64,000 bases of DNA from Dyella sp. OK004. GTDB lineage: Bacteria > Pseudomonadota > Gammaproteobacteria > Xanthomonadales > Rhodanobacteraceae. The notes under the pieces were generated by a model. The model saw only the letters and a program-made list of their open reading frames with translations. It searched no databases and had not been told where the DNA came from. The stretch lies in NCBI RefSeq assembly GCF_900114495.1, contig NZ_FOZI01000001.1, positions 639,469-703,468 of the forward strand, in the 5' to 3' direction. Shown in pieces: positions 1-64,000 of the stretch (position 1 is the stretch's first letter; each line of letters starts with the position of its first letter). The position numbers and the translations under genes are program-made.

Positions 1-99
1 GCGCTCGGGTGCGGCAGCGATCAACAGGACGGCGTCTTCGCCAGCCATCTTCATCAGCTGGCGCCGACGACGGGCGAATTCGTCGGGCAGGATATTCAA
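1..99 (-). CDS. pepP: Xaa-Pro aminopeptidase, N-terminal fragment
   Basis: Only the first 33 codons lie in the window; the gene runs off the left edge. The fragment begins with a TTG codon that overlaps the TGA of the upstream ygfB gene and reads (M)NILPDEFARRRRQLMKM, followed by a stretch rich in Ala and Leu. An 'EFxxRRxxLM' opening is typical of the non-catalytic N-terminal domain of proline aminopeptidase P, which removes N-terminal residues preceding proline. The ygfB-pepP order is common in gammaproteobacteria and supports the call. The metal-binding catalytic domain is outside the window, so activity cannot be judged. The overlapping start implies translational coupling to ygfB. Confidence 0.75.
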   Translation of the reverse strand, partial: MNILPDEFARRRRQLMKMAGEDAVLLIAAAPER

Positions 100-665
100 T
101 GCACGGTGTCGCTATTGGGTTTGTTGCGGCCTCCGACGCATTCGGCGTGCAACAGCATGGCGCCGACGCGCACGAATTCATGCACTTCGATCAGGGCATC
201 TTCGTCCTCGGCTTCGTCGCCGAACTCGAACTCGGACTTGGCGATGGAACCGAGGTCATTGAGGATTTCCTGCGCATCCTCCGACAGCTTGCCGTGTTTG
301 TCCGATCCGGCCAGCCCGAACCCACCCAGGAAACCGCGACACCAGTCGACCAGCGCTTCGACACGTTCCGACAGCGGGCGATCGTCGGCGGGCAGCAGGG
401 GTTCGAAACCCAGTTCGGGGTCGGCCAGTTCGGCCTCGCTTTGCTGGACCAGACGATCCAGGAGCGCCTGGTCAAGTGGCGATGGCGTCACCGGCTCGGT
501 GCCCTCCAACTCCAGCAAGGCGAGCAGCGACTGCTTGCCGGGACGCCCGCCTGCGGACAAATAACCGCACACGGAACCGTGCAGTTCGCTGGCATCCACA
601 CCGAGTTGCAGGCGCCTTGCGACGGCGTCCAAATCCTCGTGGCCAATCAGCTCCATAGCCGCCAT
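96..665 (-). CDS. ygfB: UPF0149 family protein YgfB
   Basis: A 189-residue acidic protein of the UPF0149/YgfB family. Typical family features are the 'LHGSVCGYL' segment near residue 30, the 'WCRGFLGGFG' segment near the middle, and an acidic C-terminal half (FGDEAEDEDALIEVHEF). YgfB proteins are small cytoplasmic helical proteins; in Pseudomonas one member influences transcription of AmpDh3 and beta-lactam resistance, but the general role is unsettled. The ATG at 665 was chosen over an upstream possibility because GAGGAG (673-678 on the complement) lies seven bases before it. It is divergent from the zapB-like/zapA genes and overlaps the start of pepP, the arrangement seen in many gammaproteobacteria. 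Confidence 0.88.
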   Translation of the reverse strand: MAAMELIGHEDLDAVARRLQLGVDASELHGSVCGYLSAGGRPGKQSLLALLELEGTEPVTPSPLDQALLDRLVQQSEAELADPELGFEPLLPADDRPLSERVEALVDWCRGFLGGFGLAGSDKHGKLSEDAQEILNDLGSIAKSEFEFGDEAEDEDALIEVHEFVRVGAMLLHAECVGGRNKPNSDTVH

Positions 666-766
666 GGCGGTACTCCTCAAAGGGCAAGCAGGCAGTTTAA
701 TGCAGTGGTTGGCAAAGCGCCGAAGCACCTGCAGACTTCGCCAAACCTCCTGTTATAGTTCCTCGC

Positions 767-1006
767 ATGAGCACGCCTGATACCGTCAAGCCTGACCCCG
801 TCAAGCAAGAGATCGCCGCGCTGGGCGAGCAGCTCGACCGCCTGCTCGACATGGTGCGCCGGCTCAACGAGGAAAACCGCAGCCTGCGGCATAGCCAGGA
901 ACAACTGGCCAGCGAACGCGCCGGCCTGATGGCCCGCAATGAGCAGGCGCGCAGTCGCGTCGAGGCAATGATCCAGCGCCTGAAGGCGCTCGAGAACAAC
1001 GGCTGA
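767..1006 (+). CDS. ZapB-like coiled-coil protein (TIGR02449 type)
   Basis: A 79-residue protein that is almost entirely one coiled coil. After a short N-terminal tail, residues 12-75 carry heptad-like leucines (LGEQLDRLLDMVRRLNEENR) and no enzymatic motif. It matches the small 'TIGR02449 family' proteins encoded just before zapA, thought to act in cell division with the Z-ring like E. coli ZapB. The ATG has no Shine-Dalgarno sequence, and a TATAGT hexamer lies only seven bases upstream (754-759), so the mRNA may be leaderless or nearly so. The stop is eight bases before zapA, so the two are cotranscribed. The family call is firm; the Z-ring role is inferred from position. Confidence 0.85.
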   Translation: MSTPDTVKPDPVKQEIAALGEQLDRLLDMVRRLNEENRSLRHSQEQLASERAGLMARNEQARSRVEAMIQRLKALENNG

Positions 1007-1014
1007 GTATCCCG

Positions 1015-1320
1015 ATGAGCACTCCCAGTGAACCGGTCGCGCTGCGACTGATCGACCGCGAATTCCTGATTGCCTGCGCACCGGAAGAACGCGAGGGCCT
1101 ACTGGAGTCGGCGGCCTACCTGGACCGCAAGATGCGCGAACTTCGTGCCAACGCCAAGACACCGGGCTTCGACCGCCTGGCCGTCCTGGCGGCCATCAGC
1201 ATCACGCATGAGTTCCTGGCGCTGCGCAAGCAACACAGTGGTCATGACCAGAGCGTTAGCGACGGCTTGGCCGCGCTGCGACATAAGCTTGCTGCCGCAC
1301 TCGACGCACCCCTAAAATAG
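1015..1320 (+). CDS. zapA: Cell division protein ZapA
   Basis: A 101-residue protein matching ZapA, which binds FtsZ and bundles protofilaments at the division site. The N-terminal part (EPVALRLIDREFLIACAPEE) is the ZapA beta-hairpin domain, followed by 'AAYLDRKMRELRANAK' and a long C-terminal helix expected to form the dimer/tetramer coiled coil. Length is in the usual 90-110 range. It follows the coiled-coil ZapB-like gene by eight bases and precedes 6S RNA and fau, the highly conserved zapA-ssrS-fau order of gammaproteobacteria. This synteny is independent support for the call. Confidence 0.95.
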   Translation: MSTPSEPVALRLIDREFLIACAPEEREGLLESAAYLDRKMRELRANAKTPGFDRLAVLAAISITHEFLALRKQHSGHDQSVSDGLAALRHKLAAALDAPLK

Positions 1321-1324
1321 TCCT

Positions 1325-1516
1325 CGGCGTTTACTGCGGTGTGCGCCAGCACACTCTTACATTTGCCTTGTTCCTAAATACGGCCCCGGGTCGGCTCTTC
1401 ATCGGTTGTTGTGCATGTCCGCTGCGTGCGGAAAGCCTTGAGACCATGTGGCCCTCCCACCTGATCCATCGTGGATCAAGGTCGTTTGGTGGGCAGCGGC
1501 ATCGCGGTGAACGCCA
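1325..1516 (+). ncRNA. ssrS: 6S RNA
   Basis: About 190 nucleotides between zapA and fau, the classic 6S RNA site. The ends pair: GCGTTTACTGCGGTGT (1327-1342) can form a long closing stem with GCATCGCGGTGAACGC (1499-1514), mostly Watson-Crick with a few G-T pairs. The conserved 'GAAAGCCTTGAG' (1431-1442) corresponds to the 'GAAGCCTTAAAA' segment of E. coli 6S RNA at the same relative place. 6S RNA mimics an open promoter and sequesters sigma-70 RNA polymerase in stationary phase. The exact ends are estimated from the stem and may be off by several bases. Confidence 0.9.
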
Positions 1517-1569
1517 CCCCTTTACCGCTACGGCCGAGTTTGTTCCGACATCGGCCGGGCCCGCGGAAC

Positions 1570-1600
1570 CGCCCGCAGCAACCGCTGCGGGCGTTCTCTT
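1570..1600 (+). terminator. Rho-independent terminator after 6S RNA
   Basis: A perfect 10-bp stem CGCCCGCAGC / GCTGCGGGCG with an AACC loop (1570-1593), followed by TTCTCTT. It lies downstream of 6S RNA and immediately before the Shine-Dalgarno sequence of fau, so it probably ends the 6S precursor with some read-through into fau. Confidence 0.7.
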
Positions 1601-1616
1601 GAGGAGACGCGTCACC

Positions 1617-2237
1617 GTGGACGCCACCGCCCAGCGCCGCGAACTGCGCCAGCAGCTGGCCGAACGCCGCCGCGCACTCACGCCACCCCAGCGCATTGCC
1701 GCCGCCCAAGGGCTGCGGCGCAGCCTGGAACAACTCCCCGAATATTTCACCGATCTGCGCGTTGCCGGCTACTGGGCCAGCAACGGCGAGCTGCCGTTGA
1801 ATCTGGTGATTCCGCCCCTGGCGACGCGCGGCCAGCAGTTCCTGTTGCCGGTAATCGGCCCGGGGAAGCGCCTGCGTTTCGCCCCCTGGCAGTCCGGTGA
1901 AGAGGTCCAGCCGAACCGCTACGGCATTCCCGAGCCGGTTGCGCCCAAAGAATTGCTGGAACCGTTCCAGCTCGACCTGGTGCTGGTGCCGCTGGTGGCG
2001 TTCGACCGCCGCGGGCATCGCATTGGCTACGGCGGTGGTTATTACGACCGCGGCTTCGCCTTCCTGAAAGAACAGGTGCGCCCCACCGAACCGCTGCTGG
2101 TCGGCATCGGCTACGCCTTCCAGGAATTGCCCGAGATCGAGGCCGAGCGCTGGGACGTGCCACTCGACTACATCGCCACGGATCAGGAATTGATCGACTG
2201 CCACACCCCTGGCGAGGACGGAGAAAACCACGCATGA
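1617..2237 (+). CDS. fau: 5-formyltetrahydrofolate cyclo-ligase
   Basis: A 206-residue enzyme converting 5-formyl-THF to 5,10-methenyl-THF with ATP. The family signature is the glycine-rich 'HRIGYGGGYYDRGF' near residue 140, with the N-terminal basic 'RRELRQQLAERRRAL' substrate-binding helix and the 'LDLVLVPLVAFD' strand before it. The GTG at 1617 was chosen because GAGGAG lies ten bases upstream and because reading further upstream would enter the 6S RNA. It follows zapA and 6S RNA as in E. coli and overlaps the next gene by four bases, so the two are probably translated together. Confidence 0.93.
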   Translation: MDATAQRRELRQQLAERRRALTPPQRIAAAQGLRRSLEQLPEYFTDLRVAGYWASNGELPLNLVIPPLATRGQQFLLPVIGPGKRLRFAPWQSGEEVQPNRYGIPEPVAPKELLEPFQLDLVLVPLVAFDRRGHRIGYGGGYYDRGFAFLKEQVRPTEPLLVGIGYAFQELPEIEAERWDVPLDYIATDQELIDCHTPGEDGENHA

Positions 2238-2686
2238 ATTATTGGCTGATGAAGTCAGAGCCGGACGCGTTTTCCATTGACGACCTGAAGCGCAAGGGCC
2301 AGGAAGCCTGGGACGGTGTACGCAATTACCAGGCGCGCAATTTCATGCGCGACGGCATGCGCGTCGGCGACAAGGTGTTCTTCTATCACTCCAATTGCGA
2401 CGAGCCGGGCATCGTCGGCGTCGCGGAAGTCGCGACCGACGCTTATCCCGACCCCAGCCAGTTCAACCCCAAGAGCAAATACTTCGATTCCGCCAGCTCT
2501 CGCGACAATCCGCGCTGGATGCTGGTGGACGTGAAGTTCGTGAAGAAGCTCAAGCGCGCCATCACGCTGAAAGAGCTGCAAGCCGATCCCGCCCTGGTGG
2601 AGATGCCACTGGTGCGCAAAGGCAACCGTCTTTCGGTGATGCCGGTAGGCGCGGCCGAGTGGCGGCACATCCTCACGCTCGAATAA
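2234..2686 (+). CDS. EVE domain-containing protein
   Basis: A 150-residue, single-domain cytoplasmic protein of the EVE (PUA-like) family, related to eukaryotic thymocyte nuclear protein 1. The opening '[18 protein letters not shown]' and the following '[21 protein letters not shown]' and '[19 protein letters not shown]' segments are the most conserved parts of the family; '[12 protein letters not shown]' and '[12 protein letters not shown]' complete the domain. EVE domains are proposed to recognise modified bases in DNA or RNA; the ligand here is unknown. It overlaps fau by four bases (ATGA) and is 28 bases before rpiA, in the frequent fau-EVE-rpiA order. Confidence 0.93.
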
Positions 2687-2714
2687 TTCCTTACCGATAT
2701 CCGGAACCCACTTC

Positions 2715-3356
2715 ATGAGCAACGCAAACGAAAAACGTCTGGCCGGTGAAAGCGCCATCCGCTATGTCGAGGACGGCGCCATCGTCGGCGTCGGCACTGG
2801 CTCAACGGTGGCGTTCTTCATTGATGCGCTGGCCGATCTCAGGGATCGCATCCAGGGTGCCGTGTCCAGCTCCGAGCAATCGACGACCCAGCTGAAGAAG
2901 CTCGGCATTCCGGTGCTCGATCTCAACGCCACCGGCCCCCTGTCGCTCTATGTGGATGGCGCTGACGAATGCGATCCGCACAAGCACCTGATCAAAGGTG
3001 GCGGCGCTGCGCTGACCCGCGAAAAGATCGTGGCAGCAGCGAGCGACAAGTTCGTCTGCATCATCGACTCGAGCAAGCGCGTGGATTTGCTTGGCAAGTT
3101 CCCGCTGCCGATCGAGGTGATCCCGATGGCGCGCAGCCTGGTCGGCCGCGAGATCGTCAAGCGTGGTGGCAATCCGGTGTGGCGCGATGGCGTGGTTACC
3201 GATAACGGCAACTGGATCATTGACGTGCATGGCTGGCAGATTGTCGATCCGGTCGCGCTGGAGAAGGATCTCAATCAGATCCCGGGCATCGTGACGGTCG
3301 GCCTGTTCGCGCAGCGCGCGGCGGATGTCGTGTTGATCGGCGACCGAGAGATGTAA
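2715..3356 (+). CDS. rpiA: Ribose-5-phosphate isomerase A
   Basis: A 213-residue RpiA that interconverts ribose-5-phosphate and ribulose-5-phosphate in the non-oxidative pentose phosphate pathway. All hallmarks are present in order: the phosphate loop '[16 protein letters not shown]', 'SSSEQST', the catalytic '[21 protein letters not shown]' (Asp, Glu and Lys of the active site), and '[11 protein letters not shown]'. The length is as usual (about 215-220). The gene ends the fau-EVE-rpiA run; a strong 12-bp hairpin without a T tract lies just past the stop. The partner epimerase gene rpe is also in this window, 39 kb away. Confidence 0.97.
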
Positions 3357-3365
3357 TGCGACGAG

Positions 3366-3393
3366 GTCGCGTCCGCCATGCGGCGGACGCGAC
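3366..3393. terminator. Strong hairpin between convergent genes
   Basis: A perfect 12-bp stem GTCGCGTCCGCC / GGCGGACGCGAC with an ATGC loop sits between rpiA and the convergent small gene. There is no T run on either side, so it is terminator-like or an RNA-stabilising end rather than a standard intrinsic terminator. Confidence 0.45.
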
Positions 3394-3403
3394 CCATGCG
3401 GTC

Positions 3404-3691
3404 TCAATGGATGACCGCCTTGCTCATCGCCACCTGCGCGGCGAAAGCCCCCGAAATAGCGTCCCCTGCCTTGGCGTTGTTCAGCAGAACACCGTAGACA
3501 GCGTTCAATTCGCCCTGCAGCTGCTTCTTCGCCGCCGCCGAGAGCACCCCGTTCTTGCCCGGCCCCATCGGAACGATGACGTCCCACAGCGCCGGATTGC
3601 GTAGCGCCCCCAGGGCAGCAATGCCGTATTTCTCGATCAGGCCCTCAAGCGTCAGGGCCTGGTTCGGGACCACCCTCTTTCGCGTAGCCAT
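3404..3691 (-). CDS. Small conserved-looking protein of unknown function
   Basis: A 95-residue protein I do not recognise. It starts MATRKRVVPNQ with a basic N-terminus and continues with an alternating helix-like pattern rich in Ala, Gly and Leu. No signal peptide, membrane segment or metal site is visible. The ATG at 3691 was preferred to an in-frame start eight codons upstream because AAGGAGG sits just before it. A strong Shine-Dalgarno sequence and normal codon use argue for a real gene. It is convergent to rpiA and sits between rpiA and the repeat-rich region near tRNA-Gln, giving no functional hint. Confidence 0.6.
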   Translation of the reverse strand: MATRKRVVPNQALTLEGLIEKYGIAALGALRNPALWDVIVPMGPGKNGVLSAAAKKQLQGELNAVYGVLLNNAKAGDAISGAFAAQVAMSKAVIH

Positions 3692-3828
3692 GTTTGCCTC
3701 CTTGTCGCGCACCATGCGCGAGCGGCAAACGGGAACGTTACTCTGGGTGGGGGTTTCGGGGGTGTGATGGGGTTTTCGGGCAGAAACTGATGCCCTCCCC
3801 TAGCAAGAGCGGCCTTTCCAGCGTGCGG

Positions 3829-3990
3829 GACTAGGATTGTTTGCCCCATCCATGGGGCAAACCTCGCTTCGCGAGGCCAGCGCTGCGCGCTGTCCAAATT
3901 TGCTCCCGGCAAATTTGTCGAACGTGGCTCGACTCCTGTCCCCACAGCCCAAAATAAAAAAGCCCGCCGTGAAGGCGGGCTTTTTTATTT
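3829..3990. repeat. Chain of five hairpins beside tRNA-Gln, with tRNA-derived direct repeat
   Basis: The gap between the small gene (starting at 3691) and tRNA-Gln holds no credible gene; 3692-3828 shows nothing recognisable. From 3839 five inverted repeats follow one another almost without spacing: 3839-3862 (11-bp stem), 3862-3876 (CCTCGC/GCGAGG), 3878-3892 (CAGCGC/GCGCTG), 3895-3917 (CAAATTTGC/GCAAATTTG) and 3917-3933 (GTCGA/TCGAC). The 10-mer GACTAGGATT from the 3' part of tRNA-Gln (4000-4009) is repeated at 3829-3838, bracketing the chain. It looks like a small tRNA-associated repeat element; the origin is unknown. Confidence 0.6.
3955..3987. terminator. Bidirectional terminator after tRNA-Gln
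   Basis: Stem AGCCCGCC / GGCGGGCT (3961-3981) is flanked by an A run on the left and a T run on the right, so it can stop transcription from either strand. It lies three bases after the CCA end of tRNA-Gln and most likely ends that transcript. Confidence 0.85.
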
Positions 3991-4064
3991 TGGCTGGGAG
4001 ACTAGGATTCGAACCTAGATAAACGGAGTCAGAGTCCGTTGTCCTACCGTTAGACGATCTCCCA
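3991..4064 (-). tRNA. tRNA-Gln (CTG anticodon)
   Basis: A 74-nucleotide tRNA with CCA encoded. Read on the minus strand, the acceptor TGGGAGA pairs with TCTCCCA, the D stem is GTC/GAC, the anticodon stem ACGGA/TCCGT holds the loop CTCTGAC giving anticodon CTG, and the T arm is CTAGG-TTCGAAT-CCTAG. The U1-A72 type acceptor end is typical of bacterial tRNA-Gln. It lies 57 bases downstream of rpsI on the same strand and is followed directly by a terminator. Confidence 0.96.
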
Positions 4065-4121
4065 ATAACTCGCAGTACGACGCGCTCTGACCTGGGGCGT
4101 CGGACTGTCGAAGCGCGATGA

Positions 4122-4514
4122 TTAGCGCTTCGAGAACTGGGTAGCGCGACGGGCTTTGTGCAGACCGACCTTCTTACGCTCGACTTCACGGGCGTCGCGG
4201 GTCACGAAGCCAGCCTTGCGCAGCTGCGACTTCAGGCTTTCGTCGTACTCGATCAGTGCGCGAGCAATGCCGAGGCGGATCGCACCGGCCTGGCCGGTAA
4301 TGCCGCCGCCGGCGACCGTCACGTTAATGTCGAACTTGTCGGTCGCTTCGATCAACTGGAGCGGCTGACGCACGATCATGCGCGAGGTCTCACGACCGAA
4401 GAACTGGTCGAGAGTCTTGCCGTTGACAGTGATGTCGCCCTTGCCCTTGCGCAGGAACACGCGAGCGGCGGAGGTCTTGCGGCGGCCGGTGCCGTAATTC
4501 TGCTGGATCGCCAT
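4122..4514 (-). CDS. rpsI: 30S ribosomal protein S9
   Basis: A 130-residue S9 protein of the small ribosomal subunit. The sequence follows E. coli S9 closely: '[20 protein letters not shown]' at the start, '[19 protein letters not shown]' in the middle, and the invariant C-terminal basic tail ending in FSKR that reaches the ribosomal P site. Two adjacent ATG codons exist; the second (4514) fits the usual length and lies six bases after AAGGA. It follows rplM by nine bases in the standard rplM-rpsI operon. Confidence 0.98.
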
Positions 4515-4523
4515 CATGATTCC

Positions 4524-4952
4524 TTAGAGTTCCAGCGCCTGCGGCTGCTGTGCGGTATGCGGATGCTCGGAGCCACCGTAGACCTTGAGCTTGCGGTACA
4601 TGGCGCGGCCCAGGGGGTTCTTCGGCAGCATGCCCTTCACGGCGATCTCGATCACGCGCTCCGGGTGGGTAGCCAGCAGGTCCTTCAGACTGGTGGTCTT
4701 CAGGTTGCCGACATAGCCGGTAAAACGGTGGTACTTCTTGTCGTCCAGCTTGGCACCCGTGACGGCCACCTTCTCGGCGTTGACCACGACGATGTAATCG
4801 CCGGTGTCGACGTGCGGGGTGAACTCCGGCTTGTGCTTGCCGCGCAGACGGCGGGCGATCTCGGTCGACAGACGACCGAGCGTCTTGTCCGTGGCGTCGA
4901 TCACGAACCAGTCGCGCTTGACGCTTTCCGGCTTGGCGCTGAACGTTTTCAT
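4524..4952 (-). CDS. rplM: 50S ribosomal protein L13
   Basis: A 142-residue L13, an early-assembly protein of the large ribosomal subunit; E. coli L13 is also 142 residues. Family landmarks are '[19 protein letters not shown]', '[18 protein letters not shown]', '[14 protein letters not shown]', '[20 protein letters not shown]' and 'HPHTAQQP' at the end. The ATG at 4952 gives the normal N-terminus MKTFSAKP. A promoter (5016-5045) and a leader hairpin (4971-4985) precede it. In E. coli this operon is autoregulated by L13, so the hairpin may serve that purpose here. Confidence 0.98.
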
Positions 4953-4970
4953 TTCGGAATACCTAGTCTG

Positions 4971-5045
4971 CCGCCAAAGTGGCGGTTGGCATAATCGGTG
5001 GAGCAAAGGCGCGAGATGATAGCGGAGCTTTCATCTATCGCGCAA
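4971..5045 (-). promoter_or_regulatory. rplM-rpsI promoter and leader hairpin
   Basis: On the minus strand, TTGCGC (5040-5045) and TATCAT (5016-5021) are separated by 18 bases, a good sigma-70 promoter. The expected start of transcription is near 5009, giving a leader of about 55 nucleotides. Within it CCGCC-ACTTT-GGCGG (4971-4985) forms a compact hairpin 18 bases before the rplM ATG, a plausible L13 feedback site. This is inferred from position, not from a known consensus. Confidence 0.5.
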
Positions 5046-5083
5046 GCCCACCGACCGGCGGGCTGCGAGCTGTCGATGATAGC

Positions 5084-6283
5084 ATGATCGGCATGCCCGA
5101 TGAAAAGCCCCCCATACGCATCGCGGCACTGGCCGACCAGTGCGTGCAGTGTGGTCTGTGCCTGCCGGTATGCCCTACTTATGCGCTGGACCGGAACGAG
5201 GCGGAGTCGCCGCGGGGCCGCATCGCGATCGCCGCCGCACTGGCCCGCGGGCAGGTGTCCACCACCCCTGCGCTGCGCGAGCATCTGGACCACTGCCTGG
5301 GCTGCCTGAATTGCGAAAAGGTGTGCCCGGCCAACGTGCAATATGGCGAGCTGCTGATCGAAACACGGGCCATGCTGGGCCCGTCGCCCGGGCGGCCAGA
5401 ACGCGAACTGGCGCTGATCCGCCAGCCCGCCCGCTGGCGACGCCTACGGCGGATCGCCGGATGGACCGGCTTTGCCCACTGGAAACCATTACTACAGAGT
5501 CTCTTGCCACCGGACTCACCCATGCGCGCCGCCCTGGCGCTCTGGCCCAGGCAGCCCCTGCCAAAGCAGTCACCACTGCCGCTCAGCAATCCAACTGCGG
5601 GCGAAACGGTCGCGCTCTTTCCCGGCTGTATCGCCAGCGTCGAAGACGCTGAGGCGCAGCAAGCCGCCATCACTCTATTGCGCGCCGCGGGCTACCGGGT
5701 CACCAAGTTGCCGGCCTTCTGCTGCGGCGCCATGGATTTGCACGGCGGCGACTCGGAACACGCAGCGCAGGCGGCCCGGCAGGTACGCGCCGCCTGGGAA
5801 AAGGCCGGCGCAGATCACCTGGTATCCGTCACGCCCGGGTGCATCGGCACCCTGCGCCACGCGCTGCCGGGCGCAGATGTTATCGACCCCGTCACCCTGC
5901 TCGCCTCCCGTGCCGATCGCCTGTCGTTCCGCCCGTTACCGGAACACGTCGCCGTCCATCTGCCCTGCACACAGAGCAATGTGACGCGCAGCGATACCGC
6001 ACTACTGAAATTGCTGCAGCGCGTTCCCAAACTCGACGCCAAGGCACTATCGCGCCCGCCGCACTGCTGCGGTGCCGCTGGCACCCACATGCTGGAATAC
6101 CCCGAGCGCGCCGCCCGTCTGCGTGACGAGACCCTGCGGCAGGCCGCCACCTTGGCACCGCAACGGCTGTTGTCGTCCAATATCGGTTGCCGGCTGCATC
6201 TCGCCGCCGGCATGGGCGCCGTGGGTCAAAGCTGGCCGCACCAACATCCACTCGTCCTGCTCGCTCAGCAACTGGAAACCTGA
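5084..6283 (+). CDS. (Fe-S)-binding protein, glycolate oxidase iron-sulfur subunit (GlcF)-like
   Basis: A 399-residue protein with two [4Fe-4S] ferredoxin motifs, [12 protein letters not shown] (Cys 20-30) and [12 protein letters not shown], followed by two CCG-type domains seen in heterodisulfide-reductase-like subunits (FPGC...[11 protein letters not shown] and LPC...[12 protein letters not shown]). This is the layout of GlcF/LldE-type electron-transfer subunits. No glcD or glcE partner is adjacent, so the electron donor is unknown. The start at 5084 has no clear Shine-Dalgarno sequence; the ATG at 5093 is an alternative. It is divergent from rplM and ends 11 bases before coq7, suggesting cotranscription with a quinone-biosynthesis gene. 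Confidence 0.82.
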
Positions 6284-6294
6284 TGGAGGCCGCC

Positions 6295-6936
6295 ATGAAC
6301 GCCCGCATCCTTTCACCCTTCGATCGCCTGTTGATCGGCCTGGAGCGCGCCCTGGAGACCGTAGCCGGCAGCCCGGAGGCGGCACGCCTCTCGCCAGCCG
6401 CCAACGTTGACGAAGCGGAGATGGACGACGCCGAACGCCGCCACGCCGCCGGCCTGATGCGCATCAACCACACCGGCGAGGTGTGCGCGCAGGCGCTCTA
6501 CGACGGCCAGGCCGCACTGGCACGCAGCGACGAGAATCGCGACCACCTGCAGCACGCCGCCGCCGAAGAAACCGACCATCTCGCCTGGTGCGCGGAGCGC
6601 CTGAAGGAACTGGACAGCCGCCCCAGCCTGCTCAACCCACTGTGGTACGCCGGTAGCTACGCCATCGGCGCACTGGCCGCACTGGCCGGCGACCCGGTCA
6701 GCCTGGGCTTTGTGGTGGAAACCGAGCGTCAGGTGGAGGCGCACCTGGAGGAGCATCTGGACCGCCTGCCGCCACAGGACGATCGCTCGCGCGCCGTGCT
6801 GGTACAGATGCAGGCCGATGAAGTGCGCCACGCCGAGAACGCAAAGGAGCGCGGCGGCATCGACCTGCCGTTCCCGATCCCCTCGCTGATGCACGCAAGC
6901 TCACTAGTCATGAAGACGATCGCCTACCGCATCTGA
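6295..6936 (+). CDS. coq7: Demethoxyubiquinone hydroxylase Coq7
   Basis: A 213-residue diiron hydroxylase that performs the last ring hydroxylation in ubiquinone synthesis. The ligand motifs are in order: '[17 protein letters not shown]' (first Glu), 'EETDHLAWC' (Glu and His), '[17 protein letters not shown]' (Glu) and '[13 protein letters not shown]' (Glu and His). This ferritin-like arrangement and length fit the proteobacterial Coq7/UbiF-replacing family. The ATG at 6295 was chosen because GGAGG lies five bases before it; an in-frame ATG at 6283 lacks one. A bidirectional terminator follows. Confidence 0.95.
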
Positions 6937-6960
6937 CGCAGCGCGAATCCATATACCCAT

Positions 6961-6990
6961 AAAAAAAACCCGCCTTTCGGCGGGTTTTTT
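6961..6990. terminator. Bidirectional terminator between coq7 and speD
   Basis: AAAAAACCCGCC-TTTC-GGCGGGTTTTTT makes a stem flanked by A and T runs. It ends both coq7 and the convergent speD, whose stop codon is only a few bases away. Confidence 0.9.
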
Positions 6991-6992
6991 CG

Positions 6993-7778
6993 TTACATCA
7001 GGTTGCGGCCGTGGAAGAGCTCTTCGATCTCGCGGCGCAGCAGCGACTCGATGCGCTGGCGCTCCTTGAACGAGAGATCGTCCGCATGCGCCTCGAACAG
7101 ATAGGTGTCGAGGTCGAAGTCCTTGATGTGCATCTTCGTGTGGAACATGTTTTCCTGATACACGTTCACGTCGAACATCTCGTACTTCTGGCGGATGTGC
7201 TTGGCCAGGTAGTCCTGCACCGAGTTGATCTTGTGGTCGATGAAGTGTTTCTTGCCCTTCACGTCGCGGGTGAAGCCGCGCACACGGTAATCGGTGACCA
7301 CAATGTCCGACTCGAAGCTGTCGATCAGGTAGTTCAGGGCCTTCAGCGGCGAGATCACGCCGCAGGTGGCCACGTCGATATCCGCGCGGAAGGTCGCAAT
7401 GCCGTTGTGTGGATGCGTTTCCGGGTAGGTATGGACGGTAATGTGGCTCTTGTCCATGTGCGCCACCACGGCACCGGAGATGGTGTCGCGGCCGAGTTTC
7501 TCGATCACCGGCTCCTCGGAAATGAGGATCGTGACCGATGCACCTTGCGGATCGTAGTCCTGACGCGCAATGTTGAGGATGTTGGCGCCGATGATCTCCG
7601 CCACATCCGTCAGGATCTGGGTGAGGCGATCGGCGTCATACTGCTCATCGATGTACTCGATATAGCGTTGGCGCTGTTCTTCCGACACCGCATAGCAAAT
7701 GTCGTAAATATTGAAGCTCAGGGCCTTGGTCAGGTTGTTGAAGCCTTGCAGACGCAGGCGCGGGAGTGGTTTCACCAC
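6993..7778 (-). CDS. speD: S-adenosylmethionine decarboxylase proenzyme
   Basis: A 261-residue pyruvoyl enzyme that makes the aminopropyl donor for spermidine. It follows the E. coli class of SpeD from '[20 protein letters not shown]' to '[11 protein letters not shown]'. The self-cleavage site is the Lys-Ser pair in '[14 protein letters not shown]'; Ser111 would become the pyruvoyl group. Start: two consecutive GTG codons lie at 7778 and 7775 with GGAGAG five bases upstream of the first, giving the N-terminus MVKPLPRL. A speE gene is not next to it. The gene is divergent from clp. Confidence 0.95.
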
Positions 7779-7955
7779 AGCGACTCTCCATGACCGTTGC
7801 TCGGCCAGCAGTAGAGGCGGGTTAGCGACAAGGGTCCCCGCTGGATAATACGACGCGAAAGCATCAAGCTTCCGCGACCCTTGTGACGGGCGTGCGACAG
7901 GGAGTCGCATCCGAAAGATCGTGAAGTATGCGGCAAAATTTGGAAAAACTGAACC

Positions 7956-7985
7956 TTGGCAGGCCGGACTTGTTTGCCATAATGC
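7956..7985 (+). promoter_or_regulatory. Candidate clp promoter
   Basis: TTGGCA (7956-7961) and TAATGC (7980-7985) are 18 bases apart and point toward clp, whose start is at 8060. A hairpin-forming stretch CCTTCCGC-TTTG-GCGGAGG lies in the predicted leader. No palindromic CRP-type operator was obvious in the 280-base gap to speD. Confidence 0.5.
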
Positions 7986-8059
7986 CGCGGGGACTGCTTT
8001 AAGACCTGTCAGCCTTCCGCTTTGGCGGAGGGCCCGACCTTACTTAGCTGGGACAGACC

Positions 8060-8755
8060 GTGGCGCAACTCAAATACCAACTCCAACAAGCTTTTGAACG
8101 CTCCCAGGCACCCGCCAATTTCGCTCCCGATCCGGCGTCGATGGAGCGCTTTCTCGCTCTTTGCCACCGCCGGCGCTATCCGGGCAAGACGGCCATCATC
8201 CGGCCCGGTGATCCTGCCAACACTTTGTATTACATCGTCGACGGCTCGCTGGCGGTCTGCACCGAGGACGAGCAGGGTCGCGAGCTGATCCTGGCCTATC
8301 TGAGCCGCGGCCAGTTCATCGGCGAAATGGGGCTGTTCGTGGAACAGGCGCAGCGCGAGTCCATGGTGCGTACCCGTACCCCGTGCGAAATGGCCGAGAT
8401 AAGCTACGAGCGCCTGTTCCATCTGATGGAAGGCCCGCTGCGCGAGGAATGCCCCAAGATCCTGTTCGCCATCGGTTCGCAGCTGACCCACCGCCTGCTG
8501 CGCACCTCGCGCCAGGTCAGCCGCATGGCCTTCATGGACGTTACCAACCGCATCTCACGCACCCTGCTGGACCTGTGTCAGGAACCGGACGCCATGAGCC
8601 ATCCGGAAGGCACCCAGATCCGCATCTCGCGCCAGGAAGTGAGCCGCATCGTCGGTTGCTCGCGCGAAATGGTGGGCCGTGTGCTCAAGCAACTGGAGGA
8701 GCAGGGCATGATCGATGTGGCCGGTAAGACCATCGTGGTGCGTGGCACCCGCTGA
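8060..8755 (+). CDS. clp: CRP/FNR-family regulator Clp
   Basis: A 231-residue transcription factor very similar to Clp (CRP-like protein) of xanthomonads. Residues about 20-140 form the cyclic-nucleotide-binding domain ('GKTAIIRPGDPANTLYYIVD', 'GQFIGEMGLF'), and residues about 170-225 the winged helix with recognition helix in 'SRQEVSRIVGCSREMVGR'. In Xanthomonas, Clp controls virulence factors, extracellular enzymes and type IV secretion-linked traits, and c-di-GMP lowers its DNA binding. That this orthologue responds to c-di-GMP is inference. The start is GTG; the Shine-Dalgarno sequence is weak. A 12-bp hairpin terminator follows. Confidence 0.93.
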   Translation: MAQLKYQLQQAFERSQAPANFAPDPASMERFLALCHRRRYPGKTAIIRPGDPANTLYYIVDGSLAVCTEDEQGRELILAYLSRGQFIGEMGLFVEQAQRESMVRTRTPCEMAEISYERLFHLMEGPLREECPKILFAIGSQLTHRLLRTSRQVSRMAFMDVTNRISRTLLDLCQEPDAMSHPEGTQIRISRQEVSRIVGCSREMVGRVLKQLEEQGMIDVAGKTIVVRGTR

Positions 8756-8780
8756 GATAACGCCGCCACCCTGCCTCATC

Positions 8781-8814
8781 CGACATCCCGGCGCATGCCG
8801 GGATGTCGCTTTTG
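8781..8814 (+). terminator. Terminator after clp
   Basis: A 12-bp stem CGACATCCCGGC / GCCGGGATGTCG with a GCAT loop (8781-8808), followed by CTTTTG. It lies between clp and the convergent MarR-GNAT gene. Confidence 0.75.
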
Positions 8815-8827
8815 AGGGGAAAGACAT

Positions 8828-9796
8828 TCAGCGCTTGCGCGCCTTCTTCGGCGCCTGGTAAATCATGTACACGTCCGCCCGCTCGTAATGCGAGCCCGAC
8901 CGTGTCCCCGGCTGAAACACGAAACCCACCTGCTCGTACATGCGCAGCGCAGTCTTCAGCCGGCTGTTGGACTCAAGGAACAACTCCTTGCCGCCACGCC
9001 GGTGGAATTCGGCGACGGCGGCATCCAGCAACTTGCGGCCAGCGCCGAGCCCGCGAAAGCTCTCGTCCACGCACATCTTGGAAAGCTCATAGACGCCCGG
9101 CGACTCCTGTAGCAGCGCACAGGTGCCGATCACCTCCCCGCCCAACCGCGCAAACAACAGCGCACCACCCGGGCCGACTACATAGCGTTCGGGATCACGC
9201 AGCATCTGCTTGTCGATCTCTTCCAGCCGGAAGTGTCTCTGCAGCCATTGCGCGTTGAGGCGATAAAAGTGTTCAGCCAGGGCCGGCTCGTAGGGAACGA
9301 TTTCCAACGAGGCGGCGCGTAGAGCCGCGTGCTCGGCCAGGATCGCCTCGACAATCGGCCGTTCCTGCAGCGCCTTCTCGCAAGCCGCCATCGCCGCCAG
9401 CAAGCGCTCGCCCTCGTCACCCAGCGCCGCCACGGCACCGCGCCGGATCGAGCACCAGATCACGCCAAGCTGCGATAGCGAGTCCGTGCCCTTGGCGGTC
9501 AGGGTAAGCACGCTGCGACGGCCATCGGCCGGATCGCGCTTGCGGCGGATCATCCCGGCTCGCGCCAGCCGGTCGGCCAGCTGGCTGACCGCCGAATGGG
9601 TTTGGCCAATCGCGGCGGCGACGTCGCCTACCGTGCTCGGCCCGTTTTCCCACAAGTAGCGCAGCACCGGAAACCAGCGCGATTCGATCTGCGCGCCACA
9701 GGTGCGATAGACCTCGTCGGCCGCGCCATAGAAATGATCGCTGAGTGCCTTGAGGCGGCTGCCGAGCGCCAGCTCGGCCAGCGAAGCGAGGTACAT
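8828..9796 (-). CDS. MarR family regulator fused to GNAT acetyltransferase
   Basis: A 322-residue two-domain protein. Residues 1 to about 150 form a MarR-type winged helix ('LRYLWENGPSTVGDVAAAIG', 'QTHSAVSQLADRLARAGMI', 'RKRDPADGRRSVLTLT'). Residues about 160-310 form a GNAT acetyltransferase with the acetyl-CoA loop in 'VDESFRGLGAGRKLLDAAV' and the C-terminal 'MYEQVGFVFQPG'. Such fusions are annotated as bifunctional helix-turn-helix/GNAT proteins; the acetylated substrate is unknown. A 24-base near-palindrome (9814-9837) sits 18 bases before the start and probably autoregulates it. It is convergent to clp. Confidence 0.88.
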   Translation of the reverse strand: MYLASLAELALGSRLKALSDHFYGAADEVYRTCGAQIESRWFPVLRYLWENGPSTVGDVAAAIGQTHSAVSQLADRLARAGMIRRKRDPADGRRSVLTLTAKGTDSLSQLGVIWCSIRRGAVAALGDEGERLLAAMAACEKALQERPIVEAILAEHAALRAASLEIVPYEPALAEHFYRLNAQWLQRHFRLEEIDKQMLRDPERYVVGPGGALLFARLGGEVIGTCALLQESPGVYELSKMCVDESFRGLGAGRKLLDAAVAEFHRRGGKELFLESNSRLKTALRMYEQVGFVFQPGTRSGSHYERADVYMIYQAPKKARKR

Positions 9797-9813
9797 GGAG
9801 ATTACCCTCAGGA

Positions 9814-9837
9814 AATTATGTAAGTACTAACATAATT
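9814..9837 (-). promoter_or_regulatory. Palindromic operator of the MarR-GNAT gene
   Basis: AATTATGT and ACATAATT are exact inverted arms around a centre AAGTACTA that itself contains AGTACT. The 24-base site is AT-rich in a GC-rich region and directly upstream of the MarR start codon, as expected for an autoregulatory MarR operator. Confidence 0.65.
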
Positions 9838-9912
9838 CGCCAGGGACCAGAAAAACAAGTGGCCGGGACAAGCCCGGCCACTCATGCACACAAAACCCAT
9901 CCAAGCGGTCGG

Positions 9913-10617
9913 TCAGAACCAGTCGACGCGCGTCACGCTCCGCCCCAGCGCCCTCTCCAGCCGCTTGCATACCTTAGGCGTGCCATTGACCAGCACCGCC
10001 TCGGCCGCCGGCTTCAGCATCGGAATGTCCTGCAGCGAGTCGCTATAGGCCAGCTGCCACTCGGTCACGCCGGCGGCTTTCAACTTCACCAGCTTGCGCC
10101 GCCCCACGTTATGGAACTTGACGCGCATGCCCAACAGCCCCGGCTTGAACTCCGAGGCGAGCACTTCCAGCTCTTCCAGACCCAGCTGCGCAAGGATCGC
10201 CTTCGCCACCGTCTGCTCGCAGCCGGTCACCACAATCACCCGATCGCCCTCGGCCTGATGACGCCGCAGCGTGCTCAGACCGTCACGGAAAAACTGGCTC
10301 GGCCGGCGCACCAGCGCCGAGGCGAAGGCCGTAGCCGCCTGGGTATAGCGGCGCTCGCTCAGCCCGAGCAGGCCGACATGCACCGCGGTGCGGACCGGAA
10401 TGCGCCAGGAAATCGGCCATGTCACCAGCATCCACGGCAGTGCCGGCAGCAACAGCAGACGGCGCAGCAGCGAGTCGCGGAAACGTTCGCGCATGAACAC
10501 GCTAAACGAATCGCCGCGAAACAGCACGCCATCGAAATCGAACAGCACGGTACGCGGCGCACACACAGCCGCCTCCACCGTTTCGGGCACTATTTCCACC
10601 TTATCCCCTGTCACCAT
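9913..10617 (-). CDS. HAD-superfamily phosphatase (HAD-IB type)
   Basis: A 234-residue HAD hydrolase. Motif I is 'VLFDFDGVL' (nucleophile Asp and acid/base Asp), motif II 'VIVVTGCE' (Thr), motif III a Lys in 'NVGRRKLVKLKA', and motif IV 'AYSDSLQDIPML'. The order and the inserted hydrophobic segment 'LLLLPALPWMLVTWPISW' place it with HAD-IB/SerB-like phosphatases; the hydrophobic stretch may contact the membrane. The substrate is not deducible. It begins six bases after the trpC stop, so it is probably the last gene of the trpGDC transcript. An ATG at 10617 was preferred to a TTG just upstream. Confidence 0.82.
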   Translation of the reverse strand: MVTGDKVEIVPETVEAAVCAPRTVLFDFDGVLFRGDSFSVFMRERFRDSLLRRLLLLPALPWMLVTWPISWRIPVRTAVHVGLLGLSERRYTQAATAFASALVRRPSQFFRDGLSTLRRHQAEGDRVIVVTGCEQTVAKAILAQLGLEELEVLASEFKPGLLGMRVKFHNVGRRKLVKLKAAGVTEWQLAYSDSLQDIPMLKPAAEAVLVNGTPKVCKRLERALGRSVTRVDWF

Positions 10618-10622
10618 CAACC

Positions 10623-11417
10623 TCAGCGCGTAGCGAACAGCTTCTTCAGCTCGCTACCGGGATCCTCGGCGCGCATAAAGGCCTCGCCTACCAGGAAGGC
10701 ACTGATGCCCGCGTCGCGCAGGCGCTCCACGTCGTCGCGCGTATGGATGCCTGACTCGCTGACCAGAATGCGGTCGTACTCCATCAGCGCCTGCAGCTCG
10801 ATCGAGGTATCCAGACTGGTCTCGAAGGTGCGCAGGTTGCGGTTGTTCACGCCGATCAGCGGCACGGGCAGGACCAACGCGCGCTCCAGCTCCTCGGCGT
10901 CATGCACTTCGCACAACACATCCAGGTCCAGCTCGGCCGCCAGCAGCGATAGCTCCAGCAGGGCAGCATCGCCCAGCGCCGCGACGATCAGCAGGATGCA
11001 GTCCGCACCGATCGCACGCGCCTCGTACACCTGATACGGGTCGATCACGAAATCCTTGCGCAGCACCGGCAAGGAGCAGGCATTGCGTGCCTGGCGCAGA
11101 AAATCTTCGCTGCCCTGGAAGAAATCCTTGTCCGTCAGCACTGAGAGACAAGCCGCCCCACCCTTCTCATAACTGCGCGCAATCGCCGCCGGATCGAAAT
11201 CCGGGCGGATCACGCCCTTGCTCGGGCTGGCTTTCTTCACTTCGGCGATAACGGCCGATAGACCGGCATCGATCTTTGCCTCGATCGCCGCGGCAAAGCC
11301 ACGTGTATCGGGCGCATCGGCAGCACGCGCGGTCAGCTCGGCCAGCGGCAGCCTGGCGCTACGCTCCGCGATTTCTTCCGTCTTCCGCGTCAGGATGCGT
11401 TGAAGGATGTCAGTCAT
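10623..11417 (-). CDS. trpC: Indole-3-glycerol-phosphate synthase
   Basis: A 264-residue single-function TrpC (no TrpF fusion), closing the indole ring in tryptophan synthesis. The TIM-barrel motifs are clear: '[20 protein letters not shown]' (catalytic Lys), '[18 protein letters not shown]', '[21 protein letters not shown]', '[16 protein letters not shown]' and '[15 protein letters not shown]'. It lies downstream of trpG and trpD on the same strand. The 104-base gap to trpD holds an inverted REP-like repeat, so trpC expression may differ from that of trpGD. Confidence 0.97.
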
Positions 11418-11432
11418 GATCGTCTTTGTTCA

Positions 11433-11511
11433 GTAGGAGCGCACTCTGTGTGCGAACAAGGTTACAACGTCGCCACTCCGCTGGCTTGTCGCGCACAACG
11501 TACGCTCCTAC
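11433..11511. repeat. REP-like inverted repeat, copy 1
   Basis: GTAGGAGCGCACTCTGTGTG on the left and an inverted partner ending in GCTCCTAC on the right frame a short spacer. The same kind of element is found at 43254-43332 and 58511-58601. This copy sits between trpD and trpC. Confidence 0.75.
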
Positions 11512-11521
11512 AGCCTTCGGC

Positions 11522-12577
11522 CTATGCCTGAGCAAGACGCCGGGTGGTTGTCACGAAGGCGTCCATTTTTGCACGAGCCGCGCCGCTGGCAATGGTGGCG
11601 CGCGCCAGTTCGATACCGTCACCGATGGAACCGGCCACGTCGGCCGCATACAGGGCCGCGCCCGCGTTGAGGCAAACGATATCGTGCGCTACGCCGCGGC
11701 GCCCATCCAGCGCGTCCAGCAGCATTGCACGCGACTCCTCCGCGTTCTCCACCCGCAGATTGCGGCTGGACGCCATCGCCAGACCGAAATCCTCCGGCTC
11801 CACTTCGTATTCACGCACCTCGCCGTTGCGCAGCTCGCCGACCAGAGTTGCCGCACCCAGCGAGATCTCGTCCATGCCGTCGCGCCCCCACACCACCAGC
11901 GCATGCTTCGCGCCCAGCTGCTGCAACACGCGCACCTGGATGCCGACCAGGTCAGGATGGAACACGCCCATCAGGATGTTCGGCGCGCCCGCCGGGTTGG
12001 TCAGCGGCCCGAGAATATTGAACAGGGTGCGCACGCCCATTTCCTTGCGCACCGGTGCCACCACCTTCATCGCCGGATGGTGATTGGGCGCAAACATGAA
12101 ACCGATATCAGTCTCAGCCATGCACTGCGCCACCTTCTCAGGCGACAGATCGATCGACGCGCCCAGCGCCTCCAGCACGTCCGCGCTGCCCGACTTGGAC
12201 GACACGCTCCGCCCACCATGCTTGGCGATCCGCGCGCCGGCCGCTGCCGCGACGAACATCGAAGCGGTCGAAATATTGAAACTGGAAGCGCCATCGCCAC
12301 CGGTGCCGACGATATCCACGAAGTGATCGTGCGGCGGCGCGTCCACCTTGGACGCCAGCTCGCGCATGACACGCGCCGCGCCGGTGATCTCGCCGATGGT
12401 TTCTTTCTTCACGCGCAGACCGGTAATGATCGCCGCCGTCATCAGCGGACTCACTTCGCCGCGCATGATCTGGCGCATCAGCTCGATCATCTCGTCATGA
12501 AAGATCTCGCGATGCTCGATGGTCCGTTGCAGTGCTTCCTGCGGGGTGATGGTGATGCTGCGCCCCTGTCCGTTCAT
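11522..12577 (-). CDS. trpD: Anthranilate phosphoribosyltransferase
   Basis: A 351-residue TrpD that transfers phosphoribose to anthranilate. Motifs in order: '[20 protein letters not shown]' (the GTGGD pyrophosphate loop), '[21 protein letters not shown]', '[20 protein letters not shown]', '[15 protein letters not shown]' and 'DGMDEISLG'. The length is normal. Its ATG overlaps the trpG stop by four bases, showing translational coupling. trpE, which would normally be close by, lies about 22 kb away on the same strand. Confidence 0.97.
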
Positions 12578-13170
12578 GCGGCCAGCTTCAACGGCAGGCC
12601 GAGGAAGTTGCGCAGCAGATCATGGCCGTGCTGGGTCAAGATGGACTCCGGATGGAACTGCACCCCTTCCACCGCCAGCGTCTTGTGCCGCAGACCCATG
12701 ATCTCGTCGATGGAGCCATCGGCGTTCTCCGTCCACGCCGTCACTTCAAGACAATCCGGCAGCGAAGACTGCTCAACCACCAGCGAGTGGTAGCGCGTCG
12801 CCTCGAATGGATTCGGCAACCCGGCGAACACGCCCTGGCCGCGATGGCGCACCGGCGAGGTCTTGCCGTGCATGATCTGCTTAGCGCGGATCACCTTGCC
12901 GCCAAACGCCTGCCCGATCGCCTGATGCCCCAGGCACACGCCGAACACCGGCATCTCACCCGCCAGCTCGCGCAGCACGTCCAGCGACACCCCCGCATCA
13001 TCCGGCGTACCCGGACCCGGCGAAATCATGATGTGCGACGGCCGCAGCGCACGAATGCCGGCCACGTCCAGCGCATCATTGCGCACCACCTTCACCTCCT
13101 GTCCCAACTCGCCCAGATACTGCACGAGGTTGAAGGTGAAGCTGTCGTAGTTGTCGATCATCAAAAGCAT
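12574..13170 (-). CDS. trpG: Anthranilate synthase component II (glutamine amidotransferase)
   Basis: A 198-residue class I glutamine amidotransferase that feeds ammonia to TrpE. The nucleophile is Cys79 in '[17 protein letters not shown]', and the His-Glu pair is in '[12 protein letters not shown]'. The oxyanion strand '[14 protein letters not shown]' and the start '[20 protein letters not shown]' are textbook. An upstream in-frame extension was rejected because homologues begin at [11 protein letters not shown]. It may also serve as PabA in folate synthesis, as single TrpG/PabA proteins often do. It is the first gene of the trpGDC group. Confidence 0.97.
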
Positions 13171-13263
13171 GGCAAGCCTGCAGGCATGCGGCCCCGTGGC
13201 CGCAGGGGAGTCCGCAGTATAGCCGGCCATTTGTGTGGTGCGACGGACCGCCCGGACGGATGT

Positions 13264-14397
13264 CTACACAGCCAGTCTTGGCGCCAACATCGCCGCCGAC
13301 AACCCCGCATCCGCCAGATGCGCCGGCAGCGCCCGCCCCAGCGCCAGACTGGCGCAAGCCTCGCCCATCGCCGCGCTGGTCTGGATGCCGTAGCCGCCCT
13401 GCGCGGCAACCCAGAAGAACCCCTCCGCATCTTTGGTGAAGCCACCGACCAGATCGCCATCGGCGACGAAGGAGCGCAGGCCGGCCCAGGTGCGGGTCGG
13501 CCGGCGGATGCTCAGGGTGGTAGCTTCTTCGATGCGGTAGATACCGAGGGCGATATCCAGTTCTTCCGGCTGCACATCGTGCGGCAGCACGGGGTCGGCG
13601 TTGGCGGCCGAGCCGAGCAACAGGCCGGCGTCGGGCTTGAAGTAGAAGCTCTCGTCGACGTCGATCACGAACGGCCAGTGCGCGGTGGGCAATGCTGGTG
13701 GCGGTTCGAACAGGAAGGCGGAGCGCCGCCGCGGTTCGATACCCAGCGGCGCCACGCCGGCCTGCATCGCGACCTGATCCACCCAGGCGCCGGCCGCATT
13801 GAGCAACAGCGGCGTGCGATAGACCTGCTCGCCAGTGTCCACGTACCAGTGTCCCGGCCCGCGCTCGATGGCAGCAATCTCGACATTCACGCGCAGCTGC
13901 CCACCACGCGCGCGCAGCCCGCGCAGAAACCCCTGATGCAATTCATTGACGTCGATATCCGCCGCACCGGGTTCGAGCAGGCCGATATGCGCCGCCTCCG
14001 GCCGCAACACCGGCACCTGCTCGCGCAGTTCGCGACCGGTTTGCAGAACGAGGTCCGGCGTGAACGGCAGCATCGCCGCATGCATCGCCATCACCTGCTC
14101 CACCTGTGCCTCGGTGCCGATGATCGTGGCGCCACGCGGCGTAAGGATAGGTTGTGACGCAAAGCCAGCCGGCGGACGGTTGAGGAACGGACGCGTTGCG
14201 CGCGTCAGCGCGCGTACCTGCGGCGAACCGTAGGTCTCGGAAAACAGCGCAGCCGATCGCCCAGTGGCATGCACGCCGGCATGCGCCTCGCGTTCCAGCA
14301 CCAGTACCTGCGCATGCGGCGCCATGAAATAAGCCGCCGAAGCGCCGGCCATGCCAGCGCCGATCACGATGGCTTCGATATCCATCACCCGGCTCAT
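13264..14397 (-). CDS. FAD-dependent oxidoreductase, glycine/D-amino-acid oxidase (DadA-like) family
   Basis: A 377-residue DAO-family flavoprotein. The N-terminal Rossmann site is 'IEAIVIGAGMAGASAAYFMA' followed by 'VLVLEREAHAGVHATGRSAA', and the C-terminus has 'GFFWVAAQGGYGIQTSAAMG', the usual FAD-binding end of these oxidases. The family oxidises secondary or D-amino acids to imino/keto acids. In context, D-Ala or D-Glu released from murein peptides are the likely substrates, but this is inference. No signal peptide is seen, so it acts in the cytoplasm or at the inner membrane. The ATG overlaps the symporter stop by four bases; it is the last gene of the minus-strand operon. Confidence 0.82.
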   Translation of the reverse strand: MSRVMDIEAIVIGAGMAGASAAYFMAPHAQVLVLEREAHAGVHATGRSAALFSETYGSPQVRALTRATRPFLNRPPAGFASQPILTPRGATIIGTEAQVEQVMAMHAAMLPFTPDLVLQTGRELREQVPVLRPEAAHIGLLEPGAADIDVNELHQGFLRGLRARGGQLRVNVEIAAIERGPGHWYVDTGEQVYRTPLLLNAAGAWVDQVAMQAGVAPLGIEPRRRSAFLFEPPPALPTAHWPFVIDVDESFYFKPDAGLLLGSAANADPVLPHDVQPEELDIALGIYRIEEATTLSIRRPTRTWAGLRSFVADGDLVGGFTKDAEGFFWVAAQGGYGIQTSAAMGEACASLALGRALPAHLADAGLSAAMLAPRLAV

Positions 14398-15629
14398 GAC
14401 GCATCCGCCGCGGATTGCTTCGCCACCACGCTGGTCGCGGTGAGATCCGCGGTGACATTGCCCAGTGTCGCCAGCGCATCCGGCAGCGTGTCCACCGCCA
14501 GCATCAGACCCAGCGGCCCCACCGGCACACCCATCGCCTGCGCCACCGGCAGGTTGGTGGCCATGAAACTCACCTGCCCCGGCAAACCTACCGAACCCAG
14601 GCTGATCACCACCGCGAGCAACGCACCGGCCACTAGCTGCGCTACGCCCAGGTCCATCCCAAATGCCCACGCGATAAAGCAGGCGGAAGTGACGTACTGC
14701 ACCGGGCTGGTAAGGCGAAACAGGCTCACCGCCATCGGCAGCACCAGCGCCGTGACGTGCGCGGGATAGCCCAGCCGACTACCCGCGCTTTCCAGCATCG
14801 CCGGCATCGACGCCAGCGACGATTGCGTACTGGCCGCCACGATCTGCGCCGGCACCAGCGCCGCGATAAAACGACGTACGCGCTCGCCGCCCCACACCAG
14901 CGCCACCGGCAGCATCATCGCCGTCACCGCGAGATAGAGCAGGCATTCCACCAGCACGTAGATACCCAGCGCGCCGAGCATATGCAGCCCGGCCCGTGCG
15001 CACACCGCGAGGATCAGCGCAAACACACCCAGCGGCGCTACCCACAACACCCAGCGCACCACCACGATCATCGCGTCGGCGACCGCCTGGAAGAATTCCA
15101 CAATCAGCGCCCGCCGCTTCAACTCGATCCGCGTCAACGCAAAGCCAAAGAACAGCGCGAACACCACCAGCGGCAGCATGGCGCTCTGCGCCGCCGCCAT
15201 GATCGCGTTGCTGGGCACGATGCCGTTGAACCATTCGGCCCAGCCTATCGGCGCCACCGCCACCGGCGTGGCCACCGCACGGCCAAGGGCTTCGGTCAAC
15301 GCCGGACTGCGCGGAAACAACGCGAACAGCAAAGGGGCGGCGAGCGCCGCGAACAACGCTCCCGCCACCAGCAACACCACGAATACCACAATGGCGCGGC
15401 GGGCCACCCGGCCCGATGCCGCCGCATCGGTGGCCGTGTTGACGCCCACGATCACCAGCGCAAAAACCAGCGGCACTACCGTCATCTGCAGGGCGTTCAA
15501 CCATAGCCGTCCAAACGGTTGCGCCACATCCGCCACGCGCAAGGCCGTTACCGGATGCCATGCATCCAGCGTCAGCCCAAGCGCCGCACCAGCCGCCAGG
15601 CCGATCAGGACCCGCGTGGTGGCGCTCAC
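14394..15629 (-). CDS. Dicarboxylate/amino acid:cation symporter (DAACS family)
   Basis: A 411-residue inner-membrane transporter related to GltP/DctA. It has about eight to ten hydrophobic segments, the 'TVVPLVFALVIVGV' region after the second helix, a serine-rich hairpin-like 'ASTQSSLASMPAMLESAG' and the C-terminal 'VSLGSVGLPGQVSFMATNLP' and 'DTLPDALATLGNVTADLTAT' segments that line the substrate and cation sites. Typical substrates are glutamate, aspartate, alanine, serine or C4-dicarboxylates. A GTG start at 15629 overlaps the upstream TGA by four bases. In this operon, uptake of Glu or Ala released from peptides is the natural guess. Confidence 0.85.
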   Translation of the reverse strand: MSATTRVLIGLAAGAALGLTLDAWHPVTALRVADVAQPFGRLWLNALQMTVVPLVFALVIVGVNTATDAAASGRVARRAIVVFVVLLVAGALFAALAAPLLFALFPRSPALTEALGRAVATPVAVAPIGWAEWFNGIVPSNAIMAAAQSAMLPLVVFALFFGFALTRIELKRRALIVEFFQAVADAMIVVVRWVLWVAPLGVFALILAVCARAGLHMLGALGIYVLVECLLYLAVTAMMLPVALVWGGERVRRFIAALVPAQIVAASTQSSLASMPAMLESAGSRLGYPAHVTALVLPMAVSLFRLTSPVQYVTSACFIAWAFGMDLGVAQLVAGALLAVVISLGSVGLPGQVSFMATNLPVAQAMGVPVGPLGLMLAVDTLPDALATLGNVTADLTATSVVAKQSAADAS

Positions 15630-16405
15630 GGCAGCGCCCAGTCTTTGCGCAGGCGCACGTATTCCTTTTGCGGCAGCAGGATGAAGATCGGGTTTTCCTC
15701 CGGCTTCAGCCAGGTCAGCAGCATCTGCATTTCCACTTCGTCCATCGCCGTGCAGCCCGCCGTGGTCTCCATCGGCATCTGCCACAGGTGCGCGAAAATG
15801 CAGGAACCCGCGCCGCGCTTGCCGTTGGGGTTCTGCTCGATCACGAAGCCGAGCTCGTAGCGCATGTCGCCGTCGGCATGCAGGTCGCGCCGCATCGGCT
15901 CGGTGGAATCGACCACCGCCTGCTGGCCTACCTCTCGCGCATCGACGATGCGGTTGTAGAGCGGCGAACCGTCGACATCGACGCAATAGTCCGACTCCTG
16001 CAGCGCGCGATAGGGCAACGCGGTGGTCGAGCGTGCGGCGTAACCAAAGGCCTGACCGATGCTGAACACGCCGGCCGCGCTACGCCCATCGCCCTCCTTC
16101 TTTACCGGCCCGCCGGTCTGTGTTGGCTGCAGGCCCTCGCCCCAGGCAGCACCGGAGCGGCCGATGCTTACCGGCACACCCTCGCTCACTTCCTCCCAGG
16201 CGCCATCACCGCGCTCATAGGTGCGCAGGTCGCCATGATCCGTATCCCAGTCGTCGATGGTCACCAGCACGAGCTGGTGCGCGTCCTGCCAGGGCGTGGT
16301 GTTCACGGGTGCCTCTGGCACTTGCCGCACACAGCCGGCGAAGGTGGCCGCCAGTACCAGGCAAGAAACTGAGCGCAGCGCGGAGCGAAGAGATGCGTTG
16401 ACCAT
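15626..16405 (-). CDS. L,D-transpeptidase (YkuD)-like lipoprotein
   Basis: A 259-residue secreted protein. Residues 1-22 form a lipoprotein signal with lipobox LAATFAGC, so it should be anchored in the periplasm. The C-terminal half resembles the YkuD/ErfK L,D-transpeptidase fold, with a candidate His206 in 'CIFAHLWQMPMETTAGCTAM' and Cys218. The spacing and the 'TAGCTAM' core differ from the canonical SHGC motif, so it belongs to the divergent branch often annotated simply as L,D-transpeptidase family. It could crosslink, attach or exchange residues on peptide stems. It lies between the regulator and the symporter in one operon. Confidence 0.75.
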   Translation of the reverse strand: MVNASLRSALRSVSCLVLAATFAGCVRQVPEAPVNTTPWQDAHQLVLVTIDDWDTDHGDLRTYERGDGAWEEVSEGVPVSIGRSGAAWGEGLQPTQTGGPVKKEGDGRSAAGVFSIGQAFGYAARSTTALPYRALQESDYCVDVDGSPLYNRIVDAREVGQQAVVDSTEPMRRDLHADGDMRYELGFVIEQNPNGKRGAGSCIFAHLWQMPMETTAGCTAMDEVEMQMLLTWLKPEENPIFILLPQKEYVRLRKDWALP

Positions 16406-16431
16406 GCGGACCTGTCGACAGAGGAAAACAC

Positions 16432-17277
16432 CTAGGGTTCGAGCAACAACTGCATGCGTTCCAGATTGGCGATCAACTGCGCGTGGCGCTGTTCGTCGCC
16501 CTCGCACAACTGGATAAAGATGCCATCGAGCAACTGCTGCAGGGCGGACTGATACAGCAGCGACTGGATATACGGTCGATCATCGTGCGCTGACACCAGC
16601 AACGCGATGTTAGCCAGCGCACGCAGAGGATTCGAGGTATGCCGCGTTACCGTGAGCAGACGGCCGCCCTGTTCGCGAAAGAAGCGCCCCACCTTGCACA
16701 GCGCCGGATGGTTGCCGTGCTCGGAGAACACCAGCAGCACATCCCCTGCGCCGGCTCCGGAAATACTCACCGTCATACGCGTGATGTCGAAGCTCTGCAC
16801 GGTAGTCATGCCCAGCATCGAGAGCTTCAGGGCAAAGCCGCGCGCATAGATGTCGTCTTCACCCACACCGATCACGAAGACCTTGCCGGCGTCAGCGAGC
16901 GCACCCAGCACCGCCTGCAACGTTTCCGGCGGATTGATCAGCCGGGTTGCCTCCTCCGCTTCCGACTTGCGCCGCCACAGGCTGCTCGCCTGTGCGGCGG
17001 CGTCATCGGCAACGTGACGCGACACCACCGCCGCATCGCCGTTATCCGCGCGGGCAATCGCTTCGCCCACCGAGTACTTCAGATCCGGGTAGCCCTTGAA
17101 GCCGAGCTTCTGAGTGAACTTGACCACGCTGGACTGGCTGATGCCCAGCGCGTTGGCCAGCTGCTGCGAGGAGTAGTCGCGCAGCAACTGCGCATTCTCC
17201 AGGATGAAATCGGCGATGCGCCGCTCCACCGCCGACATCTGGTCGCGTTCGGAACGGATTTTCACCAGAGCAGACAT
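16432..17277 (-). CDS. RpiR/MurR-family transcriptional regulator
   Basis: A 281-residue regulator with an N-terminal RpiR helix-turn-helix (residues about 1-78; 'YSSQQLANALGISQSSVVKF' then 'TQKLGFKGYPDLKYSVGEAI') and a C-terminal SIS sugar-isomerase domain (about 115-250; 'VFVIGVGEDDIYARGFALKL' and 'GDVLLVFSEHGNHPALCKVG'). RpiR proteins sense phosphosugars through the SIS domain; MurR responds to MurNAc-6-phosphate. That fits a murein-peptide operon, but the effector here is unknown. The ATG follows the epimerase TAG by two bases. A 15-base inverted repeat between the two divergent operons (21047-21061) is a candidate operator. Confidence 0.88.
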   Translation of the reverse strand: MSALVKIRSERDQMSAVERRIADFILENAQLLRDYSSQQLANALGISQSSVVKFTQKLGFKGYPDLKYSVGEAIARADNGDAAVVSRHVADDAAAQASSLWRRKSEAEEATRLINPPETLQAVLGALADAGKVFVIGVGEDDIYARGFALKLSMLGMTTVQSFDITRMTVSISGAGAGDVLLVFSEHGNHPALCKVGRFFREQGGRLLTVTRHTSNPLRALANIALLVSAHDDRPYIQSLLYQSALQQLLDGIFIQLCEGDEQRHAQLIANLERMQLLLEP

Positions 17278-17279
17278 AA

Positions 17280-18371
17280 CTAGATCTTTTCCAAGCCACG
17301 AATCTCGCGGATGCCCAGTCCCGGCGCATCGCTCACCGAGATCTCCGATTCGTTGAAGTTCACCCCGCCATCTACCGGGTTGTACTGGCACAGCGAGGGG
17401 CCATCCAGATCCACCTTGGTGATCACGTCGGCCTTGGCTACCGCCAGGTGCACCGCCGCCGCCACGCTGATGCTGCTTTCCAGCATGCAGCCGATCATGC
17501 ATTCGATACCGTGCATGCCGGCGATGTCGGCGATGCGCACCGCATTGGAAATGCCACCGGTCTTCATCAGCTTGATATTGATGATGTCGGCCGCGCGCAG
17601 GCGGATCAGTTCGATCACCTCCATCGGTCCGAACACGCTCTCATCGGCCATCACCGGCGTATGCACGCGCTCAGTGACGTAGCGCATGCCTTCAAGGTCG
17701 CGCGCCTTCACCGGCTGCTCAACCAGTTCCAGCTTCACGCCGGCATCTTCCAGCGTCTGCAAGGCATACACCGCCTGCTTGGCGGTCCAGCCCTGATTGG
17801 CGTCCAGGCGCAGCAGCGCACGGTCTTCCACCGCCGCATAGATCGCTTTGACCCGCTCGATGTCGACGCCGATGTCCTTGCCCACCTTGATCTTCAGCGA
17901 CTCGAAACCGCGATCCACCGCGCTGATCGAATCGGCCACCATCTTGTCGATGTAGTCCACGCTGATGGTGATGTCGGTGGTGATCACCGGGTCGCCGCCG
18001 CCCAGCAGTTTGTACAGCGGTGCCTGGTAGAGCTGGCCCCACAGGTCATAAACAGCGATCTCCACCGCCGCCTTGGCGCTAGAGTTCTTCTCCATCGAGC
18101 CCTGGATCAGCTGGGTGATGCGATTGAGATTGGCGATGTCCTGGCCGATCACGCGCGGCGAGATGTAGTGGCGGATGGCGTCGACGATGGAACCGTGCGT
18201 ATCGCCGGTGATCACCGCCGTGGCCGGCGCCTCGCCATAGCCGATGTGACCGCAGTCGGTATGCACCATGACGATGATGTCTTCGACCCGGTCAACCGTG
18301 CGCAGCGCGGTCTTGAAGGGTGTCTTCAGCGGCACCCGCAGCATGCCGAACTGGATATCGGTAATTTTCAT
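17280..18371 (-). CDS. Dipeptide epimerase, L-Ala-D/L-Glu type
   Basis: A 363-residue enolase-superfamily enzyme of the muconate-lactonizing subgroup. The catalytic lysines are in 'FESLKIKVGKD' (KxK) and 'IINIKLMKTGG'; metal ligands are in 'LRLDANQGW', 'VEQPVKA' and 'MADESVFG'. The C-terminal 'ITKVDLDGPSL' carries the Asp-x-Asp pair that, in L-Ala-D/L-Glu epimerases such as YcjG and YkfB, holds the dipeptide amino group. These enzymes convert L-Ala-D-Glu from murein to L-Ala-L-Glu so that ordinary peptidases can cut it. Neighbouring NlpC/P60 and transporter genes match the ykf-type recycling context. Confidence 0.9.
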   Translation of the reverse strand: MKITDIQFGMLRVPLKTPFKTALRTVDRVEDIIVMVHTDCGHIGYGEAPATAVITGDTHGSIVDAIRHYISPRVIGQDIANLNRITQLIQGSMEKNSSAKAAVEIAVYDLWGQLYQAPLYKLLGGGDPVITTDITISVDYIDKMVADSISAVDRGFESLKIKVGKDIGVDIERVKAIYAAVEDRALLRLDANQGWTAKQAVYALQTLEDAGVKLELVEQPVKARDLEGMRYVTERVHTPVMADESVFGPMEVIELIRLRAADIINIKLMKTGGISNAVRIADIAGMHGIECMIGCMLESSISVAAAVHLAVAKADVITKVDLDGPSLCQYNPVDGGVNFNESEISVSDAPGLGIREIRGLEKI

Positions 18372-18396
18372 GAGGTCCGTCTGGCTGATTGTCTGG

Positions 18397-19824
18397 TCAG
18401 TTTTTTTGCGGTTCTGCATGCGCCTGACGGATGCGCACAATGCTGGTCATGCGATCGATATACGACTGCGTGCCGTTGAACATCAGCGGCCGCAGCGGCG
18501 TCACCGATACCGCATTGAGTTTGACCCGCCGCATGGCGCCACCGCTCTCGCGATAGCTGATACCGGTGGTGTCGTGAATCACATAGGGTTCGCCGTCGAT
18601 GCGGCCGATCATCATCATCACGTGACCGGGGATGTAGATCAGGTCGCCCACCTCCAGCGCATCGATGGCGCGCTCGCGCTTTGCATGATCGTCGGCCGCC
18701 GTTAACAACGTGTGGTCGAGCGCGGGACTCACGCCCTGTCCACTGGTATTGCGCGGCATCTGCACACCCATGCTGCGATACACGTCGGAGGTGAAACCGC
18801 TGCAATCGCGCGCGTCGTAGGCATGGCCCCAGCCGTAACGCTCGCCCAGGAACTTGAAGGCCTGGCGAATGATGTTGGCACGCGTCAGCGGCAGATAGTC
18901 CGGCGCGGTGTCGGTGTTGTGCTGGAGCAGCGCCGGCGTGAATGCCAACGTGCCGTCCTCCGCGCGCAACGGCAGTTCGACCGGATACGAGGTGTAGCCG
19001 GACTGGCCATTGACCGGCTGGTCCGGTGCCAGCCCCGTCGCCAGCGGCAGGCGCACGCCCATGTCCAGTTGCAGCTGTGAAACCCCGGACTGCTCGCGGG
19101 TGAACACGGTGCGCTCGGTGGCGCCGGTGATCACGCGGTAAGGCGCCTTGTCGACATAGCCGAGCACCTGCGCCGCCGTACCCTCGGCCACATCCTCGCG
19201 CGCCATCCATGCGGCGTAGCGCGGACTCACCACAAATAGCCACTGGCCGTCCTGGCTGGTATGCGCAATCACTATCGGCGTGCCGGGGAATTCCGCACTT
19301 TCCTGAAAGCGGTCAATATCGGTATCACCCTTGCTGCTAAACACGCGCAGCGCCGTGGGAAAGGCACGCAGATCGGCGCGACGCACCACCATGCCGTAGC
19401 GCGTGGCCTGCTGCTTGGGGACGCGATCCAGGGCAAGGTCCGCGCTCAGTGCATCGAGCGTGGCCGCCGGCACTGGCTTGCCATCCACATCAAACAGCGA
19501 CCCCTTGGGGCGCCTGGAAATCCCGTTGATCCATGCCAACACCTGCGCCTGGTCCAGCGTGGCCGGCAGCGCATGCAGGTCGTGCATGGTGGGATCAATT
19601 TTCAGCAGCTTCGCGTTCTGTGCCGCAATGGCATCGGCGCTCAACACGATGGCATCCGGCTGGGACGCCTTGCGTACCCAGAACTCCGGATCAAGCTGCT
19701 GCTGTGTCACACCGATCACTCCCGAGGGCGGCACCGGCAGCGTAGCGTTTGCTTCGCGTGCATGCAGCGCGCCGGCTTCCAGCAACAGGACAAAGGCGAT
19801 CGCGGCGGCAAGTGGATAGCGCAT
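18397..19824 (-). CDS. Secreted SH3/NlpC-P60 peptidase (YkfC-like)
   Basis: A 475-residue protein with a signal peptide (residues 1-22, MRYPLAAAIAFVLLLEAGAL). The middle (about 140-320) fits bacterial SH3 domains. The C-terminal NlpC/P60 domain has Cys341 in 'DARDCSGFTSDVYRSMG', His401 in 'IPGHVMMMIGRI' and His417 in 'PYVIHDTTG'. This architecture is that of YkfC/dipeptidyl-peptidase VI, which cleaves the gamma-D-Glu-diaminopimelate (or Lys) bond of tripeptides that have a free L-Ala, releasing L-Ala-D-Glu. The next gene encodes the epimerase that takes this product, strongly supporting the assignment. Confidence 0.88.
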   Translation of the reverse strand: MRYPLAAAIAFVLLLEAGALHAREANATLPVPPSGVIGVTQQQLDPEFWVRKASQPDAIVLSADAIAAQNAKLLKIDPTMHDLHALPATLDQAQVLAWINGISRRPKGSLFDVDGKPVPAATLDALSADLALDRVPKQQATRYGMVVRRADLRAFPTALRVFSSKGDTDIDRFQESAEFPGTPIVIAHTSQDGQWLFVVSPRYAAWMAREDVAEGTAAQVLGYVDKAPYRVITGATERTVFTREQSGVSQLQLDMGVRLPLATGLAPDQPVNGQSGYTSYPVELPLRAEDGTLAFTPALLQHNTDTAPDYLPLTRANIIRQAFKFLGERYGWGHAYDARDCSGFTSDVYRSMGVQMPRNTSGQGVSPALDHTLLTAADDHAKRERAIDALEVGDLIYIPGHVMMMIGRIDGEPYVIHDTTGISYRESGGAMRRVKLNAVSVTPLRPLMFNGTQSYIDRMTSIVRIRQAHAEPQKN

Positions 19825-19850
19825 GGTTCGGTTTCCAGACAAGAGCAGGC

Positions 19851-21002
19851 TCAAGGCAACGCCAGCCGCGACAGCACCGACGCCACCACCAGACCGAAGC
19901 CGGTGCCGAGGATATAGCCCAGCAGCGCCAGCAAAATGCCCACTGGCACCAGCGAGCGCGAATACGTCGCGGCCAGCACCGGCGTCGCCGCCACGCCGCC
20001 GATATGCGCCAGCGAGGAGATGCCGCACAGATACAGGTCGAAGCGGAACAGCCGCGCGAACATCACCAGCAGCACCGCATGGATAGCGATGATGCAGACG
20101 CCGCACATCAGGTACACCGGCGCCGAGGCGATGCCCTCGAAATTGCTTTGCGAAGCAAGCACCGCCACCACGCTGATCAACAGCGTGCTGGAAATCTTGC
20201 TCGCCCCCGGGAAACGCGCCAGCGGCGTGTGCGCTGCGATGAGGCCCGCCGCCGTGGCAAGCAGGATTGACCAAGTGGACGCGCTCACCATGCTCGACGT
20301 CGGCAGTAGTTCACCCAGCCAGCTGGAACCCGCCGCGATCAGCAAGGCCATGCCTAGCCATAGCAGCACGGTGTCCGGCGTAGTCGGACCGGTGTTTGGC
20401 GTTTCGGCGACATCCAGATCGCCACTCGACTTTGCGCGCGTCCATCGATTGAAGGCCGGTGCCATTTTCGCCACCGAGAACAGCACCACCACCCACATCG
20501 AGTAGCACAGCGCATCGGTAAGCAGGCTCATCGCCAAGTGTGTGTCCGACATGCCGATCGCCTGCTTCACCGCGATCATGTTGGCGGTGCCGCCTACCCA
20601 GCTGCCGCTGAGCGCGGCCAGCGGATGCCAGGCATCGCCGGGCAACCAGCGCCGGAACATTAGATAGGTAGTGATAAAGGCCACGAACAGGCTGATCGAG
20701 GTGCAGGCGAATACGCCGAGCACGCGCGGCCCGAGCCGGAAGATCGCGCGCAGATCGCAATTGATCATCAGCAGAAACAACAGCGCCGGCACCAATCGCG
20801 TCACCAGGGTGGACTGCGCGCCCTGGATCTCGGCGTTGTTCTGCCACAGCCCGGTGACAGCCAGGGCGGTGACCAGCAGGTAGGTCAGCACGATCGGCGG
20901 CAGCACATTGAAGATGCGCCAGCCGAAGCGCCGCTCGATCGCGGGAAACAGCCCAGCGGCCAACAACATCACTGCCAGGTAAGGCCAGACCGTGTGGATC
21001 AT
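19851..21002 (-). CDS. DUF819 (YjcL-like) membrane transporter
   Basis: A 383-residue integral membrane protein with about ten to eleven transmembrane helices and no soluble domain. The conserved 'LAALSGSWVGGTANMIAVKQ' and 'HIGGVAATPVLAATY' segments form the paired-repeat signature of DUF819, a family of unproved function that resembles gluconate/glutamate-type carriers. A GAGGGGG stretch four bases before the ATG at 21002 is a strong ribosome site. As first gene of an operon with a murein tripeptide peptidase and dipeptide epimerase, it is a good candidate permease for a murein peptide or a product of its breakdown. The substrate is inferred only from context. Confidence 0.83.
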   Translation of the reverse strand: MIHTVWPYLAVMLLAAGLFPAIERRFGWRIFNVLPPIVLTYLLVTALAVTGLWQNNAEIQGAQSTLVTRLVPALLFLLMINCDLRAIFRLGPRVLGVFACTSISLFVAFITTYLMFRRWLPGDAWHPLAALSGSWVGGTANMIAVKQAIGMSDTHLAMSLLTDALCYSMWVVVLFSVAKMAPAFNRWTRAKSSGDLDVAETPNTGPTTPDTVLLWLGMALLIAAGSSWLGELLPTSSMVSASTWSILLATAAGLIAAHTPLARFPGASKISSTLLISVVAVLASQSNFEGIASAPVYLMCGVCIIAIHAVLLVMFARLFRFDLYLCGISSLAHIGGVAATPVLAATYSRSLVPVGILLALLGYILGTGFGLVVASVLSRLALP

Positions 21003-21046
21003 TGCACCCCCTCAGTGGCTCTGCGCCGGCGCCGATCCGTCCCCAC

Positions 21047-21117
21047 GGAATAGCTAATTCCTGCAAAGCTCAATTGAAGCATAAATTATTGACCGCGGAT
21101 TGCAAGCGTGCTACACA
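21047..21117. promoter_or_regulatory. Divergent promoter region with candidate operator
   Basis: This is the shared control region of the two murein-peptide operons. Facing right, TTGACC (21089-21094) and TACACA (21112-21117) are spaced by 17 bases, a strong sigma-70 promoter for the transglutaminase-TonB receptor operon. An inverted repeat GGAAT-AGCTA-ATTCC (21047-21061) lies on the side facing the DUF819 gene and overlaps its likely promoter (TTGAGC...TATTCC on the minus strand, 15-base spacing). It is a candidate site for the RpiR-type regulator encoded at 16432-17277. Confidence 0.45.
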
Positions 21118-21152
21118 GCGATTTCGGCGATTTCTTGCGGGGAGTTTTCGCG

Positions 21153-22658
21153 GTGATCACGGCTCGCTCCAAACGACGCACCATGACAGGGCGACGCCTT
21201 CGCGTCACGGCCTTTGCGCTCGCACTGTCGCTGGCGGGCCAGCTCGCCGCGCAGACCGTACCGGCCTCGCTCGACCACACCATCACGCAGATCGATGCCG
21301 GCCAGTTCAAGGCCGCCGAAGAGGACATCAGCCGCGCGCTGGAACAACCCGGCCTGTCGCCGCAGACGCGCGATGCCTGGCTGTTCCAGCGCGAGCGTAT
21401 GCGTCGCATCCTGCTCGACTTCACCCTCGACGCCGACGCCGTCAAGGCGCGCGTGCGCAAACAGATTCCGGACCTCAGCGACGCGGAGTTCGCACGCTGG
21501 AATGCGGCCGACCTGTTCGAGCATCAGGTGATCGATGGCAAGACGCTCTACTTCAAGCGCTCGCCCGGCAACCTGTTCCGCCTCAGCCCTGAAGCCGTAA
21601 AGCGGCGCAAGGATCAGACGCCGATCACCGACGGCCCGATGGAAACGCTCAATGCGTATCATCGGCAGGTGCGCGAGGCGGCGCTGGCCGAACATCGCAG
21701 CAGTGTGCTGCCGCATCGCGTGCGCATGACCCAGACCGTCACGGTCGATGCCGACGCCGTCCCGGCCGGCGAAGCCGTACGCGCATGGATTCCGTATCCT
21801 CGCGAGCTACCCGGTCAGCAGGACGACATCCGCTACATCGCCAGTGCACCCGCGAAGCATGACATCGCACCCGCGTCGGCCATGCAGCGCACCGTCTATC
21901 TGGAGCAGCCGGCCAAGGCCGGACAGAAGACGGTGTTCTCCGTTACCTACGAGCTCACCCTTTCCGCGCAGTACCACGTGATCGATGCGGACAAAGTGGT
22001 CGCGCCGCACATCTCGCCGGAACTGGCGCCCTACCTCGCCGAACGCGCGCCGCACGTAGTGTTCACCGATGCCATGCGTGCGTTCTCGCGCAAAGTCGTG
22101 GGCGATGAAAAGAATCCCTATCGCATCACGCAGAAACTGTTCGCCGCGGTGGACCAGATCCCGTGGGCCGGCGCGCGCGAGTACTCCACCATCTCCAATA
22201 TCAGCGACTACACCCTGCACGCCGGCCATGGCGATTGCGGGCAACAGACGCTGCTGCTGATCACCCTGCTACGCCTCAACGGCATTCCGGCGCGCTGGCA
22301 GTCGGGCATGGTCTTCGCGGAAAACGGCTACAGCAATATCCACGACTGGGGCCAGGTCTATCTCGCGCCCTACGGCTGGGTGCCGATCGACGTCACCACC
22401 GGCCAGCTGCATCCCACGCAGCCGGCCGATGCGCCGCTGCAATGGTTCTACGTGGGAGGCCTCGACGCATGGCGCATCGCTTTCAACAGCGACTACGGCC
22501 AGTCCTTCGTGCCGCCCAAGCAGCACTTCCGCTCCGACAACGTCGACTCGCAACGCGGCGAGGTCGAGTGGAAGGGCGGCAACCTGTACTTCAACCAGTG
22601 GGATTACAGCTTCAAATGGGATGTTTTGCCGGCTGCACAGGGGCGCAGCGGCGGGTAG
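21153..22658 (+). CDS. Secreted transglutaminase-like protein
   Basis: A 501-residue protein with an N-terminal signal (ending near LAAQ). The C-terminal half is a transglutaminase-like cysteine peptidase fold with the triad Cys362 ('GHGDCGQQTLLLITLLRL'), His397 ('NIHDWGQVYL') and Asp413 ('WVPIDVTTG'). Bacterial proteins of this type are usually proteases or peptidases rather than crosslinkers. A GTG at 21153 with GGGGAG eight bases upstream was chosen; an ATG at 21183 is the alternative. First gene of the plus-strand operon and 48 bases before a TonB receptor, it may trim peptides in the periplasm before or after import. Confidence 0.82.
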   Translation: MITARSKRRTMTGRRLRVTAFALALSLAGQLAAQTVPASLDHTITQIDAGQFKAAEEDISRALEQPGLSPQTRDAWLFQRERMRRILLDFTLDADAVKARVRKQIPDLSDAEFARWNAADLFEHQVIDGKTLYFKRSPGNLFRLSPEAVKRRKDQTPITDGPMETLNAYHRQVREAALAEHRSSVLPHRVRMTQTVTVDADAVPAGEAVRAWIPYPRELPGQQDDIRYIASAPAKHDIAPASAMQRTVYLEQPAKAGQKTVFSVTYELTLSAQYHVIDADKVVAPHISPELAPYLAERAPHVVFTDAMRAFSRKVVGDEKNPYRITQKLFAAVDQIPWAGAREYSTISNISDYTLHAGHGDCGQQTLLLITLLRLNGIPARWQSGMVFAENGYSNIHDWGQVYLAPYGWVPIDVTTGQLHPTQPADAPLQWFYVGGLDAWRIAFNSDYGQSFVPPKQHFRSDNVDSQRGEVEWKGGNLYFNQWDYSFKWDVLPAAQGRSGG

Positions 22659-22706
22659 GGATTTCTACAACACACGCATCGACAGCATCGTCGGGGAGAC
22701 GGGGAG

Positions 22707-25700
22707 ATGGGGGAGATGAGCAGCCGCGTATGGCGCAAGAGTGCGCTTTGTTTGGCTATGGGGTTGGCCCTGGCTTCGCTAGCGCCGATGGCGCAGGCGG
22801 CCAATAACGACGGTACGGTGGTCGGCCGCACCCAGGCGGGTGCCGCGGTGACCATCCGCGACCCGGCCACCGGTTTCACACGCACGGTCACCGCCGACGA
22901 GAAAGGCAACTACCGCATTCCGTTCCTGCCGGTAGGCAAGTACGTGCTGGAGAGCCGCAAGGACGGCAAGCTCACCACGCAGCCTGCGGATATCACCGTG
23001 ACCTTGGGCAATGCCACCACGGTGAACCTCGGCGTGAAGGATCTGGAAGGCGTCAGCGTCACTGCCACCAGCGTGATCACCGCGGTGGATGTGAGCTCTA
23101 CCGAATCGGCTACCAATATCAGCCGCGAGGAACTGCGCCGCCTGCCGGTGGATCAGAACATTGCATCGGTGGCGCTGCTGGCGCCCGGTGTCAACAAGGG
23201 TAACGCCTCATTCGGCGGCATCACTTTCGGCGGCTCGTCGATCGCCGAGAACGCGATCTACGTGAACGGCCTCAACGTCACCGACTTCTACAACCGCAAC
23301 GGCTACTCCGAAGCGCCGTTCGCGTTCTATCAGGAATTCCAGGTCAAGACCGGCGGCTACTCGGTGGAGTTCGGCCGCACGACCGGCGGCGTCATCAACG
23401 CCGTCGCGCGCTCCGGCACCAACGAGTTCAAGTACGGCGCGGAGTTCACGCTCGAACCCGGCGCGTGGCATTACCGGCCCAAGAACCGCTACGACGCCGA
23501 AGGCAATCGCTATCTTGCCTCCAGCGAAGACCGCGATGGGCTCATGAAGACCAACGTCTACGCCTCCGGCCCCATCGTGAAGGACAAGCTGTTCTTCTTC
23601 GCCATGTACGAGGCGCGCGGCAGCACCCCGCGCAACACCAGCGACGACGGCACGACGCTGACCAGCAACGGCGCCAAGACCGGCTTCTGGGGTACCACCA
23701 TCGACTGGCGCATCAATGACAGCAACCTGCTGTCGCTGATGGCCTTCTCCGACAAAAGCAAGAACACCGGCGACGTCTACAACTACGACTTCGGCTCGCG
23801 CACGATCGGCGACAAGACCAACCAGATCTTTTCCGATACCGGTGGCAAGAACTGGGCGCTGACCTATACCAACTACTTCACCGACGATCTATCGATGAAA
23901 CTGCTCTACGGCAGCAACAAGCGCGAGTCGTTCACCCGTTCGCTCAGCGACATCGAATGCAACCGGGTCGTCGCCGAAACCAAGGTCACCGACGCGGTGC
24001 CCGTGCCCGGCAACGCGCCACTGGGCTGCACCACCAACTCCACCGTGGAAAAGCGCAACGACACGCGCAAAGAGGCCCGCGCGGATTTCGAATGGAAGTT
24101 GGGCGACCATCTGCTGCGCTTCGGCTACGACCACGAGAAAGACACGTCGATCTACCAGCGCCACTACACCGGCCCCGGCGCCATCTACTACAACGTCTAT
24201 TTCGCCACGCCGGGCTCCACCATCAACAACACCGGCGGTGTACTGCCGCCCGGCTATACCGCCTATGTGCGCGCCCGCCGCTACGAGATCGCCGGCACCT
24301 TCGAGACAACCAACTCGGCCTACTACCTCGAAGACAACTGGCAGATCACCCCCACCCTGCTACTCAACGCCGGCATCCGCAACGACGGCTTCGACAACAA
24401 GGCGGCCAACGGCGCCAGCTATATCAAGATGAAGAACATGTGGGCGCCGCGCTTCGGCTTCTCGTGGGACATCAAGGGCGACGGCACCACCAAGCTGTTC
24501 GGCAACCTCGGCCGCTACTTCCTACCGGTGGCCAACGTGATCAACATCAAGCAGGCCGGCGGCCTGCTCGATGAGCGCACCTATTACGCGTTCGATGGCT
24601 GGCAGATCATGGACCGCAACGGCAACCAGTTCGCCGTGCCCAAGCTCGGCCCACAGCTCGGCGGTGTTGATACCTCGCAGGGCAACGGCAAGGTCGGCGA
24701 TTTCCGCTCGCAGGTGGCCCGCGACATGGATCAGGTCTACCAGGACGAAGCCATTCTCGGCTTCCAGCAGCTCCTCAGCCCCACTTGGTCATGGGGGGTG
24801 AAGGGAACCTATCGCCGCCTGCACAACGCCATCGACGACATGGAAATCAGCGCCACCGGCAAATGCGGCGGCGACGGCTATATCGGCTGGGTGATGGCCA
24901 ACCCAGGCAAGAAGATCACGGTATGGGGCGACACCAACTGCACCGGCAAGCGGGATGGCTGGGTCACCATCGACACCTCCAAGGAAGGCTGGGCGATGTA
25001 CGACGCCGACGGCAATTACCTCGGCCAACGCGGCTGGGTGAAACCCAAGCGCACCTATACCGCACTGGAGTTCCAGATCGACCGCGCATGGGACGCCAAG
25101 TGGGCGTTCAATGCCTCCTACACGCTGTCGTGGAACCGCGGCAATGCCGAAGGCCCGGTCAACTCCGACACCAACTTCGACGACACTGGCCGCACCGAGA
25201 ACTTCGATAATCCATGGGTCAACCTGGGCGGCAACGGCTACCTGCCGAACGACCATCGCCATCAGTTGAAGATGCGCGGCACTTACTCGCTGACGCCGCA
25301 TTGGCAACTGGGCGGTGACCTCACCGTACTGTCCGGCGGCCCCATCACGGGCTTCGGCGTAGGTAACCCTTACGATGCCACCAACTATCACAGCTACTAC
25401 ATCTGCGTGCAGAACTGCTCGTCGGATCGATCGGAAGACCGCGTCTACGAACGCTCACCGCGCGGCAAGTACGGCACCATGCCGTGGACCTACAACCTCG
25501 GCGCCAGCATCACCTACCTGATGCCGCTGGGCGACAAGGGTCAACTGCGCGCGAAGTTCGCCGTCTACAACCTGCTCAACCAGCAGCGCACGGTGGCGGT
25601 GGATCAGGATCTGCAGACCTCCATCGGCGATGGCACCAACTCCACTTTCCGCCAGCCGCTGCGCTTCCAGGCGCCGCGCTTCATGCAGCTGACGGTATCC

Positions 25701-25712
25701 GTAGATTTCTGA
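22707..25712 (+). CDS. TonB-dependent receptor, Oar-like, with carboxypeptidase-regulatory N-domain
   Basis: A 1001-residue outer-membrane receptor. Signal peptide ends near MAQA (residue about 31); residues about 38-115 form a carboxypeptidase-regulatory-like fold ('GAAVTIRDPATGFTRTVTAD'), then a plug domain ('RRLPVDQNIASVALLAPGVN', 'YVNGLNVTDFYNRNG', 'GRTTGGVINAV') and a large beta-barrel ending in 'RFMQLTVSVDF', with the terminal Phe needed for assembly. Oar-type receptors transport peptides or are linked to protease secretion in some bacteria. Next to murein-peptide enzymes, a peptide substrate is likely. Start at 22707 has GGGGAG eight bases upstream; 22716 is possible. Confidence 0.92.
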   Translation: MGEMSSRVWRKSALCLAMGLALASLAPMAQAANNDGTVVGRTQAGAAVTIRDPATGFTRTVTADEKGNYRIPFLPVGKYVLESRKDGKLTTQPADITVTLGNATTVNLGVKDLEGVSVTATSVITAVDVSSTESATNISREELRRLPVDQNIASVALLAPGVNKGNASFGGITFGGSSIAENAIYVNGLNVTDFYNRNGYSEAPFAFYQEFQVKTGGYSVEFGRTTGGVINAVARSGTNEFKYGAEFTLEPGAWHYRPKNRYDAEGNRYLASSEDRDGLMKTNVYASGPIVKDKLFFFAMYEARGSTPRNTSDDGTTLTSNGAKTGFWGTTIDWRINDSNLLSLMAFSDKSKNTGDVYNYDFGSRTIGDKTNQIFSDTGGKNWALTYTNYFTDDLSMKLLYGSNKRESFTRSLSDIECNRVVAETKVTDAVPVPGNAPLGCTTNSTVEKRNDTRKEARADFEWKLGDHLLRFGYDHEKDTSIYQRHYTGPGAIYYNVYFATPGSTINNTGGVLPPGYTAYVRARRYEIAGTFETTNSAYYLEDNWQITPTLLLNAGIRNDGFDNKAANGASYIKMKNMWAPRFGFSWDIKGDGTTKLFGNLGRYFLPVANVINIKQAGGLLDERTYYAFDGWQIMDRNGNQFAVPKLGPQLGGVDTSQGNGKVGDFRSQVARDMDQVYQDEAILGFQQLLSPTWSWGVKGTYRRLHNAIDDMEISATGKCGGDGYIGWVMANPGKKITVWGDTNCTGKRDGWVTIDTSKEGWAMYDADGNYLGQRGWVKPKRTYTALEFQIDRAWDAKWAFNASYTLSWNRGNAEGPVNSDTNFDDTGRTENFDNPWVNLGGNGYLPNDHRHQLKMRGTYSLTPHWQLGGDLTVLSGGPITGFGVGNPYDATNYHSYYICVQNCSSDRSEDRVYERSPRGKYGTMPWTYNLGASITYLMPLGDKGQLRAKFAVYNLLNQQRTVAVDQDLQTSIGDGTNSTFRQPLRFQAPRFMQLTVSVDF

Positions 25713-25725
25713 GTTACCTCCCCAC

Positions 25726-25756
25726 GGCGGCCCGCGTGTTGCGGGCCGCCTTCTTT
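25726..25756 (+). terminator. Hairpin terminator after the TonB receptor
   Basis: GGCGGCCCGC-GTGTT-GCGGGCCGCC (25726-25750) followed by TTCTTTT. It lies between the receptor and the decarboxylase in an otherwise tight operon, so it probably lowers rather than stops downstream transcription. Confidence 0.7.
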
Positions 25757-25762
25757 TAGGCC

Positions 25763-27049
25763 ATGCCCCAGACCCTTCCCTCTTCGCATCCCGACGCGCC
25801 AGACGCCAATGCCTTCCTTGACGGCGTGGATCTGCGTCGTCTCGCCGAGCGCCTGCCCACACCCTTTCACGCTTACTCCGCGAATGCGATCCGTCAGCGC
25901 ATCGCCGGTCTGCAACAGGCTCTGCACAGTCTCGACGCCACCCTCTGCTACGCGGTGAAGGCCAACTCCACCCTGGCCATCCTGCAACTGATGGCCGAGG
26001 CCGGTGTCGGCGCCGACATCGTGTCTTCCGGGGAGCTATGGCGCAGCCTGCACGCCGGCATTCCCGCGGAGCGCATCGTGTTTTCCGGCGTCGGCAAGAC
26101 CGAGCAGGAAATCGCCGAAGCGCTCGCCGCCGGCATCCTGCGCTTCAACGTCGAATCGATCGACGAACTGCACATGCTGCAACGTCTCGCCAGCGCCCTG
26201 CACATTAACGCTCGCGCCGCAGTGCGCATCAATCCGGACGTGGATGCACAAACCCACGCGAAAATCTCCACAGGCAAGGCCGAAAACAAATTCGGCGTGA
26301 GCATCGCCGAAGCACGGCGCTGGTTCGCCGATGCAGGCCAACTCACCCATGTGCGACTGGATGGGCTGCATGTGCATATCGGCTCGCAGATTCTCAGCGT
26401 CGAGCCGTTCCGTCTGGCGCTTTGGCGCGTCGCTGCGTTCTGGCGCGAGCTGGAAGCCAATGGCCACGCCATCGCCAGCATCGATGTCGGCGGTGGCCTG
26501 GGCGTGTGCTATCGCGCCGGGCAGGATCATCCGGTGGCGCCGGCCGACTACACCGCAGCGATCCGCGACGCGCTGGCCGACTTCCGCGGTCGCATCCTGC
26601 TCGAACCTGGCCGCTACCTGGTGGCCGAGGCGGGTGTGTTGTTGACGCGGGTGATCCGCATCAAACACGGCGAGCGACAAAACTTCCTGGTACTCGACGC
26701 CGCCATGAACGACCTGCTGCGCCCCAGCCTCTACGACGCCTGGCACGACATCGTCCCGTTGGTCGATGGCCAGCGAAAGCGTACGCATTACGACGTGGTC
26801 GGCCCGGTCTGCGAAACCGGCGATACCTTCGCGCGCGATCGCGAACTGCTCGAGTTGCGACCCGGCGATCTGGTGATGATCCGCGGCACCGGCGCCTATG
26901 GCGCCTCCATGGCTTCAACCTACAACTCGCGCCCGCTCGCGGCCGAGGTGCTGCTGGACCAGGGCCGGCATGCCATAGTGCGGCGCAGGCAGCGTTTCGA
27001 AGACATGGTCGCCGGCGAGCAGCCGGCCCGGGACTGGGACATCGCATGA
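25763..27049 (+). CDS. lysA: Diaminopimelate decarboxylase (fold-type III PLP enzyme)
   Basis: A 428-residue decarboxylase. PLP lysine is Lys66 in 'LCYAVKANSTLAIL'; other family motifs are 'GADIVSSGELWRSL', 'LDGLHVHIGSQI', 'SIDVGGGLGV', 'ILLEPGRYLVAEAGVLLTRV' and 'GPVCETGDTFARDR' with the Cys from the partner subunit. These match DAP decarboxylases, which convert meso-DAP to lysine. In this operon it could use meso-DAP freed from murein peptides instead of, or as well as, biosynthetic DAP. Other group IV decarboxylases are less likely given the motif match. It overlaps the dipeptidase start by four bases. Confidence 0.85.
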   Translation: MPQTLPSSHPDAPDANAFLDGVDLRRLAERLPTPFHAYSANAIRQRIAGLQQALHSLDATLCYAVKANSTLAILQLMAEAGVGADIVSSGELWRSLHAGIPAERIVFSGVGKTEQEIAEALAAGILRFNVESIDELHMLQRLASALHINARAAVRINPDVDAQTHAKISTGKAENKFGVSIAEARRWFADAGQLTHVRLDGLHVHIGSQILSVEPFRLALWRVAAFWRELEANGHAIASIDVGGGLGVCYRAGQDHPVAPADYTAAIRDALADFRGRILLEPGRYLVAEAGVLLTRVIRIKHGERQNFLVLDAAMNDLLRPSLYDAWHDIVPLVDGQRKRTHYDVVGPVCETGDTFARDRELLELRPGDLVMIRGTGAYGASMASTYNSRPLAAEVLLDQGRHAIVRRRQRFEDMVAGEQPARDWDIA

Positions 27050-28269
27050 AGATCTGGCGCACGAAGGCTTCGCGTATCGGCATCGCATTCGCACCGCTTC
27101 TCGCCTGCTGGAGCATCGGCGTCCAGGCACAGCAAGATCCACCGATCACCATCGATACCCATGTGGATATCCCCCTGGCGTATATGCGCGAGGCGCGCTT
27201 CGATGCAGGCAAGGACACGCCACTGCGCGTCGACTTGGGCAAGATGGAGCGCGGCGGCCTCAATGCCGTGTTCTTCGTGATCTATGTGGAACAAGGCCCG
27301 TTGACGGCCGAGGGCTATGCCAAAGCCGTGGCGCAGGCCAGGCAGAAATACGACGATATCGATCTGCTGGTGAAGCGCTACCCACAGCGTATCCGGCTCG
27401 CCACCACGCCCGAACAGGTGCTGGTCAACCGCAAGGCCGGCAAGCTGTCGGCGATGATCGGTATCGAGAACGGCTACTCGCTGGGCCACGATCTGAAGAA
27501 CCTCGACGTGGCCTTCGCGCGCGGCGCCCGCTATATCGGCCTGACCCACGTCGGCCATAACGATCTGTGCACCAGCTCCATGCCCACCGCCGACCTGGGC
27601 GATCCACCGCTCAGCGATGCGGGCCTCAGCCCGTTTGGCCGCAGCGTGGTCGAGCGCGCCAACCAGCTGGGCATGATGATCGATATCTCGCATAGCTCCG
27701 ATGCTTGTGTGCGCGATGTGCTGCAGGTATCGAAGGCGCCGATCATCGCCTCGCACTCCGCCGCGCATGCGCTGATCAATCACCCGCGCAACCTGCCCGA
27801 CGATCTGTTGCGCGCCATCGCGGCCAAAGGCGGCGTGGTGCAGGCCGTGGCGTACAAAGGCTTCCTGAAACTCGACCCCGGTCGCGAGCTGGCTGAGAAG
27901 GCATTGCAGGCGCAGGTAGCAAAACAGGCCGGCGACAAGAGCTACGACAGCGAGAAGCACGATTTCCTGCCCGCTTATGTGGAAGGCATGCGCCGCATCG
28001 ATGCAGCCTTCCCGCTGCCCACGCTGAACGACTACGTGGCGCATATCCGCCATATGGTCGATGTCGCTGGCATCGATCACGTCGGCATTGCCTCCGACTT
28101 CGACGGCGGCGGCGGTATCGATGGCTGGCAGGACGCCACCGAAACCCGCAACGTCACCGCAGCACTGCGCCGCCATGGTTTTAGCGACAACGACATCGCC
28201 AAGCTGTGGGGCGGCAACCTGCTGCGCGTATGGCGTGCGGTGGAACAGGATGCCGATGCGCATCGCTAA
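27046..28269 (+). CDS. Secreted membrane dipeptidase (renal dipeptidase family, M19)
   Basis: A 407-residue zinc dipeptidase with a signal peptide (to about residue 28). Metal and catalytic motifs of family M19 are present: 'TIDTHVDIPLAY' (HxD), 'MIGIENGYSLG' (bridging Glu), 'YIGLTHVGHNDLC', 'IDISHSSDACV' and 'IIASHSAAHAL' (two metal His), and 'HVGIASDFDGGGG' near the C-terminus. M19 enzymes cleave dipeptides with either L or D C-terminal residues and some act on beta-lactams. It is an obvious candidate for splitting L-Ala-D/L-Glu or other L,D dipeptides in the periplasm. ATG overlaps the decarboxylase stop. Confidence 0.93.
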   Translation: MKIWRTKASRIGIAFAPLLACWSIGVQAQQDPPITIDTHVDIPLAYMREARFDAGKDTPLRVDLGKMERGGLNAVFFVIYVEQGPLTAEGYAKAVAQARQKYDDIDLLVKRYPQRIRLATTPEQVLVNRKAGKLSAMIGIENGYSLGHDLKNLDVAFARGARYIGLTHVGHNDLCTSSMPTADLGDPPLSDAGLSPFGRSVVERANQLGMMIDISHSSDACVRDVLQVSKAPIIASHSAAHALINHPRNLPDDLLRAIAAKGGVVQAVAYKGFLKLDPGRELAEKALQAQVAKQAGDKSYDSEKHDFLPAYVEGMRRIDAAFPLPTLNDYVAHIRHMVDVAGIDHVGIASDFDGGGGIDGWQDATETRNVTAALRRHGFSDNDIAKLWGGNLLRVWRAVEQDADAHR

Positions 28270-29797
28270 GCGGTGGCTGGCCGTCGCGCTGGCCCTGGCG
28301 ACGGGATTGGCTCACGCGCAGACGCCGAAGGAAACCTTCGACCCGCTGATTGATGCGGTGATGGCACGTTATCGCCTGCCCGGTCTTGCGGTGGGGGTAA
28401 TCGACCATGGCGAAGTGATCTACAAGCGCACCGCTGGCGAACTCGCGCGCGGCTCCGGCCAGCCGGTGACGCCGGATGCGTTGTTCAAAATCGCCTCCAA
28501 CAGCAAGGCCATGACCGCGACTCTGCTCGCGCGGCTGGTCCAGCAGGGCAAGCTGCGCTGGGACGATCCGGTAACGCGCTACCTGCCTGCCTTCCGCATG
28601 TTCGATCCGTGGGTGACGCAGCACATGCAGGTCGGCGACCTGCTGACGCATCGCAGCGGCCTGCGCGAAGGTGCCGGCGATCTGATGCTATGGCCGGAAC
28701 CGAACCACTTCACCCGCACCGACATCGTCTCTGCGCTGGCCTGGCTGAAGCCGGCCTACAGCTTTCGCGCCGGTTACGCCTACGACAACTTGCTCTACGT
28801 CGTCGCGGGTGAAGTCGCCGCTGTGGCGGGTGGCGCTCCGTACGAAACACTGTTGAAGCGCGAGGTCTTCGAGCCGCTGGGACTCTCGCGCTGCCAGGTA
28901 GGTGAATGGCGGCGCGATGCGATGGCGCCGGTCGCGCTCCCGCATGCGAAGCGCGACGACGCGTATATGCCTTCCTTACCAGACGATCCGGTCGTGCATG
29001 CCAGCACCATGGAAGCCGCGGGCGGTGTGCAGTGCAGTCTCAACGACATGCTGATCTGGGCCCACCAATGGCTGGCGCCGACGCCACAGCAACTGGCCTG
29101 GCTGCCGCAGGCACAGCGCGACAAGCTGTGGACGCCGTACACCCCGATGCCGATCTCCGCGCAACGTCGCGCCTGGGACGGCACGCGCCTGTACGCCTAT
29201 GGCTACGGCTGGCGCATTGCCGATGTCGACGGCGCACTCACGGTGTCGCACACGGGCACGCTGTCGGGCATGTATTCCGCGCTGTATCTGCTGCCGGATC
29301 GCCAGAGCGGTTTCGTGGTGCTGATCAACGGCGACGCCGATGACGCGCGCACCGTGCTGATCGAAGTGCTGCTCAAGCACTTCACCGCGCAGGACAAGGC
29401 GCGCAGCGTGGCCAGCTATGCCGATGAGCTCGCTGCCAAGGAACACTCCCGGCGCACCTCGCATGTGCCGGACACGTCCACCCGGCGCCCCGCTTCAGCC
29501 ACCGAGTTACGCAGCCAGCTGGGCGTGTGGCGCGACCCGTGGTTCGGCGATATCACACTCTGCCCGCGCGACGGCGGCGTGATTTTTGCGGCCGCCAAGT
29601 CGCCTCGATTGCGCGGCCCCGTGATGCGCGTGGGTCAGCGCTATCTGGTGCAGTGGGAACACGGCGATGAAGAGGCTTGGCTAGCGCCGCCCACCGGCAA
29701 GACCGGCCTGCTGCATTTAAGCAAGATCGATCCCGATGCGGACTTCAGCTACGACTATGAAGACCTCGCCTTCAAGCATGTGCGCGGCTGTGAATAG
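28256..29797 (+). CDS. Serine hydrolase, penicillin-binding/class C beta-lactamase-like, with C-terminal extra domain
   Basis: A 513-residue secreted protein (signal peptide to about residue 21). The catalytic triad motifs of S12-type serine hydrolases are there: Ser81-x-x-Lys84 ('IASNSKAMTATLLARL'), Tyr-x-Asn in 'YAYDNLLYVVAGEV' and His-Thr-Gly in 'VSHTGTLSGMYSAL'. About 100 residues after this form an additional C-terminal domain of the type found in many bacterial serine hydrolases. Possible activities are D-aminopeptidase, D,D-carboxypeptidase or esterase. Start at 28256 follows AGGA by five bases and lies inside the end of the dipeptidase gene, so the two are coupled. Confidence 0.85.
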   Translation: MRIAKRWLAVALALATGLAHAQTPKETFDPLIDAVMARYRLPGLAVGVIDHGEVIYKRTAGELARGSGQPVTPDALFKIASNSKAMTATLLARLVQQGKLRWDDPVTRYLPAFRMFDPWVTQHMQVGDLLTHRSGLREGAGDLMLWPEPNHFTRTDIVSALAWLKPAYSFRAGYAYDNLLYVVAGEVAAVAGGAPYETLLKREVFEPLGLSRCQVGEWRRDAMAPVALPHAKRDDAYMPSLPDDPVVHASTMEAAGGVQCSLNDMLIWAHQWLAPTPQQLAWLPQAQRDKLWTPYTPMPISAQRRAWDGTRLYAYGYGWRIADVDGALTVSHTGTLSGMYSALYLLPDRQSGFVVLINGDADDARTVLIEVLLKHFTAQDKARSVASYADELAAKEHSRRTSHVPDTSTRRPASATELRSQLGVWRDPWFGDITLCPRDGGVIFAAAKSPRLRGPVMRVGQRYLVQWEHGDEEAWLAPPTGKTGLLHLSKIDPDADFSYDYEDLAFKHVRGCE

Positions 29798-30515
29798 GCA
29801 TACGCGCTTCCGCTGGCTCACTGTGGTGGCAATGACCGTCCTTACCAGCGGCTGTGCTACGCAAGCTGACAAGCCACCACTCGCCACAGGCACGCTGGCG
29901 GCAGCGGGACTGGTGGATGTCCGCAGCCTGGTGCCGGATATCAGCGAAAACATCAAATACGCCGGCAGCGACAATTTCGTCGGCGCGCCGGTGGACGGCT
30001 ACGAGTCACCGAAATGCTATCTGCTGCGTCCGGCGGCGGAAGCACTGCAACGAGTCGAGCTGGCCTTGCGCGCGAACCATCAACGCCTGCTGCTGTGGGA
30101 TTGCTATCGCCCCGCGCGCGCTGTGCGGCATTTCGTGCGCTGGGGCGGCGATCTCGCCGACCAGCGCACCAAGGCCGCGCACTATCCGCACCTGGACAAG
30201 CGCATGCTGCTCGGCGACTACATCGCGCCGCGTTCCGGCCATAGCCGCGGCGCCACGCTGGACTTGACGCTGATGCAATGCGATGCCGGCGGCGATCATT
30301 GCGAACCGCTCGATATGGGCACGCCGTTCGACTACTTCGACCCGCTTGCCAACACCGACTCGCCCGTCGTCACCGCCGCGCAGCGCGCGAATCGCGACCG
30401 CCTGCGCGATGCCATGACGCGCGGCGGCTTCCGCAACTATCCGTTCGAGTGGTGGCATTACACGCTCAACCCCGAGCCATCGCCTGACACCTACTACGAC
30501 TTGCCCGTGCGCTGA
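29778..30515 (+). CDS. D-Ala-D-Ala dipeptidase (VanX/DdpX, M15D) lipoprotein
   Basis: A 245-residue zinc dipeptidase. The motifs of VanX are exact: 'SGHSRGATLDLTL' with His155 and Asp162, and 'EWWHYTLN' with Glu224 and His227. The N-terminus is a lipoprotein signal with lipobox LTSGC, so it should act from the periplasmic face. VanX/DdpX hydrolyses D-Ala-D-Ala; outside vancomycin resistance these enzymes let bacteria use D-Ala-D-Ala from murein as a nutrient. No vanH, vanA or vanRS is nearby, so resistance is unlikely. The start may instead be GTG at 29790. It overlaps the preceding serine hydrolase gene. Confidence 0.93.
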   Translation: MCAAVNRHTRFRWLTVVAMTVLTSGCATQADKPPLATGTLAAAGLVDVRSLVPDISENIKYAGSDNFVGAPVDGYESPKCYLLRPAAEALQRVELALRANHQRLLLWDCYRPARAVRHFVRWGGDLADQRTKAAHYPHLDKRMLLGDYIAPRSGHSRGATLDLTLMQCDAGGDHCEPLDMGTPFDYFDPLANTDSPVVTAAQRANRDRLRDAMTRGGFRNYPFEWWHYTLNPEPSPDTYYDLPVR

Positions 30516-30534
30516 GCACGGCTTCGAGGACACC

Positions 30535-31578
30535 ATGCGTTCCATCATCCGCCTGCTCGCCTCGCTACTCCTCCTCGGCTCCACCGGTGTCCGCGCCGAC
30601 AACGCCGACACACTGATGCAGCGCTACACCGGAAAAGTGCCAGGTGCCTCGCTGCTGGTGCTCAAGGACGGCAAGCCGGTGCTGCGCAAGGCCTACGGCT
30701 ACGCCAATCTCGAAAGCGACGAGGCAGCGACGCCGGCCACCAATTACCGGCTGGCCTCGGTCAGCAAGCAATTCACCGCGGCAGCGATCCTTCTGCTGGC
30801 GGAAGACGGCAAGCTGAAGCTCGATGATTCGGTGCGCCGCTGGTTGCCATCACTGCCCGCCACCGACCAGGCGATCACCCTTCATCACCTGCTCTCGCAC
30901 AGCTCCGGCCTGATCGATTACGAAGATCTGATTCCGCCCGGCACGACCGCTCAACTCAACGACAACGATGTGCTGCGCATGCTCTCCGCCGAAAACCGCA
31001 GCTACTTTGCGCCCGGCACGAGCTATCGCTATAGCAACAGCGGCTACGTGCTGCTCGGGCTGATCGTGGAGCGCGCCTCCGGCCAGCGCCTGCCGGAGTT
31101 CCTGCGTCAGCGCATCTTCGAACCGCTGCATATGGACCACACCCTGCTGCGCGAACCCAGTGGCCCCGAGCCCGCGCACCGCGCCTTCGGCTACAGCGAA
31201 ACGGACGGCAAGTGGACCCGCACCGACCAGGACCTGACCAGCGCCACGCGCGGCGACGGCGGCGTCTACGCTTCCATTGACGATCTCGCGAGCTGGGACG
31301 CGGCGCTATACGACCATCGCCTGCTCAGCGACGCCTCACGCAAACTCGCTTTCGCCGCACAGAACAAGGTCAACGGCGAGGACGACGTCGATGCCTACGG
31401 CTACGGCTGGCGAATCCACGGCGACGTGCGCTGGCACTCCGGCGAAAGCATCGGCTTTCGCAACGTGATCGTGCGCTGGCCGAAACACCACGTGACGGTG
31501 ATCCTGCTCAGCAATCGCAACGATCCCGAGCCGTATCGCACCGCGCTTGCTGTCGCGCAACCATTTCTTGGCCACTGA
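30535..31578 (+). CDS. Serine hydrolase, beta-lactamase family (second copy)
   Basis: A 347-residue secreted serine hydrolase (signal peptide about residues 1-21). Motifs: Ser75-x-x-Lys78 in 'LASVSKQFTAAAIL', Tyr-x-Asn in 'YRYSNSGYVLLGLIV', and His-Ser-Gly in 'RWHSGESIGFRN'. It is shorter than the copy at 28256 and has no extra C-terminal domain, so it is not a recent duplicate. GAGGA four bases before the ATG is a good ribosome site. The family includes D,D-peptidases, D-aminopeptidases and esterases; its place next to VanX suggests a D-Ala-containing peptide, but no residue proves it. Confidence 0.85.
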   Translation: MRSIIRLLASLLLLGSTGVRADNADTLMQRYTGKVPGASLLVLKDGKPVLRKAYGYANLESDEAATPATNYRLASVSKQFTAAAILLLAEDGKLKLDDSVRRWLPSLPATDQAITLHHLLSHSSGLIDYEDLIPPGTTAQLNDNDVLRMLSAENRSYFAPGTSYRYSNSGYVLLGLIVERASGQRLPEFLRQRIFEPLHMDHTLLREPSGPEPAHRAFGYSETDGKWTRTDQDLTSATRGDGGVYASIDDLASWDAALYDHRLLSDASRKLAFAAQNKVNGEDDVDAYGYGWRIHGDVRWHSGESIGFRNVIVRWPKHHVTVILLSNRNDPEPYRTALAVAQPFLGH

Positions 31579-31630
31579 TCTTACGAAGCATGCGCTACGC
31601 TCGATGACCTGTCCCCACAGGAGCATCGCC

Positions 31631-32644
31631 ATGCATCGCGCCCTTATCGCCACTGGATTGATCGCCGCGTTGTCGGTCGCTTCCGTGAGCCACGCGGAGA
31701 ACACAGCCAAAGTGGCCGATCTCGGTGCGCGCCTGGAACGCTATGACTATCCCTATCCCGTGCATGAGTTCGCCGTGCAGAACCAGGGCCAATCCCTGCA
31801 GATGGCCTATATGGATCTGCAACCAGCGAAGCCCAACGGCCATGCCGTCGTACTGCTGCATGGCAAAAACTTCTGCGCACCGTATTGGACCGCCACCGCC
31901 GAACGTCTGCGCGACCATGGCTACCGCGTGGTGGTGCCGGACCAGATCGGCTTCTGCAAATCCTCCAAGCTGCGCGGCTATCAATACAGCCTGCACCAGC
32001 TGGCAGCGAACACCCATGCCCTGCTAGCAAGCCTTGGCCTCGACAAGGCGATCGTGGTTGCGCACTCCATGGGTGGCATGGTCGGTTCGCGCTATGCGCT
32101 GATGTTTCCGCAATCAGTCGAAAAACTGGTGCTAGTCGATCCGATCGGCCTGGAAGACTGGAAGGCCAAGGGCGTGCCCTGGCGCAGCGTGGACGACTGG
32201 TACCGGAACGAGCTCAAGACCAGCGCCGCCAGCATCAAGGCCTATCAACTGAAGAGCTACTACGACGGCCACTGGAAACCCGACTACGACCGCTGGGTGA
32301 ACCTGCAGGCCGGGCAATACGAAGGTGAAGGACGCGAGACCTCGGCCTGGGCCGGCGCACTTACCTACGACATGATCTACACCCAACCGGTGATCTACGA
32401 GTTCCCCCAGATCAAAGTGCCCACCGTGCTGATCATCGGCCAGCGCGACCGCACCGCGCTCGGCCGGGACATCGCCCCGCCCTCCGTTGCTGCCACGCTC
32501 GGCGACTATCCGGTGCTGGGAAAGCAGGCGGCGCAGGCGATTCCCGGCGCCCGCCTGATCCCGCTCGACGGTTTGGGTCACTCACCGATGCTTGAAGCGC
32601 CGGACCGGTTCTACCGGGCACTCGACGACGCCTTGGGCGACTGA
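31631..32644 (+). CDS. Secreted alpha/beta hydrolase
   Basis: A 337-residue alpha/beta hydrolase with a signal peptide (cleavage after ...VSHA). The oxyanion segment is 'AVVLLHGKNFCAPYW', the nucleophile Ser146 lies in 'VVAHSMGGMVGSRYAL', the acid is likely in 'VLIIGQRDRTALG', and the His in 'DGLGHSPMLEAPD'. This is the architecture of proline iminopeptidase-like and haloperoxidase-like hydrolases, so a peptidase or esterase role is open. The ATG at 31631 follows AGGAG by eight bases. It continues the row of periplasmic hydrolases in this operon. Confidence 0.85.
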   Translation: MHRALIATGLIAALSVASVSHAENTAKVADLGARLERYDYPYPVHEFAVQNQGQSLQMAYMDLQPAKPNGHAVVLLHGKNFCAPYWTATAERLRDHGYRVVVPDQIGFCKSSKLRGYQYSLHQLAANTHALLASLGLDKAIVVAHSMGGMVGSRYALMFPQSVEKLVLVDPIGLEDWKAKGVPWRSVDDWYRNELKTSAASIKAYQLKSYYDGHWKPDYDRWVNLQAGQYEGEGRETSAWAGALTYDMIYTQPVIYEFPQIKVPTVLIIGQRDRTALGRDIAPPSVAATLGDYPVLGKQAAQAIPGARLIPLDGLGHSPMLEAPDRFYRALDDALGD

Positions 32645-32820
32645 TCGAAACCATGACGAAATGCATCATCCAGCGATGGAAAAGCCACCTCGCGCGGACG
32701 TACCATGGCTCACGAGGGGCGACGCCCTCGACGAATGCTTCGCCACGGTGGGTCCGGCGAACCCAGACGAGCAGCATGTCTATCCACAGCACCGACTTCG
32801 ACGGCTTGGAGAGAACATCA

Positions 32821-33233
32821 TGCGCTACACGTTATTCGAGAAACACAGAGACGAGGTCATCCTTGTCGCCCGCATTCTCTTGATGATCCTGTTCGTGAAG
32901 TTCGGCTGGTCCAAGGTCATCGGCTTCTCGGGCACCGTGACCTATATGGCCTCGGCCGGCCTGCCGGCGCCGACGCTATCGACGATCATCGCCATCGTGA
33001 TGGAATTCGCGGTGGGCATCGCGCTGGCACTCGGCTACTTCACGCGGCCGCTAGCGCTGATCCTCGCGGTGTATACCTTCGCCACGGCACTCATCGGCCA
33101 TCCGTACTGGAACATGTCGGGAGACATGCAGTACATGGCGATGATCAACTTCTACAAGAACATCAGCATCGTGGGCGGACTCTTGCTGCTGTGCGCAATC
33201 GGCCCGGGAAAGTATTCCCTCGACAAACGCTGA
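32821..33233 (+). CDS. DoxX family membrane protein
   Basis: A 137-residue inner-membrane protein with four transmembrane helices and DoxX-family features ('RILLMILFVKFGWSKVIGFS', 'MASAGLPAPTLSTIIAIVME', 'LGYFTRPLALILAVYTFATA'). DoxX proteins are linked to redox homeostasis or quinone-related processes in some bacteria, but the function is usually unknown. GGAGAG six bases before the ATG supports the start. The 176 bases between this gene and the alpha/beta hydrolase hold no credible reading frame, so it may or may not belong to the same operon. Confidence 0.83.
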
Positions 33234-33294
33234 CGCGGCACGTCTTCACGCTGGGAGCGGCGACACCGGACACGATGCCGCCGCACCTCCGGCA

Positions 33295-34002
33295 TCAGGA
33301 TGCCGCTGGACGCACCGCCGTGCAGCTCGCGCCCTGGCATTCGATATGAATGGGCTCTGCGCCAGGGCACTCCGACTCAAGCAACGCCCTTTCGCCTTCC
33401 GCCATCAGCACGCGCAGGCTGCGCTCGCAACGCTGTGCGGCCGCCACGTTCTGCGCGGCATTGAACATGCCCGGGCTGATACGGCGATCCAGGCTCGCCA
33501 GACCACCTGACGGAGGCTGCGCGCCGACCGGCGCCTGACCCTGGACGTCCGTCGCGCCCATCCCGCTACCGCCAGCCGCAGGTGTTACAACCATCGCATC
33601 GGCAGACTTCGAGTACGAAGTCAGGCTCAGGTGGTCGGGATAGTGATGCGCAGCGCCGTTAGAGAAGTCGACGATGATGCCGATCAAGCCGCCGAACAGA
33701 ATGTTGCCCCACACCATCGGCCGCACATTCGCATGAAACGTCTGCTGCGCGACCTGTGCACCATCCTTGTTGCAACTGATATCCAGCGGCCCACTGGACC
33801 GATGCACCGTCGCCGTAGCAGGCGTCGTCACCCGCACCGTGCCGCGATCATTGGTCAACGTGCAATTGGCGCCGACACTGCTCTGATCCGCGGCATTGGT
33901 ATCCACCGCAACATGCTGATACCGCCCACCCACAATCGTTGCGCACGCCGAAAGACCCAACACACAAACCACCGTGCATCCGTTCTTCAACAGACGATTC
34001 AT
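33295..34002 (-). CDS. Putative lipoprotein of unknown function
   Basis: A 235-residue lipoprotein. The signal ends with the lipobox LGLSAC at residues about 15-20, followed by 'ATIVGGRYQHVAVDTN'. The mature part has 'CTLTNDRGTVRVTTPATATV' and 'DISCNKDG', a pattern of conserved Cys and beta strands seen in small lipoproteins that lack a known role, then a short membrane-like segment 'WGNILFGGLIGIIVDFSNG' and a Cys-rich C-terminus. GGGGAAAG before the ATG fixes the start. It is convergent to doxX. I cannot give it a function. Confidence 0.65.
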   Translation of the reverse strand: MNRLLKNGCTVVCVLGLSACATIVGGRYQHVAVDTNAADQSSVGANCTLTNDRGTVRVTTPATATVHRSSGPLDISCNKDGAQVAQQTFHANVRPMVWGNILFGGLIGIIVDFSNGAAHHYPDHLSLTSYSKSADAMVVTPAAGGSGMGATDVQGQAPVGAQPPSGGLASLDRRISPGMFNAAQNVAAAQRCERSLRVLMAEGERALLESECPGAEPIHIECQGASCTAVRPAAS

Positions 34003-34247
34003 GTCTTTCCCCTGACGATGTCCACCCGCACGTTCACCGGGCCGCCCCCACGGCGTCCGTACGGCGGGGATCAACTGGAGGTCGTGTAGACATCGTGGCC
34101 CGCTTGCACGGGCAGCACGCCAAACCGGCATGCACTCACGCTATGGCGCATCCACCCCCCAATGCATGCGCCGGGGCATTCTTGCAGGAATTGAGGTGCA
34201 AGTTCTTGTGGAAAGGCTTGCCAATAGCTCCATTGAACCGAGCACCC

Positions 34248-34290
34248 ACCCCTCACCCCAACCCTCTCCCCGGAGGGGAGAGGGAGATGT
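34248..34290. repeat. GC-rich dispersed hairpin (type C), copy 1
   Basis: CACCCCAACCCTCTCCCC followed by GGAGGGGAGAGGG makes a hairpin with CTCTCCCC/GGGGAGAG arms. Similar elements occur at 34573-34612 and 38160-38212. They lie in the gene-free stretch 34003-34614; 34003-34247 shows nothing else. Confidence 0.55.
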
Positions 34291-34309
34291 TGCGCTTCGA
34301 TGAGAAATA

Positions 34310-34555
34310 GACGATCAGGCCTGAAGACAACCATCCCGACGCCTGACACTGGAAATGGCGTAGCTACAAAGCACTCCGCCTGCTCTCAGGCCATTTCTCT
34401 TTGGTTACTTTCTCTTTGGGCCAGCAAAGAGAAAGTAACCCGGACCGCGGCAGCGGTTCGGAAGCCCGCGGCAGGCGAGCCAGAGCACGCAGACGCTAAA
34501 ACCAGGCGACAACGCCACTGGATCCCTGCCTGCGCAGGGATGACGAAGTAGGAGG
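34310..34555. repeat. Dispersed 250-base repeat (type B), copy 1
   Basis: The core is a perfect 16-bp hairpin, GGTTACTTTCTCTTTG / CAAAGAGAAAGTAACC (34403-34440, loop GGCCAG), and the right end carries ATCCCTGC / GCAGGGAT. Copies at 38262-38570 and 56802-57050 match over the whole length with scattered differences. No reading frame in it looks real. It lies between the lipoprotein gene and the hypothetical gene starting at 35310. Confidence 0.8.
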
Positions 34556-34572
34556 AAATAGCTCAGGGCCTG

Positions 34573-34612
34573 AACCCTCACCCCAGCCCTCTCCCGCAGG
34601 GAGAAGGAGAAA
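34573..34612. repeat. GC-rich dispersed hairpin (type C), copy 2
   Basis: ACCCTCACCCCAGCCCTCTC followed by CCGCAGGGAGAAGG, the same pattern as at 34248-34290 with a shorter stem. It ends just before the stop codon of the hypothetical gene on the minus strand. Confidence 0.5.
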
Positions 34613-34614
34613 AG

Positions 34615-35310
34615 CTAGGGCGTCGGCGCCAACACCGCCGAAGGCATCGCCAACACATTCGACGTATAACTCTCCACCACCAAACTGATCGCCCGATTAT
34701 CCTGCCCCACCAACACCGCCCGGTGCTGCAACACATGCGCCGGAATCACCAGCGGCCCATGCGTGCCCGGCGGTAACGCCACCCCGTCATCCCACCCTTG
34801 TGGCAACGGCGACCACAACAATTCGGCGGAAAGCGTCTGGCGACGAAAGTGCAGCGATTGCACCACCTTGCCGAACGGCACATCAGTGCTGTCCAGCTCG
34901 TGGTTCATCTCCGCACTAAGCCGCGCAGGCACGTACCAGTTGTCAGCTTCGGACAGCACCAGATTGCCGCACACCAACTGCACCTGCCGATAGCTCACAG
35001 CCTCGTCGGCACCGATACCAAGCTGCTCACGCGCACCATCCGGCAGAGGTTTGTCGACACCCTTCACGCGACGCGCCACCACCTTGGCATCCCGCGCCAG
35101 ATGATGCGCACCGCACCAGCGCTCCAAGGTCAGCGTTGCACTCGGATGACTCAACAGGTCGGCATTGAGCGATTGCAGCATCGCCATCGCCTTCATGCGG
35201 CTGAGCGGATCGTCCGTCCAGTGCATGTCAGCAGGTTCGCGCGCGGTCGCAGTGAGGGAACAAAGCAACGGCAGCGCGACGATGCCGTACCGCATGATGG
35301 AAAGGCTCAC
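34615..35310 (-). CDS. Secreted protein with chorismate-lyase-like features, function unknown
   Basis: A 231-residue protein with a signal peptide (cleavage near LTATA). The mature part contains 'LTLERWCGAHHLA', 'LSEADNWYVPARLSAEMNHE' and 'DVPFGKVVQSLHFRRQTLSA'. The last two resemble the chorismate pyruvate-lyase (UbiC)-like fold, in which a conserved Arg and an 'L..T..PFG' loop hold the product. A secreted protein of this kind cannot easily be a ubiquinone enzyme, so a different role is likely. GTG at 35310 follows AGGGA; an ATG at 35295 is possible. It ends 30 bases before trpE on the same strand. Confidence 0.6.
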   Translation of the reverse strand: MSLSIMRYGIVALPLLCSLTATAREPADMHWTDDPLSRMKAMAMLQSLNADLLSHPSATLTLERWCGAHHLARDAKVVARRVKGVDKPLPDGAREQLGIGADEAVSYRQVQLVCGNLVLSEADNWYVPARLSAEMNHELDSTDVPFGKVVQSLHFRRQTLSAELLWSPLPQGWDDGVALPPGTHGPLVIPAHVLQHRAVLVGQDNRAISLVVESYTSNVLAMPSAVLAPTP

Positions 35311-35344
35311 GATGGCATCCCTGTAGTCGGGCCGGACCTTCCGG

Positions 35345-36820
35345 TCACAGCCCCTTCGCTGCTTGTGCTACCGCGCGGAACAGTGCGCGTCCCTTATTCA
35401 TGGTCTCCTCCCACTCGGCCGAGGGATCGGAGTCGTAGACGATGCCGGCGCCGGCCTGCACATGCAGACGGCCATCCTGAATTACCGCGGTGCGGATGGC
35501 GATGGCGGTATCCGCATCGCCCCACCAGCCGATCCAGCCGATCGCACCGGCATAGATGTTGCGCTTGTAAGGCTCCAGCTCCTGGATGATTTCCAGCGCG
35601 CGGATCTTCGGCGCACCGCTGAGCGTGCCGGCGGGGAACGTCGCCTTGAGCACATCCATATAGCCGAGGCCGGGACGCGCCTTGCCCTGCACCTGCGACA
35701 CGATGTGCATCACGTGCGAGTAGCGTTCGATCGCGAAGGACTCGCTCACTTCCACGCTGCCGGTTTCGCTGATGCGGCCGATGTCGTTACGGCCCAGGTC
35801 GATCAGCATCACGTGCTCGGCGCGCTCCTTCGGATCGGCCAGCAGTTCGGCTTCCAGCGCCTGGTCTTCCTCTTCGGTGGCGCCGCGCTTGCGCGTGCCG
35901 GCGAGTGGGCGCACCACCACCTTGCCGTCCTTGAGACGCGCGAGGATTTCCGGCGAGGAACCGACGATCTGCGTTGCGCCGAGATCGACGAAGTACATGT
36001 AAGGCGATGGATTGAGTGCGCGCAACGCGCGATATACATCCACCGGTCGCGCATGGAAACCGATACTCAGGCGCTGCGACGGCACGACCTGGAAAATATC
36101 GCCGGCGCGGATGTATTCCTTCGCGCGCTCCACCATCGCCTCGAATTCTTCCTTGGTGAAGGAAGATTTGAAGTCGCCCTCGTCCAGCGCGATGGATTGC
36201 GTGAGCTGCGGATACGAGGCACCACCCTGGCGCAGTCGATACACCAGCGCATCCAGCCGCCGCTGCGCTTCGGCATAGGCATGCGGCTGCGACGGATCGG
36301 CGTGCACGATCAGGTACAGGCGGCCCTTGAGGTTGTCGAACACCGCCACTTCTTCGGCCAGCATCAGCAACACATCGGGCGTGCCCAGCTCGTCGGCGCG
36401 ATCCCATTGGGCCAGGCGCGGCTCGATGTAGCCGATGGTCTCGAAACCGAAATAGCCGACCAGGCCACCGCTGAAGGCGGGCAGCTGCGGCAGGCGCGGC
36501 ACGTCGTACTGCTGGCGCAGCTTTTCGATCTCGCCCAGCGGATCGTCCAGGTGACGGCGCTCGGTGACTTCGCCCGAGTCTTCCACTTCAAGCTCGTGTC
36601 CACGCAGGCGATACACGCGCTTCGCGGGCAGGCCGATGATCGAATAGCGTCCCCAGGTGGCGCCGCCTTCGACCGACTCGAACAGGAAGGTGTACGGGCC
36701 ATCGGCCAGTTTCAGATACACCGACAATGGCGTGTCGAGGTCGGAAAACACCTCGCGCACCAGCGGGATGCGCGTGTGCCCCTGGGCGGCCAGCGCGTCG
36801 AATTCGTCTCGGGAGATCAC
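35345..36820 (-). CDS. trpE: Anthranilate synthase component I
   Basis: A 491-residue TrpE making anthranilate from chorismate with TrpG. The tryptophan-feedback element 'VFLFESVEGG'-like segment (FESVEGGATWGRYSIIG) near residue 50 and the catalytic motifs 'IFQVVPSQRLSIGF', 'YFVDLGATQIVGSSPEILAR', 'RPLAGTRKRG', 'HVMLIDLGRNDIGR' and 'FPAGTLSGAPKIRALEII' are intact. The start is a GTG at 36820 with a weak ribosome site. It is separated from trpGDC by about 22 kb, although all are on the same strand. No trp attenuator with tandem Trp codons was seen in the 150 bases upstream. Confidence 0.97.
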   Translation of the reverse strand: MISRDEFDALAAQGHTRIPLVREVFSDLDTPLSVYLKLADGPYTFLFESVEGGATWGRYSIIGLPAKRVYRLRGHELEVEDSGEVTERRHLDDPLGEIEKLRQQYDVPRLPQLPAFSGGLVGYFGFETIGYIEPRLAQWDRADELGTPDVLLMLAEEVAVFDNLKGRLYLIVHADPSQPHAYAEAQRRLDALVYRLRQGGASYPQLTQSIALDEGDFKSSFTKEEFEAMVERAKEYIRAGDIFQVVPSQRLSIGFHARPVDVYRALRALNPSPYMYFVDLGATQIVGSSPEILARLKDGKVVVRPLAGTRKRGATEEEDQALEAELLADPKERAEHVMLIDLGRNDIGRISETGSVEVSESFAIERYSHVMHIVSQVQGKARPGLGYMDVLKATFPAGTLSGAPKIRALEIIQELEPYKRNIYAGAIGWIGWWGDADTAIAIRTAVIQDGRLHVQAGAGIVYDSDPSAEWEETMNKGRALFRAVAQAAKGL

Positions 36821-36969
36821 GTAGTGGAGATCCAGAAAGCCAATCGGGGGAAGCTTGAGAGAGGCATTTTAGGCATACCCCGGCTGCGAACCGAAATCCG
36901 CTTGTGTGTCCCCGGTGCCACACCTACCCTTGTGGTATCGGCGCAGGAACCGGCGCCTGGGGGAATTGC

Positions 36970-38130
36970 ATGACCGTTTACTGCCTCGTGCTCACCGGCC
37001 GCCTGCTGGATGGCCAGGATTCCGCCAGCGTGCAGGCACGCATGGCGGCGGCTTTCGGCATGGAAGGCACCGACTTCCGCCAGCGCGTGTTCGAGCGCGC
37101 GCCGCTGCTGATCCGGCGCGGACTGGACGAAGCCGCCGCGCAAGCCCAGGCCACCCAGTTGGAACAGATGGGGGTGGAAGCCCACGTCATTCCCGACGAC
37201 GCACCGCTGATCTGGCTGCTGCGCGAAGGCCAGCTGCGCGGTCCCTTGCCCGAGTCCGCACTGTCCCGCTATGCCCACACCGGCGACCAGTGGTGCCACG
37301 ACGGTGGACAGCAATGGTTTCCGTGGGAAGCCGCGTCCACCACGCACGAAGCCCCGCTCCCCCCACCCCTGCCGACCGCCACCGCGGCAACGCCACCGCC
37401 GATGCCCAAGACCTCGCGCGCCGCTGTTTCGCGCTGGGCCATCGCTGCGGTCGTCCTCTCCGTACTCGCCCTGCTCTGGCACGCCCTCGCACCCATCGCG
37501 CTGCTGCTGGGCCTCGGCATCCTGCTATGGCTGCTGCGGCATCCCACCGTGGGTGGCCGCAGCTGGGCCATCACCAGCCTGTTGATCGGCGCCGTCGCCC
37601 TGACGCTGTGGCTGCATCAGCCGACGCCAACCGCACCCACCCAACTGGCGCAACAGCCCTATGTCCCGCGCCCGCTACAGCCGCTACACACTGAGCAACC
37701 CGAAGACGCCACCGCCGTCCGCGCCGACACCACGGCATGCCCCGCCACGACACCCACACCGCGCAACGACGAAGACCGCTTCCTGCTCACCGGCGGCCAG
37801 CGCCTGCTCACCGGCCGCGCCCAACGCAAAGGCGACACCTACGTCGCCGAAGCCGCCTCCGGCTACGACAGCACCTGCCACCCCGACAACCTGCAGCTCT
37901 ACATCTTCCGCCGCGGCGTCTTCATCGGCACCGCCCTGGAAAACACCGTCGCCCAAGCCAGCACCCACCTCAACGACTTCGAACTCAGTGACGAACAACA
38001 CCTGCGAGTGTCTCTCGCCGCCTGCCATGAAAAAGGCGGCGACTGCGGAACGCCGAGCATCAAGCAGATTGAAGTGCTGCACGAAGCGGGTGGCTGGATC
38101 ATCAAGCGGGCAGCGCTGCCGACGCCGTAA
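36970..38130 (+). CDS. Membrane protein with GYF-like and LppP/LprE-like regions, function unknown
   Basis: A 386-residue protein of mixed architecture. Residues 1-75 resemble a small alpha/beta domain; residues about 80-115 ('IWLLREGQLRGPLPESALSR' then 'WCHDGGQQWFPW') fit a GYF-type domain; three hydrophobic helices follow (about 155-225); the C-terminal 120 residues have 'FLLTGGQRLLTGRAQR' and 'QLYIFRRGVFIGTALENT', similar to LppP/LprE-like lipoprotein domains. Cytosolic N-terminus and periplasmic C-terminus are expected. GGGGGA five bases before ATG supports the start. It is divergent from trpE. Function unknown. Confidence 0.65.
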   Translation: MTVYCLVLTGRLLDGQDSASVQARMAAAFGMEGTDFRQRVFERAPLLIRRGLDEAAAQAQATQLEQMGVEAHVIPDDAPLIWLLREGQLRGPLPESALSRYAHTGDQWCHDGGQQWFPWEAASTTHEAPLPPPLPTATAATPPPMPKTSRAAVSRWAIAAVVLSVLALLWHALAPIALLLGLGILLWLLRHPTVGGRSWAITSLLIGAVALTLWLHQPTPTAPTQLAQQPYVPRPLQPLHTEQPEDATAVRADTTACPATTPTPRNDEDRFLLTGGQRLLTGRAQRKGDTYVAEAASGYDSTCHPDNLQLYIFRRGVFIGTALENTVAQASTHLNDFELSDEQHLRVSLAACHEKGGDCGTPSIKQIEVLHEAGGWIIKRAALPTP

Positions 38131-38159
38131 GACTTAAAAGCGCTTCCGTAGCAACACCC

Positions 38160-38212
38160 TCCCGAGCACCCACACCCCTCCCCAGCCCTCCCCTGCTAGC
38201 AGGGGAGGGAGC
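38160..38212. repeat. GC-rich dispersed hairpin (type C), copy 3
   Basis: CCAGCCCTCCCCTGCTAGCA then GGGGAGGG gives a stem CTCCCCTGC/GCAGGGGAG with a TA centre. Like copies 1 and 2 it sits right after a gene and beside a type B repeat. Together they fill the gene-free stretch 38131-38576. Confidence 0.55.
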
Positions 38213-38261
38213 AAAGCTTTGTTCCGCGATGCTCTTAGGTCCCTGTGAACGGTAAAGGTGG

Positions 38262-38570
38262 GACGGTGACGCCTGGAAGAAAACCATCCCGGCGCCTGAC
38301 ACTGGAAGATGAGTAGCTACAGAGCGCACCGCCTGCTCTTCAGGCCATTTCTCTTTGGTTACTTTCTCTTTACTCCGGGCATCCCTGCCCTCCGCCCTTC
38401 GGGCCAGCTGTGCTGTTCGCACCCGCTCCTGCGGGTGCGTGGGCCAGCAAAGAGAAAGTGACCCGAGCCGCGGCAGCGGTTCGGATGCCCGCGGCAGGCG
38501 AGCCAGAGCACGCAGACGCTAAGACCAGGCGACAACGCCACTGGATCCCTGCCTACGCAGGGATGACGAG
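38262..38570. repeat. Dispersed repeat (type B), copy 2, with 69-base insertion
   Basis: Same element as at 34310-34555 and 56802-57050. Here the left arm GGTTACTTTCTCTTT (38357-38371) is parted from the loop and right arm (from 38441) by 69 extra bases (38372-38440). The insert contains its own hairpin GCACCCGC-TCCT-GCGGGTGC. The right end again has the ATCCCTGC/GCAGGGAT motif. Confidence 0.8.
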
Positions 38571-38576
38571 CAAAAC

Positions 38577-40592
38577 CTACAAGCGCTGCCGCGGCATCCC
38601 CTGCAACCGCAACACAAACGCCACCCCACTCCCATCCTCAAGATTCCGCGCCAACGCCACCCCATGGTGGCGCTCCGCCACCAACCTCACCACATAAAGC
38701 CCCAAGCCCAGATGCGGCGCATCCCCCGGCGTAGCCTTATCGCGCAAACTCACCAGCGAATCGAACAACCGCCCATGCATCGCCGCCGGCAACGGCGCCC
38801 CCTGATTCGCCAGCTCGATCTCCGCACCATCGCCCGACGCACGCAAGCTCAAGCGCAGCCACCCCGTTTCCGGCGTAAACGACAGCGCGTTGTCGAACAA
38901 CTTGTCCAGCGCCTGTGCAATCAACTCCGGCGCGCAATGCAGACGCAGCGGCCCATCCGGCAACACACAATCCAGCCGCCGCGCACCAGCCAGCGGCCTA
39001 TACGCTTCGGCGCAACCGCGCACCACCTCGACCAGATCCACATCCTCCGGCTCGGCCGCGGCGATCGCGCGCTCCATCCGCGTGGCCTCACTCATCGCGC
39101 GCACAAGCGTGCCAAGGCGCGCCACGCCATCACGCGCACGCGCCAGATAGGGCACGGCATCCGCGGGCAACGCGGCATGCTCAAGGTTGTCCAGCGACGA
39201 CTTCACGATCGCCAGCGGCGTATTCAACTCGTGCGATAGCTTGGACGCCAGCGTGCGCAGGTAATCGGTATAGCCGCCGACCACTTCCAGCAAGCGCTCG
39301 AAGCTGCGCGCGAGATCGCCGATCTCGTCCTCGGCGTCGGTCATCGGGAACTTGCCGAGCATCTGGCCGTCCAGACGGCCATCGTTGGCCTGTGCCCGTT
39401 CGGCCGCATCGCGCAGACGAGCCAGACGAATGCTCAGGCGGGTGGCGAAGGCCAGCAGGATCGCGCCGGCCACTAGCAACACGCCGAAGCTGATGGCGAG
39501 CAGACCCAGCAGGGCGCGATTGGCCAGCAGCGGCACGGCACGACTGGCCTGTTCCAGCAGCAGCACGCCTTGCGCATCGTTCGCCGGCCCGATCGGCACC
39601 GCCGCGGCGAGCACCACGCTGCCGCGCGCTTCGCCACGGCGCCACAAGGTGGCCGGGCTGCCGTTGCGTGCGGTTTTCACTTCCGGCACATCCAGGCGTG
39701 GCGCTTCATCGGTCCACGGCTCCGCGCTCTCGAGGCGATTGGCGAGCAGCAGGCGATAGACCATCGATGCAAACCAGCCCGGCTGCTCGGCGACCGTAGC
39801 CGCGGTAGCGCCGAGGCGGCCGCTGCGCGCCAACAGCCAGCCTTGCGGCGCCAGCACACGCGCGCGGACATTATCGGGTGCCAGCTGAGCGAGCTCCTTC
39901 GACAGCACGCCGGAGTAACTCAGTAATGGACGGATTTCCACCGACTGCGGATCGTCGCCGGCATTGGTCGACGCGTCATGTACACCCACGCCCAGGCCAT
40001 CCAGGGCGAGGCTTCGCGGCAGCCGCAGTTCGATTCGATAACCGCTGCCGTCCTCTTGCCATTGCGCCACGATCAGGTCGGGCAGTTTCTGCGCGGGCGG
40101 ATCGAGCGGGCGCGCAGTGACCGGTCCCGGCGCCATGCTGGCCAGCAGATAGCGGCGCTGCTGCCCACCCTTGTCGAGCCCGAGGATCAGATGATCGGCG
40201 GCCAGTGCATTGGCGTCGCCGGCGTCGGCGCGCGTGCGATGGGTGCTGCGCACGTCGACGTAGAGATAGAGCCAATCCTTGTCTTCGGCGAGCAGCAGTT
40301 TGCCGCGCCCGCCCAGCGGCTGGCTCCACGGTGTCAACGGCGCCCAGTCATCGCCATAGCCGTCCACGGTGATGGGATTGGCTGCCTCCTGCACATACCA
40401 GCCTGTATCGCCTTGCGGCAGCGGTGCATGCGTCACCACCAGACTGCGCGCCACCGCGCGCGCCGAAGCGACCAGCGCCTGCTCCTGCCCTTCGCGCAGC
40501 AGCATTTCCATCTGGCGCACGTAGAGCCACCCGGCGATCGGCAGCGCCAGCGTGCAAAGCGCGACGAGCAGGAGTTTGCGGCGGAGAGTCAT
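38577..40592 (-). CDS. Sensor histidine kinase with CBM9-like periplasmic domain
   Basis: A 671-residue membrane kinase. Transmembrane helices at about 5-25 and 362-385 frame a 335-residue periplasmic region; residues about 73-225 ('ITVDGYGDDWAPLTPW', 'DWLYLYVDVRS', 'GYRIELRLPRSL') look like a CBM9-type carbohydrate-binding fold. Then HAMP (about 386-435), the H-box 'LASKLSHELNTPLAIVKSS' with His454, and an ATPase domain with 'LFDNALSFTP' and 'HLGLGLYVVRLV'. It resembles kinases I recall from proteobacterial dedicated sortase systems, yet no sortase gene is near. A carbohydrate or glycan signal is suggested by the CBM9-like part. Confidence 0.85.
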   Translation of the reverse strand: MTLRRKLLLVALCTLALPIAGWLYVRQMEMLLREGQEQALVASARAVARSLVVTHAPLPQGDTGWYVQEAANPITVDGYGDDWAPLTPWSQPLGGRGKLLLAEDKDWLYLYVDVRSTHRTRADAGDANALAADHLILGLDKGGQQRRYLLASMAPGPVTARPLDPPAQKLPDLIVAQWQEDGSGYRIELRLPRSLALDGLGVGVHDASTNAGDDPQSVEIRPLLSYSGVLSKELAQLAPDNVRARVLAPQGWLLARSGRLGATAATVAEQPGWFASMVYRLLLANRLESAEPWTDEAPRLDVPEVKTARNGSPATLWRRGEARGSVVLAAAVPIGPANDAQGVLLLEQASRAVPLLANRALLGLLAISFGVLLVAGAILLAFATRLSIRLARLRDAAERAQANDGRLDGQMLGKFPMTDAEDEIGDLARSFERLLEVVGGYTDYLRTLASKLSHELNTPLAIVKSSLDNLEHAALPADAVPYLARARDGVARLGTLVRAMSEATRMERAIAAAEPEDVDLVEVVRGCAEAYRPLAGARRLDCVLPDGPLRLHCAPELIAQALDKLFDNALSFTPETGWLRLSLRASGDGAEIELANQGAPLPAAMHGRLFDSLVSLRDKATPGDAPHLGLGLYVVRLVAERHHGVALARNLEDGSGVAFVLRLQGMPRQRL

Positions 40593-40632
40593 GGCGCCAC
40601 TGTATCGCCGGCCGCCGGTACCAAGCGACTAA

Positions 40633-41217
40633 TCAATGTTTGGCCGCATGTGCCGGAGCGTTCCCAGTCGTGTAGGTAGATTGCTCAACCACGCGCTTGA
40701 AGCGCTCAAGCACTTCATCGCGCGATGCATCATTGGCCGCCACCGTCATCGACCAGCTGAAGCGAATGCCGCTGGCTTTGCCCGGATCGCAGAACACCAC
40801 CACGTCATCGACGTGATCCGTGCCCTGATACAAGCCGCCCTGGCAAGTCATCTTCGGGTTGCTGACCGCAAACGCCGCCACTTTGCCGGCGGGATCGCGT
40901 TGCAGATAGTGCTTCTTGTCGTCCTGCCACTCCGCCGCCAGCGTCGGCAGCTTTGATGGCCATACATTGAGCACCATCACCCGGTCCGGCTCGCCGCTCC
41001 ATTCGCCGCGGTAGAGCACGAGATTGACGCCGATCGCCTTGGCGTACTGGCAACAATCCTGCGTCCAGCCCTGGGGCACCAGCGTGGCGATCGCCCAGCC
41101 TGGTGCCGCGCCATCCGGTTTGCCATTAGCAGTCGCGGTTTGCTCGCCCGAGACTGCTGCTGCGGCATGCGCTGTCGATACCAGCATGAACAGAAAACCC
41201 AACAACAAAGCTCGCAT
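40633..41217 (-). CDS. Small secreted protein between the two-component genes
   Basis: A 194-residue protein with a signal peptide (MRALLLGFLFMLVSTAHA). The mature part carries 'GWAIATLVPQGWTQDCCQYA', 'YRGEWSGEPDRVMVLNVWP' and 'KMTCQGGLYQGTDHVDDVVV', with three conserved-looking Cys that could pair in the periplasm. No enzyme motif is recognised. Its ATG shares the T of the response-regulator TGA (TGATG), and it ends 40 bases before the kinase start, so it is translationally coupled to the system. It may act as a signal-binding partner of the kinase's periplasmic domain. Confidence 0.75.
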   Translation of the reverse strand: MRALLLGFLFMLVSTAHAAAAVSGEQTATANGKPDGAAPGWAIATLVPQGWTQDCCQYAKAIGVNLVLYRGEWSGEPDRVMVLNVWPSKLPTLAAEWQDDKKHYLQRDPAGKVAAFAVSNPKMTCQGGLYQGTDHVDDVVVFCDPGKASGIRFSWSMTVAANDASRDEVLERFKRVVEQSTYTTGNAPAHAAKH

Positions 41218-41906
41218 CACGGCCGCCAGCGGTAGCCGACGCCATGCACGGTTTCGATCGCATCGAACTCCGGCGCGATGGCGATGAATTTCTTGCGGAT
41301 GCGCTTGATGTGCGAAGTGATGGTGGCGTCGTCGACCACCAGCTCGGCTTCGCGCATCAGCTGGTCGCGGTTCTTCACGTGGCCGGGGAAACGCACCAGG
41401 GTATGCACCATCCAGAACTCGGTGACAGTGAGCGGGATTTCCTCGTCGTTCCAGGTAATGCGCATGCGCTCGGATTCGAGCTTGAGCTGACCGTGCGCGA
41501 TCACCGTTTCGCTGGAGGCCGGCGCCTTCAGCGATTCGATGCGGCGGAACAGCGCGGCGATGCGCGCGGCCAGCTGATGCAGGCTGGTGTCCTTGCTCAG
41601 GTAGTCATCCGCGCCCAGGCGCAGGCCGGAGATCACGTCGAAATCCGAATCGCGCGCGGTGAGGAAGATGATCGGCAGCGTGGCCGACTTCGCCCGCAGC
41701 TCGCGGCACAGGTCGAAACCGCCCTCGGGCTCATCGCCCAGGCCAATGTCGATGATCACCAGCTCCGGCAGGCGCATGGCGAAGGCGTTGGAGGCCTCCT
41801 GGCGCGAGCCATAGCCGCGCGTGTCGTAGCCGAAGCGGTTCAGCGCCTCGACGTAATTGGCGCGGATCAACGGTTCGTCTTCGACGATGGCAATACTGCG
41901 GCCCAT
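41217..41906 (-). CDS. Response regulator, OmpR-type
   Basis: A 229-residue regulator. The receiver domain (1-120) has the acidic pocket 'IAIVEDEPLIR', phosphoacceptor Asp53 in 'LVIIDIGLGDEPEGGFDLC', Thr in 'PIIFLTARDSDF' and Lys in 'GADDYLSKDTSL'. The DNA-binding domain (about 135-228) is winged-helix ('LTVTEFWMVHTLVRFPGHV', 'DDATITSHIKRIRKKF'). The 'HIKRIRKKF' and 'EFWMVH' features match response regulators paired with the kinases of dedicated sortase systems, as I recall them. AGGGAA sits five bases before the ATG. The genes downstream encode a secreted protein and the kinase. Confidence 0.9.
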   Translation of the reverse strand: MGRSIAIVEDEPLIRANYVEALNRFGYDTRGYGSRQEASNAFAMRLPELVIIDIGLGDEPEGGFDLCRELRAKSATLPIIFLTARDSDFDVISGLRLGADDYLSKDTSLHQLAARIAALFRRIESLKAPASSETVIAHGQLKLESERMRITWNDEEIPLTVTEFWMVHTLVRFPGHVKNRDQLMREAELVVDDATITSHIKRIRKKFIAIAPEFDAIETVHGVGYRWRP

Positions 41907-42083
41907 GGCGGTTCCCTGTAGTCAGTGCTGCGCAGGGTGCTATGTGGCCCCATTGTGCGCAAGCCAGCGATCGCTTTTGCCCGCGTTTTGCCAGATGCCA
42001 TCGCGCGATCGCCCGCACCCTGCCGTGCGGCGCGCCCCAGCCGGGCGCCCCATAGGCTCCAGCCCCACTGGACCCCAACGCCC

Positions 42084-42203
42084 ATGACTACGCCCGAATC
42101 GACCGACCGCGACCCCAATGCCGAGCTGCGCAGCTTCGAACCCCTTCGCGTGGTGCTGGCCGTAGGCGCACTGCTGCTTGGCCTGGTCATGAGCATCCAT
42201 TGA
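42084..42203 (+). CDS. Possible 39-residue membrane protein
   Basis: A short frame of 39 codons. The first half is polar (MTTPESTDRDPNAELRSF) and the second half a single hydrophobic helix ('LRVVLAVGALLLGLVMSIH'), as in many small membrane proteins. There is no clear Shine-Dalgarno sequence, which lowers confidence. It is divergent from the two-component system by about 180 bases and followed by the candidate small-RNA region. It could be real or chance. Confidence 0.35.
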   Translation: MTTPESTDRDPNAELRSFEPLRVVLAVGALLLGLVMSIH

Positions 42204-42356
42204 TGGCTTTGGGTCCGACCTGATCCGACTCCTGTGAGCTGCCGTGGAAGGCATGGTGGCGGCCGGTGTGCAAGGAAGCGCGCCGGTCGCCAGGGGCAAG
42301 GAAACGCCCCACCGACAACCATTTTTTTGCGATGCCCCTCTGGACGATGCTTTCTT

Positions 42357-42383
42357 GCCCCGCTCCCCCGCGGGGCTTTTTTT
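42357..42383 (+). terminator. Intrinsic terminator 1 (C-rich loop)
   Basis: 7-bp GC stem with loop TCCCCC and a run of seven T. There is no recognised gene upstream on this strand other than the 39-codon frame. Confidence 0.75.
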
Positions 42384-42533
42384 GTTCAGCAAAAAATAGC
42401 GGGCGAGCGGGAACCAATCCGACACAAGCCTGTCTGAACTTGCGGCAGGCACCCGTTCCATTGCCGTGGAGCACGCAGGAGCGCCGGGTGCCGGCCAGCG
42501 TGGTCTCCTCTGAACGTCGTTCCGACGTCCTTT

Positions 42534-42568
42534 ATCCCGGCGCCTCCCCTGCGCCGGGATTTTTATTT
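42534..42568 (+). terminator. Intrinsic terminator 2 (C-rich loop)
   Basis: 10-bp stem with loop CTCCCCT and TTTTATTT. The minus-strand reading lacks a T run, so it serves a plus-strand transcript, not rpe, which converges on it. Confidence 0.75.
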
Positions 42569-42573
42569 CTGCT

Positions 42574-43242
42574 TCAGCCGATGGCTTTGTGCATGGCTTC
42601 GATCACCGTGCGGTAGTCCGGTGCGTTGAAGATGGCCGAGCCAGCCACGAAGGTGTCGGCACCGGCTGCGGCGATCTCGCCGATATTCTCGGCAGTGACG
42701 CCGCCGTCCACTTCCAGGCGGATGGCGCGGCCGCTTTCGTCGATGCGGCGGCGCACCTCGCGCAGCTTGTCCAGCGCGCCGGGGATGAACTTCTGGCCGC
42801 CGAAGCCGGGGTTCACCGACATGATCAGCACCAGGTCCAGCTTGTCGAGCACGTGGTCCAGCCAGTTCAGCGGCGTGGCCGGGTTGAACACCAGGCCGGC
42901 CTGGCAGCCAGACTCCTTGATCAGACCGATGGTGCGATCGACATGCTCGCTGGCTTCCGGGTGGAAGCTGATCAGGCTGGCGCCGGCCTTGGCGAAGTCC
43001 GGCACGATGCGATCCACCGGCTTCACCATCAGATGCACGTCGATCGGCACGGTGATGCCGTAGCCGCGCAGTGCCTTGAGCACCATCGGACCGATGGTGA
43101 GATTGGGCACGTAATGGTTGTCCATCACGTCGAAGTGCACCCAGTCCGCACCGGCCGCCAGCGCCTTGGCCGTGTCTTCGCCGAGACGGGCGAAATCGGC
43201 GGAAAGAATCGAAGGTGCGATGACGGGGCTTTGCTTGCTCAT
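42574..43242 (-). CDS. rpe: Ribulose-phosphate 3-epimerase
   Basis: A 222-residue TIM-barrel epimerase of the pentose phosphate pathway. The motifs are standard: '[16 protein letters not shown]' , '[18 protein letters not shown]' (metal His and Asp), '[11 protein letters not shown]', '[15 protein letters not shown]', '[19 protein letters not shown]' and '[14 protein letters not shown]' (catalytic Asp). The ATG at 43242 has AGGA eight bases upstream; an upstream in-frame start runs into the REP-like repeat and was rejected. It is the first enzyme partner of the rpiA product seen at the left of the window. Confidence 0.97.
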
Positions 43243-43253
43243 GGTGTAAGTCC

Positions 43254-43332
43254 TGTAGGAGCGCACCCTGTGCGCGATCCAAGGTTGTGACATTGCCGCG
43301 TAAGAGCATCGCCCACAGGCTGGGCTCCTACA
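43254..43332. repeat. REP-like inverted repeat, copy 2
   Basis: TGTAGGAGCGCACCCTGTGC at the left and a partly complementary end ACAGGCTGGGCTCCTACA at the right enclose about 35 bases. Same family as at 11433-11511 and 58511-58601. It lies between rpe and djlA. Confidence 0.8.
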
Positions 43333-43354
43333 TGTCGAGATTATTTGAACAGGC

Positions 43355-44161
43355 TTATTTAAACCCGCGTTCCGACTTGACCCGCTCGTACGCCGCGTTG
43401 ATCTCGCTGGCGCGGGCTTCAGCGCGCTTGCGCATATCTTCGGGCAAATCGCCGAGGCGGTCAGGGTGGTGCTCGGAAATCAGCTTGCGATAGGCACGCT
43501 TGACCGCACGGTCGTCGACGCTGCGCGAGATACCCAGCACAGTGTAGGGATCGGGGCCGCTGGTGTTGCGCTGGGGCGGCACATAGCCACCGCCATGCGC
43601 GTTGCCGCGATAGCCGCCACCGGTGGCGGCGTTCCAGGCGTAGCCCTTCATCGCCATCAGCGCCATCAGCTCCATGTCGCTGACGCGCAGGGCGAAAGCG
43701 AGCTGGCGCAGGATGGCCATTTTTTCCGGCGGCGGGTTGCCTTCGGCCAGCACCGTTTCGATCACCACATCAAGCACCGGGAAGGCGTGGTCGCGGCGCA
43801 TGCCCACCCACTGGCGCAGGCCGTCGATGGCCGGCGTCACGTCGAACTCGGGCTGCTTGCCAGCGTTGAAGCTGCCGATGGCCTGCTTGCGCTGCTCGGT
43901 ATCCAGGCCCATGCGCGACATCACGCGCTCGGCGATGGCGATCTCCGCTTCCGACACGCGGCCATCCGATTTCGCCACCGCGCCCAGCAAGGCAAACAGC
44001 GGGCTGATATAGCCGCCGGCCTCGGGCGTCGCGCGGCGGCGCTGGCCCTGTTTGAGGCTATCGATGATGAAACCGGCGATGCCGCCCACGATGGCGCCGG
44101 GCAGGCCGTGGCCGAAGATCAAGCCGAGAAAGGCCAGCAGCAGGGTCCAGGACACGTTCAT
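43355..44161 (-). CDS. djlA: Co-chaperone DjlA
   Basis: A 268-residue membrane-anchored J-domain protein. The N-terminal hydrophobic segment ('[20 protein letters not shown]', 'GIAGFIIDS') is the single membrane anchor with a glycine pattern; the middle (about 50-165) is a TerB/DjlA-type helical domain ('[20 protein letters not shown]'); the C-terminal J domain (about 205-268) has '[11 protein letters not shown]' and the HPD motif in '[10 protein letters not shown]'. DjlA stimulates DnaK at the inner membrane. Its start overlaps the cytochrome gene stop by four bases. Confidence 0.93.
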
Positions 44162-44475
44162 GGCTTGGCCTGCGGCTGCGATGGCGATTGGATGCTGTAC
44201 CAGCGGGCCAGTTCTTCCAGATCGGTATCGCTGACCGGGCCGATCGCGGCGCGCATCAGCGGCACGTTGCGGCGGCCATCGCGATACTGCTTGAGGGCCT
44301 CGCGCAGGTAGTCGAATTTCTGGCCGGCCAGATGGGGAGCACCGGGAATCTGGGCGATGCCGGTTTCACCGTGGCAGGCCGCGCACAGGCCGAGGCGGGC
44401 AGGCTTGGCGACCGGCGCGGCAAGAGAGGGCAGGCTGGCGGCCAGGCTCAGTGCCGCGGTCAGTACGATTCGCAT
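44158..44475 (-). CDS. Small periplasmic c-type cytochrome
   Basis: A 105-residue class I cytochrome c. After a signal peptide ending near SLAAP, the heme-attachment motif C31-x-x-C34-H35 lies in 'LGLCAACHGETG', and the distal ligand is probably the Met in 'NVPLMRAAIG'. The pattern 'GAPHLAGQKFDYLREALKQY' is that of the cytochrome c553/c4-type family. The ATG at 44475 gives a good signal peptide; a GTG three codons upstream is possible. The downstream gene djlA overlaps it. It probably carries electrons to an oxidase. Confidence 0.9.
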   Translation of the reverse strand: MRIVLTAALSLAASLPSLAAPVAKPARLGLCAACHGETGIAQIPGAPHLAGQKFDYLREALKQYRDGRRNVPLMRAAIGPVSDTDLEELARWYSIQSPSQPQAKP

Positions 44476-44672
44476 CGGCCACACATGGGGTTAAAGGTTG
44501 GCGATTCTAGCAGCCCCTACCGCGCGGAGTCGGCCTGCGGCAGCAGCGCATGTCGGATTTGCCTTCCCCCTTTGTGCGGCGGCCGACTTCAGTCTTTGTG
44601 GGCCGTCGGGCAGCTGCCTGCCAGTACAATGTCGCGATTCCCCTGCCCCATCGGATCGCCCAGGAGCCCGCC

Positions 44673-45569
44673 GTGCCCACCACCTTGCTGCAATCGAACC
44701 TGCCCGGCCTGGAGCTGATCCATCGCGGCAAAGTGCGCGACGTCTATGCGCTGGCCGGCAACCGTTTGCTGATCGTGGCCACCGACCGCCTGTCAGCCTT
44801 CGACGTGGTGCTGCCCGACCCGATTCCGGGCAAGGGCGAGATGCTCACGCAGATCTCCAACTTCTGGTTCGGCAAGACCGAACACCTGGTGCCGAACCAT
44901 CTGCTGCACACGCCGCTGAGCGAAGTGCTGCCGGAAGGCACCGATCTGAAGTTGTATGAGAAGCGCGCCGTGGTCACCCGCCGCCTGAAGCCGGTACCGG
45001 TGGAGGCGATCGCGCGCGGCTATCTGATCGGCTCGGGCTGGAAGGACTACAAGGCCACCGGCTCGCTGTGCGGCATCACGCTGCCGGCCGGCCTGCAGCA
45101 GGCGCAGCAGCTGCCGGAGCCGATCTTCACCCCGTCGACCAAGGCCGCCGTGGGCGACCACGACGAGAACGTGAGCTTCGACGCGGTAGTTGCCGCCGTC
45201 GGCCCCGAGCTCGCCGAGCAGGTGCGCACCGCGACGCTCGCCATCTACAAGTGGGCCGCCGCGTATGCGGCGGAGCGCGGCATCATTCTCGCCGATACCA
45301 AGCTGGAATTCGGCACCGACGAACACGGCAAGCTGTACGTGATGGACGAAATGCTGACGCCGGATTCCAGTCGCTACTGGCCGGCCGATCAGTACCGCGT
45401 GGGCATCAGCCCGCCGAGCTACGACAAGCAGTTCGTGCGCGACTATCTGGAAACGCTGGACTGGAACAAGACGGCGCCGGGTCCGCGCGTGCCCGCCGAG
45501 GTCATCGCCGGCACCTCCGCCAAGTACGCCGAGGCACTGCAGCGCCTTGCCGGCATCGTGCTGGATTGA
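44673..45569 (+). CDS. purC: Phosphoribosylaminoimidazole-succinocarboxamide synthase
   Basis: A 298-residue SAICAR synthetase of purine biosynthesis, of the longer type. Motifs include '[20 protein letters not shown]', '[20 protein letters not shown]', '[20 protein letters not shown]', '[11 protein letters not shown]', '[10 protein letters not shown]' and 'LADTKLEFG' with '[12 protein letters not shown]'. The GTG start at 44673 has CAGGAG six bases upstream; an earlier in-frame start would read through the promoter. It is divergent from the cytochrome-djlA pair and followed four bases later by an SMR gene. Confidence 0.97.
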
Positions 45570-45573
45570 GTCG

Positions 45574-45906
45574 ATGAATGCCTGGCTTTTTCTTAGCCTC
45601 GCCATCGTGGCCGAGGTCATCGCCACCAGTGCGCTGAAATCCTCCGATAGCTTCAGCAAGCTGCTGCCAAGTATCGCCGTGGTGGTCGGTTATGGCGTGG
45701 CGTTCTATTGCCTCAGCCTCACCTTGCGCCAGATCCCGATCGGCATCGCCTACGCGGTGTGGTCGGGTGCCGGTACTGCCCTGATCGCATTGATTGGCGT
45801 GGTGGCCTACCGGCAGAAACTGGATCCGGCCGCCATGCTCGGCATCGGCCTGATCGTGGCGGGCGTGCTGGTGCTCAACCTGTTCTCCAAGAGCAGCGCG
45901 CACTGA
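45574..45906 (+). CDS. Small multidrug resistance (SMR/EmrE-like) transporter
   Basis: A 110-residue four-helix membrane protein. The essential acidic residue is Glu14 in '[14 protein letters not shown]', with the other conserved features '[20 protein letters not shown]' and '[20 protein letters not shown]' and the hydrophobic fourth helix. SMR proteins exchange cationic drugs or guanidinium for protons as dimers; which subclass this is cannot be told with certainty, though the '[11 protein letters not shown]' motif fits typical EmrE-like forms. There is no clear ribosome site; translation may be coupled to purC. Confidence 0.93.
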
Positions 45907-46394
45907 TGGACATCACACCTGGCCCACGCAGCATGCGCGACTGGCTCGACAGCTACAGCCGCGATCATCAGCACCCCACCAACCGGCTGCTGCACTGGAT
46001 CTGCGTGCCACTGATCGTGTGGTGCGCCGTAGCCATGCTGTGGACCGTGCCGGTACCGTCGATGCTCGGCCGCCCGGGATTCTGGTCGGTGGGCGTGCAG
46101 GTGCTGGCGTTCGCGTGGTACTGGAAGCATTCGCGCAGGCTTGCGGGCGCGCTGCTGATCGTTTTCGTCCTGCTCGATCTGCTTACCGAACTGCTCTATC
46201 GCCAGCTTGGTCCGATGACCTTGCTGTGGAGCGCGCTCGGCGTATTCGCCGTGGCCTGGGTCGGCCAGTTCATCGGCCACGCCATCGAAGGGCGACGCCC
46301 CAGCTTTCTCACCGACCTCGCCTATCTGTTGATCGGCCCGGCCTGGCTGATGGACAAACTATTGCGTCGGCTCGGCCTGGGAGATGCCGCATGA
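45906..46394 (+). CDS. DUF962 (Mpo1-like) membrane protein
   Basis: A 162-residue protein of the DUF962/Mpo1 family. It has 'YSRDHQHPTNRLLHWICVPL' near the N-terminus and 'QFIGHAIEGRRPSFLTDLAY' near the C-terminus, the two conserved His clusters, and four hydrophobic helices. The yeast relative Mpo1 is an iron-dependent dioxygenase that removes a carbon from 2-hydroxy fatty acids, and the His pattern is kept here, so a lipid alpha-oxidation role is plausible. The ATG shares a base with the stop of the SMR gene. Confidence 0.88.
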   Translation: MDITPGPRSMRDWLDSYSRDHQHPTNRLLHWICVPLIVWCAVAMLWTVPVPSMLGRPGFWSVGVQVLAFAWYWKHSRRLAGALLIVFVLLDLLTELLYRQLGPMTLLWSALGVFAVAWVGQFIGHAIEGRRPSFLTDLAYLLIGPAWLMDKLLRRLGLGDAA

Positions 46395-46795
46395 ACACGC
46401 TACTGGTACTGCTCAGCAGCTTGTTGTGGTGGGTGCTTTACAGCAGCATCGGCGCGCTGTTCATCGCCATCATCGCGTGGGCGGTGCTGCGCTGGATCGA
46501 GCGTTATCCGGTGGTGTTCAACCGCACCTACCTCGCCTGCCTGCTGTGGATGATGATCGACGTGGTGGTTATCGCCGTCGTGTTCGTGCGTAGCGGTGCG
46601 CAGTTCGATGCTGCCGTGCTGAAGACCGTCTGGTGGCGCGTTTTCATGGTCGCCAACATGCTGCTCGGCGCCGCCTTGCTGTGGCGCCTAGTGCCGCGTA
46701 TCGACGCGCGCCGCATCAAGCCCACCAGCGCCTGCCTCGCGGTGGCGGTAATCATGCTTGTGGTATTTGGTGCGGTCAGCAGCCTGCTGGGCTAA
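46391..46795 (+). CDS. Small integral membrane protein of unknown function
   Basis: A 134-residue protein with four predicted transmembrane helices and little else: 'LLVLLSSLLWWVLYSSIGAL', 'CLLWMMIDVVVIAVVFV', 'ANMLLGAALLW' and 'LAVAVIMLVVFGAVSSLLG'. A short basic loop 'VPRIDARRIKPTS' lies before the last helix. I do not recognise a family. The ATG overlaps the preceding stop by four bases (ATGA), so it is translated together with the DUF962 protein and may act with it. Confidence 0.75.
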   Translation: MNTLLVLLSSLLWWVLYSSIGALFIAIIAWAVLRWIERYPVVFNRTYLACLLWMMIDVVVIAVVFVRSGAQFDAAVLKTVWWRVFMVANMLLGAALLWRLVPRIDARRIKPTSACLAVAVIMLVVFGAVSSLLG

Positions 46796-46815
46796 GTCGG
46801 CGCGACAGCCGCAAG

Positions 46816-47181
46816 CTATATCTCCGGTTCGCCATCTCGCACGGGCTGGCTATGCCGCAGATAAAAATCCGGATGAAAGCTGCCGAATCGGCAGATGTCG
46901 AAACCGCGCTGGATCAATACGCGGCCATCCGCGAAAGCAATACGGAAATCATGCAGACAGTCCGTGCCTTTGCGTATGCCGAGCATGGTCGCCGCCCCAC
47001 CACCCGCCAGCGGCTGCTCGCCGATGGGCAGCCGCACCCATTGCTGACTCTTGGTGGGTGCGGCTTCGAATGAAACGACGCTACTTTTCGCATCGTTGAC
47101 CAGATACACGTAACACACGCGATCGACCGATGCAGTGGCCGGAAGGCTGACGAATAGCGCTGCAAGTAACCACGCGCGCAT
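46816..47181 (-). CDS. Small secreted protein of unknown function
   Basis: A 121-residue protein with a signal peptide (MRAWLLAALFVSLPATAS). The mature 100 residues contain three Cys, 'DRVCYVYLVNDAKSSVVSFE', 'GTDCLHDFRIAFADGRVLIQ' and 'FDICRFGSFHPDFYL', so disulfides are probable. No family is recognised. It is convergent with the membrane protein at 46391-46795, with 20 bases between stops. The region 47182-47295 upstream of it contains no further gene. Confidence 0.65.
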   Translation of the reverse strand: MRAWLLAALFVSLPATASVDRVCYVYLVNDAKSSVVSFEAAPTKSQQWVRLPIGEQPLAGGGAATMLGIRKGTDCLHDFRIAFADGRVLIQRGFDICRFGSFHPDFYLRHSQPVRDGEPEI

Positions 47182-47295
47182 AAAGAACCCCCACCCGCAG
47201 GAATGGAATGCAGCCCCCCCATCACGACATGCATCGTCGTGATGCGTCGCGGCGTACTCAGGGTTTAAGCGGCGGCGATGAAAACCGTGAGCGGC

Positions 47296-47619
47296 TCAGC
47301 TCTCGCGTCGCGAGATGGCGAAGAAAGCCAGATTGCCCAACCCCGCAACACTCGCCAGTACGGCCACCACGCCGGGATTGATCTCTTGCCAGCCGAACCA
47401 TTGGATCAAGCCGAACCCGATGCCCAGCGCCACCAGCACCAGCCCCCAGCGCAGCGATGCGTGCCGGCGCTGGATCTGTTCGGCCTGCAGGATCGACCGC
47501 ACCAACTCTTCGGAACCATTGTTCTTGAAGAGCTGATGGCGCAGGCGCGCCTCAACCAATACCTTGATCGTATAGGTGACGCAGATGAACAGCGCGAGCG
47601 GAACCAGGATCTGTTGCAT
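47296..47619 (-). CDS. Small membrane protein, DUF6249-like
   Basis: A 107-residue protein with an N-terminal hydrophobic helix ('ILVPLALFICVTYTIKVLVE'), a polar region with 'LFKNNGSEELVRSILQAE', and two further helices ('WGLVLVALGIGFGLIQWFG', 'PGVVAVLASVAGLGNLAFF'). This looks like the small membrane family often called DUF6249, commonly found next to ECF sigma genes, as here. GGAG six bases before the ATG supports the start at 47619. It is divergent from the sigma factor and may share its regulation. Confidence 0.7.
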   Translation of the reverse strand: MQQILVPLALFICVTYTIKVLVEARLRHQLFKNNGSEELVRSILQAEQIQRRHASLRWGLVLVALGIGFGLIQWFGWQEINPGVVAVLASVAGLGNLAFFAISRRES

Positions 47620-47746
47620 GTCGATCTCCACGGAACTTGGACAGTCGGGGCTATAGATACGGCCCCGGCCTCGACGGTTGCATCCACAGGGCTTGCAACC
47701 GTTCCCGCCTTGCGCGTATCCCGTACCCCATGGATGACAAAGCTAC

Positions 47747-48313
47747 ATGAACCAGGACCGGGACCTGGTCGAAGCCGTGCTGGCCAACCGGCCAGGCGCG
47801 TTCGAGCGCCTGGTGCGCGAATACCAGGGCTTGTGCTGGCACATCATCTACCGGATGGTCCGCCACCCGGAGGACGCGCGCGAGCTTTGCCAGGACACTT
47901 TCCTGCGGGTGCATCAGTGTCTCCATCAATACCGCTACGAGAGCGCGCTGAAGTCCTGGATCGGCCAGGTGGCGTATTCGATCGCGCTGCGGCACCTCGA
48001 ACGGCGGCGCATCCCGCTGGTTGAAGCTACCGAGGGAGAGGAAGATGGAGATCTGCTGGAAAACCATGGCGACGGCTTCGATCTGGAGGCGGCCTGCGCG
48101 GACCAGGAAGTGGCACGTCACCTCCACGCAGCCATCGAAACCCTGCCCCCATTGCAACGCACGCTGCTGACGCTGTATCACCTGGAAGAGATGACCATCC
48201 CCGAGATAGCGAAGATCACCGGCCTGGCTGAGGGCACGATCAAAAGCTATCTGTTTCGAAGCCGGCTGCGCTTGCGCAGTGTGCTCGAACCCCGGATAGG
48301 AACCACCGTATGA
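47747..48313 (+). CDS. ECF-family RNA polymerase sigma factor
   Basis: A 188-residue sigma factor. Region 2 (about 20-85) has 'YQGLCWHIIYRMVRHPEDAR' and 'CQDTFLRVHQCLHQYRYESA', including the -10 recognition helix; region 4 (about 128-180) has 'LPPLQRTLLTLYHLEEMTIP' and 'GLAEGTIKSYLFRSRLRLR'. The short linker means no region 3, typical of the ECF group. A GGAACTT at 47632-47638 matches the -35 box of many such sigma factors and could allow self-activation, but no good -10 was found at the right distance. The anti-sigma gene overlaps its end. Confidence 0.93.
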   Translation: MNQDRDLVEAVLANRPGAFERLVREYQGLCWHIIYRMVRHPEDARELCQDTFLRVHQCLHQYRYESALKSWIGQVAYSIALRHLERRRIPLVEATEGEEDGDLLENHGDGFDLEAACADQEVARHLHAAIETLPPLQRTLLTLYHLEEMTIPEIAKITGLAEGTIKSYLFRSRLRLRSVLEPRIGTTV

Positions 48314-48762
48314 ATACCCATACACCCCCACCCGGCAACGACGCCGCCGAGCGCGAATGGCAGGCACAGGAACGGGCCGTCGAACGAGAACGGGCCGGCC
48401 TGGACCCTGCCGGCGACGATGCCAGGGTATTGCGCTATCGCGTCCTTGCGCGGGCACTCAAGCAACCGCCGGAACAGGCGCTGCCAGCCGATTTCGCGCA
48501 GCGCATCGCTCGCCAGGTCGAGTTGAGCACTGCCAACAAGGCCAGCGCTGATCCCGGTTTTGAACGCTACCTGCAGCGCATTCTTGTCGCGGTACTGATG
48601 GTGGGCTCCATCGTCGTTGCCGCCAGCCACGCCCGCGAATGGCTGCCCTCATTCACCGCTGCCATGCCGATGGCTGTGCTGACCAACCCTTGGCTGCTCG
48701 CTTTTGCCTGTTGCGTCGGACTGTCGCAAGGGATCGCTCACTGGCAGCAGCGCGTGCATTGA
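48310..48762 (+). CDS. Putative membrane-bound anti-sigma factor
   Basis: A 150-residue protein whose start overlaps the sigma gene stop by four bases. Residues 1-95 are soluble, charged and helical ('EREWQAQERAVERERAGLDP', 'PADFAQRIARQVELSTAN'), as needed to hold the sigma factor; two hydrophobic helices follow ('QRILVAVLMVGSIVVAASHA' and 'NPWLLAFACCVGLSQGIAHW'). No zinc-binding HxxxCxxC motif is present, so it is not the ZAS type. Role assigned from topology and overlap. Confidence 0.78.
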   Translation: MNTHTPPPGNDAAEREWQAQERAVERERAGLDPAGDDARVLRYRVLARALKQPPEQALPADFAQRIARQVELSTANKASADPGFERYLQRILVAVLMVGSIVVAASHAREWLPSFTAAMPMAVLTNPWLLAFACCVGLSQGIAHWQQRVH

Positions 48763-48866
48763 GCGCGCGCTATTTCGCCTTTCGATTCGCATCGCCTACC
48801 GCCGTTAACTCCGGACCAACGCCCTACCCATCCGAGGCGCACGCATGCGCCACTGCTTAAGCCCCC

Positions 48867-49211
48867 CTAGTCATCGCCCTGGGTATCGCGCCTGAACTCG
48901 GCAACCTGCTCAAGCAACTCCGTGTAGTGCAGGATGATTTCCTGCCAAGCGTCCACCACAACCTGCTTGAAGCCACCTTCGCCGTCGTGTGTAGGCACCT
49001 TCATCATGGTGTCGATCATCTGCGGTTGCGTCATTTGCCACATGTGCAATGCCCGCTCGGGGTCGGGATGCGAAAGCAGCAGCATGTCCAACACATATTC
49101 ATGAGCGCGTACCTGCTGACTGAGGCGGACCATACCGCCGGTCAGCTGTCGAAGCTCGGCCTCCAGCCATGGCGCAATCTGCTCATGAAGCCGTGGCTCT
49201 AGAGGCAGCAT
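48867..49211 (-). CDS. Small acidic protein downstream of the T4SS effector
   Basis: A 114-residue soluble helical protein with no signal peptide. It is acidic and rich in Glu, Gln and Leu ('WLEAELRQLTGGMVRLSQQV', 'GFKQVVVDAWQEIILHYTEL', 'LEQVAEFRRDTQGDD'). GAGAGGG seven bases before the ATG supports the start at 49211. It lies 43 bases after the effector on the same strand, so it belongs to the same transcript. Size and acidity resemble chaperones or adaptors for secreted effectors, but no family match is known to me. Confidence 0.6.
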   Translation of the reverse strand: MLPLEPRLHEQIAPWLEAELRQLTGGMVRLSQQVRAHEYVLDMLLLSHPDPERALHMWQMTQPQMIDTMMKVPTHDGEGGFKQVVVDAWQEIILHYTELLEQVAEFRRDTQGDD

Positions 49212-49254
49212 CGTGACACCCTCTCCGGGCTTCTCCCTGAAGCCGCCCCGCGAA

Positions 49255-51144
49255 TCACCGCATCGTCCCCTGCTGGTTGACCTGCGCATTCTGCGCTTGA
49301 ATCTGCTCCATCATCTGCGCCTGCTGCTGATCGAATTGCTGGATCTGCTGGACGGCCTGCTGGGGCTGTGGCGGTGGGGTGTTCAAGTCGACCAGCGCAG
49401 GGGTTGTCAGCAGCCCCGTCCCATGCAGGCTCAGCTTCAGGTTTGCCTCGTCCAGATGAATGATGGAGAGATTGTCCGCCGTGATCTTGTTTGAATGACA
49501 GGCGGCGGTGAATTGCAACAGGCGATTCTCCGACGCATCGGGAATACGGCGATGCAATTCGTTGTACAACGCGTGATCCGAATTCTCCGGATGGCGCGGA
49601 TCATTGCGCGCATAGGTTGACCCGGGTGGCGTGATGTCCTGCGCGTGAGTCTGTGCTGGTGTGCTTGCCTGAGGATTTTGCGATGGCGCCGAAGTGTGGT
49701 CGAACCACTGCGACGGATGGCTAAGCGTCTCGTAGGCCCGGCTGGCGGCCTGCTCGGTGGCCTCGATGCCGTGCGACACCGCATGATGGGCGGTGTTATA
49801 GGCATGGGTCATGCCCTTGTGAATCGCCTTCCCCGTGGCCCGGGCGGTGTGATACGTCTCGGTCGCGACATCGGCGGCGGCGACCAGTCGCGCCTCCTGC
49901 GCATGAACGGCCGCGGTGACCTGCACTCCGGCGAACTGGGCACCTTGTTCCACCACGTGTTTGGCGCCTTGCATACCCTCCGCCGCGTACTGGCCCGCCG
50001 CCTGGACAGCCTGCCCATGCAGGTGTGCGCCTTCGGCGAGGGCGCCGCCAACCATTGGCGCCGCTGGCAGGACGGGTGCGGCATACATGCTGGCCTGGCG
50101 CACGCCGCTTGCCATGCGCTCATCCAGTCCGTGCACCGTCTGTCCGGTTGCGTGCAGGGCGGCGCTGGCGACGTCCAGCTGTTGTTTGGCGCCTTCGATC
50201 ATGGGGTGATGTTCCACTGCTGACTGCAGCGGCGCATCCACCTTGGCAGCGTGCAGTTCCGCCAACTGTTGCTGGATGTGCGGGGGCAGGTTCGCCAGCG
50301 TCGTTCCGACAGTGCGGCTATCCGTCCGGCGCAATACCTCGCCGAGTTCGGCACGCTCGCGCTCGATGTCGCCGCGATACGCATCGATAGCGATCTGGTT
50401 CTGCTGATAGCGTGCTTCATTGGCCGCCGTGAGAACGCTGACGTTCGAGCCACCAGGGTCGGGCGCGAAGTTGCCGATGCCGTGATCGCCCAAACGCATT
50501 GCCAACAAGGGATTGGGTGGGTGGCTGTCACCTCCGAGGTAGCGGCTCTGATGCAGGCTGACGATGTCGGCCTCGGTTGCATACACCTTCACCATACCGA
50601 CATGACGGCTGGCCGCGCTCACCACATCGCCGGCTAGGACATGATTGACCACTTGCGCGCTATCCGGCCGCAGGCCGTAAGCGAGATCAACTGCTCCGTA
50701 ACTGTTGAAGGTCTCGCCTTTGAGGTGGTACTTCGCTGCTGTCAGTTCCGCCAGCGTGCCGCCTAGGCTGTGGCCGGTGACGGTGATCTGTGGAAAATAG
50801 CCCCGCTCGGCTGCGTCTTTTTCCACGTTGTTGATGACACGCTTTGCAAACTGCTCCGCTTCTGGCCATTGCAGATTGGTCCGCTCACGCACCATCTTGA
50901 AATCGGCGACTGCATCATTAGCGCGTGGGTCAGTTCCGCGCTCGACAATAACGACCTCCTTTGTATCAATGCGCTGATAGGCGCGGGCTTGATAACCGGT
51001 CTGAGCATTGTTGATGGCGTCTATAATTATATACGAATGCCCATCTATTACGAACGGATGACTTAGGTCATTTAATGGCCTATTTTTATCCTCGGTATAC
51101 GCATCTTTAGCAAGGAAGGAATTGTCTTTGGTGGTAATAGTCAT
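49255..51144 (-). CDS. Antibacterial T4SS effector: lipase domain with C-terminal XVIPCD
   Basis: A 629-residue protein. Residues about 30-215 form a class 3 lipase/DUF2974-like alpha/beta hydrolase with nucleophile Ser126 in 'ITVTGHSLGGTLAELTAAKY' and an acid/His region farther on; residues about 290-510 are a long Ala-, Gln- and His-rich helical part; the last 115 residues, beginning 'DPRHPENSDHALYNELHRR' and ending in a Gln-rich tail, match the XVIPCD secretion signal of xanthomonad type IV effectors, which binds VirD4. There is no signal peptide. A phospholipase-type attack on rival envelopes is the best guess. The two lipoproteins upstream are the probable immunity proteins. Confidence 0.85.
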   Translation of the reverse strand: MTITTKDNSFLAKDAYTEDKNRPLNDLSHPFVIDGHSYIIIDAINNAQTGYQARAYQRIDTKEVVIVERGTDPRANDAVADFKMVRERTNLQWPEAEQFAKRVINNVEKDAAERGYFPQITVTGHSLGGTLAELTAAKYHLKGETFNSYGAVDLAYGLRPDSAQVVNHVLAGDVVSAASRHVGMVKVYATEADIVSLHQSRYLGGDSHPPNPLLAMRLGDHGIGNFAPDPGGSNVSVLTAANEARYQQNQIAIDAYRGDIERERAELGEVLRRTDSRTVGTTLANLPPHIQQQLAELHAAKVDAPLQSAVEHHPMIEGAKQQLDVASAALHATGQTVHGLDERMASGVRQASMYAAPVLPAAPMVGGALAEGAHLHGQAVQAAGQYAAEGMQGAKHVVEQGAQFAGVQVTAAVHAQEARLVAAADVATETYHTARATGKAIHKGMTHAYNTAHHAVSHGIEATEQAASRAYETLSHPSQWFDHTSAPSQNPQASTPAQTHAQDITPPGSTYARNDPRHPENSDHALYNELHRRIPDASENRLLQFTAACHSNKITADNLSIIHLDEANLKLSLHGTGLLTTPALVDLNTPPPQPQQAVQQIQQFDQQQAQMMEQIQAQNAQVNQQGTMR

Positions 51145-51146
51145 GA

Positions 51147-51749
51147 CTAAATCATTTTTACGACTATAGACACGTAAAAGAATTTATCTGGATGCAACTT
51201 CTCAAAAGGCGTCAAATAACGCTCATCATCCCCATAAATGGAATGAGTTTGATCAAAATAATCTGACTTTGGAAAAAATAGAGAGCGCATGCTTTGAGCT
51301 TCGATATCTTTCGCAATGAGGCCAGCCCCAAAGTTGACACCACGCACCTTCAGCCCAATGCCTGCCCCTTGAACCATCCAATGACAGACTCCCAGCCCAA
51401 AATAATCCTCATCCATCGGCAGATCGAGCGCCACTTCGCCCCGATACACAGTATCGCTTAGGCGCGTTAATTTAATTGGCAGGGTGAAACCCGGGGTTTT
51501 GCTCTTGCCGCCACTAATTAGGTCGCTTGGCACGCAACCGGTATTCCAGACCTCATATTGAATATTTGCGTCCGCCGAGCCGAAAGGCCCTGGTGCATCG
51601 TGGATAGTAAAGATGAGTTCGTAGCGCTGCTGCGGGTGCTGATTGAATTTGGCTTTTACGCTGACGGCATCGATTTGGTTCATGGTCTGCGAACATCCTG
51701 TAGTCAGAATCAGGGGAAAAAACAACGAGCCAATCAGACATAGGCGCAT
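51147..51749 (-). CDS. Immunity-like lipoprotein 1
   Basis: A 200-residue lipoprotein with lipobox LILTTGC near residue 18. It is clearly homologous to the protein encoded at 51868-52524: both share 'CSQTMN', 'HDAPGPF.SADA', 'DTVYRGEVALDLP' and 'YFGLGVCHWMV.GAGI'. Immunity proteins of xanthomonad T4SS lipase and amidase effectors are commonly periplasmic lipoproteins encoded next to the effector, which is the case here; the effector starts two bases after its stop. GGAGA four bases before ATG supports the start. AT content is higher than in surrounding genes. The immunity role is inferred, not proven. Confidence 0.78.
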   Translation of the reverse strand: MRLCLIGSLFFPLILTTGCSQTMNQIDAVSVKAKFNQHPQQRYELIFTIHDAPGPFGSADANIQYEVWNTGCVPSDLISGGKSKTPGFTLPIKLTRLSDTVYRGEVALDLPMDEDYFGLGVCHWMVQGAGIGLKVRGVNFGAGLIAKDIEAQSMRSLFFPKSDYFDQTHSIYGDDERYLTPFEKLHPDKFFYVSIVVKMI

Positions 51750-51867
51750 GACATCTCCAGCAGCGGCAGGACGTGCGGGGGCGTGTTTGCCAACCTCGTT
51801 TCGATAGCGTGGCTGTTGGCTCGGCGAAGCACTTTGGCAAGATGGTCGCAATCATCTGATGTAATGG

Positions 51868-52524
51868 TCATAGCACCGCCTTTCTGGCCGCCACATCAAT
51901 GGAAAAATATTTCGTGCGATCTGGCGCGCCAGAATAAACTGAGTAAGGAACACCGGCTTCAGAATAATTTTCCATCGGCGGATGAATGTAATATTCTTTC
52001 CATAAGAACGACGGAACAGTGTTCTGGGCCTCGATATCGGCTCGACCAATGCCCGCCCCGAATTCAGCGCTCTGAATCTTTAGGCTAATGCCAGCCCCAT
52101 GAACCATCCAATGGCAAACACCGAGACCGAAATAATTCTCAGCAACAGGCAGATCGAGCGCGACTTCGCCTCGATAAACAGTATCGCTAATACGCGTCAA
52201 TGGAATCGGCAAGATTAGGTTGGGTGTCTTGCTCTTGGCACCGCTAATGGCATCGGTAGGCACGCACGCTTCGTTGCTCACCTCGTAATGAATATCAGCG
52301 TCTGCAGAATCAAATGGGCCAGGCGCATCGTGAATAGTGAAAGTCAGTTCGTAGCGCTCTTTGGGGTTAGGGTTCTGCTTGATACGCACGTTTTTAGGAT
52401 CGAGCTTGTTCATGGTCTGCGAACATCCTGTGATCAAAGTCACGACGAGGAGCAACGCAGCAGCGAATCGCAAGGGGTGCGCGCGCATGATCGGGTGAGG
52501 CATAGAAGGCAGCCTCTTGTTCAT
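51868..52524 (-). CDS. Immunity-like lipoprotein 2
   Basis: A 218-residue lipoprotein (lipobox TLITGC near residue 34, or earlier if a later start is used) paralogous to the protein at 51147-51749. Its ATG overlaps the virD4 stop by four bases; internal ATGs at 52503 and 52488 would also leave a full signal peptide. The two copies are too divergent for a recent duplication, so they may neutralise different effectors or different variants. The 118 bases between the two immunity genes are AT-rich and show no further gene. Confidence 0.78.
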   Translation of the reverse strand: MNKRLPSMPHPIMRAHPLRFAAALLLVVTLITGCSQTMNKLDPKNVRIKQNPNPKERYELTFTIHDAPGPFDSADADIHYEVSNEACVPTDAISGAKSKTPNLILPIPLTRISDTVYRGEVALDLPVAENYFGLGVCHWMVHGAGISLKIQSAEFGAGIGRADIEAQNTVPSFLWKEYYIHPPMENYSEAGVPYSVYSGAPDRTKYFSIDVAARKAVL

Positions 52525-54335
52525 TGGCGCAATGCCGCGAGGGCTTGCTCATTCCGCGGCCGCAGCACGCTTTTCGTCGCCGCCGCCTGCTGCGGACTTT
52601 GCTCCACCCGCACAATCTTCACTGGTGCAAGGCTCGCCCGCTCCTTGAACATCTTGTCCTTGAAGAACCAGTTCTTCTTCGCCCGGATCGGCCTGCAGCC
52701 TTCGTAGAAGATCAGTTCGTCGTCGCTGGGCAGTTCCTTGATCTCTTGCGGCAGAAACAGGGCACGACGCTCTTCGGTGTAGCTGATCGAGACCTGGTTC
52801 GAACCGCCGCCACGGCTGGTACTGCGATGCTGCTTGCGGATCGTCTTGTAACCCGCCATTTCACTGTATTCGTTGGCGTCGCTCTGCTCACGCGGCGCGA
52901 ACACCACCTGCGCGCCGTGGTTGGTGATGAAATTCTGCGCGTCGTGGTCACCGTAGGCTGCGCGCAATTGGGCGCGGCTCTGCACGATGCACAGATCGCG
53001 CACGCCGTAGCTGGCCGCGATCGAGATGCGCTTGGCCCATACGTCCACCCGGCCCATGGCGGTGAATTCGTCCATCAGCATCAGCATCTGGTATTTCAGA
53101 TCGGGTTCCTCTCCGAGCTGTTTGCCGAGGTTGTTGCCAATCACGGTGCTGAAGAAGATGTTCAAGAGCTTGCTGCTCTCGTCCAGTTTGTTGGTCGGGA
53201 TATCCACATAAAGGGTGGTGGGACGCTTGCGGATCGCGGTGATGTCGATGTCGGTGGCGTTGGTGGCAGCCGCCAGGATCGGACTCAGGAATTGCTGCAA
53301 CGGCGCCTGCATACTGGCGATCACCGAGGAGAAGGTCTGTTCGGCCAGTCCAACGAGGTTGCTGAACACGGTGCGCGTTTGTGGGCCAATAAATGCACAC
53401 CTCGGGTCCTTGAGGATGTCTTGCAGCATCGTCTTGGTGTCTTGATCGTTCGTGCCGCTGGAGAAGCGCAGGATGCGCTCGAAGCTGGGGAAGTCCGGCG
53501 CGGTGTTGACATCGGGTATCAATAAGGCGGGCGCCTTGCCGGCGATCAGCGGAATCGCCTCGTGATCCCATACCTCGAACATGTAGGAGGCAAAGGCGGT
53601 GAACGCCGCGCGGCTCTGCGAGGTCCAGAACGGGTCCCTGCCGGGTTCGTCTGGATACAAGATGGCGGCAATGGTCTGGATTTCCCCGATGCGCTTGCCA
53701 GGGTCCATCCCCGCCAACAGGGTGAACGGATTGAAGCGGTGGGTGTTCCCCGCTTCGTCGTAGGGCGCCCACACGAAAATGCCCTGGCCCTGTGCTTCAC
53801 GCCAGCCACTGGTGGCTTTCCGCAACTCCCCTTTCAGGTCGAGCACGATCATCGAGTGCAAGTACGACAGCAGTACTGGGATGGCGATGCTGGTCGTCTT
53901 GCCCGACCTTGTAGGGCTGATGGTGATGACGTGCTGCGCACCACCCAGCCACAAGTAGCGGCCTTTGAATTTGCCGATGAGGATGCTTTGCGGGGTCTGC
54001 GTGAGCAGGCCGGCCTTTTTCAGGTCCGACAATTCCGCGAAGCTGGCATCGCCATGCAGGGATTCGGATTTGGCTTTGAAGAGCGGAATCAATAACCCGA
54101 CCCAGGCCAACAGCGGCAAACCGAAACCAACGCCGCCACTGAGCTTGATCTTGACCGCGTAGGGCGCGAACTGCGGCAGACCAAGCGCCTGGAAATACTG
54201 CCACCACGTGCTCCAGGACTGCGGCTCATCGTGCAGACCGAGAAAGAGCAAAACCAGATAGTTGGAAAGGAACCAGCCTCCCATCAAGGCGACCAGTAGC
54301 GCGACAGCGACAAACCCCAGCTTTCCCTTGCTCAT
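52521..54335 (-). CDS. virD4: Type IV secretion coupling ATPase VirD4
   Basis: A 604-residue coupling protein of the VirD4/TraG family. Two transmembrane helices (about 8-33 and 68-88) anchor it; the Walker A motif is 'SPTRSGKTTS' (Lys146) and Walker B is 'MLMLMDEFTAMG'. 'GKFKGRYLWLGGAQHVIT', 'LDLKGELRKATSGWREAQG' and 'ALFLPQEIKELPSDDELIFY' are the other usual blocks. VirD4 recruits XVIPCD-bearing effectors to the secretion channel. It is the first gene of a unit with immunity and effector genes. No virB1-virB11 gene occurs in the window, so the rest of the machine lies elsewhere. AAGGA is ten bases upstream. Confidence 0.95.
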   Translation of the reverse strand: MSKGKLGFVAVALLVALMGGWFLSNYLVLLFLGLHDEPQSWSTWWQYFQALGLPQFAPYAVKIKLSGGVGFGLPLLAWVGLLIPLFKAKSESLHGDASFAELSDLKKAGLLTQTPQSILIGKFKGRYLWLGGAQHVITISPTRSGKTTSIAIPVLLSYLHSMIVLDLKGELRKATSGWREAQGQGIFVWAPYDEAGNTHRFNPFTLLAGMDPGKRIGEIQTIAAILYPDEPGRDPFWTSQSRAAFTAFASYMFEVWDHEAIPLIAGKAPALLIPDVNTAPDFPSFERILRFSSGTNDQDTKTMLQDILKDPRCAFIGPQTRTVFSNLVGLAEQTFSSVIASMQAPLQQFLSPILAAATNATDIDITAIRKRPTTLYVDIPTNKLDESSKLLNIFFSTVIGNNLGKQLGEEPDLKYQMLMLMDEFTAMGRVDVWAKRISIAASYGVRDLCIVQSRAQLRAAYGDHDAQNFITNHGAQVVFAPREQSDANEYSEMAGYKTIRKQHRSTSRGGGSNQVSISYTEERRALFLPQEIKELPSDDELIFYEGCRPIRAKKNWFFKDKMFKERASLAPVKIVRVEQSPQQAAATKSVLRPRNEQALAALRQ

Positions 54336-54525
54336 CGAATCATCGTCCTTAAAGACGCGCCCCGAAATAGCGGGCGCGTTCGATATTCGACAACGCGTTT
54401 GATGGCTGTCAATCAGGCGGTAGATTCGACACGCACCGGATATTTCTTACTTAAAACGCAGCGCTTCATGCGCTTCGAGTCGGCCAAACGGCGCAACGGC
54501 CACACCCATAGGACTAGGCGTATTC

Positions 54526-56667
54526 CTACTTTCCTCGATTAGCTTCACGCACCGCCTTCACGAAACCATCGAACGGCACATCGGTGATGCCCACCAAGCC
54601 GATGTGTGCGTTCTCGCCATCCTGCAGGCGGCCGCTGGTCGGTTGGTCGGCGTACTGGAACCAATGGGCGCCGACGATGTTCGGATCCTTGGCGGCGGCA
54701 TCGACATAGCGCGCATAGGCCTCGCCTCGCTGCTGCTCATTCCATACCGACGCCACACCCTTGCCGAACGGACCGCGATCGTCGGAGCCGAAGTGAAACT
54801 CGGTGATCAGCACCGGCTTGTTGAGTTTGGCCACGGTCGCCATGTCGACGCCATGCTGCGGCACGTCGGTGTAGCTGTTGAAACTCATCACGTCGCAGTA
54901 CTGCGCGCACGAGCCCACCGCTTCCGGCGTATTCACTGCAAAGCGACCGCCCAGGAACAGGTGATGCGGATCGTGCCGACGAATGGTTTCGGCGACGACG
55001 CGGAAATACTGGTCGGCGTATTGCCGCAACCACGCGCTGTAGTCGGTCGCGATGGCAGGATGCGCTTCGCTGGGATCGGGCGCCGGGAAGTTGGTGGCAT
55101 TCAATGCATCCCACGACGGCACCGCGACACCCCACGCCGCCGCCAGCTTCGCAGGCTCGGAGTACTTCTGTTTCAGCGTCGCGATAAACGCCTGCTTGGC
55201 GTGACTGCGCGCCTCGCCATGCAAGGTGCCCTGCGCCAGCCCCCAGCGCCCTTGCAGCCCCTGCCCCGCCCAGGCCAGTTCGTTGTCGGCGAAATAGCCG
55301 AGCAGCCAGGGATCGTCGCGCACATCCTTCACCGCGTTCGTCACGGCGGTCTCGGTCGCCTGCGCAAAACGCGGATCGAACGGATCGGGCATGCGGCCCC
55401 AATAGTCGTAACCGCTGGACACATTGCCGAACTCGCCATCGATATTGATCGAACGCGTATAGGCCAGTTTGTGCGCCTTGCCTAAAGCATCGTCACTCCA
55501 GTTGCCCAGCGTGTTGAAACCCCAGCCGTGCAGGCGATCCAGCGTGCGCGTGCGCCACGCCGCGAGCCAATCCTTACCACCGAGGCGATAAAGATTGGCG
55601 GCATAGAAATCGAACCAGCGACCATGGTTGTAGCCGATGCCTGCGGTAGAGCCCGCGTCGGGCCGGCGGTTATCGCTGCTACCGTAGAACGCGCTCCACT
55701 CGCCGCCATCCGCCGGCAAATCCTTGAACATCGATTCGCGGCCTTCCACATAACTGCGGCCGCCATCGGGCACCACCGCGTTGACGCCCAGCGAGAAGAA
55801 CGCATGCCCCTCGGGCGTCACCAGTTGCCAGCGTCCGCCGCGCTGCTCGGCCCGGAACCAGCCGCTGGATTTGAACGAAGCGACATCGGTGCGCCCGCCA
55901 TACGTGTCGTAGCCGCCTGATGCAGCCTGTACGGCGGCGAGCTCGGTTTGCGCCTTCGCCTGCGCGACACGCAAGGCGTCGTCCGTTTCGATCTTCTCCG
56001 GCCACTTCCCACGCGTGTACTGACCATAGCGATCGACGATGCCGCTATAGGCATCAGCCAAAGCGGCGTTGCCCGCCTTTGTTTCGACGCGACCGAGCAA
56101 CAAGGTTTGCGGCGCTTGCGGTGCGGGCATGCCGAGCCGCATCGCCACGACCTGCTTGAGATCCAGCACTCCCTCCACCGTAGTCGCCAGCAGGATGCGC
56201 TGCCCGTTCGCGTCGTACGGCATCGGCGGCCCCACCTGCATACCCTGCGCGCGCGGCGATACCGCATGCAACGGCACCACCACCGTCTGCGCCGGCCCCG
56301 CCGGTAAACCGACCGTGGCATGCAGATGCTGATCCTTGCCCGCGCCATCGATATCGACCGTCAGCGTCACCGCCCAATCCATCGCGTTCTGCACACGCAC
56401 CCGCAACTCACCCTGCGTCGACCAATCCCACCCGCCATGCTCCGCCGACAAAACCACCTGCGGCTGCACCGTCGGCTGGAACGCATAGCGCTGCAGCATC
56501 TGCCCATCCGCCGTTTTCTCCGGCGCACCCACCCGCTGCACCTGATCCAACGTCACACGAGACCCCGCTGCCGCCTGCCCAAGATCAGCCACCGGCACAT
56601 CCGCCGCCCCATGACACGCCGCCAGCAAAGCAAGGCTCAGCACACCAACCACCCAAACCCGGTTCAT
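54526..56667 (-). CDS. Agarase-like glycoside hydrolase lipoprotein
   Basis: A 713-residue lipoprotein (lipobox LLAAC). An N-terminal beta-sandwich-like part (about 40-240) precedes a TIM-barrel: 'GWFRAEQRGGRWQLVTPEGH', 'AFFSLGVNAVVPDGG', 'WGFNTLGNWSDDALG', the likely acid/base Glu in 'LLGYFADNELAWAG', and the likely nucleophile Glu in 'PVLITEFHFGSDDRG'. This pattern is that of GH50-type beta-agarases and related GH-A clan enzymes, but the substrate in a soil-type bacterium is unlikely to be agar. The ATG at 56667 follows AAGGA by six bases. It is upstream of virD4 but separated by 190 bases with no evident gene. Confidence 0.75.
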   Translation of the reverse strand: MNRVWVVGVLSLALLAACHGAADVPVADLGQAAAGSRVTLDQVQRVGAPEKTADGQMLQRYAFQPTVQPQVVLSAEHGGWDWSTQGELRVRVQNAMDWAVTLTVDIDGAGKDQHLHATVGLPAGPAQTVVVPLHAVSPRAQGMQVGPPMPYDANGQRILLATTVEGVLDLKQVVAMRLGMPAPQAPQTLLLGRVETKAGNAALADAYSGIVDRYGQYTRGKWPEKIETDDALRVAQAKAQTELAAVQAASGGYDTYGGRTDVASFKSSGWFRAEQRGGRWQLVTPEGHAFFSLGVNAVVPDGGRSYVEGRESMFKDLPADGGEWSAFYGSSDNRRPDAGSTAGIGYNHGRWFDFYAANLYRLGGKDWLAAWRTRTLDRLHGWGFNTLGNWSDDALGKAHKLAYTRSINIDGEFGNVSSGYDYWGRMPDPFDPRFAQATETAVTNAVKDVRDDPWLLGYFADNELAWAGQGLQGRWGLAQGTLHGEARSHAKQAFIATLKQKYSEPAKLAAAWGVAVPSWDALNATNFPAPDPSEAHPAIATDYSAWLRQYADQYFRVVAETIRRHDPHHLFLGGRFAVNTPEAVGSCAQYCDVMSFNSYTDVPQHGVDMATVAKLNKPVLITEFHFGSDDRGPFGKGVASVWNEQQRGEAYARYVDAAAKDPNIVGAHWFQYADQPTSGRLQDGENAHIGLVGITDVPFDGFVKAVREANRGK

Positions 56668-56801
56668 GCGACATCCTTCCCGCAAAGAGAGCCAAAGTAT
56701 GCCCCTACCGCATGAAGCGCGGCTTGCCATGCACCAGCGCATCGGCCTGGAGCTTTCGCTCCGGCTTTTGATTAGGGGAATCTGTGCGACGGTGAGGGCC
56801 G

Positions 56802-57050
56802 GACGATCAGGCCGAGACAAAAAACGATCCCGACGCCTGACACTGGAAGATGAGTAGCTACAGAGCGCACCGCCTGCTCTTCAGGCCATTTCTCTTTGGT
56901 TACTTTCTCTTTGGGCCAGCAAAGAGAAAGTGACCCGGACCGCGGCAGCGGTTCGGAAGCCCGCGGCAGGCGAGCCAGCGCACGCAGACGCTAAAACCGA
57001 GCGACAACACCACTGGATCCCTGCCTTCGCAGGGATGACGAAATAGGAGG
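56802..57050. repeat. Dispersed 250-base repeat (type B), copy 3
   Basis: Matches copies at 34310-34555 and 38262-38570. The stem GGTTACTTTCTCTTTG / CAAAGAGAAAGTGACC (56898-56935) differs by one base from copy 1. It sits between the glycoside hydrolase and the APC permease; together with a spacer it fills 56668-57074. Confidence 0.8.
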
Positions 57051-57074
57051 GCGTGTTACCGCGAACCCAAAACC

Positions 57075-58406
57075 TCAAACCGCCCGCCGCCCCTGCCAAG
57101 CCCGCCAAACGAAATAAACCGGCGCCCCCATCAACACCAACAACAAACTGATCCCCGCATCCCCAGGCGACCCCACCGTAGTAGCGGCGATCACACCAAG
57201 CACCGTCACCACAAACACCAACGGCAACACCGGATACAACGGCACCCGATACGGCGAAGGCTCATTGGCAAACCGGCGGCGATACCAAAACAACGTAGCG
57301 ATGCCAAACGCATGGAACAACCACTCACCCACCGTCGTGTAATTGAGCAACTGATTAAAGCTGCCCGACAACACCAGAACGATCGCCCACCCACCCAGCA
57401 CCGCCAACGCCACCTGCGGCGCGCGCGCGTGCGGCTCGATGCGGCCGACCGCGCGAAAAAACATACCGTCCGCACCCATCGTCTGCAGCACGCGCGCACC
57501 GCCGGCGATCGCAATGCTGCAATAGCCGAAGGTTGAGCACGCGATGCCCACCGCGATCAGCTTCGCACCGGATTCGCCGAACAACCGGCGCATCAAATCC
57601 GCCGCCGGCGCATGGCTGGCGGCGAGCCCGGCGTGACCGAGACCGGCCAGGTAAGCCAGATTGACCAGCACGTAACACACCACCACACCAGCCATGCCGA
57701 GACCGAGCGCGCGTGGCAGAGTGCGCTGCGGCTCCTTCACTTCACCAGCCAGGTCGTTGAGATAGTGGAAGCCACCATAGGTAAACAGCACCGGCAGCAA
57801 GGCGCCGAGGAACGCCCACGGCGCCGCTGGATGCGAGGTATCCGGCTCCAATGCCAGGCCCAGGTGTCCGCGCGCCAGCACCAGGCCCGTCACCACCAGC
57901 ACCACGATGGCACCCAACTTGAGCACGGTGAACAGGTTCTGCATGCGTGCACCGGCACGAATGCCGAAGAAGTTCACGCCAACGATGAACATGATGGCGC
58001 CCGCCGCCACCGGCTTCACCCACTGCAGCGGTAACCCGACAGCCGCGCAGAAATAATCTGCGAAGGTAGTGGCCACCGCCGCCACGCTGCCGGGGTAGTT
58101 GATCAAGGCCATGCACCAGCCGAACAGGAACGCCGGTAATTGGCCGAAGGCCTCGCGCAGATAGATATAGATGCCGCCCGCATGCGGGCGCCTTGCACCC
58201 AGCTCCGCGTAACACAACACGCCAGCCAGGGTGAGCAGGCCGCCGATGACCCACAGCGTCAGCAGTTGCGCGCCTGACGAGGTGCTCTCGGCCACGCTTG
58301 AGGCGCTGCGGAAAATACCGCCACCGATCACACCGCCGATCACAATGGCGGCGGCGTCCCAGGTGCCGAGGCGGCGCAGATACGAGCTGGATGAGTTATC
58401 GGTCAT
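57075..58406 (-). CDS. APC-family amino acid permease
   Basis: A 443-residue transporter with about twelve transmembrane helices. The first helix carries 'IVIGGVIGGGIFRSASSVAE', the conserved substrate-binding region of the APC superfamily; 'LCYAELGARRPHAGGIYIYL' and 'TYGGFHYLNDLAGEVKEPQR' are further family marks. The glycine-rich helix and the 'E(L/Y)GARxPxAGG' loop are characteristic of amino acid/polyamine antiporter-like permeases. Substrate is not determinable. The ATG at 58406 is followed by a Ser-rich cytoplasmic tail. It lies between type B repeat copy 3 and a REP-like element. Confidence 0.9.
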   Translation of the reverse strand: MTDNSSSSYLRRLGTWDAAAIVIGGVIGGGIFRSASSVAESTSSGAQLLTLWVIGGLLTLAGVLCYAELGARRPHAGGIYIYLREAFGQLPAFLFGWCMALINYPGSVAAVATTFADYFCAAVGLPLQWVKPVAAGAIMFIVGVNFFGIRAGARMQNLFTVLKLGAIVVLVVTGLVLARGHLGLALEPDTSHPAAPWAFLGALLPVLFTYGGFHYLNDLAGEVKEPQRTLPRALGLGMAGVVVCYVLVNLAYLAGLGHAGLAASHAPAADLMRRLFGESGAKLIAVGIACSTFGYCSIAIAGGARVLQTMGADGMFFRAVGRIEPHARAPQVALAVLGGWAIVLVLSGSFNQLLNYTTVGEWLFHAFGIATLFWYRRRFANEPSPYRVPLYPVLPLVFVVTVLGVIAATTVGSPGDAGISLLLVLMGAPVYFVWRAWQGRRAV

Positions 58407-58510
58407 GGTTGCCGACGATAACCCGAGAAGCGGCGGAAGAACCGATGACCTCTGCCACATTCGCGGGGGCGGGGCTCATGCCTTGCACGAAGCCCCGCGC
58501 TGCCATTCAT

Positions 58511-58601
58511 TGTAGGAGCACACCCTGTGCGCGAAGGCTCGGGGCAACAGGGGCAACTGCAGCCCTCGCGGGCTGGGTCGCCCACAGGATGGGCTCCTAC
58601 A
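58511..58601. repeat. REP-like inverted repeat, copy 3
   Basis: TGTAGGAGCACACCCTGTGC and the partner CACAGGATGGGCTCCTACA face each other across about 50 bases. Same family as at 11433-11511 and 43254-43332. It lies between the DJ-1/PfpI gene and the permease. Confidence 0.8.
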
Positions 58602-58609
58602 AAGGGTGC

Positions 58610-59296
58610 TTAGCCTTCGGCGCGAAGGAGGGCCAGCACGGCCTTCGCCGCATCTACCGATGACGCCGGATTCTGACCGGTGACCAGGTTGCCGTCGGTG
58701 ACGGCGTAGGCCTGCCAGTCGGCCTTCTTCGAATAATTGCCACCATTCGCCTTGAGCATGTCCTCGACCAGGAACGGCACCACGTCGGTCAGGCCGACCG
58801 CCGCTTCCTCGCTATTGGTGAAGCCGGTGACCGACTTGCCCTGCACCAACGGCTGGCCGTCGCTGCGCTTGGTATGGCGGAACACGGCCGGTGCATGGCA
58901 CACCGCACCGACTGGCTTGCCGGCGGCATAGGTGCGTTCGATCAACCGGATCGAATCCGCGTCTTCCGCCAGATCCCACAGGGGACCGTGGCCGCCCGGA
59001 TAGAAAATCGCGTTGTACTGGCCTTTCGCTGCGTCGGCGAGTTTGAGCGTCGAGGCGAGTGCAGCGGTGGCCGCGGCGTCGGCGCGAAAGCGTCGGGTAG
59101 CTTCGGTCTGCGACTCAGGCGCATCGCTCTTGGAGTCTAGCGGCGGCTGGCCGCCCTTGGGCGAGGCAAGCACGATCTCGGCCCCGGCATCCTTGAACGC
59201 GTAATACGGTGCCGCGAATTCCTCCAGCCAGAAACCGGTCTTGTGACCGGTGTTGCCGAGCTGGTCGTGCGACGTAAGCACCATCAAGATCTTCAT
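58610..59296 (-). CDS. DJ-1/PfpI family protein (type 1 glutamine amidotransferase-like)
   Basis: A 228-residue protein of the HchA-like DJ-1/PfpI group. Nucleophile Cys133 is in 'GKPVGAVCHAPAVFRHTKR', the preceding Gly-rich loop is 'AIFYPGGHGPLWDLAEDADS', and the N-terminal 'MKILMVLTSHDQLGNTGHKT' with 'GFWLEEFAAPYYAFKDAGAE' is typical of Hsp31-like glyoxalase/chaperones. Possible activities are glyoxalase III or protein deglycation. It lies downstream of a MocR regulator and a thioredoxin on the same strand, which fits a stress-response setting. Confidence 0.9.
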   Translation of the reverse strand: MKILMVLTSHDQLGNTGHKTGFWLEEFAAPYYAFKDAGAEIVLASPKGGQPPLDSKSDAPESQTEATRRFRADAAATAALASTLKLADAAKGQYNAIFYPGGHGPLWDLAEDADSIRLIERTYAAGKPVGAVCHAPAVFRHTKRSDGQPLVQGKSVTGFTNSEEAAVGLTDVVPFLVEDMLKANGGNYSKKADWQAYAVTDGNLVTGQNPASSVDAAKAVLALLRAEG

Positions 59297-59553
59297 GGAT
59301 CATTCCTCGTTATGGACCGCCTATGCTGACAGCGAAAGCGGCAAGCGAGCGTGATTTGTGGGATGTGGCAGGCGCGTTCAATACCCTCCGAAGGAATGGG
59401 CAAGCCATCTGCTGGATCAGGCAAGCTGCAGTGGTTCCGCGCTTATCTTTGCTGCCCGCCAAACGGATGGATGGCTTCTCGCGGCGCCCGATCAACGCGG
59501 GATATTTTGCCCGCCAGCGACATGTTGGGCTTGTGACGCCGAGGTCAGCATGC

Positions 59554-61035
59554 TCACGCGGGAATCGCGTCCAGGCACTCGCCAAACAGCTGCATTGCCT
59601 CGCGCAATTCGGCGACCGACAGGCTGCAGTAGCCCAGTAGCAGACCTGGGCGAGCCGGCGGCACGAAATAGTGCGGCGCCATGGGATATAGCCCAAGCCC
59701 CCGATCGTGCGCGTGCGCAATCAGCGCCTCGGCACGATCGTGGTCGTAACCGTTCAACCAGGCTACGACATGCATCCCAGCCGGCGAATGCACAATCCGC
59801 ACACGTTCGCCGGCATGGCGATGCAGTCCCGCAATCAGTGCCTCACGGCGCGCGTGCAGCTCCTTGCGAGCATGGCGAAGGTGCCGCTCGAACCCGCCGC
59901 TTTCCATAAAGTGCGCCAGCGCGGCCTGTTCTATACCGGGTGATGAAACGTCGCTGAGGTACTTGGCGGTAATGAAGTCCTCGCGCAGCGCCACCGGCAG
60001 CACCAGATAGCCCATGCGCAGCGCGCCAAACAGCGTCTTGGAAAAAGTCCCTGCATAGATCACGCGGTCACCTTCATCGAGCGAACGCAGCGGAGCCAGT
60101 GGATAAGCGTCGTAGCGGAACTCGCCGTCGTAATCGTCCTCCATGATCCAGCAGCGCTTGCTTGCGGCGTAACGCAGCAACTCAAGTCGGCGCGACAACG
60201 ACAGCACGGCACCGGTGGGGAACTGATGTGAGGGCGTTACGCAGATAAGTTTCGGCGCCGTATCCGGCAACTCGTCGCAAACCAGTCCGTTATCGTCGGA
60301 GCGCACCGGGCGCAGCTGAGCACCGTGCGCAGCCAGGATGTGATACGCGCCGAAGTAATGTGGTTCCTCCAGTACCGCCGTATCACCCTCATTGAGCAAC
60401 ACGCGCGCGCAAAGCGCGTAGGCCTGCTGAGTGCCGGTGACGATCAGAATGTCGTCTGGCTGAGCTTGCAGACCGCGTCGTCGCGCAAGGTATTCGCATA
60501 TCTGCTGGCGTAGCGCCAGCAAGCCCCATGAGCCGGTCACAGTCAGCGGCGAGTAGGCGGCCGCGCGAGCCAGCTCGCGCCCCCACGCGGCGTTCAAGGC
60601 CGGGTTGGTGAGTGGATCGCCGTAGCGCATGTCGTAGCGCAGACCAAAATGCATGCGCGCAATCCAGCGCTCGCGGAACTGTCGGGCCCGCTCTGCGTAA
60701 CGTGAGTCGGCTGTGTCGGTCGTGTTCGCGACCTGCCGCAACGACGGCGTGAGCTGCAGGCTGGTCACGTAGCTGCCTGAGCCAACACGGCCATTGATGA
60801 AGCCTTCCGCGCGCAGCTGCTCGTAGGCAGCCAGCACGGTAGTGCGCGACAGCCCCAGGTCGAGCGCGAAGTCACGCGTGGGCGGCAGACGCGAACCGGT
60901 AACCATGCGGCCGTCGAGGATGGCGGACTTGAGAGCGCGGATCAGCTGCGCGTAATGGGGACCGTGACCATCAAGTTCGAGGAACATGCCGGCGCACTCT
61001 GAGATCGGACGGTCGAAGAGGGATAAAGCACGCAT
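59554..61035 (-). CDS. MocR-type regulator (GntR helix-turn-helix + aminotransferase domain)
   Basis: A 493-residue protein with a GntR winged helix (about 20-95; 'PHYAQLIRALKSAILDGRMV', 'LPPTRDFALDLGLSRTTVLA', 'AYEQLRAEGFINGRVGSGSY') fused to a fold-type I PLP aminotransferase domain (about 130-490). The PLP lysine is in 'IYAGTFSKTLFGALRMGY'; 'CWIMEDDYDGEFRYD' and 'PSHQFPTGAVLS' are the other cofactor-site motifs. MocR proteins such as PdxR use PLP or an amino acid as effector. The ATG at 61035 was preferred to a TTG upstream. The 257-base gap 59297-59553 shows no convincing gene or operator. Confidence 0.9.
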   Translation of the reverse strand: MRALSLFDRPISECAGMFLELDGHGPHYAQLIRALKSAILDGRMVTGSRLPPTRDFALDLGLSRTTVLAAYEQLRAEGFINGRVGSGSYVTSLQLTPSLRQVANTTDTADSRYAERARQFRERWIARMHFGLRYDMRYGDPLTNPALNAAWGRELARAAAYSPLTVTGSWGLLALRQQICEYLARRRGLQAQPDDILIVTGTQQAYALCARVLLNEGDTAVLEEPHYFGAYHILAAHGAQLRPVRSDDNGLVCDELPDTAPKLICVTPSHQFPTGAVLSLSRRLELLRYAASKRCWIMEDDYDGEFRYDAYPLAPLRSLDEGDRVIYAGTFSKTLFGALRMGYLVLPVALREDFITAKYLSDVSSPGIEQAALAHFMESGGFERHLRHARKELHARREALIAGLHRHAGERVRIVHSPAGMHVVAWLNGYDHDRAEALIAHAHDRGLGLYPMAPHYFVPPARPGLLLGYCSLSVAELREAMQLFGECLDAIPA

Positions 61036-61094
61036 CACTCTCACGCCGGCCTGGATGCTCCGTCGAGCGGCGCAGACGCCGATCGTGTCCCGGC

Positions 61095-62045
61095 TCAACC
61101 AAAGGTGAAGGAGTACACGCGCAGGTCCGCCTGCGAGACGCGCAGGCGTAGCAGATGCTCACGGTCGTCGTGACTGTCGAACAGTGTGTAGAGGCGACTA
61201 CCCTGCACGATCACCGGCGGCTGCGGATTGCCGTCGACCGTCACGTCGAGCGGGATCGCACGATCCGCGCTGGCGACCATGTACAACTTCGCGGCCTTGA
61301 AGCGGAGCTGCAGCTCGACTTGCGCGCTGACTGCGCGGGCGTACTGGCGCGTGATTTCCCACTGGCCGGCCAGCGCGAATTTGTGCACCGCCAGCTGCGC
61401 GGGGACGCTGAAGCGGCGCGTGCCATCGCTACCACTTTCCACGCTACCGAAGCCCTCCTGGCCTGAACTGCCCAGGTGCAGCTCGGGCGTGTCACCGGGA
61501 CCAGGTTTGAAGACGTCCGCGGCATTGCCGGCCGGCAGCATATTTAAACCGAGCAGCAGCCGGATCGCGTTCTCCATCTTGTCGTAGCCGTCTTCGCCGT
61601 AGTGGTGGCCGATGAGCCGGCCATCCTGGTCGACCAGATATTCGGCCGGCCAATACTGGTTATGCCAAGCGTGCCAGGTAGCCAGGCGGCTATCCATCGC
61701 CACGGGATAAGTAACGCCTATCTGTCCGATCGCCGCTTGCACGTTGGCCGGGTCATGCTCGAAGTCGAACTCCGGCGAGTGCACGCCGATCACCACCAGG
61801 CCCTTGTCCTTGTAGGTCTCGTACAGATGCTCGACATGCGGCATGGCGCGGACGCAATTGATGCAGGAATACGCCCAGAAATCGATCAGCACTACCTTGC
61901 CGCGCAGGTCGGACATACTCAGCGGCGGCGAGTTGAACCAGTGATCGATGCCGGCGAACTCGGGGGCTTGCGTGAGCGCGGGCGCGCTTGCGCTGCTGGA
62001 CATGGCGCCGAGCAGTAGTCCGGCAAACAGCATCAGCTTTTTCAT
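61095..62045 (-). CDS. Secreted thioredoxin-fold protein with DipZ-like C-terminal domain
   Basis: A 316-residue protein with a signal peptide (about residues 1-22). Residues about 35-180 form a thioredoxin fold with redox motif Cys61-Ile-Asn-Cys64 in 'FWAYSCINCVRAMPHVEHLY'. The C-terminal 130 residues are beta-rich and resemble the carbohydrate-binding-module-like tail found after thioredoxin in DipZ. No CcdA-like membrane part is present, so only the soluble half is kept. It presumably reduces or isomerises disulfides outside the cytoplasm. It lies directly between an outer-membrane receptor and the MocR regulator. Confidence 0.85.
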   Translation of the reverse strand: MKKLMLFAGLLLGAMSSSASAPALTQAPEFAGIDHWFNSPPLSMSDLRGKVVLIDFWAYSCINCVRAMPHVEHLYETYKDKGLVVIGVHSPEFDFEHDPANVQAAIGQIGVTYPVAMDSRLATWHAWHNQYWPAEYLVDQDGRLIGHHYGEDGYDKMENAIRLLLGLNMLPAGNAADVFKPGPGDTPELHLGSSGQEGFGSVESGSDGTRRFSVPAQLAVHKFALAGQWEITRQYARAVSAQVELQLRFKAAKLYMVASADRAIPLDVTVDGNPQPPVIVQGSRLYTLFDSHDDREHLLRLRVSQADLRVYSFTFG

Positions 62046-62109
62046 CGCCATGACTCCGGCAGGAGGTGTGCCGATGCCCGGGACGGGCATCGGCACCTGT
62101 AGCGAAAAC

Positions 62110-64000
62110 TCAGTAGTCGTAGGTTATGCCCAGTTGCACATAGCGCGGCGCCTGCGTGGACAGCGGCAGATCGTAGGTCGGCCGCACTTTCGCCGAACTG
62201 CCGTAGCGTCCGTTGGTCTGCGTGATCTGCTGTTTGTCGAGCACGTTGTAGATCTGCAGTTGGAAGGCCAGTCGACGGCTCGCCCAGTCCGGACGGTATT
62301 CGGCACCGAGGCTGAGCAAGTAGGTCCATGCCTCACGCTTGTAGCCGGGCGATATCGGCACACCGCCGCAGAAATGATAGAAGGAGCCGTAGCCCAGACC
62401 GGGGTTGGTCTGGTCCGCGCCATAGAGACCTAGGCAGGTCTTGGGTGCGCCGGACAGAATCGCGACGTTGCCCGATACCAGCCACTCCGGTGCGACCTGA
62501 TAGTAACCATAGGCTTTGATCTGATGGCGACGGTCATTGGACAAAGCGCCATTGGCGTAGTCCATGACCTGGGTGTAGTCCCAGTCCACCGTCGCCGACA
62601 CGTCGGTCTGACCGATGTCCGAGCGCACCTGGCCCTCCGTGTTGCCGTAATTGCGCGAGAACAGGTAGTCGAGCTTGCCGTACCACTTGCCGTCGAACGG
62701 ATGCTCCAGATACAGCTCCAGCGCGTAGTACTTGCGCTTCAGTGAGGTGTTGAAGCCCATGTCCTTCTTCCAGTCCAGCGGCACCTGGTAGTAGCCGCCG
62801 GACAATTTCGGAATCTGGATGATCGGGTTGCTGCCAGGGTTGATCAAATAGCTGCCCTGGATGCCGTTGACCTTGTCGTAATCGTCCATGCCCAGCTCCG
62901 CCATCTTGGTGGCGATGCGGCCGGTGTCGCCCCAGTCGTCGATGGCGCGGCCGAGATCGCGGTACGTGGCTTTGGCACCGTACACCCAGGCGTCGCCGAG
63001 CTTCTTATCGAAGCCCAGGATGAACTCGTCCTGGTACTCGGACTTGATATTGGTGGCGGCGGCCGTCTTCGGATCGCGCGGCTGGCCGTACTCCAGATTG
63101 GCCGAGACTGGTTGCTCCAGGCCGCGGTAGGTGTCGATCGGCGTCAGACCGGTAGGGTAGCCGGTCCTCGGATCGATACCGGTGTACGTGTAGTACACAT
63201 TGGTAAATGTCGATGAGCCCGCTGAGCGCAGCGCCACCGAAGCAGGTACCGCCAGGTAGTAGCGACCGGCATTGCCGTACACCTTCAGACTGGAGTCGCC
63301 ATTGACGTCCCAGGTGAAACCCAGCCGGGGCGCCAGTTGCGAATGGGTGAGACGCAGGTAGGGTGTGCCGGCAGCGTTGTAGTTGGTGAACTCGTCGTTG
63401 CGCAGGCCGATTTTGACTAACCAACGATCGTTGATCTGCCAGGCGTCCTCGATGTACTGCGCCTGCTGCTTTACGCGCACCGAAGCGCTGTTGGCGAAGA
63501 TCTGCTTGGAGACGTAGTAGCCGGTCGAGCCCCCGGGATACTGGCTTGGTGGCCGCACCCATGGATAACCCTGCCAGCCGGGTCCATTCGCATCCGGGCC
63601 GCCGGTGATCCATGAGTTCGGGTCGCCGGACGCATACGCCCATCCGTAGCCGGGACCGGAGGTGAACTGGCCGTCGTGGATGTCGCGCACGTCCTGATTG
63701 TCGATACCGACAGTCAATGTGTGGTTGCTCAGCTTGTAACTCAGGTCCAGGCGTAGATTGGTGTTCTTGGTGATGTGCTTCGGATCGAACAACTGCGTCA
63801 GTGACTGCGCATTGCCGAAGGACTGGCCGCCAGTGAGGTCGGGGTTCTGCGATGTCTGGGTAATGATCGGGATCAGTGTCGGGTCATAGCCGGGCAGCTC
63901 GTTGTAGTGCGTGCCCTTCATCTTTCCGTAGAGCACGGAGAGGGTCAGGGCGTCGGTGATGTAGCTGGTGAATTTGCCCAGATACAGATCGGAACCGTCC
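62110..64000 (-). CDS. TonB-dependent receptor, Oar-like (5' part outside the window)
   Basis: A 630-codon C-terminal part of a TonB receptor; the reading frame is open through the right window edge, so signal peptide, plug and first strands are missing. The visible barrel has the alternating aromatic strands expected ('YIEDAWQINDRWLVKIGLRN', 'YRDLGRAIDDWGDTGRIAT', 'LEHPFDGKWYGKLDYLFSRN') and ends 'APRYVQLGITYDY', with terminal aromatic. It resembles the receptor at 22707-25712 in the segments 'YLEDNWQIT', 'LRNDEF/IRNDGF' and 'GNAGRYYL/GNLGRYFL'. It is upstream of the thioredoxin gene on the same strand. Confidence 0.88.
   Translation of the reverse strand, partial: DGSDLYLGKFTSYITDALTLSVLYGKMKGTHYNELPGYDPTLIPIITQTSQNPDLTGGQSFGNAQSLTQLFDPKHITKNTNLRLDLSYKLSNHTLTVGIDNQDVRDIHDGQFTSGPGYGWAYASGDPNSWITGGPDANGPGWQGYPWVRPPSQYPGGSTGYYVSKQIFANSASVRVKQQAQYIEDAWQINDRWLVKIGLRNDEFTNYNAAGTPYLRLTHSQLAPRLGFTWDVNGDSSLKVYGNAGRYYLAVPASVALRSAGSSTFTNVYYTYTGIDPRTGYPTGLTPIDTYRGLEQPVSANLEYGQPRDPKTAAATNIKSEYQDEFILGFDKKLGDAWVYGAKATYRDLGRAIDDWGDTGRIATKMAELGMDDYDKVNGIQGSYLINPGSNPIIQIPKLSGGYYQVPLDWKKDMGFNTSLKRKYYALELYLEHPFDGKWYGKLDYLFSRNYGNTEGQVRSDIGQTDVSATVDWDYTQVMDYANGALSNDRRHQIKAYGYYQVAPEWLVSGNVAILSGAPKTCLGLYGADQTNPGLGYGSFYHFCGGVPISPGYKREAWTYLLSLGAEYRPDWASRRLAFQLQIYNVLDKQQITQTNGRYGSSAKVRPTYDLPLSTQAPRYVQLGITYDY

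Follow-up and report, generated by a model that had tools for sequence, protein, structure and literature searches.

What is the function of a cluster of 14 genes, arranged in two divergent operons, in the genome of Dyella sp. OK004? The cluster occupies positions 13264–31578 of the window, the 64,000-nucleotide stretch analysed here (GCF_900114495.1, contig NZ_FOZI01000001.1, positions 639,469–703,468, forward strand), and its neighbouring genes overlap by 4 to 20 bases in several cases (Table 1). A sequence-only reading had proposed that it serves the uptake and degradation of murein peptides. Pfam and NCBIfam profile matches recovered every family named in that reading near where it had been placed, and the gene coordinates and strands bear out the two divergent operons; the L,D-transpeptidase (LDT)-like lipoprotein and the exported transglutaminase-like protein had been overlooked. 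The claim of an enzyme for nearly every bond of the stem peptide holds for most families but is somewhat overstated, because the profile search found neither a MurNAc-L-Ala amidase nor a dedicated L-Ala-L-Glu peptidase among the 14 cluster genes. An alpha/beta hydrolase (31631–32644) and DoxX (32820–33233), also counted as members, lie outside the cluster by comparison with relatives. Their absence from the loci compared (0 of 63 and 0 of 61) is weak evidence alone because most locus stretches end near there; neither lies beside the cluster in any of four congeners with 6.8–7.2 kb visible past S12b. We consider it likely that the cluster is a peptidoglycan stem-peptide utilization locus.

Table 1. 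Features of the cluster in window coordinates. The start of the VanX-like gene was taken as the GTG at 29790 (GTG checked); the longest reading frame begins at 29736.
Feature	Positions	Strand	Basis
DauA-like FAD D-amino-acid dehydrogenase, probably cytoplasmic	13264–14397	-	PF01266, 153 bits
SDF (dicarboxylate/amino acid) symporter	14394–15629	-	PF00375, 250 bits
LDT-like (YkuD) lipoprotein	15626–16405	-	YkuD in relatives; lipobox-like FAGC
RpiR-type regulator with SIS domain	16432–17277	-	PF01418, 79 bits; PF01380, 37 bits
L-Ala-D/L-Glu (dipeptide) epimerase, probably cytoplasmic	17280–18371	-	B. subtilis AEE 1jpm, 338 bits
Exported NlpC/P60 endopeptidase with SH3b1, predicted gamma-D-Glu-mDAP	18397–19824	-	PF00877, PF12913
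DUF819 membrane carrier (CPA/AT superfamily)	19851–21002	-	PF05684, 262 bits
Near-palindrome GGAATAGCTAATTCC, candidate operator	21047–21061	.	Conserved intergenic pattern GAATNAGNTATTC
Conserved element GTCAATAATTTATGCTTC	21076–21093	-	Intergenic conservation
Sigma70-like promoter TTGACC-17-TACACA for + operon	21089–21117	+	TTGACN-16..18-TNNACA pattern
Exported transglutaminase-like (Cys-His-Asp) protein	21183–22658	+	PF01841, 60 bits
Oar-type TonB-dependent receptor	22707–25712	+	PF25183, PF13620, PF07715, PF00593
Second, stand-alone diaminopimelate (DAP) decarboxylase	25763–27049	+	TIGR01048, 470.8 bits
Exported M19 renal-dipeptidase-type dipeptidase	27046–28269	+	PF01244, 321 bits
Exported S12 serine hydrolase a (S12a, AmpH-like)	28250–29797	+	PF00144, 232 bits
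VanX-like M15 dipeptidase, probable lipoprotein	29790–30515	+	PF01427, 138 bits
Exported S12 serine hydrolase b (S12b), cluster's right end	30535–31578	+	PF00144, 249 bits

The epimerase aligns with B. subtilis AEE (1jpm) over residues 1–354, including the KxK, DANQ, VEQP, ADES, NIK and DxDxP motifs, and has the catalytic lysine pair, metal ligands and DxD motif of the enolase superfamily. These motifs recur in the 61 orthologues (KxK, RLDANQ and ADES in all 61, NIK/NLK and DxD(G/A)P in 59, VEQP in 41). Curated NCBIfam epimerase cut-offs are missed (NF041118, 255.8 bits versus 500; NF011708, 110.7 versus 343), and the predicted L-Ala-D/L-Glu activity rests on motifs and the nearest structure, not on a curated model. 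The endopeptidase combines SH3b1 and NlpC/P60 domains with a Cys-His-polar triad (C341 and H401 invariant and H417 nearly so in 17 aligned sequences). Its structure matches are DvLysin (3m1u, 106 bits), 6sqx (46 bits) and YkfC (3h41, 22 bits). DvLysin-type NlpC/P60 enzymes are described as cutting gamma-D-Glu-mDAP (PMC7860986). In YkfC, a residue of the RDS motif is described as holding the free L-Ala amine of the substrate (PMC2954226). The cluster protein has RNT instead (R358, N359 and T360, invariant in the 17 sequences), so free peptides are not certain to be its substrate. It may work like YkfC, yet it is nearer to DvLysin and we do not class it as YkfC.

All 26 of 26 aligned LDT-like members give a YkuD match when E values up to 1 are admitted, the best at E 1.9e-8 and the window copy at E 0.041 (14.9 bits, under the Pfam gathering cut-off of 23.4). 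H206 and C218 are invariant in these 26 members, and the catalytic His/Cys motifs HLW and GC(T/S)AM are found in 55 of 55 orthologues. The top fold matches of its predicted model (pLDDT 78.8) are Ldtfm and Pgp2, both weak (E ~0.1, TM 0.25–0.33). The transglutaminase-like protein has invariant C352, H387 and D403 in 25 members, and its model (pLDDT 83) best matches 3isr (E 3.2e-14); a pseudomurein endoisopeptidase is among the weak fold matches (E 0.017). The M19 protein matches 3b40 (219 bits), then 2rag and 3id7, and S12a scores 91 bits on the AmpH model, under its cut-off of 266. The VanX-like protein aligns to VanX 1r44 (150 bits) and its orthologues have the zinc motifs SxHSRGxxxD (40 of 43) and E(W/F)WH (43 of 43), although it misses the curated cut-offs of the VanX (186.5 bits versus 320) and DdpX (102 versus 176) models. 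On a rough index, the window copies of the NlpC/P60, LDT-like, transglutaminase-like, Oar-type, M19, S12a, VanX-like and S12b proteins are export-like, and those of the epimerase, RpiR regulator and DAP decarboxylase are not. The index is weak in some orthologues (34 of 55 transglutaminase-like, 25 of 46 S12a and 7 of 15 S12b proteins scored as exported) and also scores 13 of 61 epimerases and 10 of 34 DauA-like proteins as exported.

The DAP decarboxylase scores 470.8 bits on the lysA model (TIGR01048, cut-off 297.9). The other lysA match over the cut-off (G000:C8:278762–279835) lies C-terminally in an intact reading frame of 870 aa that scores as a bifunctional aspartate kinase/DAP decarboxylase (1222 bits versus a cut-off of 802), and this fused copy elsewhere rules out the cluster enzyme as the genome's sole (biosynthetic) LysA. 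Two of 26 genomes, G013 and G023, carry a stand-alone lysA but no epimerase. The flavoprotein, first read as D-amino-acid-oxidase-like, does belong to the DAO family, but its best PDB match is the D-arginine dehydrogenase DauA (3nyc, 435 bits over residues 6–374).

A search of relatives for conserved co-occurrence had been set beforehand as a check, and scattering without co-occurrence is not what we found for the core. We compared 61 epimerase-anchored loci of the order with 40 random 20-kb regions of the same genomes. At least three of the 14 families occur at 57 of the 61 loci, and at least two together in none of the 40 control regions. NlpC/P60 is present at 57 loci (missing at L105, L137, L143 and L146), the LDT-like and VanX-like proteins at 46 each, S12a at 41, the Oar-type receptor at 40, RpiR at 39 and the transglutaminase-like protein at 35. 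Beside the epimerase, other families are more often absent: DUF819 is missing from 40 of the 61 loci, the DAP decarboxylase from 45, the DauA-like protein from 44 and M19 from 42. Gene order is largely kept among 63 named loci from Rhodanobacteraceae, Dokdonella, Lysobacter and Steroidobacter records. The epimerase itself is accessory, present in 12 of 26 genomes examined and absent from one congener (G001), a distribution compatible with recycling of the cell's own wall.

The Oar-type receptor is found in 2 of the 40 control regions and is absent from otherwise near-complete loci (L039 and L061 in set A, L104 and L105 in set B); at locus L005 the lone Oar-like match is distant (30%) and at the opposite end. 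Its gene neighbourhood suggests a role in muropeptide uptake. For the inner membrane, DUF819 carriers are assigned to the CPA/AT superfamily (PMC8396727), and the SDF symporter scores 127 bits on the GltP model, under the cut-off of 638.

Sister loci combine the epimerase-NlpC core with amidase, LD-carboxypeptidase, alanine racemase, NamZ, MurQ and Oar-like receptor genes. Locus L132, for example, surrounds AEE-NlpC with S66 LD-carboxypeptidases, alanine racemase, an Amidase_2 protein bearing PG_binding_1, an Oar-type receptor and SSF, together with the sugar-arm genes for NamZ, a BadF-type kinase and MurQ (393 bits, cut-off 302). In L082, DUF819-NlpC-AEE-LDT adjoins SSF, a kinase, MurQ (413.5 bits) and NamZ; the peptide and sugar arms are joined in both loci. 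L081 has NlpC-AEE-transglutaminase with NamZ, a VanX-like gene and an Oar-like receptor. Among 10 loci of this sister family (f8), several of them cut by contig ends, we counted Amidase_2 at 9, S66, alanine racemase and the L081-type Oar-like receptor at 8 each, SSF at 7, MurQ-like at 6 and NamZ at 5. The full gene set in the window is one version of a modular system.

The sequence-only reading had called the regulator RpiR/MurR-type. It is an RpiR protein with a SIS domain, but we rejected its identity as MurR, the MurNAc-6P repressor: it scores 89.5 bits on the MurR model (cut-off 408) and the genome carrying the window has no MurQ partner over the cut-off. Sugar phosphates are the usual ligands of the SIS domain in RpiR regulators, yet a MurQ over the cut-off is lacking here, a point against the stem-peptide reading. 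We compared the shared intergenic region across 56 sequences. The pattern GAATNAGNTATTC is exact in 24, within one mismatch in 34 and within two in 55, versus 0.0, 0.1 and 1.1 in shuffled sequences. The 18-base GTCAATAATTTATGCTTC is exact in 44 and within one mismatch in 55; across 13 genomes it has six sites, one per genome and every one at the cluster, and the reversed-pattern control has none. A promoter pattern (TTGACN-16..18-TNNACA) is found in 52 of the 56. The RpiR protein probably regulates both operons from this common region.

In the pathway that we propose, the Oar-type receptor would take up peptidoglycan peptides, lost from the cell itself or freed from other cells, and bring them to the periplasm. 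Opening of cross-links or trimming of ends there would fall to the two S12 hydrolases and the LDT-like protein, perhaps joined by the transglutaminase-like protein, and cleavage of D-Ala-D-Ala to the VanX-like protein. NlpC/P60 would cut gamma-D-Glu from mDAP to yield L-Ala-D-Glu and mDAP or mDAP-D-Ala, an L,D-dipeptide that M19 would cleave. The DUF819 carrier and SDF symporter would move dipeptide and amino acids into the cytoplasm. There, L-Ala-L-Glu formed by the epimerase would be left to ordinary dipeptidases, mDAP would become L-lysine through the extra DAP decarboxylase and D-amino acids would be oxidized by the DauA-like enzyme. Such a pathway would be expected to support growth on murein peptides.

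All of the cluster hydrolases could also act on the cell's own wall, and recycling is the role ascribed to the paired pathways of E. coli and Bacillus (PMC2954226, PMC9928106). Recovery of turnover peptides during recycling or remodelling, with a receptor that imports other things or recaptures shed fragments, is a possible but rather doubtful alternative. The loci that are near-complete without the receptor agree with it. However, Mpl is over its cut-off in 26 of 26 genomes, located on another contig or >2.9 Mb from the epimerase in the 12 epimerase genomes; because of its presence elsewhere, intact tripeptide can be reused, and the cluster would destroy it. Furthermore, the TonB receptor and DauA-like dehydrogenase suggest catabolism, and the NamZ, MurQ and receptor genes of the sister architectures resemble uptake loci.

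General scavenging of D-amino acids and D-peptides (from peptide antibiotics, aged protein or diverse D-peptides) would agree with the broad substrate range of DauA and with the resemblance of S12b to D-aminopeptidase (122 bits, under the cut-off of 443). Genome G013 is without this epimerase, and there the D-glutamate catabolism genes dgcA (435.6 bits, cut-off 400) and dgcN (522.6, cut-off 480) adjoin a block of the DAP decarboxylase and both S12 genes, an arrangement that speaks for the stem-peptide reading as well; DgcA is by its NCBIfam name an N-acetyl-D-Glu racemase, unlike the cluster's dipeptide epimerase. We regard this reading as improbable, since the DAP decarboxylase, NlpC/P60, VanX-like protein and AEE likeness point to a wall peptide, and genes for amidase, LD-carboxypeptidase and NamZ accompany the core in sister loci. 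Defence against cell-wall antibiotics, with the VanX-like and PF00144 ('beta-lactamase') matches as resistance genes, is very improbable: a VanH/VanA partner was not found among the 14 genes, the S12 proteins score 82 and 98 bits on the class C beta-lactamase model (cut-off 415), and the epimerase, DAP decarboxylase and receptor are left unexplained. Least credible is that unrelated peptidases happen to adjoin. S12, TonB and lysA families are common, and S12 and the DAP decarboxylase matched singly in 3 and 1 of the 40 control regions, as did the receptor in its two, but the order is largely kept and the control-region comparison rules out chance adjacency for the core.

As a stem-peptide utilization locus, the cluster is related to the known ykfABC and mpaA-ycjG pathways. 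The E. coli ddpX-ddpABCDF system likewise has a VanX-like dipeptidase in a nutrient-use setting (D-Ala-D-Ala), with different transporters and a single substrate; unlike it, the cluster's VanX-like protein carries a lipoprotein-like export signal. E. coli mpaA-ycjG is not known to be accompanied by a receptor, VanX or DAP decarboxylase gene. That pathway is described as going from tripeptide to L-Ala-D-Glu and DAP and then to epimerization, the chemistry proposed here, with the metallocarboxypeptidase MpaA (PMC2954226) where the cluster has NlpC/P60. Bacillus ykfABC(D), adjoining dppB-E, and B. cereus ykfBC pair an epimerase with an NlpC/P60 gamma-D-Glu-diamino acid endopeptidase, as here, and in B. 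cereus the signal peptide is likewise reported on the peptidase and not on the epimerase (PMC2954226). Further ykfBC pairs are listed in that source for Listeria innocua, Acidobacterium, Solibacter, Bacteroides and Gramella. To the Bacillus arrangement the cluster adds the VanX-like, LDT-like, transglutaminase-like, M19 and two S12 hydrolases, DAP decarboxylase, the DauA-like enzyme, RpiR, DUF819 and the outer-membrane receptor; the LD-carboxypeptidase (YkfA, S66) and ABC dipeptide importer of ykf operons are not among the window's cluster genes. Photobacterium PnpA, which is secreted with a proposed role in competition or nutrients, shares with DvLysin the specificity predicted here, and both are described as single enzymes, without a catabolic locus, in the parts of PMC7860986 used here.

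The Tannerella forsythia murTKQ/ampG cluster is described as a Gram-negative locus that uses external wall material (PMC7670621, PMC10465942); its named genes form a sugar arm, and the window cluster a peptide arm. The combined set, including its own outer-membrane receptor, had looked undescribed in the sequence-only reading, and our literature search agrees: within open-licence PMC papers it seems undescribed as one system. We tentatively suggest, as something short of an even chance, that it is a wall counterpart of a polysaccharide utilization locus, in which the Oar-type protein would be the dedicated importer, DUF819 the carrier of L-Ala-D-Glu or D-peptides and the transglutaminase-like protein a cross-link isopeptidase, and in which peptide and sugar arms (NamZ, kinase and MurQ) may be modules exchanged between families.

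The 14 genes, which lie in a genome of 4.96 Mb and a window with a G+C content of 63%, form a real, conserved and functionally coherent cluster of two divergent operons. Several adjoining cluster genes overlap by 4–20 bases, and the nearest named loci for most genes are two Dyella records (L021 and L037). The sequence-only reading named these gene families correctly, overlooked the L,D-transpeptidase-like (LDT-like) and transglutaminase-like genes, and wrongly included two genes at the right end. The latter encode an alpha/beta hydrolase and DoxX, which we rejected as members because they are not conserved with the cluster (0/61 epimerase regions, and absent next to it in four congeners). The cluster sits between trp genes, and a trpD gene was grouped by clustering past the DauA-like end of 15 loci.

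Window coordinates of the cluster and its surroundings
Feature	Strand	Coordinates	Genes
Minus operon	-	21002 to 13264	DUF819; exported NlpC/P60 with SH3b1; epimerase; RpiR-SIS; LDT-like lipoprotein; SDF symporter; DauA-like dehydrogenase
Plus operon	+	21183 to 31578	exported transglutaminase-like; Oar-type TonB receptor; DAP decarboxylase; M19; S12a; VanX-like; S12b
Right of the cluster		31631-33233	exported alpha/beta hydrolase, then DoxX
Flanking trp genes (trpE on one side, trpG-trpD-trpC on the other)	-	10623-13230 and 35345-36820	trpE; trpG-trpD-trpC

The epimerase was found at E 1e-60 in 64/200 genomes of the host's order and 11/398 of the phylum, and the NlpC profile matched 4/369 genomes of the class, all four with the epimerase. 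The cluster itself occurs in Dyella, Frateuria, Rhodanobacter and Lysobacter. Searching NlpC/P60 against plasmids returned a single distant match (28.5%). For co-occurrence, we compared 63 loci found via DUF819 among genome contigs (set A) and 61 regions around the epimerase in the order (set B) with 40 random 20-kb regions drawn from 29 of set B's genomes. Setting the own genome aside left 63 epimerase genomes, from which G416 and G118 were left out (epimerase match at a contig end); contig-end regions, a weak match (L146, 36% identity) and a split epimerase (L145) were retained. The split match (G907:C7:105558-106639) is in two adjoining pieces in different frames, indicating a frame break or an assembly error.

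Loci with each family (Oar, any similar receptor of at least 80 bits; M19 by tblastn; in set A the right end was often out of view)
Family	Set B (of 61)	Control (of 40)	Set A (of 63)
NlpC	57	0	62
Epimerase			61
LDT-like	46	0	56
VanX-like	46	0	47
S12a	41	1	50
Oar	40	2	54
RpiR	39	0	56
Transglutaminase	35	0	56
SDF	28	0	49
DUF819	21	0	
M19	19	0	44
DauA-like	17	0	35
S12b	17	2	27
DAP decarboxylase	16	1	38
Alpha/beta hydrolase and DoxX	0	0	

The expected conserved co-occurrence in related genomes was borne out for the core, and none of the 40 control regions held two or more cluster families together. Both sets contain related members, so Fisher values for co-occurrence overstate independence. M19 counts by HMM on open reading frames were lower (13/61 and 38/63) than those by tblastn, which we used. 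Gene order was mostly kept, with short (L023, L038, L043), rearranged (L045) and reduced (L046, L047) exceptions. Four loci (L039, L061, L104, L105) lack the receptor and have most remaining genes in place; in these and in L005, no receptor lies between the transglutaminase and DAP decarboxylase genes, both of which are present. In the short form of Luteibacter (L023, L038, L043 and L062, the last a short contig), the VanX-like gene is directly opposite DUF819, transglutaminase and RpiR matches are absent, and a distant Oar-like match occurs in L023 only.

The individual cluster enzymes are of known kinds. The epimerase aligns with Bacillus subtilis AEE over nearly its full length (338 bits), including the catalytic and DxD motifs; it scores below the NCBIfam curated AEE cut-offs, so the exact dipeptide is a prediction. 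The best structure matches of the NlpC/P60 protein were 3m1u from D. vulgaris (106 bits), 6sqx (46 bits) and B. cereus YkfC (3h41, 22 bits). Enzymes of the same type (DvLysin, PnpA and EcgA) have gamma-D-Glu-mDAP specificity (PMC7860986). Across 17 orthologues, the catalytic cysteine and first histidine are invariant and the second histidine nearly so, and the cluster protein carries RNT at the position of YkfC's RDS. The decarboxylase matches the lysA model (470.8 bits), the flavoenzyme resembles DauA (435 bits), and the VanX-like and M19 proteins align with structures 1r44 and 3b40, respectively. Among orthologues of near-window length, hence fewer than the loci, most motifs were present in all or almost all copies. 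Counts were 42/46 and 11/15 for the S12 SxSK motif, 41/61 for the epimerase VEQP, 32/36 for the M19 SHS (21/36 for the longer surrounding pattern) and 42/55 for the transglutaminase (N/D)IHDW. The LDT-like protein and its profile had no meaningful match among PDB sequences, nor did a fold search return one at E 0.001 or better. An antibiotic-resistance reading was rejected on family-model scores, the class C beta-lactamase model being below its cut-off.

The cluster decarboxylase might have been the biosynthetic copy, a reading we rejected because the own genome has a separate fused enzyme. This other lysA lies in an intact 870-aa open reading frame that scores 1222 bits as bifunctional aspartate kinase/DAP decarboxylase (cut-off 802). 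Each of 26 genomes (own plus 25 relatives) has one lysA match inside an open frame of 855–1013 aa, a length that suggests the same fusion in the other 25; the match is above cut-off in 24/26 and its stretch crosses one or two stops in eight. An additional stand-alone lysA above 450 bits was found in 10/26 genomes and the epimerase in 12/26, with both in eight (one-sided Fisher p 0.009). Two genomes (G013, G023) have the stand-alone lysA without the epimerase and four (G015, G016, G018, G022) the reverse. In G013 (locus L197), the decarboxylase and both S12 genes lie beside DgcN, DgcA, a Na/glutamate symporter and gamma-glutamyltranspeptidase, so that the module appears here in a D-glutamate form; the 20 kb around this block contain no NlpC match.

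Export was gauged with a rough hydropathy and motif index rather than a signal-peptide program. By this index the window's NlpC, LDT-like, transglutaminase-like, Oar, M19, S12a, VanX-like and S12b proteins look exported, unlike the epimerase, RpiR and DAP decarboxylase. Orthologues scored likewise for NlpC (59/62), M19 (35/36), LDT-like (51/55), VanX-like (32/43), transglutaminase-like (34/55), S12a (25/46) and S12b (7/15). The index was also reached by 13/61 epimerases and 10/34 DauA-like proteins, the window's DauA-like protein scoring through its FAD-binding start, and we therefore treat the locations of the cluster proteins as predicted.

The cluster could serve to recycle the cell's own wall peptides or to use wall peptides as nutrients. 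Mpl is above cut-off in 26/26 genomes; the 12 epimerase-bearing ones have it on another contig or more than 2.9 Mb from the epimerase. The idea that peptides must be destroyed for want of Mpl is thus rejected. A cell able to religate the tripeptide has no need to destroy it, which makes recycling the less favoured explanation and leads us to favour nutrient use as the probable role. Chlamydia YkfC releases mDAP-D-Ala from the tetrapeptide (PMC9928106); for this reason we assign to M19 the step that would split mDAP-D-Ala. DUF819 has been assigned to the CPA/AT transporter superfamily (PMC8396727), and among the Neisseria meningitidis genomes examined in PMC12671195, 75 are reported to have an M15 gene with a DUF819 gene after it. 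Together with the adjoining VanX-like and DUF819 genes of L023, L038, L043 and L062, this supports a putative role for DUF819 as a D-peptide carrier.

Architectures elsewhere carry further enzymes beside the epimerase. Extra families were defined by blastp clustering, with one representative each named by Pfam, and recounted by direct blastp in place of cluster sizes. A sister family of the same order (f8, 10 loci) has Amidase_2 with PG_binding_1 (9), S66 LD-carboxypeptidase (8), alanine racemase (8), an Oar-like receptor of the L081 type (at least 450 bits; 8), SSF (7), a MurQ-like SIS protein (6) and NamZ (5). Outside f8, an amino acid permease (at least 470 bits) lies near the epimerase in 14 loci. 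Judged by their families, the added enzymes belong to peptidoglycan metabolism, and no other independent evidence points to the substrate as well as they do. Another family of the class is represented by three genomes (L081, L082, L083), all with epimerase, NlpC and LDT-like genes (the last by tblastn); two of the three also have NamZ and a MurQ-like gene, and two have an Oar-like receptor. L132 and L082 were analysed more closely. The DUF819-NlpC-epimerase-LDT block of L082 continues into SSF, a BadF-type kinase, MurQ and NamZ, and we take SSF and BadF to be points of likeness to the Tannerella murTKQ set. The L082 sugar genes resemble that set as presented in PMC10465942 and PMC7670621. Peptide genes joined to NamZ and MurQ-like genes in L081 and L082, the latter also with the kinase, make a combined sugar and peptide locus.

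The region between the operons contains a conserved block, GTCAATAATTTATKCTTC, exact in 44/56 sequences and with at most one mismatch in 55/56. Searching 13 genomes located six sites, one per genome and none more than about 3 kb from the epimerase. Seven of these genomes have the epimerase, six of them with the block; the six epimerase-free genomes have none. The 13 genomes held no further site that would extend the regulon beyond the cluster and no site for a reversed-pattern control. A promoter called from conservation (TTGACC-17-TACACA, pattern in 52/56) is oriented toward the plus operon, and a near-palindrome lies on the opposite side. RpiR is the obvious candidate for a protein that binds this region. 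Its identity as MurR was rejected, since the MurR model is below cut-off and the own genome has no MurQ above cut-off (one of 26 genomes, G022, has one); for the latter reason MurNAc-6P is a doubtful effector.

Open-licence PMC papers cover the pairing of epimerase and NlpC, the structures of the pair, and recycling; a locus with this gene set, or an outer-membrane receptor for wall peptides, was not found in that literature as available. Dyella, Frateuria, Rhodanobacter and Lysobacter are among the genera listed with the MurD2/MurL route to D-Glu in PMC8788868, so the handling of free L-Ala-D-Glu in these cluster genera is of special interest. What appears new is the assembly of known enzyme kinds with an Oar-type receptor. 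In soil, bacterial wall debris is a pool of nitrogen and carbon. If the receptor works as proposed, the host bacteria would feed on wall peptides, and Oar-like receptors, DUF819 carriers and exported transglutaminase-like proteins would gain a testable function.
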